A DNA stretch of 37,180 nt from a virus. Below are positions 1 through 37,180 of the stretch, piece by piece. The position numbers and the translations under genes were made by a program. The stretch spans positions 1 through 37,180 of IMG/VR virus record IMGVR_UViG_3300006737_000075; one strand, given 5' to 3'. Below the pieces are notes generated by a model, which searched no databases, was not told where the DNA came from, and worked only from the letters and a program-made list of their open reading frames with translations. How positions within the stretch are numbered: the first letter of the stretch is position 1; each line of letters opens with the position of its first letter.

Positions 1-228
1 CGCACCTGCCGCACCTGTCGCGCCATCAGCACCGTCAGCACCGTCAGCACCGTCCGCTCCCGCCGCGCCCGTAGCCCCTGCGGGTCCTTGTGGACCTGCG
101 GGTCCTTGTGGACCTGCGGGTCCTGTTGCTCCCGCCGCCCCCGCTGCGCCTGTTGCTCCCGCCGCGCCCGTAGCCCCTGCGGGTCCTTGTGGACCTGCGG
201 GTCCTTGTGGACCTGTCGCCCCTGCGGG
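1..228 (-). repeat. Gly-X-Y collagen-like coding repeat
   Basis: Twenty-five consecutive Gly-X-Y triplets plus one residue are read in the minus frame. Codon choice is so uniform that the DNA repeats too: an 18-base unit coding for PAGPQG appears four times, and a block coding for PAGPQGPAGPQGPAGATGAAG occurs twice. Four ADG triplets in a row follow near the edge. Such repeats change length by slippage or recombination, so the copy number may vary between related viruses and may be collapsed in assemblies. Confidence 0.9.
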
Positions 229-1506
229 ATAGTTACATCGAATCCAAGCATTCCCTTCGTAAATCAATGTAGCGCGCTCTGTTGTAGCAATAGTAGCGTT
301 TAAGTCAGCCGAGTCGCCATAATTATCAAACACAACAGAACCTGCGCCCTCGTTGCATATCTCTATGATATGTCCTTCGGGGAACTTGTAATTTGCGCTT
401 CCGTCACGTTCAGGATTAAGTGTGATAGTAACACCACCGTTTGGCGAGAGCATGAAGAATGAATCACCATCAGCCGTGATAACCCATGTTCCGTTTGTCG
501 TTAGCGCGGTGCTTGTTGCATCAACACCACGACCCTGCAAACGCACAGCGTAGTGTCCCGTTTGTTCATTGTTGCGCCCTGCAAAGTAAAATGAATCAGC
601 GGCGTGTCCACCACCCCTATCAGCACCGCGCGATGGTCCTTGACCGTATCCTGCGTCGCTCGCTCCCGGTGGTGATTGGCTAAATGAACCGTAGCGCGGA
701 TGACTTACCCAATGCACGTTGATAGTGTCGGAGACTGTAAGTTCTCCGTTGTCGTTGTGAAGCGCATTAAGGTGTTCGATGGTGTTCACTCCTTCGTTGC
801 CACCGTCGTTGATTGCACCAATAGTTCCACCCGCGCCTGTTGGGTCGATAGTCCCAACAGATAGTGGCACGCGGTAATCAGCCGAGCCTTCGATAAAGAC
901 GCGCTTGTCATTGATTTCAATGATGTTTAGATTGTTCGACCCACCACCACTTGCAACGAATTGTACGCGCACAACAGCGAGAACGATGGTCTTGTCGTTA
1001 TCGTGAGTACCGCCTGTGTCATAATCAATAAGATATTGATTTGCTGCTGACGCATACAGACCTGTGGTCGTATCAACAGGACTGCCCCCTTCGTAGTGGA
1101 CTTTGTTATTACCTCCGCTTGGCGCAACAAAGATTGTGTAAATTGCTTCTTGGTTAGCGGCAAGTGTAAGCGCACCTGTTCCGTGTGAACCGTTGTTGAG
1201 GTCAAGTGTAATCGTATCACCAACACCATTCCCGAACTCATACACCGCGCCATCAAGAACGGCAAATCCACCGCTAACGGTGAGTGTGCTACTTGTGGCT
1301 TTTATCATCGAGCCGGGTTGATTACCTGTGTTTGTAGCGTTGCGCGTTGAGCCATATGCTCCGTCTTGGTATCGGAGGATTCCGTTGCCCTGCACGCCTT
1401 GAATCAGATTGGTAAGCGTTGTAGGCGACAACGAATCGCCGTCTCGTAGTCCGTCTTCACCGAGCGTATTTTGCGCGGCTGTATGCCCTGCTATGTTATC
1501 AACCAT
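1..1506 (-). CDS. Collagen-like tail fibre protein, C-terminus beyond the left edge
   Basis: The frame opens at an ATG (1504-1506) and has no stop down to base 1, so 502 residues are visible and the protein is incomplete. Residues 1-426 are rich in Gly, Asn, Thr and Asp, look beta-structured, and have no enzymatic motif that I recognise. From residue 427 the chain is an unbroken series of 25 Gly-X-Y triplets (PAG, ATG, PQG, AAG, ADG) up to the edge. Collagen-like segments of this kind form trimeric rods in phage tail fibres, so a host-contact fibre is the likely role; the receptor tip would lie off the window. The start overlaps the stop of the upstream zinc-finger gene by 8 bases (ATGGTTGA), and its GGAGG lies ten bases upstream inside that gene. 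The gene is easily missed because it has no stop in the window. Confidence 0.85.
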   Translation of the reverse strand, partial: MVDNIAGHTAAQNTLGEDGLRDGDSLSPTTLTNLIQGVQGNGILRYQDGAYGSTRNATNTGNQPGSMIKATSSTLTVSGGFAVLDGAVYEFGNGVGDTITLDLNNGSHGTGALTLAANQEAIYTIFVAPSGGNNKVHYEGGSPVDTTTGLYASAANQYLIDYDTGGTHDNDKTIVLAVVRVQFVASGGGSNNLNIIEINDKRVFIEGSADYRVPLSVGTIDPTGAGGTIGAINDGGNEGVNTIEHLNALHNDNGELTVSDTINVHWVSHPRYGSFSQSPPGASDAGYGQGPSRGADRGGGHAADSFYFAGRNNEQTGHYAVRLQGRGVDATSTALTTNGTWVITADGDSFFMLSPNGGVTITLNPERDGSANYKFPEGHIIEICNEGAGSVVFDNYGDSADLNATIATTERATLIYEGNAWIRCNYPAGATGPQGPAGPQGPAGATGAAGATGAAGAAGATGPAGPQGPAGPQGPAGATGAAGADGADGADGADGATGAAGA

Positions 1507-1526
1507 GCTTCAACAACCTCCATGCT
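1498..1526 (-). repeat. 29-base direct repeat, copy B (codes AWRLLKHG, stop and next start)
   Basis: These 29 bases appear identical to 2075-2103. Read on the minus strand they hold the last codons of the 194-residue gene (AWRLLKHG and TGA), the ATG of the fibre gene, and a GGAGG ribosome binding site formed by the Trp-Arg codons TGG AGG. One sequence thus serves as protein terminus, ribosome binding site and gene junction. Confidence 0.85.
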
Positions 1527-2083
1527 AATGTCATTGGATTACTTCTTGTGAAAAGAGGATGACTTGCGCCTGTTATGTTCAACCCCGCGTTTGTCGGTTG
1601 ACCATCTCTTTCGCGCAAATAGGTTGCGGGTAATCTGTGTCGAAGGTCAGGATGATTGAGAGGATTATTTGCTAATTCTTCTGCGGATAATTGATGTGGA
1701 ACCCTTGTTTGTTTCATAGGCGAGTCTCGTCTGAAACCCAATCTTTTTGGGTCAATAATTTGCTTTACACGCGTATGGTCTTTATCCAATACAGCGACAG
1801 GTTTGCTACCCGTTTTAGGCATTGCATTTTCAAAATCATAATCTCTTCGATGGTCTTCTTCGCGAATATCGAATTCTGTCATACCTTGCGCGCCTTTATT
1901 ATCAGCACCGGGATGATGCGTCGGTTCAAGCGTGCCTGTTCCTCGACAAGTATAACAATCGACACGGTCATCAGGACTGCCGCGCATAACACCGTCTAAG
2001 CCACCTTCATCGAAAGCACCAACTCCGTTACAATTCGGGCATTTGTATTCATCATCAAGCGGGTCTTTGAATTCATCAACCAT
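1499..2083 (-). CDS. DnaJ-type zinc-finger protein with C-terminal AWRLLK motif (194 aa)
   Basis: The N-terminus carries two CxxCxGxG modules of the kind found in the DnaJ cysteine-rich domain: CPNCNGVG from Cys15 and CYTCRGTG from Cys43. Together they can bind one zinc ion. There is no J domain, so it is not a DnaJ co-chaperone in the strict sense. The middle is polar and Asp/Arg-rich. The last residues are NPMTLAWRLLKHG, nearly identical to the end of the neighbouring 142-residue protein, so the two genes are paralogues that arose by tandem duplication. The start ATG overlaps the preceding stop by 8 bases, and GGAGG sits ten bases upstream. Its place between hub-like and fibre genes suggests a tail-tip or fibre-assembly role; this is inference. 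Confidence 0.85.
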   Translation of the reverse strand: MVDEFKDPLDDEYKCPNCNGVGAFDEGGLDGVMRGSPDDRVDCYTCRGTGTLEPTHHPGADNKGAQGMTEFDIREEDHRRDYDFENAMPKTGSKPVAVLDKDHTRVKQIIDPKRLGFRRDSPMKQTRVPHQLSAEELANNPLNHPDLRHRLPATYLRERDGQPTNAGLNITGASHPLFTRSNPMTLAWRLLKHG

Positions 2084-2103
2084 GCTTCAACAACCTCCAT
2101 GCT
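2075..2103 (-). repeat. 29-base direct repeat, copy A (codes AWRLLKHG, stop and next start)
   Basis: This is the partner of the repeat at 1498-1526, at the junction of the 142- and 194-residue zinc-finger genes. It has the same layout: C-terminal AWRLLKHG, TGA, the overlapping ATG of the next gene, and an embedded GGAGG. Flanking bases diverge quickly on the downstream side and more slowly on the AWRLLK side. Confidence 0.85.
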
Positions 2104-2504
2104 ATGTCCATCGGATTGCCCCGCCGAAAAATCTCCGCCGCAGGGTTTTTCATTGGTGTTCCTGTTCCCGCGAAAGGTGTAAAACCAAACGTCGGTTGAC
2201 CTTGTGCGTTGATTTGAGCATAAATTTTTGCGCCTTGTGGTTTTCCCACATCAAGATTAAACTTATCTCGCGCTTGTCCTAAGATACTATCCGGATGATA
2301 TTCTTTTTCGGCAACAAGTTCTCCATGCTCATGAAGGTCAAAGGGGGTTTCATCGACGGTATCGGTGTCTTCGGGATGACGCAATTCATCGGCGTGAAGA
2401 CCTGTTCCTTGACAGGTCATACAATGTATTTTGCGCCCATCGTGCATCCCATGACCGCCACTACCATCGCATTCTTCGCAAGGCATGTAATCGTCCACCA
2501 TCAT
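2076..2504 (-). CDS. DnaJ-type zinc-finger protein with C-terminal AWRLLK motif (142 aa)
   Basis: Two CxxCxGxG modules lie near the N-terminus: CEECDGSG from Cys9 and CMTCQGTG from Cys28. They form a zinc site like that of the DnaJ cysteine-rich domain. The remainder is Pro/Gly-rich, and the protein ends in NPMDIAWRLLKHG. It shares this order of parts with the 194-residue neighbour but is shorter in the middle. The start overlaps the stop of the upstream 115-residue gene (ATGA). GGAGGTG lies just upstream, better placed for the second ATG (2501) than the first, so the true start may be one codon later. A scaffold-like or assembly role at the tail tip is possible, but nothing in the sequence proves it. 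Confidence 0.85.
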   Translation of the reverse strand: MMVDDYMPCEECDGSGGHGMHDGRKIHCMTCQGTGLHADELRHPEDTDTVDETPFDLHEHGELVAEKEYHPDSILGQARDKFNLDVGKPQGAKIYAQINAQGQPTFGFTPFAGTGTPMKNPAAEIFRRGNPMDIAWRLLKHG

Positions 2505-2848
2505 GACACCTCCAATATGAATGAGAAGCGCACTTCGTTTTCAGCGTTCTTCGTGAATGAGTTGATGTCAGCGCGATATACAGGGATAAACTCGCCAGTC
2601 GACGCGTCTTTGTATTGGATGTAGACTTCTTGCACAGGTTTGGCGAAGACGTATGAGGCGTTAAAGACTGCCTCAACTAAGAGACTCGTATCGTCGATAA
2701 TCTGTATGCGAGGTGTTGCTCTTGCAAGTGTGCGCGCTCCACCATCTTCGGATGTTGCAACTGTTCCGTCGCTTCCTATGTGGACTTCCGTAATCAACGT
2801 AGCGAGATGCTCAATCAAGCGTCGTTTAACAGCGTTGAGCATTGGCAT
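2501..2848 (-). CDS. Small tail or baseplate protein, unrecognised (115 aa)
   Basis: I do not recognise the family. The N-terminus (LNAVKRRLIEHLATLI) is probably helical. The rest alternates like beta strands, with an aromatic stretch (VFNASYVFAKPVQEVYIQY) and a final strand NEVRFSFILEVS. The start ATG overlaps the stop of the hub-like gene (TAATG), with GGAGGA seven bases upstream. Being translationally coupled between a hub-like protein and the zinc-finger pair, it is likely a tail-tip component. Confidence 0.75.
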   Translation of the reverse strand: MPMLNAVKRRLIEHLATLITEVHIGSDGTVATSEDGGARTLARATPRIQIIDDTSLLVEAVFNASYVFAKPVQEVYIQYKDASTGEFIPVYRADINSFTKNAENEVRFSFILEVS

Positions 2849-4524
2849 TAAATCTTCCTCCGTATCTTACGTCCTTTCGTTGTTCTCATCTCGTGAGCGC
2901 GCGGTCGAAGCATTCGCATCTCCGCTATGGGTGAGGTTATCGCGCTCCCACTTACCAAACTTACGCCTGTAAATGTTGTGGCTGTCTTACCGCTATACGA
3001 TACAAATGATTTGTTGTCGAGGATGAGATGACCGCTATCAGCAAATCCTGTTGTGGATGCGACTGTGATGGTGCTACCTGCATGAGTGCCATTGATGCGC
3101 GGTGTAATACCAAAACCAAGTGCTGACCGACCTGCACCATATCCGCTGTTGCGATGACCCAACAACACACCTGCGTGAAGGTCGGGAGACGCGGATAAGC
3201 CAAACCTGTTTGTCTTTGTTCGTGCGAGTGTGGATACAACAGGACGAACTGTAAGCACTCCTGCTACGCGCATGTTTGCTTCGCCAACACCACTCTTGTT
3301 TATCTTCGTAATTTGAAACGACCTGTCGACTTCGTCTTCTTCTGAACTTACGTCGCCGTCGTCTCCCAAGCCTGTCAGGATGGCTTCAAGACCTGCCTCG
3401 TAAGAAATCATCTGAACGTCTGTTTCTCCTGTCGATGAATGCGTCAATTCGATAATTGCCTGTTTTACATTTCCAATTTGAGATTTGTATTCAACAATGT
3501 CTCCCGGCTCAAAATCCCACGATTGAGAATGACCTTTGGACGACAAAGCACCTTGCGCTTTTCTATTCAATCGCAACGCCTGTCCTGCTGATTTGCGCGC
3601 TTTTGATTCGTTGTTTGCAGTAGGGTCAAAGGTGGACATCTGTTTGATTGAACCGTGTTTCTTTTGCAGTTCAGCGTCATCGACCTGTGCGCTGATAACA
3701 TCGTTTACAGCAATGCCCTTTCCTTTGACAGTCATTCGATTTGCAACATCAACAACGGGGTCAATTTTGGTTTTACCTACACCGCGCTGAATACCCAACT
3801 CTCGGTCCTTAATGTTGAAAATCTTTGGCGCATAAATAAAATTGCCAAAGCGGTCGTAATACATGACATAGTGGTCGTGTCGCGCAACAGCGCGAACAGC
3901 AGTCGGTAGAACAACGGAATTGAAATTCTTAGCAACAAACAATGTGCTGACACCTTTTGTGTCGATGCTGTTCAATCCATGCAATGCTTTGTCAAACAAC
4001 TTTTCAACCAAATCTGTGCTACGCAAACCAACGCTAACTGTTTGACCCATGTAAACGTGCGACGTAGCACCCATTTGAAAGTCTGCTAACCTGCGTCCTT
4101 TCATGTTGTTCAACACAATTCTTGCGCCCTTGTTACTGCTCACAATCTTATCTGTTCTCAATCGAGTGGGTGTGTTGTCAGCATCATACAGCAACATTGG
4201 GCGAGACGACGTTGCGCTTAACTGTTCACCGTTGAAAAACGGCGCATCTTCATGTGCTGTGTGTGCTAATCGAACGCTTGATTCTTCTTCGCTAAGTCTG
4301 TATCTGCGCGCATGTGATGGTTGAAAGTCTGATTGTTTTGGTTTTTTGATTTGCACTTTCTTGCTAAGGCTTTGAGTTGTCTCGTAAACAACGTGATGAA
4401 CAGCGTTATCGACGAACACAGGCTCTTCTGCTATCGCGCCTACTTCGTCATGCAACTCGTTCATGCGACCTTTGCTTGGCGCAACGTGCGATGCGTTCGC
4501 GGGTGATGGAACGCTATACGTCAT
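2848..4524 (-). CDS. Putative baseplate hub or tail-tip protein (558 aa)
   Basis: The N-terminal 100 residues are polar and probably disordered. Residues about 150-260 include MGQTVSVGLRSTDLVEKLFD and then YYDRFGNFIYAPKIFN, a pattern reminiscent of phage hub proteins that read out a coordinate-system-like domain. A following stretch, GDIVEYKSQIG, also resembles hub C-terminal barrels. Residues about 480-530 hold a small beta module (STITVASTTGFADSGHLIL...) that resembles modules in the adaptor-like and giant proteins. The C-terminus is basic (TTKGRKIRRKI). Its start overlaps the giant gene's stop (ATGA), with a GGTGG-containing sequence upstream. Hub identity rests on position and weak motifs only. 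Confidence 0.6.
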   Translation of the reverse strand: MTYSVPSPANASHVAPSKGRMNELHDEVGAIAEEPVFVDNAVHHVVYETTQSLSKKVQIKKPKQSDFQPSHARRYRLSEEESSVRLAHTAHEDAPFFNGEQLSATSSRPMLLYDADNTPTRLRTDKIVSSNKGARIVLNNMKGRRLADFQMGATSHVYMGQTVSVGLRSTDLVEKLFDKALHGLNSIDTKGVSTLFVAKNFNSVVLPTAVRAVARHDHYVMYYDRFGNFIYAPKIFNIKDRELGIQRGVGKTKIDPVVDVANRMTVKGKGIAVNDVISAQVDDAELQKKHGSIKQMSTFDPTANNESKARKSAGQALRLNRKAQGALSSKGHSQSWDFEPGDIVEYKSQIGNVKQAIIELTHSSTGETDVQMISYEAGLEAILTGLGDDGDVSSEEDEVDRSFQITKINKSGVGEANMRVAGVLTVRPVVSTLARTKTNRFGLSASPDLHAGVLLGHRNSGYGAGRSALGFGITPRINGTHAGSTITVASTTGFADSGHLILDNKSFVSYSGKTATTFTGVSLVSGSAITSPIAEMRMLRPRAHEMRTTKGRKIRRKI

Positions 4525-7500
4525 GCTCCCACCCCATTGTCTGTTCTGTCTCCTTCGTTTGTGTGCGTGCTTGTATTCAATGAATCACCCGCATACAACT
4601 GTTGTGTGTAGCGCGGTTGCACGTTGTAGTCGAGTCGAATAAATGCGTCAGCACCATCTCTTACCGACTGACGTCGCGATGCGTCAGCCCTGAAATGTTG
4701 CGAAGTGTTGCTTGTTACAATCATGCGCGCTACTGCTTGTGTCGAAACAGTTGTAAAATCACTCGCCTCGCTTCCCGGTATTTTTGGACCAACGCTTGCA
4801 GGTGCGGCTGTGTCAGATAAGTCAAAGAGATACACAGGCGCGTAAGGAGGGTTGTTTGGAGCGGGATTTGTATTACGCATGTATGCTGATGCGGAGTCGG
4901 CGGCGCGTGCGTTTGGTGTGTCGTAAACGAATACACCGTAGCGTCCTGCGGCGGTAGCCGATAGCACATGCGAAGTATCGTCGCGGAACAACTCGACGTG
5001 TTGATTGTCAAGCACACGAACAGGACGCACAAGGAATTTGATGGTCGTGTCTTTTGCATTTGTTTTGTAGGATGTTGAATCATGAATGCTCGTCTGATAC
5101 GGATTAGTTGTAACTCCCGAAGACGCACCCCAATGATGGTCATTGATTACCTCACCGTCAGACGATACTTCCAAAACATATGTGCCGCCGATTGGTGGGA
5201 TACCATGCGTTGTTCCAAACTTCAACACCTGTTTTGCTGATGAGAAATTAAGCGTGTGAAGATTGAGATTATCAACCGCGCGATTTGCTGTGCTGACGCC
5301 ACCTGCGAGAATAAATCGTTGACCAATTTGTTTGTCTGTGTGTAGGCTGTGCGCTTCTGTGCTTGCAACAGCGTAGTTTGGTGCAACTTCACCATCATTT
5401 TCTCCAACAGTCATCGCGTCTAAACCAATACGCGGTTTTGATTTTGCAATTGGTTCTTGCATAAATGTGAAATTTGATTTCTCAATGTTTGTTCCAATAT
5501 GCGCTTCTCGTTTTAATAGACCGTCTGAACCTGCGAGTTCCAATCGTGCGCTGATTCCTCTTGGCATTTCATGAGATTCCAATTGAACGTTTGAAGGTCG
5601 AATAAATCCGCTTGTAAATGGAGGCTCGCTTGTATGATGCGACAGCACCAAACCAAACGGACGTATATCTTCAGATACATTTTGCAATCTGTCTTCGTTA
5701 AAGTATGTTGGATAGCGCACACCGCGCCCATCTCCCCTATCACCAACTCGCTTTGCAGTAGCAGGGTCGAAGAAATTGACCGATGCTTCCGCTGTTCGTA
5801 GCCCTGCGTCCGAATACATTGACTCGGCACTCTTGGTTCGGTCGGTTGCGCGATACGCGTCTTCAGGGTCCCACGATGGTCGAATACCAAAACCGCGCAC
5901 AGGGAAACGACGAACCTCTTCGCCAGTTGTATTGCCCCACCAGTCAATCATGTAGTGTGCTTGAGCAAGCGCAAGATTAACTCGTTGTTGCAAAACGTTG
6001 GTGTTGGCTTTGTATCCTGCGGGAGTGTCAGCGTGAAACTTACGAAGCGTATGTGTGTTATTGATAATGTTGCGCACCGCGCACCCAAACCCTTTGGTCA
6101 TACGACGACCATCGCTGTATCGTACTTGTTGAAATTTAAGGTCGCTTCCAATAAGCGCGGATGCATTGGTTTGACGTTCAATAATTCCAACGTATGCAGG
6201 ATTGACCGTCGACGTAGGCGTTGATGTTGAACTGCCTGTTTGCGTCGTCGTCGTCATTGTAGCACTTTCGCTGCTGACAAACGCACCTTCGGCTTGATAA
6301 TGGAAATGAGCATGTGGGTCGCGCAATGCTTGGTTTGATTTGATAGCCCAACGCGGTCGATTGTATGGTTGTCGAACTGATACGCGGTATCCCCATCCTT
6401 GATTTTTATATGTGCTTGCAACGCCGTTAATGGTTTCAGTCAGCGTTTCAACGTTGCCGTTGGTGACAGTTAATCCTTTCGCGTCAGATACTTGTTTGAT
6501 GTTGGGGTCGTCCCACTTGTTACGCCATCCCGGTGCGGCAGTCCCATACAACGACAATGAACTCATTTGCGCGCCAAAGCGATGACCACCCGGCCAAAAT
6601 GCACCAAGATGGAATTTCTTCGGTGACGTCTGACTGTCTGTTCCTGCTTGGTTTGGATAATTTGAATCGGGGTATGTGTCGGTCAAATCGTCACCCGGTC
6701 CTTCCCACGTCTTCATTCGGAATTTGAATGGACCATCGCTCATCGCGTATGTGAATTCATGATAGTGCATGGTCTCAAAATGTTCAGGCGCATGATTGTA
6801 TGCTTTCAAATCAACTGCCGCATCACCCTTAGCAGTTCGACTATCTGAAAACCATGTCATCGGACGACCAACGTTGTAATGCCACATACACAAATATGCG
6901 TCAGGTATATGCAAAGAATTTGTATCGCGCGTTCCTGAATGCAATTGCAACAAATTTCTTGTGGCTACACTCGCTTCCGAGTTTTTGTAAACAACGTTTG
7001 GTTGGAATGTGTTAAAAGGAGAGGATAATCGAACTGTCGCGCCTTCAACAGCCGCCGCCCAAAACCCGCTTGTTACAGCAGTTACGGTATTGAAAACAAC
7101 TGTTGAACCACTTCCTGTTTGACTGATGTGTCCTCTATCGTGATATGTTGCTGTCTGTTCGACGCCGTTAGCATCAACAATAACCAAGTGGTGATTATAA
7201 TAATCGACGCCGACCATCGGGAATAGCGAATTGTTACGAACAAAAAGTTTACTTGCGCCTTGATTGCCATACTCAACAATAGCAGTTGGTGTCAGCGCGG
7301 TCAAATATTCTGTGTAAACATCAAGATAGTGCGACGGGTATCCAAGCATTGTCGTTTGAGTTCCTACACCGCCAAGTGTTGAGCGACAGAAATGATAGTA
7401 GTCGTCAGGCTGATATTGGTCAATACGTTTCCAATTATTCGGTGTTGTAAAAATTGTTGAAGACTTGAGAGCAGCAGACCACCACGCGACAGTTACAGTA

Positions 7501-10500
7501 TTTGCAGGTGTGGCTCGATGAAACATGTTTGGATGATATGGTAGACTGCGTCGTGTAAATGCTCCTGACGACGACGCGTTGACACCGAAGGGGTTGTTAA
7601 GACCAAGCATAGGTATGTTGGTAAATTGTTCACGCGTTGATGGGTCAATGTCCAACATAACTTCGTTGAGATATATTTCACATCCGCGCGTGTCAGCCAT
7701 CGTCGCTTCTGACAAAATAAGGTCGCGACCCTGCATGGCTACAACCGTAACAACAAGTTGGTCGGTAAGTGTGCGCACCGTTGTGTTTGTTCCGCTTGGG
7801 TCTTCAGGCGCGTCGTTTGACACAAATGCTGTATTCTCGTTGTTCCCCATGAACTGTTTACTAAACAGGTTTGGCTGAATGACAATTTGATACGCGCCAA
7901 CTTCGGCAGGGTCAGGGAAGTGCCATTGAGTGTTGTAATTTGTTCCGCTTTCAAGTTGAATACGATGACCACCTGCGGCGTTACACGACGCGCTATCGTC
8001 AGCGATACCATACCCGTCAAAGCGTATTTTTGTTTCAGTCAAGAGCGTAAACCCATCGCCGTGTATATCGCTTGGAGGGTGAGGCGCGGTCGTTCCTGAA
8101 AACCACAAAAGAGGATTATGAATTGTTTTTGCTGTATCGAAGTCCGTAGCACCAAAACAAGCGCGCCCTGATGCGTTTAACTTTTGATATATAGGGTGAG
8201 CAAGATGACCCGGCATCATCGCCATTGTTGGCATAACGTAGTGATGACCCATGCGCGGTAACGGCATAGGTGTTAATTTGTTTGCAGCGCGCACTAACGT
8301 AGCAGGATTTGTTCCTGCTGATAACGTTGTCCAATTAGTCAAAGGCTTGTCGGGACTGTTACCACTTACTTCTGCATGGTCACGCAACCGTCGCGCAGCA
8401 AACTGTCGTGTTGAACCTGCGGGTATGTAGAATGACGGTTTGATAGCGTCGTCTTCTTTGGCTGTAAAGTCGGGTGCGAACGTAACGCCGACAAACTGTG
8501 TTCCGCCATCGGGCGCATCTGTGAATGATGCAATTGTGCCGTTGACTGACAAGAAGTAGCGTCCATCAGGTGTCGGGTCTTGTTTCCAAATGTCAGCAAC
8601 GATAGCCTCTTTGGTCGTAATTGTATTTGTTCCAATATCGTCAACTGTAAGACGGTTGAGTGTCATAGCGTTGTTGACAATACTCAATGGCTCGCGCTCG
8701 GTGTAAGTGTAACCCATCTTGGTAATGTGGAAATACAATGCGCGGTCGTGGGGTTCGTATGCCGTTTCAAGTATATTGCGCGATTGAAGATTGTTGTTGC
8801 TGTCAGGGAAGTTGTTTGGGTTCTGATTGATGTGTTCGTAGCCTTCTTGTTCCCAACGAGGTGCAGTCTTTGGTCGTCCTGCGTCAGACTCAAACGTGTC
8901 GATAACACCTTGAATAGGTTGACTCGGATGTTGCAATCCGCCACCACCAAGCGTTTCGTGTTGATAGGCTTGTAAACGGTCAAAACCTGCGCGGACAAGG
9001 ATGTTTCCGGGTATTTCATCGTGATTCGGCAACTGAATCTTCATGTTTGGTTGCACACCTGAACCTGCAAGTGCAGGTGCGAGTCCTTCGTTTTCGCGGT
9101 CATGTTGTAATTCGTAGTCGCGAATAACAACACCAAGCGGAGAACCGCCCTCAAGCGTGTGTTCTTGACCTGTATCATCGACAACAATTATACTTTCAAA
9201 TTGCATTTCTTCGTTCGGTATGGTAAGTGCGTTGCGCACTTCATATCCAAATTGTTCAGCAAGAGCAGGATGAGCCAACTCCTGTGCTTGAATAACAGGA
9301 TACATTGCAGCGTTAGTTGTTTCAAACGAAAAGCGAACGTTTCCATAAATTGTTTCGCCAAATTTAACGTAAGCATCTCCAACTTTGTGAACAGCAAAAG
9401 GTACTGACCCAAGACCGCGCGCGTTTTGAGCAGGTAATGTGAGGTTTCCACCACCCATTCGCTTCCATACAACGTGTTCAACAAAGAAGTTTCTTGCCGC
9501 GCTACGTTCTTTCCAGTATGTGTTAATGCCGTCGCGATGCGCTGAGTAATCGCTATACCCTGTCATTTCGACTTTGGCAGTTTCAGCATCAAACAAATTA
9601 TCGTTTGGATACAACGCATTGTTTGGATTTTCTTGTTTGTCGAAAAACAAATCGCCTGTTGGAAACAAACACGTTTCACCCTGCGTAATACTTGAAGACG
9701 CTGATGTTGTCCATAGTGGTGATGCGTCTGTTGGTCGAGTCATCGTTGTATCATACATCGCTTCAACGTGTGGTCCCGCATTTGATTCAGCATTGTATCG
9801 GTCGTTGTTGAATCGCTCGTTATGATATGTGGTTACGGTTCCTCCTTGCGTTCCGCCCCATTTTAACTGCAACATATCTCCACCTGCTTTCTGTCCGTTA
9901 CGCGAGGCTTTTGCAATAATTGGCAAATCGCCTTCATAAGAAATAACAATAAAATGACGCTGATGCAAACCTGTTGCTTCGTGTAATGTTGTTTTAGGTG
10001 TCCATGTATATTCAGAACCATCAACATCGTTCGCTTCAACTATCCATTTAATTGAAGATGGTTGATGACAACCAAGACCTGCACCATACGGACTGAACCC
10101 TAACATCGGATGCCAAGCACCAAGACCTGCGCTTACGCGATTGTCTCCTGAATCAACAACGGCAAGGCTGTTAAGATAAGAATAACGCTCACCATGCCAA
10201 CCAACAGCCCCAACCGCGCGCGTTCTATCAATTGCATCTGTCACACCGCTAAAATGCACTTGTGTTGTTGCGTAATGGTCGAATGGACTGTTTGACATTT
10301 GACCTGACGTTGTTGCACCTGTTTCACGCGCCCCTGCTGAAATTGCTTGAAATCCATTATCCCATCGAAGATTACCTGCTTTTGACCAAACGAAAACTTT
10401 GTGACCTGTTCCTACGACACTGGACACATCACCTGTTCCGGACAACGCACCCTCTTCTAATCGCTTAGTTCCACTACGGAAATTGTCTCCAAGAACAAAA

Positions 10501-13500
10501 GTACCTTGCGCTACATCATAATGTGAATAGTATCCATAGTATGATTTTGTGCCATTACTAACGCGTATCCATCCATTTTCAGGAAGAGTCATAGGAAGAG
10601 CAGTACCTACGTTAACAAGTCCATGAGGTTCGTCTGTATAAGTCCCAAGAGAACCTACGTCTATCCATCCGTATCGGTCTTGTCGTTGCGCGTCCTGAAA
10701 TGATGGTAAGAAAGAGCCACCCATAGCCTTGAGATTTGAACGACCGGGATATGTATTGATTGCGCAAGCAATAATAGCAGCCATTTCTTCGCTGTTCTGA
10801 CATCGCGTTGCATCAATTAAAAATACGTCGTCAGGGAGCGCGGCACTTCCTATACCGTTTTCATAGTCAGTAAGAACTTGCGAACCCACTCGGAACATTG
10901 TTGCGTTAAGCCCAAGCCTGTCAATGTACGAAACAATTCCGTTTACTGATTGAACAAATTTTGCAGTAATAGGATGTGGAGCATTCTTACGAACGCTGTT
11001 GTCAAACCACGAACCACCTGCTGTGTATCCACCGTCGAAATGATAAATCAATTTGTTAATGCTGAAATTTGTAATTGCTGATGGGAAACGAGCAGTAGCA
11101 GCATAATGTGAAAACGGATGCGCGTATTCATTTGATGCAGACTGTGTTATTGCTGTTGGTGCAAAGAAATGACTGCTAACGTAGCGCGCTTGTGTCGACA
11201 TTGTTTGATTGAATGCGCTGTTTGGTGAACCATACGATGGTTCCCAATGTCTATACGTTTCGTAAGGGAATACGTTGTTTGCACCATACGCGTCTGTTGG
11301 AGGTAAGAATTGATTGCTCGCGCCATTGAGCGTTCCGTTGCTTAATTCGTTTGGTAAGAAGTATCCTGACTCGTTTCCTTGACTGAACGTAATTCCCATA
11401 GACCCATCAAGCGAGCAGTATTTTTTCCATGCGGCAGTCCATTTTGCTGATGGCTCAACTGATTTAGTTTCGTTGGCGGCTAACTCACCACTCCAATGTT
11501 TAGGAACAGCCTGACCGGGACCGAATACCATGTACGCGACGCTATTTGTACTATCAGAATATCGAGCGTATGGATGAGCAAATCGAAGAATAACAGGCAC
11601 AGGCTGTGCAATTTTGACATTGGTGTAAGTTGTGCTTGGAATGGTGTGTGTGTTTGTGTTGCCGTCGAGGTCGGTGTTTAATACAAAGTCAGCGTTAGCA
11701 AATGGTGGAGTTGCTTCTCCGCGATGTTGGTTTGTTAAAGCAGTAGCAGGGAACATAGCATACAAGGCCGCTGTATCAAGAATAGCGTGCGACCCCATTT
11801 TCTCACCGATGTCTTGCAAACCTGCGCTTCCTGTCGGACCACTTGCATACGGATGTTTGTTATGTGTACTGTAATCAACGCGAGAACCATCGTTGATGTC
11901 CATTACAACGCCGCTAAAACCACCACCAAAGTAAAGGGGTACATGATGGTCAATGCTGTCTTGCGCACCTCTAAAATACAACAACGGGTTGCCTCTTCGG
12001 TTGGCTCTTAATCGTAACCCCTGAACTTCATTGACATATTTTAGCGGTTGCATAACCAAATTTGTAGCAATAAGGTCTTTGAAATCACCTTTACTATCGT
12101 GATGATGCCACGCGATAAGATGGGCTGAGACATTGGTTGGTGCAATGATTGAACTTAAAGCCGCGCAAAATAAATAGGTATCTTCGTTGATGTCCATTCG
12201 TCGAAACGGCGACCATGAACCATCAATTGCACCACCAAATTCAGTTGACGAATCTTGATTGAGATTGCTACCACCGCTGATGTGTTGCAATTGCCATGCG
12301 TATTGACGGCCAACAACAGCAAAGTTATGCGGGTCGCGCAATTGAATTTGATAAGTGTCGTGTGCAGTTCCAGCCGGATAAGTCAATCCATTTGTTTGCG
12401 GGTCGATTTCGTGCGTGTTTGATTCAAGAGCAGGTGTAATATGGTCGCCTTCAAAACGAGTAAATTTATTACCGCGAAGATGTTTTTGCCACTCATCAGT
12501 TGATACAGCATTGTTTGTTTGATTGATAAGAATAGGCGTTGCTGTGTTTGCATTGCTTCCTTTGTATCGCGTTGAAATTGTAAGAAGAGTTGAAGGAAGG
12601 TATCCGCAATCCAACATTATATCGTTTAAGTCTTGAACCGTTGTTGCTCCGCCGTATTGACCACCACTTCCAGACGAAACAGCAATGTGTGGACTTTCTT
12701 TTATGCTTGCGCTAATGCCCCAATCTTTTGATAGCGAAACAGAAAACATATCGCGCAATGGTGTAACATTTTTGTTTGGATTGAATTTTGTAATTTTAAT
12801 TGCGGTCTGTGCATTTTCGCCCATAATTTCTTTGTATGTTCTTCCGTCAGGGGCGCGCATATGACCGCAATCGAAGTATTGGTCGTCTTCGTTTGGGTCG
12901 ACTGTAAACGCATAGGCTGTTGCGGCGGCAATTAGTTCGTCGGTTACGATGGTTGTTTGGTTAAGATGAGGGCTAATAATAACAGGCGCGTTGTTATTGC
13001 TAACACTTGTTGGTCCGAAATTTGCCGCACTTCCAAACCATTGTTCCATGTCATTAGCGTTTACACCTTGTAAACCCATGAACGCGTGAAGCCCTCCACG
13101 TCCGTTGTGTGTTCGCGATGTATATGAGAAAACAACACCAACATCATTGTAAGTTGTTCCTGACGCAGGTATAGCCAACCATACTAAACCACTATCGGGA
13201 AACCCCATCCATCCAAGTACGTCATCTACGTCAGGCAGTTGATGCCATATACCACCATTGTGATAACCATAACCACTTGCTTGATGTAAAATCAACGTGT
13301 TTGGGCTGTTGTATGTTGAACCTGTTTTCGCTGTCGTAGCCGTTCCAACCGTAACAGCGTATCCTGCGTTTGGTGTATGCACGCCTCGCCATTTGTTTCC
13401 TCGCCATTCATGACTGTTTGTAGCCGTGTAAAAGAAAGGCGTTCCTTGTTCTCCATCTCCCCACATATTTGCGCCGATAGTAAATCCACCCTGCGCAATA

Positions 13501-16500
13501 TCTCGGTCATCAAAATAAATCATGGTTTCTTCGTCAATCGTTGTAGGCAAAACAGTATTTTTGTTTGTAAATTCTTCACCTGCGCGACGGTAAACGTAAC
13601 GAAGTATGTGTGATTTACCGCGATGGTCAACGAATTTTAAACCATACAGATTTGCGTTACCAACAATTGTATCGTTTGTTTGAGTTGCGGGTGCGTAAAT
13701 GCTGTAAGTCCCGTAATACGATGACGTTGTTGCAATGTATTGTCCATACACTTTGACAAATCTTCCTGTTGATTTTCCATTTTCACCAAAACCCCATTCT
13801 CCTGCATCAGGAGCAAAACCGGGAATACCTGCCGCGACAACACCACCAAAGTTAATGCGTGCTTTAGCGCGCGTTCCTGTTTGCAACCCTTCTCGGATTG
13901 TGTATTTTTGACCTGAATTTTCAAATGACTCCATCGAACCGCTATTCGATGAACGACCCGTTGTTGCACCTGTGTTAGGCGTTTCAAACCCTTCCGCTGT
14001 ATTGAAATTTTCATCGTATCCAAGATGTAAATTTGTGATAAATTCATCTGCTGTTTCATCCAATGCTACATATTCGCGCAACGTAGTAATTGGTGCAAAC
14101 GGTTTACCATTTTTGTCGATTGGCATTGGTGCAGGATGCATGTTTTCACCTGCAATTTCAGGAGGTGTGCAGAAGAAATTTCTGAACCGTCCACCGTGAC
14201 CAATCAAGAATTGCGGTTTGTATTCTGATTGTCCTTTACTGTTGTCAAGCCACACACAAAAATTACGACTCGTCGCGCCGGGAACTGTGCTGTGAATAAC
14301 AATGCTGAATCCTTCGTTACCGTCAGCATCTTCAACAACGCGTCCTATGTGAGCGCGAAGATAACCCATATGAGACCCTCTGTCAAACGAAGTAAACGCA
14401 CCATCAGACCAAAATGGAGCAGGGTCATATGTTGAGCCTGTGACTGCGAAATCAGCATGATGATGAACAGCAGTAGCATCTGTTGGTTTATCTGTGTCGT
14501 GTCCGCCTTTTGATGTTGAGCGACGATTGACGTCGAATCGCTCTCCTTCTCCTGCGTATTGGTCAGATGGGCGACGCTGACTGCTTCGACCGTTTTTAGC
14601 ACCGCCTTGATTGACAAGACGAACAACTTCGCGAGCCGCTGCTTCAATATCGGTCACACCTTCTTTCAACGCTATTTCGCCCAAATCAATCGACATACGT
14701 CGAACAAAATCCATTTCTTCCCAATGAGGAAGATGTTGCAACCTGTTTTCGTAATGAGATGTCAAATCATTATTTGTCGCGCGCTTACCTTTCATACACA
14801 AAAATGCTGATATAACACGCGTTCCTTCGGGTGTGTCGAAAAACGTAGAACTGAATTCATAGTGTCCTACGTCGTCGTCGATGATTGCTTCGGATGCATC
14901 ATGGTCGATTGTTTCAGCGTGTCGTATCGCCGCTGAATCAATATCAATAACAGATTGTGATACGCGCCCTTGACCATATTCTGTCGACTCATCTCCGAAT
15001 TTTACGGTATGTTCTGTTTGTCGACCATTTCGCACATATTGATTGATTGCAACGTTTGATGTTGTCATGTATGCATTGTCCATCAACCACCACATTTTGT
15101 GAGCATACGCGCCCTCGACAAATTGAGATTTACCTTTGTCTGATATGAGATTATAGGAAGTGCTGTTGATGGTTTGTGCATTTGTAGTTGATTCCACAGA
15201 TTTGTCTTTGCGTTGTGTTCTGAATCCTGCCGCGACATCAAGACCTTCAATTGTTGGTGTAGCCGCGCTTGATTGCACCTGCATGTGTAAGTCGTGGAAT
15301 GCGATGAACTCACGGTCGTGCGCAACATCGTAAAGCAAAACGCGCGCGTTTTGTTCTGTGGATAAGTATGGGTCGAGATATGCAACAATAGGCGGCGCGA
15401 TGTAATCAGAATCCGTTGGGTCAGTTTCGTATCCAAGTTCGCCCCAATTCAACTCAATAGTTTTGTTTACATGTTGAACAAAGTTGCGAGCAGTCTCAAT
15501 ACAAGTATCGCCAATAAGGAAATTTTCAAGTGGTAAAGAATCCCTCGCTTCAACCCCCAATTCGCCTTTACCACCGTTGAACCCTCGCCACACTTCGTAT
15601 TCGTTAAGAACGCCCCGCGATTTACAGAACATACCTTCTATTGCATGAGGGTTTGTATAATGCATGTTCATCCAAACAGTATCACCGTAACGCAATCCGC
15701 CGGGACAGTATGGATTGTTCCACGTTGCGTCTGCTATGCCATCAGCCAACTTTACAGGGAACGTTGATGTGTTTATCGCGTAAATACCAAGCAGTGTGAG
15801 TTTATCTCCTTGCGAAAGAGCAGGTGCTGTTGAGTCAAGTATTGGGTGTGCTTCAACAGTAATCAAATTTGCATTAGTTGAAGAATTGTAAGTGATTTTA
15901 TATTTTCTTCCTGTGTCTTCATTGATGACCGCGAATGCGTAATTGGATGGTAAATGTCCTTTTGGTAAGTCGCCTGTGAATGAAAATTGCTGTGGAGATG
16001 TCGTAAGAATGTAACGAATGAGTTCTATTTTTGCATTCTTTGACTTGATTCGCGGTAAGTGTGGGTTGGCTGTCGGACCTGCTTTAAATTCAACTGCGCT
16101 AACGTGTTGTCGTAATCCGTAGTCGAGACCACTCCCTTGAGTTAGAACACTACTGCGGTCGTAATAGAACGGACGTCGATATTCTTGACCTGATGACGGG
16201 TATCCAACATCACCTGTCATTGGGAAGTTGATGCCGTTTGGTAATTCACCAACGCGTATTTCAGAACCCGGTGTAAGCGATGCAAAGAAGTCTTCACTTG
16301 AGTGGTTTTCTGCATCGCTTAAAGTGATGGTTGTGCCAGTTACAGTATGATAATAACACCACTCTCCATTACCCAAAATCACTCTTCTTGCTCTTCGTGT
16401 GTCAATACCGCGAACAATTCCTACACCGTTTAAATCAGACGAAGGTATTCTCCCTATGCCTTCTTGAATTCGTAATAGGTTTGTTGTTCTGTTGTAATCT

Positions 16501-19500
16501 CTCACGGTGCTTCGTATTGGCAAGTTGTTTATCAGACGATACTGATACTGACCAAATGCTTCGTAATCGTTTGCAGGATTGTTAAGTGCGCGACGTCCGA
16601 CAGGCGAAGGATTCCATGCTTGCGCGGTCATAGTTGCATCAAAGTGTAATTTCATGCTGTTGTCAGGAGATGGGAAAATGCCACTTTCGCGGTCTTCAAA
16701 AAATTGTTGAGGAAACAAAGGTATCTCGACAAGTGCGCGCGTGCTTGCATATTGCGTTCCGAGTTGGTAATCGTGTTGCACAGAGCCAAGCGATTGAAAC
16801 AATCGGTCATTGATGGTCGTTCCATCAGAACAAATAGATGATGAATCAAACAACGGGTCAAGAGTTAATGTATCTCCAACAGCGATTTGACTTTGTGTAA
16901 TCCAACTGCTGAACGTTAGGGTCTCTCTTCCGTTACCAAGAAGAAACGTATTGGTCCCTGAACTTGACGAACTTAAACATTGAAAATACGTTCCTGTTCT
17001 GCTTGTGTATGCGATACTCGCGCCATTAGAAAGGTACAATCGACCCGATGCAGGGAAGCCGTATGTAGCCCATGATGAAAGAGAAGAAGAAGCGTTGTTC
17101 AATGCTTGAACAGTTATGCGATGATTAGTCGTATCTAAATCTTGAGCCTGTGTAGCGTGGTCGTGGCGAGTGTTCCAACCAACGCGCGATAATGTAGCAG
17201 GGTCCCATGTTGGTTTTGTGTTGATAGCACCTTGACCTGCACCCCCAAGCGTGACGGATACCACAGGCGCGCCGGGTTGAATTTCTTTGACGATGTGCGA
17301 ATCAGGACTCCCATCGCCTGTGTATGCGATGGTTTGGTCAGCAACGTCATCCATCAGTCCTTTACCTTCCATTGTGATTATTCGACCCATTCCTCCATCG
17401 TTGATTTGCATTGAATTGATACGACAGACCGATTGAACAAATTCCAATGTGAAGAACGTTGGGTCATTCGCGTCGAGTGATGTTGGCGTCGTTCGTACCA
17501 ACTGCATTGTTCGTTCGCGCTTGCTTGGTTGGATAATGATAAGATTGTTTGGTCCATCCACATCGTTGTCGATGACATCAAACATCTCAAACGCACCACC
17601 TTTTTGCGATGCGAACTGTTTACTCTCTTGATAGTGAATTGGTATCTCATCAACAGGAGGATTACTTGAACTGCGCTTTCGTGGTTGTAAATGCAATTTG
17701 TGATACACCGATGGGTGTGATTGTGTTCCAACCCCTTGTGGAGGCTTAGAAGGTTCATCACCTGTCGCTCGCGGAGCGTAGTTAGTCGGTATTAAAGATT
17801 CATTCAAATCTTCGTCGTGGTCAATACCGCCTGTGTTGTCTCCAACCAAGTAATGGGGCGCGAGAACAATACTTCCGTCACCACCAACATAACTTGACGG
17901 GAATTGAATGATACCGCCGGGCGCGTGAATGTTCGCGTTAGCCGCTATCGCATCAGCGATATGTTCGGCAACACGCTTACTGTTGATGAAAGACCCACCA
18001 TCAGGAACAGTCTTTGTAATCAGCAAAGCAGGGTCACTCAATCCCATCTTACCACCTGTAAGGTCGACAGCGTTGTAGTGAATCTCAACGTATCCTGCGG
18101 TGATGCCTGACACTTCAAGTATGGCTACGCGCGATTCTGTTTCAGGAGTCAAGTGTTTTTTGTATGCACTATCGTCTGTGGAGGTAACGCCGATGCCACC
18201 ACCCTTCAACAGAAACGGTCGTATGTCATCAACCGATATTGCAATGACACCGTCGCGATGAGCGTCAATACTTGCCAAACCATTTCTTGTTATTCCTTTT
18301 GTTATTGTTTTGGTAATAATTTGAGAAAAGCGAGAATTCATAGCGGTGTGTGTGATTTCGACTTTGCTGTTGATTGGCAACTGTTCTTTCAATCCGATGT
18401 AAGAACCCGCGAAAGATACCAATACGTCATCTGAAATACCGTCAATGGTTCGCGTAATTTCTTGGGTTGTAATAGGTGGTAAGAGGCGCAAGTAAGGATG
18501 TCCTAACCTATGAGTGTATTTGTGTCGCCCTGTGTGTCCAATCTTGAATCTGTCGTCGATTGTCCAACTGCTCGGAGAAAAGTTATTGCCTGTTTGCAAG
18601 TTGCGCGAAAACATAAATCCGTGAAAATCGTATCCACTTTCGTCAATAACCATCGCACCTGTTCGGTCAATGGCTTGACTGCCTGTTCCTAATCTTTGAT
18701 GTGGTTTACCTGTCATACTGTCGATAAGCAAATCAGAACGTATCAGAACCATTGTTGAATCGTTTGCGAGATTGTTTGATGAGTTGAATGCTGTGCGCGA
18801 ATGAAGAACACCTCGCAAACCTGTGTCAGGTGTTGTAGCGAAGTCGAGGTGGATGCTGTCGACGGTGATTGTTCCGTTGGTGTTGATGGCTTTGAGTCTG
18901 ACACGTTCGGGTGCAGTTCCGTTTGGTATCCCTGTAAGTATGTCTGTGCCTGTTGGGTTGATGAGAATATTGAACGATGTGTGTGCAACGCTGATAACTT
19001 GTGCGCCACCGCTGTGAGCGGCATTAGCGACGCGATAGTTGCCAAGACTTTCAAGTGTGTAGTTTGACGAAAGCGTATCGCTCTTACCGCTCACAAGTTC
19101 ATACAACGTCTGACATTGGTCCGCGCCTATTGTAATAGCGGTGTCACCTGCTGTTACGTTTGATGTAATTTTCAACGTGACATCGTCGACATCGACAGGC
19201 TCTTCAAAACGCCAAAGTCCAATGGTACTTCCTGAACGTATGCATGGTTCAGCACGCATAGCACTTGACGATACATCTCGCTTCCAATGGACAGATTCGA
19301 TGTAGCCACGATACTCACCACCTTGACCACCGATGAATAAATCGCGGTCGTTGATGTTGCATTGGTATCGCTTGTTCATTTTCTCGGATGCCATCAACTC
19401 TCCGTTGATATACAATTTGACCTGATTGCCTGTGAAATGCCCTGCGATGTGATACAATTCGCGCTGTCCTGTGTTGTAATCAACGTTGTTCGCAACAAAT

Positions 19501-19880
19501 GAATCAGCAGGAGTTGGGTAATTGATTGCGCTACGCGCAATACAACTCACACCATTAGTGAATGTAACAGAAAACGATGCAGGAGCAGGAGCGTTGACAG
19601 AACCCATGCGTAATTCAAACAAACCATCTTTGCTCGCGATAACGCCACCGCAATCAGGGCTGACCCATGCTTCAAGCGAGAAACGTTCCAACGCTTGATT
19701 GACACCCAACGCGTGCCGATGACTGTCGCCATCCTGCAATACAGAAGCAGATGAGCGCGCATCATTACCATTGAGTGTACGCTTATGTCCTGTCTGTGTG
19801 AAATTACCTTGAGGGCAAACAACACCGTCGCTGACACCGTTGAAGAACAACGCGTGACTTGTTTGTCCAATAACTGCCAT
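4521..19880 (-). CDS. Giant tail protein with N-terminal LamG-like domain (5119 aa)
   Basis: One uninterrupted frame of 15.36 kb makes a 5119-residue protein. Residues about 40-225 look like a concanavalin/laminin-G sandwich: FSLEAWVSPD near 66, then HIAGHFTGNQVKLYINGELM, then DLFIGGQGGEYRGYIESVHW, and a closing GLWRFEEP near 218. Such domains usually bind glycans. The rest is rich in Gly, Asn, Thr, Ser, Tyr and Trp and looks almost entirely beta. One clearly helical segment lies near 1720-1760 (MSIDLGEIALKEG and on). Residues about 925-970 carry the small beta module seen in the hub- and adaptor-like proteins. There is no signal peptide or membrane segment. It starts one base after the Dit-like gene's stop and is coupled to the hub-like gene. 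Its position after tape measure and Dit suggests a tail-tip, central fibre or receptor-binding role. I see no protease, lysozyme or depolymerase motif, though I cannot exclude one. Confidence 0.85.
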   Translation of the reverse strand: MAVIGQTSHALFFNGVSDGVVCPQGNFTQTGHKRTLNGNDARSSASVLQDGDSHRHALGVNQALERFSLEAWVSPDCGGVIASKDGLFELRMGSVNAPAPASFSVTFTNGVSCIARSAINYPTPADSFVANNVDYNTGQRELYHIAGHFTGNQVKLYINGELMASEKMNKRYQCNINDRDLFIGGQGGEYRGYIESVHWKRDVSSSAMRAEPCIRSGSTIGLWRFEEPVDVDDVTLKITSNVTAGDTAITIGADQCQTLYELVSGKSDTLSSNYTLESLGNYRVANAAHSGGAQVISVAHTSFNILINPTGTDILTGIPNGTAPERVRLKAINTNGTITVDSIHLDFATTPDTGLRGVLHSRTAFNSSNNLANDSTMVLIRSDLLIDSMTGKPHQRLGTGSQAIDRTGAMVIDESGYDFHGFMFSRNLQTGNNFSPSSWTIDDRFKIGHTGRHKYTHRLGHPYLRLLPPITTQEITRTIDGISDDVLVSFAGSYIGLKEQLPINSKVEITHTAMNSRFSQIITKTITKGITRNGLASIDAHRDGVIAISVDDIRPFLLKGGGIGVTSTDDSAYKKHLTPETESRVAILEVSGITAGYVEIHYNAVDLTGGKMGLSDPALLITKTVPDGGSFINSKRVAEHIADAIAANANIHAPGGIIQFPSSYVGGDGSIVLAPHYLVGDNTGGIDHDEDLNESLIPTNYAPRATGDEPSKPPQGVGTQSHPSVYHKLHLQPRKRSSSNPPVDEIPIHYQESKQFASQKGGAFEMFDVIDNDVDGPNNLIIIQPSKRERTMQLVRTTPTSLDANDPTFFTLEFVQSVCRINSMQINDGGMGRIITMEGKGLMDDVADQTIAYTGDGSPDSHIVKEIQPGAPVVSVTLGGAGQGAINTKPTWDPATLSRVGWNTRHDHATQAQDLDTTNHRITVQALNNASSSLSSWATYGFPASGRLYLSNGASIAYTSRTGTYFQCLSSSSSGTNTFLLGNGRETLTFSSWITQSQIAVGDTLTLDPLFDSSSICSDGTTINDRLFQSLGSVQHDYQLGTQYASTRALVEIPLFPQQFFEDRESGIFPSPDNSMKLHFDATMTAQAWNPSPVGRRALNNPANDYEAFGQYQYRLINNLPIRSTVRDYNRTTNLLRIQEGIGRIPSSDLNGVGIVRGIDTRRARRVILGNGEWCYYHTVTGTTITLSDAENHSSEDFFASLTPGSEIRVGELPNGINFPMTGDVGYPSSGQEYRRPFYYDRSSVLTQGSGLDYGLRQHVSAVEFKAGPTANPHLPRIKSKNAKIELIRYILTTSPQQFSFTGDLPKGHLPSNYAFAVINEDTGRKYKITYNSSTNANLITVEAHPILDSTAPALSQGDKLTLLGIYAINTSTFPVKLADGIADATWNNPYCPGGLRYGDTVWMNMHYTNPHAIEGMFCKSRGVLNEYEVWRGFNGGKGELGVEARDSLPLENFLIGDTCIETARNFVQHVNKTIELNWGELGYETDPTDSDYIAPPIVAYLDPYLSTEQNARVLLYDVAHDREFIAFHDLHMQVQSSAATPTIEGLDVAAGFRTQRKDKSVESTTNAQTINSTSYNLISDKGKSQFVEGAYAHKMWWLMDNAYMTTSNVAINQYVRNGRQTEHTVKFGDESTEYGQGRVSQSVIDIDSAAIRHAETIDHDASEAIIDDDVGHYEFSSTFFDTPEGTRVISAFLCMKGKRATNNDLTSHYENRLQHLPHWEEMDFVRRMSIDLGEIALKEGVTDIEAAAREVVRLVNQGGAKNGRSSQRRPSDQYAGEGERFDVNRRSTSKGGHDTDKPTDATAVHHHADFAVTGSTYDPAPFWSDGAFTSFDRGSHMGYLRAHIGRVVEDADGNEGFSIVIHSTVPGATSRNFCVWLDNSKGQSEYKPQFLIGHGGRFRNFFCTPPEIAGENMHPAPMPIDKNGKPFAPITTLREYVALDETADEFITNLHLGYDENFNTAEGFETPNTGATTGRSSNSGSMESFENSGQKYTIREGLQTGTRAKARINFGGVVAAGIPGFAPDAGEWGFGENGKSTGRFVKVYGQYIATTSSYYGTYSIYAPATQTNDTIVGNANLYGLKFVDHRGKSHILRYVYRRAGEEFTNKNTVLPTTIDEETMIYFDDRDIAQGGFTIGANMWGDGEQGTPFFYTATNSHEWRGNKWRGVHTPNAGYAVTVGTATTAKTGSTYNSPNTLILHQASGYGYHNGGIWHQLPDVDDVLGWMGFPDSGLVWLAIPASGTTYNDVGVVFSYTSRTHNGRGGLHAFMGLQGVNANDMEQWFGSAANFGPTSVSNNNAPVIISPHLNQTTIVTDELIAAATAYAFTVDPNEDDQYFDCGHMRAPDGRTYKEIMGENAQTAIKITKFNPNKNVTPLRDMFSVSLSKDWGISASIKESPHIAVSSGSGGQYGGATTVQDLNDIMLDCGYLPSTLLTISTRYKGSNANTATPILINQTNNAVSTDEWQKHLRGNKFTRFEGDHITPALESNTHEIDPQTNGLTYPAGTAHDTYQIQLRDPHNFAVVGRQYAWQLQHISGGSNLNQDSSTEFGGAIDGSWSPFRRMDINEDTYLFCAALSSIIAPTNVSAHLIAWHHHDSKGDFKDLIATNLVMQPLKYVNEVQGLRLRANRRGNPLLYFRGAQDSIDHHVPLYFGGGFSGVVMDINDGSRVDYSTHNKHPYASGPTGSAGLQDIGEKMGSHAILDTAALYAMFPATALTNQHRGEATPPFANADFVLNTDLDGNTNTHTIPSTTYTNVKIAQPVPVILRFAHPYARYSDSTNSVAYMVFGPGQAVPKHWSGELAANETKSVEPSAKWTAAWKKYCSLDGSMGITFSQGNESGYFLPNELSNGTLNGASNQFLPPTDAYGANNVFPYETYRHWEPSYGSPNSAFNQTMSTQARYVSSHFFAPTAITQSASNEYAHPFSHYAATARFPSAITNFSINKLIYHFDGGYTAGGSWFDNSVRKNAPHPITAKFVQSVNGIVSYIDRLGLNATMFRVGSQVLTDYENGIGSAALPDDVFLIDATRCQNSEEMAAIIACAINTYPGRSNLKAMGGSFLPSFQDAQRQDRYGWIDVGSLGTYTDEPHGLVNVGTALPMTLPENGWIRVSNGTKSYYGYYSHYDVAQGTFVLGDNFRSGTKRLEEGALSGTGDVSSVVGTGHKVFVWSKAGNLRWDNGFQAISAGARETGATTSGQMSNSPFDHYATTQVHFSGVTDAIDRTRAVGAVGWHGERYSYLNSLAVVDSGDNRVSAGLGAWHPMLGFSPYGAGLGCHQPSSIKWIVEANDVDGSEYTWTPKTTLHEATGLHQRHFIVISYEGDLPIIAKASRNGQKAGGDMLQLKWGGTQGGTVTTYHNERFNNDRYNAESNAGPHVEAMYDTTMTRPTDASPLWTTSASSSITQGETCLFPTGDLFFDKQENPNNALYPNDNLFDAETAKVEMTGYSDYSAHRDGINTYWKERSAARNFFVEHVVWKRMGGGNLTLPAQNARGLGSVPFAVHKVGDAYVKFGETIYGNVRFSFETTNAAMYPVIQAQELAHPALAEQFGYEVRNALTIPNEEMQFESIIVVDDTGQEHTLEGGSPLGVVIRDYELQHDRENEGLAPALAGSGVQPNMKIQLPNHDEIPGNILVRAGFDRLQAYQHETLGGGGLQHPSQPIQGVIDTFESDAGRPKTAPRWEQEGYEHINQNPNNFPDSNNNLQSRNILETAYEPHDRALYFHITKMGYTYTEREPLSIVNNAMTLNRLTVDDIGTNTITTKEAIVADIWKQDPTPDGRYFLSVNGTIASFTDAPDGGTQFVGVTFAPDFTAKEDDAIKPSFYIPAGSTRQFAARRLRDHAEVSGNSPDKPLTNWTTLSAGTNPATLVRAANKLTPMPLPRMGHHYVMPTMAMMPGHLAHPIYQKLNASGRACFGATDFDTAKTIHNPLLWFSGTTAPHPPSDIHGDGFTLLTETKIRFDGYGIADDSASCNAAGGHRIQLESGTNYNTQWHFPDPAEVGAYQIVIQPNLFSKQFMGNNENTAFVSNDAPEDPSGTNTTVRTLTDQLVVTVVAMQGRDLILSEATMADTRGCEIYLNEVMLDIDPSTREQFTNIPMLGLNNPFGVNASSSGAFTRRSLPYHPNMFHRATPANTVTVAWWSAALKSSTIFTTPNNWKRIDQYQPDDYYHFCRSTLGGVGTQTTMLGYPSHYLDVYTEYLTALTPTAIVEYGNQGASKLFVRNNSLFPMVGVDYYNHHLVIVDANGVEQTATYHDRGHISQTGSGSTVVFNTVTAVTSGFWAAAVEGATVRLSSPFNTFQPNVVYKNSEASVATRNLLQLHSGTRDTNSLHIPDAYLCMWHYNVGRPMTWFSDSRTAKGDAAVDLKAYNHAPEHFETMHYHEFTYAMSDGPFKFRMKTWEGPGDDLTDTYPDSNYPNQAGTDSQTSPKKFHLGAFWPGGHRFGAQMSSLSLYGTAAPGWRNKWDDPNIKQVSDAKGLTVTNGNVETLTETINGVASTYKNQGWGYRVSVRQPYNRPRWAIKSNQALRDPHAHFHYQAEGAFVSSESATMTTTTQTGSSTSTPTSTVNPAYVGIIERQTNASALIGSDLKFQQVRYSDGRRMTKGFGCAVRNIINNTHTLRKFHADTPAGYKANTNVLQQRVNLALAQAHYMIDWWGNTTGEEVRRFPVRGFGIRPSWDPEDAYRATDRTKSAESMYSDAGLRTAEASVNFFDPATAKRVGDRGDGRGVRYPTYFNEDRLQNVSEDIRPFGLVLSHHTSEPPFTSGFIRPSNVQLESHEMPRGISARLELAGSDGLLKREAHIGTNIEKSNFTFMQEPIAKSKPRIGLDAMTVGENDGEVAPNYAVASTEAHSLHTDKQIGQRFILAGGVSTANRAVDNLNLHTLNFSSAKQVLKFGTTHGIPPIGGTYVLEVSSDGEVINDHHWGASSGVTTNPYQTSIHDSTSYKTNAKDTTIKFLVRPVRVLDNQHVELFRDDTSHVLSATAAGRYGVFVYDTPNARAADSASAYMRNTNPAPNNPPYAPVYLFDLSDTAAPASVGPKIPGSEASDFTTVSTQAVARMIVTSNTSQHFRADASRRQSVRDGADAFIRLDYNVQPRYTQQLYAGDSLNTSTHTNEGDRTDNGVGA

Positions 19881-19881
19881 A

Positions 19882-21075
19882 TCAAATCCCCGTCATGAAA
19901 TCAATCGGCATGAATGTTAAGTCGCCCTCATACACGTTCTCACCTGCGTTATAACTAAACGACATTGAAACGACTGTGCCTGTTATTCCCGTCTTTGGGT
20001 TGGTTGGGTCGAACACCGACGATACGCTCAACGTATTCGCTTCTGACCCTTGTTCGTACGCGTTCGTTCGACCTGTCATTATCATCATGTTGCGTTCTAC
20101 ATAATCGTCATTCGCGGATGATGATGTAATGAGTGAGTTGTAAGGCAGTTGTAGCCCGATAATGTAGTCCGCGCTTTGCTTCGTTGCGAGGCTAAAATTT
20201 GATTCGACAAGACTGTTGGGGTCGTCGGGGTCAGATGGACCACCCAAAGCGCGACCAACAGCCCCAACACCCAATGTCGCATTACCGATGTATCCAATCA
20301 GGTCTTGAAGTTTATCTCCCGCGCTTTTACAGGATTTGTCAAGCCCACCTGCAAATACCTCAAAGAAGGGCGTTTTGCTCGCGAACGATGTGCTAAACGA
20401 GGGCGTCTCGTTGTTCCCTGCAAAGCCTGTTTCTTTGGCTGTGAATGTCAATTTAGCGTTACCAAGCGAAGCGTTGATACCTGTCCCTGTTGTGATAGTG
20501 AAAGCGTCTGTGAAGTTTGTACCACCCGCTGTTGTGAGTTGGTCGGTGTATTGCCCTGCCGCTCCTTCTAAAGCAGTCTTAATGGCAGTCGCCAATGCCG
20601 CACCTGTGGTAATACCTTGAATGCCGACAGACGTGACAGGAGGGTTGTTTGTTTTGCTGTGTGAAGCAGTCGATGAGTTGAACAGAATGCGAATGGGTTT
20701 GAGTGCCGTTGTCGTCCCTGTATAGGCTGTTTCGATTTCAAAATACAAATTGTTCAAATCAGACGCGGATATACCACCCGCACCATCACCACTCATAAGA
20801 ACAGAATGAGAACCACTACTGTCATCTTTTCGCGCGCTAAAGTCAATTGAAGCAACTGCCGCTTTCTTTTCAAAAGATGACGAGGCGCAATCATCGTCAG
20901 CGAGCATGACTGTCAATTTGTAATCAGCCGTCACCATGTTCAGGTCGACAGAATATCGCTCACCAAAAACGGGAACAGGAAGAACAGGAACGCTTCGCGT
21001 AATGTTGAGTGAATACGACATACAATCCAACTCAAGTAATTCACCGTCGTTGCGAACCAATCGAATCTTCGTCAT
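19882..21075 (-). CDS. Putative distal tail (Dit-like) protein (397 aa)
   Basis: The gene lies directly downstream of the tape measure gene, overlapping its stop (ATGA), where siphoviruses normally encode the distal tail protein. The N-terminus, TKIRLVRNDGELLELD followed by a strand-rich stretch ending VTADYKLTVMLADDD, resembles the opening beta domain of tail-tip proteins. The middle, about residues 100-235, is Thr/Gly/Ala-rich and looks like an inserted beta domain. The C-terminal NAGENVYEGDLTFMPID is also strand-like. AGGAGG lies upstream of the ATG. The name depends mainly on gene order. Confidence 0.6.
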   Translation of the reverse strand: MTKIRLVRNDGELLELDCMSYSLNITRSVPVLPVPVFGERYSVDLNMVTADYKLTVMLADDDCASSSFEKKAAVASIDFSARKDDSSGSHSVLMSGDGAGGISASDLNNLYFEIETAYTGTTTALKPIRILFNSSTASHSKTNNPPVTSVGIQGITTGAALATAIKTALEGAAGQYTDQLTTAGGTNFTDAFTITTGTGINASLGNAKLTFTAKETGFAGNNETPSFSTSFASKTPFFEVFAGGLDKSCKSAGDKLQDLIGYIGNATLGVGAVGRALGGPSDPDDPNSLVESNFSLATKQSADYIIGLQLPYNSLITSSSANDDYVERNMMIMTGRTNAYEQGSEANTLSVSSVFDPTNPKTGITGTVVSMSFSYNAGENVYEGDLTFMPIDFMTGI

Positions 21076-22787
21076 ACTGCTGACCTCCTGTTCCCACCTG
21101 AACGGCCACCGCGAGCCATTTCAGCGCGAATCAAATCTCCAATTTCTTTCGCCAACTGCTTCTTATCGGTTCGGTCTGTAACACCACCGACGTTGATGTT
21201 TACTGTAACACCACCACCGCCACCCAAACCAATACCTTGCGGGTTGTTTTTTCTGCTAAGAGGGACAACTGCTTCGGGTCCATCCTCACCAATCATGGCA
21301 AGCGTTGGGCTGTTGACAACACCACCTTTCGCGAGCATAGGAACTGTCGGCAATTTGAACGTTTTACCTCCGACAACAGGAACCCAATTAGGAATGTCAA
21401 ACTTCATCTTCCTTGCAAACTTATTGTAAATACCCATGACGGCATTGAACACTGATTTGAAACCTTTCACGAATCCATTTTTGATAGTCTTCGGTATGCT
21501 TAAGAACCAATCAATAAGAGAGCCACCGCCGAAGATAACATCTTCGGCAAATGACGCTCCTATGTCAAACAACGCTGTGAATATACCTACAACCAACCCT
21601 ATGACTAAACTAATCGCGCCTGTAAGAAGAGCAACGATTCCACCAAAGAGCATACCTAATCCTGCTAACGCGCCATAAAAAATGGTCGCACCCCATTCAA
21701 AAATAAACGTCATCACGCCTCCTAAGAATGCTACAATTTGGTCCCAATACTTGATGATGATTGCGATAATGAAAATGATACCTGCCGCGATTGCTACGGG
21801 AATTGTTGCACCAAAAGCCAAAACCAACGCGCCATAAATAAGTAACGTTCCTACGATACCGATAACCCAATCAATAAATGTATCTCCTGTTCCTTGAACA
21901 AACAACCAAAGCGCGGCAATACCACCGGTAAGCAAGCCAAGCGCGAGAAGAACAACTCCAACAAGTGCCATTGTCGATGCAATCGCTGACGTCGCCGCCA
22001 CACCGAATGTGAATTTCAGATACAAAACCGCACCTGCGAACACCAAAAAGGTCGCAGTCGCCGCCGCAATTGCCAACTCCATACTGCCTGTTTCGTTTTG
22101 AACAAGTTGAAAAACACCAACAGTCGCTGTCAGTATTCCTAACGTTATCGCGACAGTTCCGCTGAAGAATACGAACGCGGCGGCGGTGACGAGGACTGAG
22201 GCGGCGAGAATGTCGAACAACGCCGCCAACCCTTCTTCATCACCCTCGCCTGACAATATCAACACAAGACCCTGAACCGCGTCATGAACGAAGCCCATAT
22301 TTTCCGTGAAACCAAGAAGAGGTGTATTCGCGCCATCAAAGGCTATGGATAACGCGGCAAGCGCGAAACCAACAATGAGGAATATCGAAATAAGAGAAAA
22401 CACGCGCGTAGCAAGACGAGTAAAGATGTTATTTGACTTAGCCAATATCTTGTTGTTCATCTTGGCAACTCCGCCAAACATCATCTTTTGCGCGATTAAC
22501 TTTTGAAGAAGCGTCATTTTGCCGTCCAACGTTTCATTCTCTTTGTCGGTCATCGCTGAATGATTTGCAATCTTTTTCGTGACGTTGCTGATTGATGAAG
22601 CGAATCCTGCGAGCGAGCGAAGAATCCCTGTAATAGGGCTTTTTTGCATTGCCGTACTCAATTTCATTTGTTGCTTTTCAAGAATACCCATCTTCTTTGA
22701 AGCGTTAAGACTGACGACACCTGCTTGTTCCAACTGTTGAATAACCTTCTCGGTTACAGTCGCGACGTCAGCCAAATCTCCTGCCAT
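21072..22787 (-). CDS. Tail tape measure protein (about 571 aa)
   Basis: The C-terminal part has the typical end of tape measure proteins: LAKGGVVNSPTLAMIGEDG followed by PEAVVPLSR near residues 495-520, then a Gly-rich linker (GLGGGGGVTVNINVGG). The centre (about 130-430) is a long run of hydrophobic, membrane-like helices, as usual for this family; the N-terminus is helical and polar. The protein sets tail length; at roughly 1.5 angstroms per residue the tail would be near 85 nm. An in-frame GTG lies three codons earlier at 22796, but the ATG at 22785-22787 has the better-placed GGGTGG, so I chose it. It follows the chaperone frameshift product almost without a gap. Confidence 0.9.
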   Translation of the reverse strand: MAGDLADVATVTEKVIQQLEQAGVVSLNASKKMGILEKQQMKLSTAMQKSPITGILRSLAGFASSISNVTKKIANHSAMTDKENETLDGKMTLLQKLIAQKMMFGGVAKMNNKILAKSNNIFTRLATRVFSLISIFLIVGFALAALSIAFDGANTPLLGFTENMGFVHDAVQGLVLILSGEGDEEGLAALFDILAASVLVTAAAFVFFSGTVAITLGILTATVGVFQLVQNETGSMELAIAAATATFLVFAGAVLYLKFTFGVAATSAIASTMALVGVVLLALGLLTGGIAALWLFVQGTGDTFIDWVIGIVGTLLIYGALVLAFGATIPVAIAAGIIFIIAIIIKYWDQIVAFLGGVMTFIFEWGATIFYGALAGLGMLFGGIVALLTGAISLVIGLVVGIFTALFDIGASFAEDVIFGGGSLIDWFLSIPKTIKNGFVKGFKSVFNAVMGIYNKFARKMKFDIPNWVPVVGGKTFKLPTVPMLAKGGVVNSPTLAMIGEDGPEAVVPLSRKNNPQGIGLGGGGGVTVNINVGGVTDRTDKKQLAKEIGDLIRAEMARGGRSGGNRRSAV

Positions 22788-22789
22788 TC

Positions 22790-23436
22790 TTACCACCCTT
22801 CGCTGTGAGGCATCGGTCCATGTGTTGAACCTACGCGACGCTTGCTTTTCGCACCATCGCTCGCTTTCTTAATCTCTTCGGCCTTCAATTGTTCAGCCGC
22901 ACTCGCCCAAATGAATGATTTTTCAAATGCGCTTATGTTCATATCCCATACCTCTTGTAAACTCAACCCATAATGTTTCGCGACAAAATATGCCGCCGAA
23001 TCAAACATCATGTCTGTCGCTTCGGGCTTTGGATTCTTGAAGAAGTCAACCGCTTCTCCTATTCCGTCAGCCCATCCGCTAAAGGGTTCGCCATCAAGTC
23101 GTGAGGTTGAGGAAGAAGAGCGATAATCTGTTGAGCGACGAAAGGTCTCAACGACAACATTTGCGGAATGGTCAGGCGCGGTTCAGTCTTTTCAATGGCT
23201 TCTGCGAACATATACTTCCAATATGCCGCCAAGTCAATATCGACTGTTGCGTTCGATTTAATGGAGACAAACGATTTAACTGCGTCTTGAAGTTGCATGA
23301 AGGATAATTCCCTCACCCACACTTTCATTACAGCGTTATCATCGTCTTCATTTACTTGTATTTCATGCTCCGTCGCTTGACTGTTCACCAACAGGCTCGT
23401 CAAGTCCGCTATCGTTTTCGTGGTCATTTTCATCAC
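22790..23436 (-). CDS. Tail assembly chaperone, long G-T form made by -1 frameshift
   Basis: Ribosomes slipping back one base at CCCTTTA (23080-23086) would leave the 125-residue frame and continue to the stop at 22790-22792. This adds about 98 residues, beginning FSGWADGIGEAVDFFKNPKP after the shared start and ending GPMPHSEGW. The extension frame is closed by a TGA a few codons upstream of the slippery site, so it cannot be reached without the slip in that region; a smaller ATG-started frame (23011) also exists inside it. This is the same layout as lambda G/GT, where the minor long form recruits the tube protein to the tape measure. The tape measure gene follows at once. Confidence 0.75.
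23059..23436 (-). CDS. Tail assembly chaperone, short G form (125 aa)
   Basis: The mostly helical protein carries RELSFMQLQDAVKSF near residues 43-57, YWKYMFAEAIEKTEP and QMLSLRPFVAQQI, a pattern common to the short tail assembly chaperones encoded before tape measure genes. The start is uncertain: ATGs occur at 23436, 23433 and 23427, with no strong ribosome binding site, and the gene overlaps the upstream SAP-domain gene by 74 bases, so translation may be coupled. The stop TAG (23059-23061) lies 18 bases beyond the slippery heptamer. The protein is expected to bind the tape measure during assembly and not to be in the finished virion. Confidence 0.75.
   Translation of the reverse strand: MMKMTTKTIADLTSLLVNSQATEHEIQVNEDDDNAVMKVWVRELSFMQLQDAVKSFVSIKSNATVDIDLAAYWKYMFAEAIEKTEPRLTIPQMLSLRPFVAQQIIALLPQPHDLMANPLADGLTE
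23080..23086 (-). other. Programmed -1 frameshift site CCCTTTA
   Basis: Read on the minus strand, C CCT TTA fits the X XXY YYZ slippery pattern in the chaperone frame (codons Pro-Leu, re-paired as Pro-Phe). The -1 frame has a TGA a few codons upstream and then stays open for about 98 codons, and the zero frame stops six codons after the heptamer. I did not work out a downstream stimulatory hairpin. Confidence 0.8.
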
Positions 23437-23776
23437 TTACTGTTTTTTCTTCGCTTGTCGCGGCCTCTTCGGAGGGAGCGACTTCTTCCACTTCAACTGC
23501 CTCTTCGGAGGGGGTATCGGCTTCAATAAGGCGAGCGATGAGTTCCGCCTTTGTTCCTGTGACAGGAAGACTGCGCGCTCGTAGGAGTGCTTTGAGTTCT
23601 TCAACAGTCATGGAGTCGTAATCTGTTCCTTGTAATTGGTCAGGGAATGGATTGCCGTCAGTCTTTGCGGCTTCGGGATTGAAGATTTCTTCTTCAACAG
23701 GTTCAGCGATAACTGCGGTTTCAGTTACAGCGCGAATACGCAATGGTCGTTCATCGCCTAAGTGCATACTCTTCAT
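23363..23776 (-). CDS. SAP-domain acidic protein (about 137 aa)
   Basis: Counting from the GTG at 23785, a SAP-like helix-turn-helix lies near residues 58-91: YDSMTVEELKALLRARSLPV, then TGTKAELIARLIEAD. SAP domains usually bind DNA but also occur in phage structural and assembly proteins. The C-terminal third is strongly acidic and probably disordered (Glu/Ser/Asp-rich). The upstream GTG (23785) gives three more residues; I prefer the ATG at 23774-23776 because it makes the TGATG overlap seen at other junctions here. A later ATG (23767) is also possible. It sits between a Cys-rich protein and the tail chaperone, so a tail-assembly role is likely but unproven. Confidence 0.75.
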   Translation of the reverse strand: MKSMHLGDERPLRIRAVTETAVIAEPVEEEIFNPEAAKTDGNPFPDQLQGTDYDSMTVEELKALLRARSLPVTGTKAELIARLIEADTPSEEAVEVEEVAPSEEAATSEEKTVSDENDHENDSGLDEPVGEQSSDGA

Positions 23777-24666
23777 CAAGCACACGACCCTTTATCCATA
23801 CATTCAGCACACTTTTTCTTGCCGCAATCATCGCAACATTTTTTGCATGACCCGCTTTTTCCGCAATCATCGCACACTCTCTCATCTTTCATGAAATACC
23901 ATGCGTCGCGTATTGCCATAGGCATACCTGTTTTCACACCCATACCTCGCAAAGTCTGTTTGAATTGTGGGTTCACTTGGTCGAAAGCACCCATGCCTTG
24001 AGGCATACCTGCGGGTCCCATCTTTGGTTGGCGATTCATAAAGCGTCCGTAATCTTTGCTTTGGAAACCGCTTGTTTGCGCCCCCACTCCACCTGCTGCT
24101 TGACGACTTAAATCATCAACTCGACCGACAGTTGGTCGCGGTACTGCTTGAACTTGTTGTCCAACGTCGTTAATCCTTGCACCAAAGTGTGAAGAATAAT
24201 TGTCTTCAACATCCGCGCCCATATCTCCTACTTCTTCGTCATCATCAGGGTCAATTACGGTTGGTGTGTTCCTTCTGCGTCCGGCCACTCTGTTGCCAGT
24301 TCTCTCATTATACCCTCTAAACGGACGCGTTTCGTCCTGCATATGACGCCCTCTTGATTGTTGCTTGCCTTGTTGGTCATTACGCCTATCATCATCTTGA
24401 TAGAAATTACCGGGTTCCATCCCTTCTTCACCTGCGTCAGCACCTTCGCCTTGTAAGCGAGCAACGGGCATTCCATATCGGTCGCCCCTTCTGTTTATAT
24501 TTACAGGTCTTGATTGTTGAATAGCGCGCGGAACAGAAGTTGGCACATCGTCGGGGTTTAATCCTTTGACACCAAACCTCTGTCTATCGCGGTCGTTTAT
24601 ATTAGTGTTAATTCTAAATTCTTCGTCGCCTTTCAGTAATCCCCATGCATCATTCATTATGTTCAT
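23776..24666 (-). CDS. Cys-rich protein with AWxLLK motifs at both ends (about 296 aa)
   Basis: I chose the ATG at 24664-24666 because GAGGTGA is five bases upstream; a GTG three codons earlier (24675) would overlap that site. The N-terminus reads MNIMNDAWGLLKGDEEF. Residues about 20-250 are Arg/Gln/Gly/Asp-rich and look disordered. Near the C-terminus a second copy, PMAIRDAWYFMKDERV, leads directly into a block with at least four CxxC-like pairs (CDDCGKSGSC, CCDDCGKKKC, AECMDKGSC), which should bind zinc. The gene follows the tail tube gene after four bases. No known family comes to mind. The disordered middle between two copies of one motif suggests a linker or scaffold that bridges two partners. 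Confidence 0.8.
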   Translation of the reverse strand: MNIMNDAWGLLKGDEEFRINTNINDRDRQRFGVKGLNPDDVPTSVPRAIQQSRPVNINRRGDRYGMPVARLQGEGADAGEEGMEPGNFYQDDDRRNDQQGKQQSRGRHMQDETRPFRGYNERTGNRVAGRRRNTPTVIDPDDDEEVGDMGADVEDNYSSHFGARINDVGQQVQAVPRPTVGRVDDLSRQAAGGVGAQTSGFQSKDYGRFMNRQPKMGPAGMPQGMGAFDQVNPQFKQTLRGMGVKTGMPMAIRDAWYFMKDERVCDDCGKSGSCKKCCDDCGKKKCAECMDKGSCA

Positions 24667-24676
24667 TTTGTTCACC

Positions 24677-26608
24677 TCACATGTGTAAGAACGCGTCGCG
24701 TGAAATAACGCGAACGTGTTTTGGTTTGATTTTCAATTCACTCTTAATGACACCTTTGTCTTCAGGGATTGGGAGCGGTGCTTCTGTAATCAGATAGTCG
24801 TCGATGATAATGACGACCTCTTCGCGATTGTTTCCTGCACCTGCTTTGGTCAGGGTGAGCGTGATTGGTTCGGTGAAGTCATGAGTGCGGTTGGTTCTGA
24901 ACTCATGCCAAATAAGCGGGTCAGATGCGATAATGGTCATCGACAAATCGTATTCCATCGTCTTTTCAATCATGATGTTCGCGTTGCGTGAACCACCGAA
25001 CGGTATTTGCTCAAGTGAATCTCCTGCTGTATTACGATTCTCGGCTTGACTGTTCCCGCGAATCGTATAGATGGCTTCGGAATTATTGTTGCCACTCAAG
25101 GCAAAGTTTGTGACTTGCGCAATATTTACTCCAAACGAACTGATTTGACCGTTGTAAAAGAAGAATGGTTTTTCTGTATTCGGAGCGATACCTGCTTTCT
25201 TTCGATTGACGACGCTGTTGCCTGTATTCTCAAACATTCGGTGCGCGGTGTATCGGTCTCCTTTGTTAGAATCTTCAAGACGTCCTGTGTCGGTGTAGCA
25301 ATACAACGCATCGAAATTGATTGACAATTTGACTTCTGCGTCAGCGTCAGCCGCAAGCGAGAAGTCTTTGACTTTGCATCCTTTCCAAATGCGCGTCAGT
25401 TGTTTGCTATCATTCGCGGAACCGGGAGCGGCTTCGTTAGCAAGGGCGTCAGTTGTGTTTGCGTTAAACGAACCAACGTTGTGTGTGCGAATGCTTGACT
25501 CAACAGCAAACGTTGGGAGAGTTGCTCCTGAAAACAACAATCGCGATTGACGGTTGGTAATAGTTCCAAATGTTCCTGCGGCGGTATCAAAGTGTGGTGA
25601 GCCGTTGGATGATGCCGCATCGTATTTTACGCGCTTACAGGCGTATCCTGTGTGGCTAAACGAAAGTGGTTCTTCAAGATGGATTCGTCGCGTTGTTGTG
25701 TCAATGTATAGCACTTGACGGATTTCGTTTCGCTCGACTTCTTCCATGTCGATACCTGTGCCGTCAGCACCCCATTTCTTTGAAGATGCGGCGGGTGTGT
25801 CCTTCGGGAACGGTGTTGCTGTTCCATCAACGATGATGATGTATTCACCTGCAACAAGATTGGAGAGTGTGCCTGTGTATCCGATGTAAGTGTCACCTGC
25901 GGCGATGTCGGCGAACGATGTGGACGCGGTTGGGTTGCCAGTCATAACAGAAGAAGGCACGTCAATGATTTCGCGACCAAGTGAGTAGTAAAGCCAACGT
26001 GCGCTGTTCATCATTGTTTCAAGCGCACCGCCTGTGTTCTCAAATCGTTGAGGCTCTTGGATGACCACATCACGACCGACACCAACAATGTGTGCGCGCC
26101 TTTCTGTGACTTTGGTTTCAGGGAGTGAGACGGTCGCGGCGAGACCGATGAATTGGTCGGTAAGGACAGATTCATCCGCTGATACCGCGTTAGCATGGAA
26201 TGTCATACCTGTGTCAATGGTTGGTGTTCCAAGCGTGCTGATGACCAATTCATCACCTGAATTTGAGGATTGACCCAACGCTTCTTTTAAATCGCGGTCA
26301 AGAATAAGCGTTGTCCCTCTATTCTCGACGATAGTGTAAGAGTTACCTGTGGTTGCGTGGTTATCGAGATTGAATGACCCACCACCAATGATGCGAAGTT
26401 CTGACCCAACGAGCATACCTTTGGGATAGCGCAGGTTGGACGAAGAGTCAAAGAACCCTTCACTTGCGCCGCTGAAATTTATCTTGTTGCGGTCGCTTCC
26501 ATCGACCGCGAATTGAAGCCCACCGAACCCGCCGTGTGCGAGAACGATGCCGCATTCTTTTCCGAATGTCACTTCGGATAAATCACCTTTATACACAGTT
26601 GATGCCAT
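24677..26608 (-). CDS. Major tail tube protein (643 aa)
   Basis: The protein is almost all beta: short Gly-rich strands, DTGMTFHANAVSADESVLTD near 150, and a C-terminal half with repeated strand patterns. The last 80 residues (EPITLTLTKAGAGN, then EEVVIIIDDYLITEAPLPIP and SELKIKPKHVRVISRDAF) fit the closing sheet of tail tube proteins. With its place between terminator-like and chaperone genes, tail tube is the best reading. It is longer than typical tube proteins (often 150-350 residues), so added surface domains are likely in residues about 60-400. No sheath gene accompanies it, which argues for a non-contractile tail. Only a weak purine-rich site precedes the ATG. Confidence 0.7.
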   Translation of the reverse strand: MASTVYKGDLSEVTFGKECGIVLAHGGFGGLQFAVDGSDRNKINFSGASEGFFDSSSNLRYPKGMLVGSELRIIGGGSFNLDNHATTGNSYTIVENRGTTLILDRDLKEALGQSSNSGDELVISTLGTPTIDTGMTFHANAVSADESVLTDQFIGLAATVSLPETKVTERRAHIVGVGRDVVIQEPQRFENTGGALETMMNSARWLYYSLGREIIDVPSSVMTGNPTASTSFADIAAGDTYIGYTGTLSNLVAGEYIIIVDGTATPFPKDTPAASSKKWGADGTGIDMEEVERNEIRQVLYIDTTTRRIHLEEPLSFSHTGYACKRVKYDAASSNGSPHFDTAAGTFGTITNRQSRLLFSGATLPTFAVESSIRTHNVGSFNANTTDALANEAAPGSANDSKQLTRIWKGCKVKDFSLAADADAEVKLSINFDALYCYTDTGRLEDSNKGDRYTAHRMFENTGNSVVNRKKAGIAPNTEKPFFFYNGQISSFGVNIAQVTNFALSGNNNSEAIYTIRGNSQAENRNTAGDSLEQIPFGGSRNANIMIEKTMEYDLSMTIIASDPLIWHEFRTNRTHDFTEPITLTLTKAGAGNNREEVVIIIDDYLITEAPLPIPEDKGVIKSELKIKPKHVRVISRDAFLHM

Positions 26609-26628
26609 ATTAAACAGTCCGCCTTACC

Positions 26629-27069
26629 TTACGCGATGAGTTCCGAGAAGATAACGATTTCGACCTGAAAGGTCATACGATGTAATCTTTTTGTTCGGTC
26701 TGACAAGTCAGTCCGTTGTTTGTATAACAAGCGGTCGAAGTTCGCGCCGTCTCCTTTTCGTTTGCTGTGAACAATGCGTCGTATCTCATCCTCAATTTTC
26801 ATGAGTTGAGTTCGTCCTCTCATTGTTCGCGCATCAACAGTAACGTTAATTCGTGTGTGGACAAAGTCGTAAAACACTTCAGGTTGCTCTTCGTTGTGAA
26901 CAGTCTCATACAAAAGAATCGCGTCTTTACTTGTCAAATCAAGACGCTTACCACGACCTGCCTCGATTGTTGTAATGTCTTCGACAATTGGCGTTCGTTG
27001 GTTCGTGTTGCCACGATTCCAATTATCCGAGAGGATTTTCTTGATGAGTTCAACGGATTCAAGAGCCAA
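26629..27069 (-). CDS. Tail terminator-like protein (146 aa)
   Basis: The start must be TTG (27067-27069): a TGA lies directly before it in frame, and GGAGG lies seven bases upstream. The protein has a helical N-terminus (ALESVELIKKILSDNW), then strands around FYDFVHTRINVTVDARTMRG, a basic helix (IEDEIRRIVHSKRKG) and a closing strand RMTFQVEIVIFSELI. This alpha/beta pattern resembles tail completion or terminator proteins that cap the tail tube beneath the neck. It overlaps the upstream gene by 11 bases. Position and fold pattern agree, but no diagnostic residue is known to me. Confidence 0.65.
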   Translation of the reverse strand: MALESVELIKKILSDNWNRGNTNQRTPIVEDITTIEAGRGKRLDLTSKDAILLYETVHNEEQPEVFYDFVHTRINVTVDARTMRGRTQLMKIEDEIRRIVHSKRKGDGANFDRLLYKQRTDLSDRTKRLHRMTFQVEIVIFSELIA

Positions 27070-27331
27070 TCAAATCCCTCCCAATCGGTGATTCTGACCG
27101 CGCCTGTTTCTTTGCGGCTTCGACGATGTTCTTGTATTCAGGGTCTTTCTCGCTCATGATTGTGCCATCTTCCTTGATGATTTGATTGTCGCTATTAACC
27201 GCCGCTCCGTAATCAAGAGCCGCCGCATCAAGAAAGATTCTCCCCTTGTCTGTAAAGATGCTTGCTTCGCGCACCTTCGGAAGGTCTTCACGGAGAGCAT
27301 CCGTAAGTGCTTTCTTGAAGGCTTCTTTCAT
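27059..27331 (-). CDS. Small neck protein, unrecognised (90 aa)
   Basis: The protein begins with an amphipathic helix (KEAFKKALTDALREDLPKV), continues with FTDKGRIFLDAAALDYGAAV and ends in a charged helix with SESPIGRDLIGS. It starts one base after the adaptor-like gene's stop and overlaps the terminator-like gene. Its position is that of head-closure or neck proteins, but I do not recognise a family. Confidence 0.65.
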   Translation of the reverse strand: MKEAFKKALTDALREDLPKVREASIFTDKGRIFLDAAALDYGAAVNSDNQIIKEDGTIMSEKDPEYKNIVEAAKKQARSESPIGRDLIGS

Positions 27332-27332
27332 A

Positions 27333-28913
27333 TCACAACACCGTCATAACTTCTGTATAGCGCGGTAGTGTTTCAGCCACCTGCGCTTTGAACAATTGGT
27401 ATTTGCTTCCCAAGTCCACGTTCTGTGTTCCTTCGGGCAACAGCACGCTACGGTCGTCAGACAGAATCAAATCCATCGCGACCAACTTCGTGCATACATC
27501 TTCGATGGCCTTTTCGACGTATCGCTCACCGTAAACATAGGACACCTTGACAGCGTTCCATGAGAAGTAAGGATAGGAGTTGTTGAAATAAATGACACCC
27601 AATTCGTAATCAGCCCACCAATCGCGAAGACGTGCTTCGTCACCTGTGGTCGTGCCGACGTAGTCAATCTTGAACTTCTTCTGATTGAGTGATGCACCGT
27701 TGGTTGCCGCCGCGCTAATATCACCTACGAGGTCTACGACACCATTGAGTGTTGTTCCTGTGATACTGGTGTAGTATCCGTATGTTGCGCCTATGTTGAT
27801 GATTCCGTATGGTGCGAGTCCTGCGACACTCGCAACCGTGATACTTGTCGCTGTTGAAGAAGATACAGTCGTCGTCGTATCGGTCGCTCCTGTAAACGTC
27901 ACACCGCTTGATGTGCAAGCATATGTCGCGTTCTCACCTGCTTCACCACGACGCATAGAGGTAATCTTGACTTGACCACCACCATAGTCAGCGTTTGCGG
28001 AAGCCATGAATTCGTGATGCACGTTGGCTGTAATCGTCCCATCTATTTCTGTCACGTCTTCAAAGACGAAAGATGGACTGAACAATGTCGCTGATTTACC
28101 TTTGCGCGCATCTTTGTTAATAACGTCGGCCAATTGCTGTGCTGTGCTAACATTGTCGAATTGCGCTCGGAACTTTGATGACCCATCACCTGCTGTGAGT
28201 GTCGCGACACCACCCCCACCGGGACATAAGAAGACTTTATCGGTATCAGCCGTGATTTGAGTGAAGTCGTTAATTTTCAATCGGATTTCAGCCGCCGCAA
28301 TTTCGCGATAGTCAGCACCCTGCCATATCTCAAGGCGAAGAATTTGTTGCGCGTTGCGGAACATCAACGGAACAGAACCAACGTAATCGGTATAGTATCG
28401 TCGTCGGTATGGTTTGTATGTGTCGAAGTTGAGGTATTCAGCAGTCTGCAACATAGGTCGCCATGAGTTGTTTGTGAGGTTGTCAATCTTATCTTGTGTG
28501 CGGAGAATGAGCGTTTCAACCTGTGCTTTCGTGACACCCTTACGTTTCCCATTGGTAAACGATTGAAGGTTTTGAATTTCTGCGTTTTGCGCTGTTGTGT
28601 ATGTTCCTGTCAGCGCGCCCGTAAATGACAAACGGACGTTGCCTGATGCGCGAGCAACGGCTGTAATCGTTCGCTCTTCGCCCATTTCAGCGTCGCTTGT
28701 AATTTCGATTTTATCTCCCACTTCAAAACCAACCAATCGGTAATCAGCAGGGCTGATGTCGACGTGCGTCGAACCATCATCGAGTGCTAAGAAAACAGGG
28801 TCAGGGAATGGGATTTGAAGAATGTCAGCAACCTTCTGTGCCGACGTGTAGTAAAGTCTGTCGGGAAAGAGGGGGCGACCTTCGCGCTCACCTGTTTGAA
28901 ATACGGTTGGCAT
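27333..28913 (-). CDS. Head-tail adaptor-like protein with inserted beta domains (526 aa)
   Basis: The first 60 residues include SAQKVADILQIPFPDPVFLA. A helix follows near 125-150 (VTKAQVETLILRTQDKIDNL), and a C-terminal helical part reads YVEKAIEDVCTKLVAMDLIL with DDRSVLLPEG after it. Helices at both ends with a long beta-rich middle suggest a head-tail adaptor enlarged by inserted domains. The middle contains a module near 345-400 (SITVASVAGLAPYGIINIGA...) resembling ones in the hub-like and giant proteins. The ATG overlaps the preceding stop (TGATG), with GAGGGATG upstream. The adaptor call comes mainly from gene order. Confidence 0.55.
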   Translation of the reverse strand: MPTVFQTGEREGRPLFPDRLYYTSAQKVADILQIPFPDPVFLALDDGSTHVDISPADYRLVGFEVGDKIEITSDAEMGEERTITAVARASGNVRLSFTGALTGTYTTAQNAEIQNLQSFTNGKRKGVTKAQVETLILRTQDKIDNLTNNSWRPMLQTAEYLNFDTYKPYRRRYYTDYVGSVPLMFRNAQQILRLEIWQGADYREIAAAEIRLKINDFTQITADTDKVFLCPGGGGVATLTAGDGSSKFRAQFDNVSTAQQLADVINKDARKGKSATLFSPSFVFEDVTEIDGTITANVHHEFMASANADYGGGQVKITSMRRGEAGENATYACTSSGVTFTGATDTTTTVSSSTATSITVASVAGLAPYGIINIGATYGYYTSITGTTLNGVVDLVGDISAAATNGASLNQKKFKIDYVGTTTGDEARLRDWWADYELGVIYFNNSYPYFSWNAVKVSYVYGERYVEKAIEDVCTKLVAMDLILSDDRSVLLPEGTQNVDLGSKYQLFKAQVAETLPRYTEVMTVL

Positions 28914-29275
28914 CAGTCATCCCTCTCACGCATTCTTTCAACTACTCTCATTACACTCTTTTTTGTCCTTCTTGGATAATGTCCATGCGTGTTGTAGTAT
29001 TCAAACACCGCTTGTCTGTAATCCTTAATTCGGGGTTTTCCTTCTCTTTTCAAATTGAGTATGTTCCGTTCTTGTTCTTCTTTCGCTCGTTTAGCGTCAA
29101 GTTGTTGTTGAAGCGGTGTCACTATCTGTCGTCTTTGTTGCTCGGCTTGACGCTGTTCGTTGAGGCGAGCCTCCTGTTGCTTCATCTCTTCCATCATTTG
29201 CCTATGCTCCGCGAAAGCAGGGTCATCATCGCCCATGTTCTTGAGCAATCGCCAAGCCTTCTCAAACGGATTCAT
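28913..29275 (-). CDS. Charged coiled-coil protein with N-terminal AWRLLK motif (120 aa)
   Basis: The protein starts MNPFEKAWRLLKNMGDDD, the same motif that ends the two zinc-finger proteins near the other end of the window. Residues about 22-75 are a Gln/Glu/Arg-rich helix likely to form a coiled coil. The C-terminus is basic (PRRTKKSVMRVVERMRERDD). It overlaps its upstream gene at TGATG, with GAGGTGG just before the ATG. The combination of a short linear motif and a coiled coil suggests an assembly or tether protein at the neck; this is inference. Confidence 0.8.
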   Translation of the reverse strand: MNPFEKAWRLLKNMGDDDPAFAEHRQMMEEMKQQEARLNEQRQAEQQRRQIVTPLQQQLDAKRAKEEQERNILNLKREGKPRIKDYRQAVFEYYNTHGHYPRRTKKSVMRVVERMRERDD

Positions 29276-29541
29276 CAGACCACCTCTTCGGTTTTCGCGA
29301 GATTGTAGTGCATTGGTTTCTTACACGCTCCGCATCGCTCAAGATAGCAAAAATGAAGCATACCACAGAACTTACAGCGCGTTCCCGCACCGATGTTGAC
29401 AATGTCGCGGATGTTGCGCGTCTTCATGTTCTGACGTTTCACAACGCCTTTCAACTTGTCGCGCTCATCGGTCTTGACCATCGACTCTTCGGCTTTACGC
29501 CAACCCTGTTTTTCGAGGCGTTTTAACTCGTTCAAGTCCAT
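29275..29541 (-). CDS. Zinc-ribbon protein (88 aa, or 93 from an upstream ATG)
   Basis: A zinc ribbon near the C-terminus is formed by CKFC and CGAC, eleven residues apart (Cys61/64 and Cys75/78 counted from the longer start). The N-terminal half is a charged helix. Two starts are possible. The ATG at 29554-29556 overlaps the upstream stop (ATGA) but has no good binding site. The ATG at 29539-29541 has GAGGGTGAG four bases upstream and is my choice. It is one of several small zinc-binding proteins in this module; its partner is unknown. Confidence 0.75.
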   Translation of the reverse strand: MDLNELKRLEKQGWRKAEESMVKTDERDKLKGVVKRQNMKTRNIRDIVNIGAGTRCKFCGMLHFCYLERCGACKKPMHYNLAKTEEVV

Positions 29542-29552
29542 GTCGCTCACCC

Positions 29553-29726
29553 TCATGAGGTGACGACTACGACATAGAGATTGCCCTGCAAGGTGTAAGA
29601 GGTGATTGCCTCAACCGTCTTCCCGTTTGTGTAATCGTCGAGAACCTTCTGAACTCCACCTGCCACAGCCGCGCCTGTTTCACACCCTTCATCGGGGTTA
29701 AATTCAAACACTTTTGTGTCGGACAA
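29553..29726 (-). CDS. Small protein with TTG start (57 aa)
   Basis: This short gene fills what would otherwise be a 180-base gap. TTG (29724-29726) is preceded by GAGGTGA at six bases, and a TGA lies directly upstream in frame, so no ATG start is possible further up. The product begins M(TTG)SDTKVFEFNPDEG and ends SYTLQGNLYVVVVTS. It looks like a small alpha/beta or beta protein. Its stop overlaps a candidate ATG of the zinc-ribbon gene. Spacing, binding site and strand all agree with a real gene, probably a minor head protein. Confidence 0.7.
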   Translation of the reverse strand: MSDTKVFEFNPDEGCETGAAVAGGVQKVLDDYTNGKTVEAITSYTLQGNLYVVVVTS

Positions 29727-29737
29727 GGTGAATCACC

Positions 29738-29989
29738 TCATCGCTTGCCGAGTGCAAATAGACGTCCACCTGCGGCTACACCGGGGTCGGTAAAGTTGAC
29801 CGTTGTGCCTACGACGTGAACGCCGACAGGACCCGCTGCTCCTGCTGAAGGAGTCATTGTTGCCATCAAAATCTCGGACATAAACGCGGAGAGGTCCGCG
29901 CTTGTATCGCCGTTTGCTACTGTTCCAGTAATCGCGATTAAATCGCCCATTGTGTGTGGTCTGTTATCACTTGTAAATGCCATATTCAT
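29738..29989 (-). CDS. Small structural protein, probably head surface (83 aa)
   Basis: The sequence is Gly/Ala/Thr-rich and beta-like, with MGDLIAITGTVANGDTSADL early and AAGGRLFALGKR at the end. The start overlaps the upstream stop (ATGA), and AGGAG is a few bases away. I do not recognise a named family. The small beta-rich form next to the capsid gene suggests a minor head or decoration protein. Confidence 0.7.
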   Translation of the reverse strand: MNMAFTSDNRPHTMGDLIAITGTVANGDTSADLSAFMSEILMATMTPSAGAAGPVGVHVVGTTVNFTDPGVAAGGRLFALGKR

Positions 29990-30363
29990 TCATCTCCTGA
30001 TGTTTGTGCTTGTTCCGCCTCGTTATTAGATTCTTCGGTCGGATTGAGGTATTCGTCAATAGCCGCGAGCAATTTCTTCTTTGTGGATAGTGAAGAAGAC
30101 GCGATGCCTTTTTCTTCCATCCATGCGAGAATGTCGCCCTTCGTCCATCCCATGTCAGGGATACCGTCGTTTCCTGTATCAACAGTCGCGACAGCCTTCT
30201 CAAAGGTATGACCTTCGATAACGAAATCCGAGCCTTCAACAGCCGAGCGATTAGCGTCCAACCATTCAGCGGACACTTCGCGTGCTTGACCCCAAATCCA
30301 CCATCCTAAGCGTCCACAGTTCGCACCTGTGCGACGTCGACCCTTGTAGGTAATTGTAGGCAA
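29986..30363 (-). CDS. HeH/SAP-like small head protein (about 125 aa)
   Basis: Near residues 70-110 lies a helix-extended-loop-helix pattern: GWTKGDILAWMEEKGI, then STKKKLLAAIDEYL. HeH and SAP motifs of this type bind nucleic acid or proteins and are found in some phage head-tail proteins. The N-terminus is aromatic and basic (TITYKGRRRTGANCGRLGWW); the C-terminal tail is acidic. GAGGTG is six bases before a TTG (30361-30363), which I chose; the alternative GTG at 30372 lies inside that site and gives three more residues. Function is otherwise unknown. Confidence 0.7.
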   Translation of the reverse strand: MPTITYKGRRRTGANCGRLGWWIWGQAREVSAEWLDANRSAVEGSDFVIEGHTFEKAVATVDTGNDGIPDMGWTKGDILAWMEEKGIASSSLSTKKKLLAAIDEYLNPTEESNNEAEQAQTSGDE

Positions 30364-30373
30364 AAGAAACACC

Positions 30374-31000
30374 TCAAGCCAAAAGCAAAAGAAGCATCAT
30401 TGATTCAGCAGTTCCAGTTTCGTGCTTGAGAACCAATGGTGTTCGCTTATGGATAACGGTGTTATCTGCAACGGTGTATCCCGGTGCGGCTTTGAGAGTC
30501 AAGACTGTGGCAGTCGCCGCGTCAAGAACGCCAATGAATCCACCTTCTGCATCAAGAACCGTATCGCCAACGCTGATGTTCGCGACAGCGGTTGAAGCAC
30601 CGCCTGAACCGTCATCAATAGTCAAAGTTGCATCGGATTGCGCACCTGCAACAGTCGCGTCGCCAACAGCCGTTGATTGCGCGAGGTTGATGTTTGTTGC
30701 AGCAGCCGCGCCAAGACCTTGAGCCGAAGCGTGCATGATTTCGCTGACTTGACCTGAAAGAGTCAAAGTCGCGTCGTTAGCAAAGCCGTTGACGTGTAGG
30801 ACAACCAATCGTGGGTTGAACCTGTTTGCTCGGTCAGTCTGTTGCGGCTCAAAGGATGCGAGAGAGCCGGGATAGGATGCACCCATCCAAAGTGTTTCGT
30901 CTTGGTCAACACCGCCTTGCAGACCCAAGTCCATTTCGACTCGGAGACTGTTTGCGCTACTGACTGTGTATGTAATTCCTCTATGTGTTATTGCTACCAT
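30374..31000 (-). CDS. Putative capsid decoration protein (208 aa)
   Basis: The gene directly follows the capsid gene, where decoration or stabilisation proteins are often encoded. Residues 1-80 and the last 40 frame a central Ala/Thr/Asp-rich region (about 90-170: TLTIDDGSGGASTAVANISV and on) that looks like an inserted beta domain. The C-terminus ends MMLLLLLA, a short Leu run. GAGGTGA lies six bases before the ATG. Decoration function is inferred from position and composition. Confidence 0.6.
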   Translation of the reverse strand: MVAITHRGITYTVSSANSLRVEMDLGLQGGVDQDETLWMGASYPGSLASFEPQQTDRANRFNPRLVVLHVNGFANDATLTLSGQVSEIMHASAQGLGAAAATNINLAQSTAVGDATVAGAQSDATLTIDDGSGGASTAVANISVGDTVLDAEGGFIGVLDAATATVLTLKAAPGYTVADNTVIHKRTPLVLKHETGTAESMMLLLLLA

Positions 31001-31011
31001 ATTTCTTCACC

Positions 31012-32157
31012 TCATTGTAGGTCGCGAATTGAACCGCTTGCACCAAAGAAAGAACACCATAGTTCACCCATAGTTCGGTAAAGACCTTCTTGTCCAAGAC
31101 GGTTAATCGCGAATGGGTCTCCGGTTTCAATTCCGGATTCAAAGTATTGTGTCGGGATAGCGGTTTGGAACCACAAGTAATCCGTGTCGAGATAGTAAAT
31201 TCGCGACAGACTGCTTGCACCTTCGTCAGGCATATCCTTTGTTGGAATCATTGGGACACCGTTGTATGTAGCAACGATGAATCCTGCTTCAAGACCGGGA
31301 ACACCCTTTACACCGTTGAAGGTTGGGGTGACACGCTTGCTGTCCATGAATCGCTGTTGTGATTGTAGGAGTTGTTGAACACGCATGAGTGTGTCGTAGC
31401 CTGTAAGCATAACCTTTGGATTACCACCGCGAGTCCAAAGTTGTTGGAACAATCCGTCCATCTGATTGAGGGACAGGTTGCGGTTCGCGGATGAGGAATC
31501 GACGTCGACTTCTGCGCTGTGGAAAGCGGCAGAACCATCGCGAGTGATGGAATACATATCGTGGTCGGTCAACGCACTAACGTGCGTTGTTCCTGTGGTC
31601 ATCTTGTCAGGGTCAGAAGTGATTCGGTCAAGAGACTCAAAATCATTGCCGACAGGAGTGTCGACATCTTCAAGAAGCATTCGGTTGATGTGTTCAGCGT
31701 GGTGCTTACCCATCTCTTCTTTGAGGACTTGTCGGACATCGCCCATACCGTCGTCCTTGTCAGAAAGGAACATGCTTACTTCCGATAGGTCGAAAGTGTG
31801 CGCGACAGTCTTTGGCTTTGCGGCAACGTGAAGGAATTCAGGCTTGGAGGTGTCAGGAAGAACGCCGTTCTCCGCGATACCGCCACCCTTTGCGAAATCA
31901 GCGCGCTCGGTGAGGATACGCCATCCGCTTCTTTCCCACGGTTTCTTCGGAAGAATAGAGAAGGCGTTGAACTCTTGGTTGAGTTGCGACCATACTTTTC
32001 GTCCGTAAATTGCTTGGTATGTTCCTGCGGTGCTGGACAACAAAGGCGCGTCGGCCTTGAGAATGTCACCTGCTCCGTAGGTATATCCGGTTGAGGATGC
32101 GCCACCGTAATAGTAACGCTCCATGTCTTGAACTGTTCTTACATAATTTCTTGCCAT
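31012..32157 (-). CDS. Major capsid protein, HK97 fold (381 aa)
   Basis: The protein shows the order expected of HK97-type capsid proteins: a helical N-arm (RTVQDMERYYYGG), the conserved-looking NAFSILPKKPWERSGWRILT near 65-85, an E-loop-like FAKGGGIAENGVLPDTSKP, a spine helix (VRQVLKEEMGKHHAEHINRM) and a P-domain/A-domain half with NPKVMLTGYDTLMRVQQLL and FIVATYNGVPMIPTKDMP. It lacks an N-terminal delta domain, consistent with a separate scaffold in the upstream gene. The start overlaps the protease stop at TGATG, with GGAGGTGA upstream, one of the strongest ribosome binding sites in the window and fitting for the most abundant product. Confidence 0.9.
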   Translation of the reverse strand: MARNYVRTVQDMERYYYGGASSTGYTYGAGDILKADAPLLSSTAGTYQAIYGRKVWSQLNQEFNAFSILPKKPWERSGWRILTERADFAKGGGIAENGVLPDTSKPEFLHVAAKPKTVAHTFDLSEVSMFLSDKDDGMGDVRQVLKEEMGKHHAEHINRMLLEDVDTPVGNDFESLDRITSDPDKMTTGTTHVSALTDHDMYSITRDGSAAFHSAEVDVDSSSANRNLSLNQMDGLFQQLWTRGGNPKVMLTGYDTLMRVQQLLQSQQRFMDSKRVTPTFNGVKGVPGLEAGFIVATYNGVPMIPTKDMPDEGASSLSRIYYLDTDYLWFQTAIPTQYFESGIETGDPFAINRLGQEGLYRTMGELWCSFFGASGSIRDLQ

Positions 32158-33047
32158 CAGTTTTCACCTCCATTCAACGCTTTACCTGCAAGTCGGTGGA
32201 CGTCGTCCCACGACATGTTTGCAAGTTCAGCGGTTTCAGGAATAGTAACGTTAGCGGTGGAAGCGGACTTTGCAATCATCGAGCCACCTGTGGAAGAAAC
32301 GTTGTCAATGCGGTCATTGAGAGCAAGGACAGCCTTTTGCAGTTCGACCATAGGAGCGCGAGCATCAAAGTCAGCCTTAGCGAATGCATCAGCCTCCGCC
32401 TTTTGCTCTTTGATGAAGCGGTCGGTAAAGTGGCTGTTCAAGTCAGACTTGAATTGTTGCTCGTTAGCCGCAGCCTTGAACACCTCATAAGCAGACTCAA
32501 TCTCGGACGGCGAAACGTTGTTCGCGTTAAGATAGTCGCCCTTAATTACGTTCTTGTTACCGGTTGGCGCGGAGCCAAAGTTCGGTTGAGGACGCTTACC
32601 GGAGTCGTCTTCACCTGCGCCTTCAAGAGAGCCTTGTCCGCGCATGTCAAAACTTGATTCACCGGGTCCGTATCCTTTGCTGAAATGGTCGCGAGCCGCG
32701 AGCGGGTCGAAACCTGCGCTCTTTACGGTCGATTCGAGCCATGTCAGGTAGTCCATTGTTATCATATCGTCACCTTTTCGTGTCATATCATCACCATACA
32801 TCATGTCTTCGTTCTCGTCATCCTCGTCGTCTTCTTCGTCGTCGTCGCGAGGTGGAGTCTTTTTCTTTGGCTTGTCGTCACCGAATGGGCCGGGTTCGCC
32901 GTCTTGGTCGCGGTCGAGAGGGAGTGGCATACCCGCGTCTTTCTCTTCCTTGTCTTTTTTCTTCTTATCGTCGTCATCCTCTTCCTTGTCCAATTTTTTA
33001 GACAAGCGTTCAAGGACGCTTTGCAATTCAGTCATTGTGTTTGTCAT
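32157..33047 (-). CDS. Nested scaffold protein from an internal start (296 aa)
   Basis: Inside the protease gene, in the same frame, ATG at 33045-33047 (residue 179, MTNTMTELQSVLERL) has AGGTGA four bases upstream (33052-33057). That is the strongest binding-site pattern in this gene. It falls precisely at the end of the protease domain, so it would release the scaffold region as a separate protein. The layout matches lambda C/Nu3, where the scaffold is made in excess from a start within the protease gene. Direct evidence for use is lacking. Confidence 0.5.
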   Translation of the reverse strand: MTNTMTELQSVLERLSKKLDKEEDDDDKKKKDKEEKDAGMPLPLDRDQDGEPGPFGDDKPKKKTPPRDDDEEDDEDDENEDMMYGDDMTRKGDDMITMDYLTWLESTVKSAGFDPLAARDHFSKGYGPGESSFDMRGQGSLEGAGEDDSGKRPQPNFGSAPTGNKNVIKGDYLNANNVSPSEIESAYEVFKAAANEQQFKSDLNSHFTDRFIKEQKAEADAFAKADFDARAPMVELQKAVLALNDRIDNVSSTGGSMIAKSASTANVTIPETAELANMSWDDVHRLAGKALNGGEN

Positions 33048-33581
33048 CGTATCACCTGTGGTGTCTTCCTTGAGAATACGAAATTGTGCTTCAGGGTTGA
33101 TTCCCTTTTCACAAATAGTAACCTCATGGAGTTCCATACGACGAATCTCGCGGTAATCTCCGCGTGTTTGGTCGCTCTTGTTGACACGCTCAAATGCTTG
33201 ACCGCCAATAGAAAACGAGCGCAAGTTTCCTTTGCGGATTTCAGAAGCCACTTCTCGCGCCTTCTCGATGTCGCCACGCAACTTGATGACGACGAACATA
33301 CCTGTGTCATCCACTTCGGATTTCCACATGCGTCCTGATGAGTCAGTATAGGAAGGAATGACTGTTCCGACTTGAATGTTAGAGTGTGCGAGTTGCACAT
33401 TACGAAATCCGTCAGCCTTCATGAAGTTGCCGAATGCGTTCTTCAAAGCACTACGAGTGATTAAATCACCCTGCTTATCGACCATTTCGACAGAAGCATA
33501 TCCCGCGACAACAAGGTCGTCACCAATGCCCTTCAAAATGAGGGGATTGGAGGAACCTGATGGAGCCGCAAGAATCGCCAT
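32157..33581 (-). CDS. Prohead protease fused to scaffold (474 aa)
   Basis: Residues 1-170 are an HK97-type (peptidase U35/S78) prohead protease. The probable triad is His66 (QLAHS), Ser124 (RSFSIGG) and Glu153 (ELHEVTICEKG). Residues about 179-275 are extremely charged (Asp/Lys/Glu runs), and 275-474 are helical and scaffold-like, with NQFKSD-like segments and a closing part ending MSWDDVHRLAGKALNGGEN. The protease would cleave scaffold and capsid partners during head maturation. It begins 18 bases after the upstream gene with only a weak binding site, and is coupled to the capsid gene at TGATG. Confidence 0.9.
   Translation of the reverse strand: MAILAAPSGSSNPLILKGIGDDLVVAGYASVEMVDKQGDLITRSALKNAFGNFMKADGFRNVQLAHSNIQVGTVIPSYTDSSGRMWKSEVDDTGMFVVIKLRGDIEKAREVASEIRKGNLRSFSIGGQAFERVNKSDQTRGDYREIRRMELHEVTICEKGINPEAQFRILKEDTTGDTMTNTMTELQSVLERLSKKLDKEEDDDDKKKKDKEEKDAGMPLPLDRDQDGEPGPFGDDKPKKKTPPRDDDEEDDEDDENEDMMYGDDMTRKGDDMITMDYLTWLESTVKSAGFDPLAARDHFSKGYGPGESSFDMRGQGSLEGAGEDDSGKRPQPNFGSAPTGNKNVIKGDYLNANNVSPSEIESAYEVFKAAANEQQFKSDLNSHFTDRFIKEQKAEADAFAKADFDARAPMVELQKAVLALNDRIDNVSSTGGSMIAKSASTANVTIPETAELANMSWDDVHRLAGKALNGGEN
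33052..33057 (-). promoter_or_regulatory. Internal ribosome binding site AGGTGA for the nested scaffold
   Basis: AGGTGA lies four bases before the internal ATG at 33047. It matches the GAGGTGA/GGAGGTGA sites before the capsid, decoration and Cys-rich genes. Confidence 0.5.
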
Positions 33582-33599
33582 TGTCTCACGGATTCAATG

Positions 33600-36500
33600 T
33601 CATGGTATATCAAGGGAACTCTTCTCAATCGCGATAACACCATCATCTTCAAGCGTTGCCACTTCACCTTGATTTGTTCGCAGTCGCTTGGTTTTCTTCG
33701 CTGTCGCGGGCTTTTCTTCGTTGTCATCGCGTGCCGCAGGGTCAAAATCGGGCATGGTGTCGTCGTTCATATTCTGCGTAGGTCCTCGCGGAGATTCATC
33801 AGGTGTCGCGTAACCAATACCTAACCCCTGCACACCTGTGCTTGTAATCTTCTCTTTCGTGATATGTTCCAATCCACGCTCAATCAAATGAAGACCGCGC
33901 TTGATAACTTCTTCTTCATCTTCCAACACATGCTTTCGTTTCTTACTATGACCCGCAGGTGGTTCAGGATTGACTTCGTCGTATTCAGGGTCTTCAACAC
34001 CCTCTTCTTTCAGCAACATCGCTGCTTTCAATTCCCAATACGGTTCTTGGTCATGCGCTAAACGAACAAGATACTCATTACCCCAAACACTCGATTGAGG
34101 TTCAACAATCCACACACCATCTTCGATACGCGTCTTACAGATAACGTCGTCATCAAAAGCAGGGAAGTTAATGATGATGTTTCCTTTCTTCATCGCGACG
34201 CGTTGTGCAACGTGGTGTTCACCTGACATGACTGCGAGTGTTTCCACGCTATCGGCGGCTAACGGCTCGTTGTCTGTAATCTTCGCACTTCGTATTCTGT
34301 ATGTTGGATGTTCACCATTGGATGCGCTTACACCTGTGCATCGAACCGTAGCAAAGTCTCCTTCTTTCAACCCTCTCGGTCCCTTCGCGCTTCCAACCAT
34401 CATATAGTGTTCTTCATCAATTTCTTGTGCGCGCTTACCATAATGTTCAGGGTTCATGAGTGGGCCAACACCGATGGTGTAATTCTTACCGCTACGCGAT
34501 AAGATGACGACATCCACCACCTTTTCTTTTGTCAGCAACACCCACTTAGGATGTCGAGGTTCTCCCTTCATGTAGGTTGCATTTGCATCGCGAAGAAGGA
34601 TGTCTATGTCCTTTTCTTTTTGTAATCCTTCAATAGCGACTGCCATCCCTTCATCGTCGCTACGCTTTGTATTGATAGGTTCGGGCATCTTGATGTGTTC
34701 GCTCGATTCGTATTGAGCGCGAAGATGGCGAATGCGGTCTTTGGTCGGCATGTTGTGTGTGTCTTCATCCGCTGTCTTCAACAAATCAATGACGGTCATC
34801 ATTCCATCATGAAGAATCGCGTGAACTATGAAGTCTTTTTCGTAAACCTTGTGCGCTTCTTCCAAAATCTTGTCATCCAATTTCACTTCTCCATCTGCGC
34901 TGTATGCTGTCAATTTGTTTTTCTTCTTTGTCGCGATAACATGCTCGCCCTGTGGATACAGACTGATGACCCAATCACCTGTAAATCCGCGCAAATGTTC
35001 CATATCTTTGAGGTCGAAGATGCGATGCATGAACTTGACAGGTTGAGGTTTGCCGTCTTCTTTCGTTATGATTGAGTCGTCGATGATGCGGTCGAACGAT
35101 GTCATGATGTTGGGGTCGTCGACACCTGTGGACTGTTGCGCTCTTGTATCGAAATGTGAAGGGTCGTTGGAGATGTGATTCGACGCGCTGTAATCGTATG
35201 GTTGTAAGAGAGGATTGGCGTCTCGTAGCCCATCTCGCGAAACAACAAGTCGCATGTCGCCGTTGTTCGGTAAAGGGTTTTGAGCGTTGTTCGGTGTCTC
35301 AATAAGGAAGTTGGCATTTCTTTTCAGCGCGTCTTTGTTAATGATGATAGGAGGTTTGACGTTCTTACCGAACTCAAATTGATTGTGTCGGCTAAGGTAA
35401 CACGGTATGAGTGGCGCGTTTGACGGACTGCCACCACCAACAGGAAGGTCGCTGTGAGTTACATCTTTGTTGACTTTGTATGATGTTGTTTGGTCGTTTA
35501 ACGCGAAAGCGAGACTGCGCAACTTTTTCAATTTTGAACTGCGGTCTTTCTTTGAACCTGATGGGAAGATTTCTTTGGAGTTGATAATCTGTTTTTTTCC
35601 TCGTATTCCTTTAGCCAACACAGCAACGTCGCTTCCCGATTTCGTTTTATCAAACAATTGACCCATAACAGCGTGAATCGCATCAAATTCTTTTTGCATC
35701 GAAAGCGGTTTGCCTTCGTCGAATATCGCATCACCGCCATGCAGTATGCCGTGTTTTTCTGAACCCAACTTGAATATGTCAGCGCGATTGTGAACGTGAG
35801 ATAGGTTCTCAAAGATGTTCCCATGCAACTCATGAGGGTCTTTGATGACATCCGCGAGCGTTTCTTCTTTTCGTCCTCCGCGTCGTGCATCTTGAATTTT
35901 TGAAGGCGCGGGTGCTGAAAGAGGTTTAGAAAGACGTTTGTGTGCTAAGTAACGCGAAACAAATGCATCCTCAAACGATATGCCTTGTTCGTTCGCCGCT
36001 TCTTGCACTTTCTCGATAACCTTGTTGAAAATTTTCCGCGTTCGGTTGTTGCCGTCGAACAGACGATTTGCTAACTCATGCCCCTTCGGAAGACCATCAG
36101 GATATTCATGAGCCAAGCGCATTCGGTCTCCACCTCCCGTCATGTCGTGGTGGTTACGTCTCACTCTCAATTTCTTAATGCGGTCTGCCATTTCAGTCGT
36201 AATGAGTGTGTGCATTGGTGTTTGCTTGTCGCGCTCCATACCCGCTATGGTGTACCCTGTCGCCTCTCCTTTCGCCATCAATTTCGACTGTTCATCAGAA
36301 GTGAGGTGTGTGGCTATGTATTCAGCGATGTGTAAACCGTATGCCGTCATAGCAGTCGCTTCGTTGTTCTCAACATTCGTCATACCCTCATAGCCAAATG
36401 CTTTGGGATAGTGGGCTTCGATAGCAGGACGAACCATCATATCGAAGACTTCTTTGACAACATCGTGCGTCTGACGTCCCAACTGCAACTTGTCGTGGAA

Positions 36501-37180
36501 CGAACTTTCTTTGTCATCATCATGTTGGTAAAGATGTGAAGTCGCGCCAATGCTGTTGATTTTTTGCATCAAGAAGTCGCGCTCGACATCGTCCTTTGTA
36601 AATTTCAATTGCTCAACGTATGCTTCGGTATCGTTTTGAGCGAGTGAATGTTCGTCGGGGGCTATCACATATTCTTGACCGTGTTCATCAAATCCAAAAG
36701 GTGTAAGTCCATCTTCTTGACCTTCGTAATCATTGATTCGCTGGCCTAATTTTCTTGCTTGACGGCTTTTTGGTTTGATACCCTCATTCGCCATGATTTC
36801 TCGCTTAACTTGTTCAGTGGTCAAAGCGCCATGGGTCAGCGGGTCGGGGGCGTAAAACTCCCCGTGTTGTTTAGCATCAAGATGCTTTTGATATTCTTCA
36901 ACAGTGTAAAAAGAAAAATGCTGGCGTCCTTGAGTGTCAACTGCGCCAGCCAACTCACGGTGAATTTGGTCAGCGGGTCGCCCTTGGTTTGTAGGGTCGC
37001 TTCTTCGCGAAGAGCGATTGACACCATTCTTCCATTGAGCCAATGATTCATCGTCTCGCAAATCAATTGGTTCATGGAAACCAAAAAGACCGATAGGGAT
37101 TTTGAGTGTGTGTTCGGGTTTAGTCTTATCATAATCAAGACGCTTGATTTTACCTTGTTTGAAGTGTTCTGCAAAAAACA
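33600..37180 (-). CDS. Large head-module protein with degenerate DNA-ligase-like domain, N-terminus beyond the right edge
   Basis: The frame stays open to the right edge (in-window start FFAEHFKQGKIKR), so it is 5'-partial; 1192 residues are visible. Residues about 1-700 match nothing I know. Roughly 715-960 resemble the nucleotidyltransferase plus OB part of ATP-dependent DNA ligases: ILLRDANATYMKGEP for motif IV, HPKWVLLTKEKVVDVV for motif V, then an OB-like stretch LKEGDFATVRC, TYRIRSAKI and a DxxPxxADS-like end. Where motif I (KxDG) should be, I read TGDW, so the catalytic lysine seems lost and ligation is improbable. The last 130 residues are acidic and basic, partly disordered. It lies beside the protease where a portal is usual, but I see no portal pattern. 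Confidence 0.6.
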   Translation of the reverse strand, partial: FFAEHFKQGKIKRLDYDKTKPEHTLKIPIGLFGFHEPIDLRDDESLAQWKNGVNRSSRRSDPTNQGRPADQIHRELAGAVDTQGRQHFSFYTVEEYQKHLDAKQHGEFYAPDPLTHGALTTEQVKREIMANEGIKPKSRQARKLGQRINDYEGQEDGLTPFGFDEHGQEYVIAPDEHSLAQNDTEAYVEQLKFTKDDVERDFLMQKINSIGATSHLYQHDDDKESSFHDKLQLGRQTHDVVKEVFDMMVRPAIEAHYPKAFGYEGMTNVENNEATAMTAYGLHIAEYIATHLTSDEQSKLMAKGEATGYTIAGMERDKQTPMHTLITTEMADRIKKLRVRRNHHDMTGGGDRMRLAHEYPDGLPKGHELANRLFDGNNRTRKIFNKVIEKVQEAANEQGISFEDAFVSRYLAHKRLSKPLSAPAPSKIQDARRGGRKEETLADVIKDPHELHGNIFENLSHVHNRADIFKLGSEKHGILHGGDAIFDEGKPLSMQKEFDAIHAVMGQLFDKTKSGSDVAVLAKGIRGKKQIINSKEIFPSGSKKDRSSKLKKLRSLAFALNDQTTSYKVNKDVTHSDLPVGGGSPSNAPLIPCYLSRHNQFEFGKNVKPPIIINKDALKRNANFLIETPNNAQNPLPNNGDMRLVVSRDGLRDANPLLQPYDYSASNHISNDPSHFDTRAQQSTGVDDPNIMTSFDRIIDDSIITKEDGKPQPVKFMHRIFDLKDMEHLRGFTGDWVISLYPQGEHVIATKKKNKLTAYSADGEVKLDDKILEEAHKVYEKDFIVHAILHDGMMTVIDLLKTADEDTHNMPTKDRIRHLRAQYESSEHIKMPEPINTKRSDDEGMAVAIEGLQKEKDIDILLRDANATYMKGEPRHPKWVLLTKEKVVDVVILSRSGKNYTIGVGPLMNPEHYGKRAQEIDEEHYMMVGSAKGPRGLKEGDFATVRCTGVSASNGEHPTYRIRSAKITDNEPLAADSVETLAVMSGEHHVAQRVAMKKGNIIINFPAFDDDVICKTRIEDGVWIVEPQSSVWGNEYLVRLAHDQEPYWELKAAMLLKEEGVEDPEYDEVNPEPPAGHSKKRKHVLEDEEEVIKRGLHLIERGLEHITKEKITSTGVQGLGIGYATPDESPRGPTQNMNDDTMPDFDPAARDDNEEKPATAKKTKRLRTNQGEVATLEDDGVIAIEKSSLDIP

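Follow-up and report, generated by a model that had tools for sequence, protein, structure and literature searches.

A short peptide motif shared by diverse late accessory proteins of magrovirus-like viruses: a candidate docking helix for virion cargo

Diverse accessory proteins of magrovirus-like viruses carry a short peptide with the consensus [GS/M]-[E/N]-P-M-[D/N/E]-x-A-W-x-L-L-K, which we interpret, with moderate confidence, as a docking helix that serves these viruses as a cargo address for virion loading and delivery to the next cell. The docking or targeting behavior that a first-pass annotation of a single sequence had suspected is well supported, the motif being modular, borne by late genes, helical in both predicted models, and located, across 82 otherwise unrelated carrier clusters, at protein ends or where domains meet. 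It is specific to one virus group, its carriers are encoded on the late strand and are accessory in nature, and some of them harbor effector-type domains. AWRLLK is not mentioned in the full text of open-licence papers, and the motif appears to be undescribed so far, although the kind of system, a docking or targeting peptide, is known.

The sequence in which the motif was noticed (the window, that is, the whole stretch of DNA analyzed) is a virus record of 37,180 bp with nearly all of its coding on the minus strand (Table 1). Its major capsid protein (MCP) is 82-100% identical to marine viral contigs (80 listed) and about 33% identical to Druskaviridae, and the related records, with lengths of up to 109 kb, contain oppositely oriented modules in a two-strand layout. 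Such a size and two-strand layout are known from magroviruses (PMC12999244), a group of tailed viruses that infect Marine Group II archaea and have been found by metagenomics only; their hosts are among the most abundant archaea of the surface ocean (PMC12999244, PMC10160649). From its MCP identity and from the size and two-strand layout of its relatives, the window appears to represent a magrovirus-like archaeal tailed virus.

Other features of the window include, on the minus strand, a tail protein (positions 1-1506) that contains collagen-like GxxGxx repeats and runs past the window end, and a single 5119-aa protein (4521-19880) that takes up 41% of the window. Directly downstream of p299, p140 (23363-23785, minus strand) clearly matches the SAP domain (PF02037, E 1e-15), an unusual nucleic-acid-binding domain for a tail module, and p128 (29986-30372) gave a weak SAP-like (Ish1) match. 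Three magrovirus genomes, G001 (33734-35230), G023 (34962-36461), and G028 (22754-24307), have thermosome-like chaperonin genes, recognized by eye, on their early strand. A hydroxymethylglutaryl-CoA lyase-type gene (YEVGPRDGLQ, also by eye) lies amid the motif genes of several magroviruses without itself carrying the motif (L035:8703-9545, L055:5064-5921, L103:7674-8537, and L008:10269-11108).

Table 1. Motif copies, their carriers, and two head genes in the window
Feature	Coordinates	Strand	Remarks
Motif copy 1, NPMTLAWRLLKHG	1502..1540	-	C-terminal 13 residues of p194
p194	1499..2083	-	N-terminal zinc-knuckle (DnaJ/anti-TRAP-like CxxC pairs), C-terminal motif; Pfam matches weak, below cut-off
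Motif copy 2, NPMDIAWRLLKHG	2079..2117	-	C-terminal 13 residues of p142
p142	2076..2504	-	Zinc-knuckle protein; C-terminus related to that of p194
p299	23776..24675	-	Accessory, flanked by tail-tube-like p643 and SAP-domain p140; one motif copy towards each end
Motif copy 4, PMAIRDAWYFMKD	23884..23922	-	Near the p299 C-terminus (aa 252-264), ahead of a Cys-rich tail
Motif copy 3, MNIMNDAWGLLKG	24628..24666	-	N-terminus of p299
p120	28913..29275	-	Accessory charged protein upstream of head-tail-connector-like p526
Motif copy 5, MNPFEKAWRLLKN	29237..29275	-	N-terminus of p120
Major capsid protein (MCP)	31012..32157	-	Marks the late strand; places the virus among magrovirus/Druskaviridae-like viruses
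Prohead protease	32157..33581	-	Candidate processing enzyme or partner

The five copies in four proteins reported by the first-pass annotation are all in frame and had been placed correctly, and a six-frame scan of the window revealed no further copy of the motif. The N-terminal and near-end copies of p299 had also been recognized rightly, the length of 296 aa given for their carrier corresponding to the same ORF read from an internal ATG instead of the 299 aa used here. The 12,322 aa of window proteins contain five matches to AW.[LIVMF][LIVMF][KR] and four to AW.LLK, against 0.08 and 0.01, respectively, expected from residue shuffles. The carriers had been described as otherwise different, which holds in general, but p194 and p142 are partly dependent on each other: their last 34-41 residues align with 46% identity (BLASTP), and both start with DnaJ/anti-TRAP-like zinc knuckles (weak Pfam matches). 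The p194 relatives in L010, L101, and L108 form one mutual cluster that retains the C-terminal motif, copy 4 of p299 is retained in relatives as PMAMNHAWSI(L/I/V)K, and at the position of p120 the motif is present in 29 of 57 distinct proteins of the relatives.

As a safeguard against the bias of loci picked by the motif, 80 loci picked by capsid protein served as a motif-independent sample. These loci yielded 74 motif hits, 61 of them at most 25 residues from a terminus, compared to 0 for the reversed motif. Twenty of the 22 records reached through capsid loci contain a narrow DNA pattern of the motif (55 matches vs. 1 for its reverse), the other two carrying the close variants AWTVLK and AWKVLK, and a motif profile gave 135 hits in 12 near-complete genomes vs. 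3 in reversed sequences. A large excess of the motif was found in the related contigs, where the first-pass annotation had recommended searching for it. Neither of the two outcomes that it had named as refuting, no such excess or one homologous domain behind all copies, was observed. At least 209 distinct carriers were found across related records (all loci pooled), and clustering of their motif-masked sequences at E<1e-3 gave 82 clusters, a handful being chance matches in unrelated contigs. This diversity argues against the motif being a piece of a single domain, and for selection on the peptide and not on the domain. In a MAFFT alignment of 145 carriers the mean identity was 3% and the consensus was essentially MxPMxxAWxLLK.

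The strict pattern [NKDE]PMxxAWRLLK, searched at the DNA level, occurs in 46 stretches among viral contigs, nearly all of them magroviruses. Across 84,980 cellular species genomes (257 Gb) it has three matches, each inside a longer ORF but in another reading frame and together about as many as expected by chance, and a host-wide signal was rejected on these grounds. Among the matches listed, 106 of 134 motif-picked viral loci resemble magrovirus references in further genes; the remainder are short pieces of magrovirus-type contigs or chance matches (about two dozen). The late half of HVTV-1, a virus with a related capsid protein, contains no convincing copy and one unrelated AWVVVR.

In the 10 genomes with a located MCP, 110 of 114 profile hits fall on the MCP (late) strand and 4 on the other, a split that speaks for late expression of the carriers; the carrier at 13602-14432 of G023 is on the late strand, yet inside the early region. 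The median number of genomes with a homologue is 2 of 12 for the carriers and 10 of 12 for other late genes, and the carriers are accessory genes. The idea that the motif marks structural genes was not borne out, as the tested homologues of MCP and TerL lack it, also in their surroundings, and its carriers are preferentially accessory and cargo-like. An exception is a conserved late protein near the terminase (GSDTRxYNPRSES), which carries variant copies of the motif. This variant reads SEPMDxAWSxLLK, with one inserted residue (L225:14133-16376, L258:3-1001, L246:3-2594, and L266:13964-15847).

Copies are mainly, not solely, N-terminal (181 N-terminal, 144 internal, and 30 C-terminal), so that a location at or near a terminus, as first noted, describes the five copies of the window but not all those of the relatives, many of which stand between domains. 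For the N-terminal form, the start lies six residues behind Met in 37 of 54 cluster representatives. A single protein may hold up to eight copies, domains alternating with motifs, the eight-copy protein being L052:1-3618 (1205 aa, 5' end missing). The same domain appears as Met-motif-domain when alone and as (G/S)EPM-motif-domain within arrays, and internal copies show an extra upstream preference, [IVFK]-x-[TAKM]-[GS]-E, ahead of PM. The motif lies directly upstream of the domain core in 14 of 22 ADP-ribosyltransferase (ART), 5 of 7 ParB-like, 12 of 29 SPEA-type, and 8 of 12 KRGPM-type hits. A position downstream of these cores is rare.

Domain matches of the carriers in Pfam, PHROGs, and NCBIfam are NUDIX, HD, RelA/SpoT-type, GNAT, ParB-like, DUF5872, DUF6321, and zinc-knuckle, mostly in single members, and the majority of carriers have no recognizable domain. 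The GNAT and ParB/Srx-like domains in arrays were assigned from weak or sequence-motif evidence, and the ART from its fold, in a single-domain carrier. A motif-bearing protein of 571 aa (L055:2765-4480) contains a zincin-like HELGH, as in polyvalent-protein metallopeptidases. Several cargo-type domains are present in magroviruses with no motif nearby, and related domains in four bacteriophages (cyanophages, a roseophage) have no motif either; they are encoded by small genes that lack the tag and mostly lie amid structural genes or genes of the tail region. The untagged bacteriophage domains suggest that the motif is the magroviruses' own addition, and its being an integral piece of each domain was rejected because the domains occur without it.

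The ART assignment comes from the family of L014:1906-2379 and its 18 relatives, which have an N-terminal motif. The predicted model (pLDDT 78) matched Tpt1/KptA best (Z 10.5, 83 residues, 2.3 A) and then other enzymes of the ART superfamily, with a best Foldseek E of 1.1e-3, and an ADP-ribosyltransferase fold is predicted for the family. The motif (residues 4-13) forms a separate helix in this model, outside the matched region (residues 31-135). The model of L014:2386-2847 (pLDDT 67) had sulfiredoxin as its best Foldseek match (E 0.86), so that its ParB/Srx assignment is weak; the motif is again helical there (residues 4-12), with low local confidence. With a hydrophobic moment of 0.52, compared to 0.33 for shuffles, the motif is predicted to be a short amphipathic helix standing alone. 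At the nucleotide level synonymous choice is free for Leu+3 and Lys, and individual copies are very different in their DNA. With one copy counted per cluster, the second Leu of the motif shows a preference for CTC/TTG over TTA/CTT (p=3e-8). A DNA-level element was rejected, the codons being variable and the bias mild.

Late accessory enzymes would hardly be useful to a cell near lysis, which suggests that the carriers act in the next cell, and action there would require packaging. A packaging receptor could be expected to read just such a peptide, short, helical, amphipathic, and transferable, and together with the precedents of T4 and of polyvalent proteins this favors a cargo address. Packaging, receptor, and delivery are what we infer: late in infection, accessory proteins would be made with the motif at the N-terminus, at the C-terminus, or between domains, and would bind through it to one common viral receptor, probably the prohead scaffold or protease, the capsid interior, or the portal region. 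The bound carriers would be built into the virion and would enter the next host cell together with the DNA. Against a cargo address, one copy per polypeptide should do, whereas the arrays have one per domain, which may mean processing or gene fusion; the core late protein with GSDTR...NPRSES and variant copies indicates that some carriers are not free cargo; and neither the cargo-type domains without a nearby motif nor the many carriers without a recognizable domain fit easily. A broader version, in which the peptide is a general cargo code of the Magrovirales, a tag that any late accessory domain could acquire, with each array module tagged and perhaps singly released, is put forward more tentatively.

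The repeated copies in arrays keep in play a processing signal, in which the motif would be a junction at which the prohead protease or some other protease splits the arrays, and terminal copies would be leftovers of fused or split genes. The alternation of motif and domain up to eight times, the upstream preference at internal copies, the occurrence of one domain both alone and in arrays, and the zincin motif on some carriers agree with such cleavage. However, the conserved residues (A, W, L, L, K) are those of a helix and do not center on a scissile bond, a cut at an extreme-terminal motif on a single-domain protein would free merely a short peptide, and the upstream preference is weak and may stem from shared ancestry of the linkers. 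We consider processing unlikely, and compatible with a cargo address. Unlikely, too, is docking to a host factor, whereby the peptide would bind some protein of the Poseidoniales host late in infection and so locate or stabilize viral proteins there. Short amphipathic terminal helices are typical of docking motifs and the virus group appears to have one host order in common (PMC12999244), but the 84,980 cellular species genomes scanned contain no in-frame strict motif and hence no sign of host use, and the opposite-strand (early) proteins of the same viruses are essentially devoid of it. Specificity for the late genes of one virus group makes a host partner less likely.

Docking for assembly at the tail, at the baseplate, or on the surface of the virion, instead of in the capsid interior, would fit p194 and p142, which adjoin a tail-fibre-like gene, and p299, which adjoins tail genes; in other magroviruses the carriers cluster upstream of the terminase, distant from tail genes, and several are enzymes and not structural proteins, which leaves this explanation improbable. 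It is highly improbable that the DNA of the motif serves as a junction for recombination or gene fusion, that it shuffles domains, and that the peptide has no function: domains are indeed shuffled around the motif and the second Leu has its mild codon bias, but the free synonymous variation and divergent DNA of the copies speak against it, and standalone genes, which have nothing to shuffle, still hold the peptide six residues after Met. Chance or one homologous domain, to which the C-terminal region common to p194 and p142 might point, is refuted by the 82 motif-masked clusters and by shuffled and reversed controls near zero.

If the tag marks virion cargo, the proteins probably carried into the host could be read from sequence alone, ADP-ribosyltransferase-like, NUDIX, and SpoT-like enzymes among them, and the peptide and its receptor would constitute a defined pair with which proteins could be loaded into an HK97-type shell. 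If the broader cargo code also holds, these archaeal viruses would possess a modular protein-delivery system, and the motif would be a search key for the injected proteins of uncultured viruses.

Encapsulin cargo-loading peptides are short terminal peptides that dock enzymes to an HK97-fold shell. They resemble the magrovirus motif, here a putative docking peptide, in being short and terminal, and they differ in serving cellular compartments and in the peptide itself. Polyvalent proteins of phages and conjugative elements, as excerpted from Iyer et al. 2017, comprise arrays of ART, GNAT, ParB/Srx-like, RelA/SpoT, and zincin domains encoded near late genes and are thought to be packaged (PMC5512222). 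The magrovirus arrays, which join several modules, would be alike if the weakly assigned GNAT and ParB/Srx-like domains in them hold, and are unlike in that their modules are separated by the motif, no shared docking peptide being mentioned in that excerpt (PMC5512222). In T4, the capsid targeting sequence (CTS) is the one common feature of the internal proteins, which are diverse, late, packaged, and injected, counter-defence proteins included (PMC3012670). Unlike the CTS, the magrovirus motif also occurs C-terminally and many-fold within one protein, its viruses infect archaea, and packaging is a prediction here. On the other hand, both are short peptides common to otherwise unrelated late proteins, a likeness drawn from their description. 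A T4-type CTS would also be cleaved by the prohead protease, and the window contains a prohead protease gene. T4 Alt, according to the same excerpt a packaged ART (PMC5512222), would have its counterpart in the carrier with a predicted ART fold.
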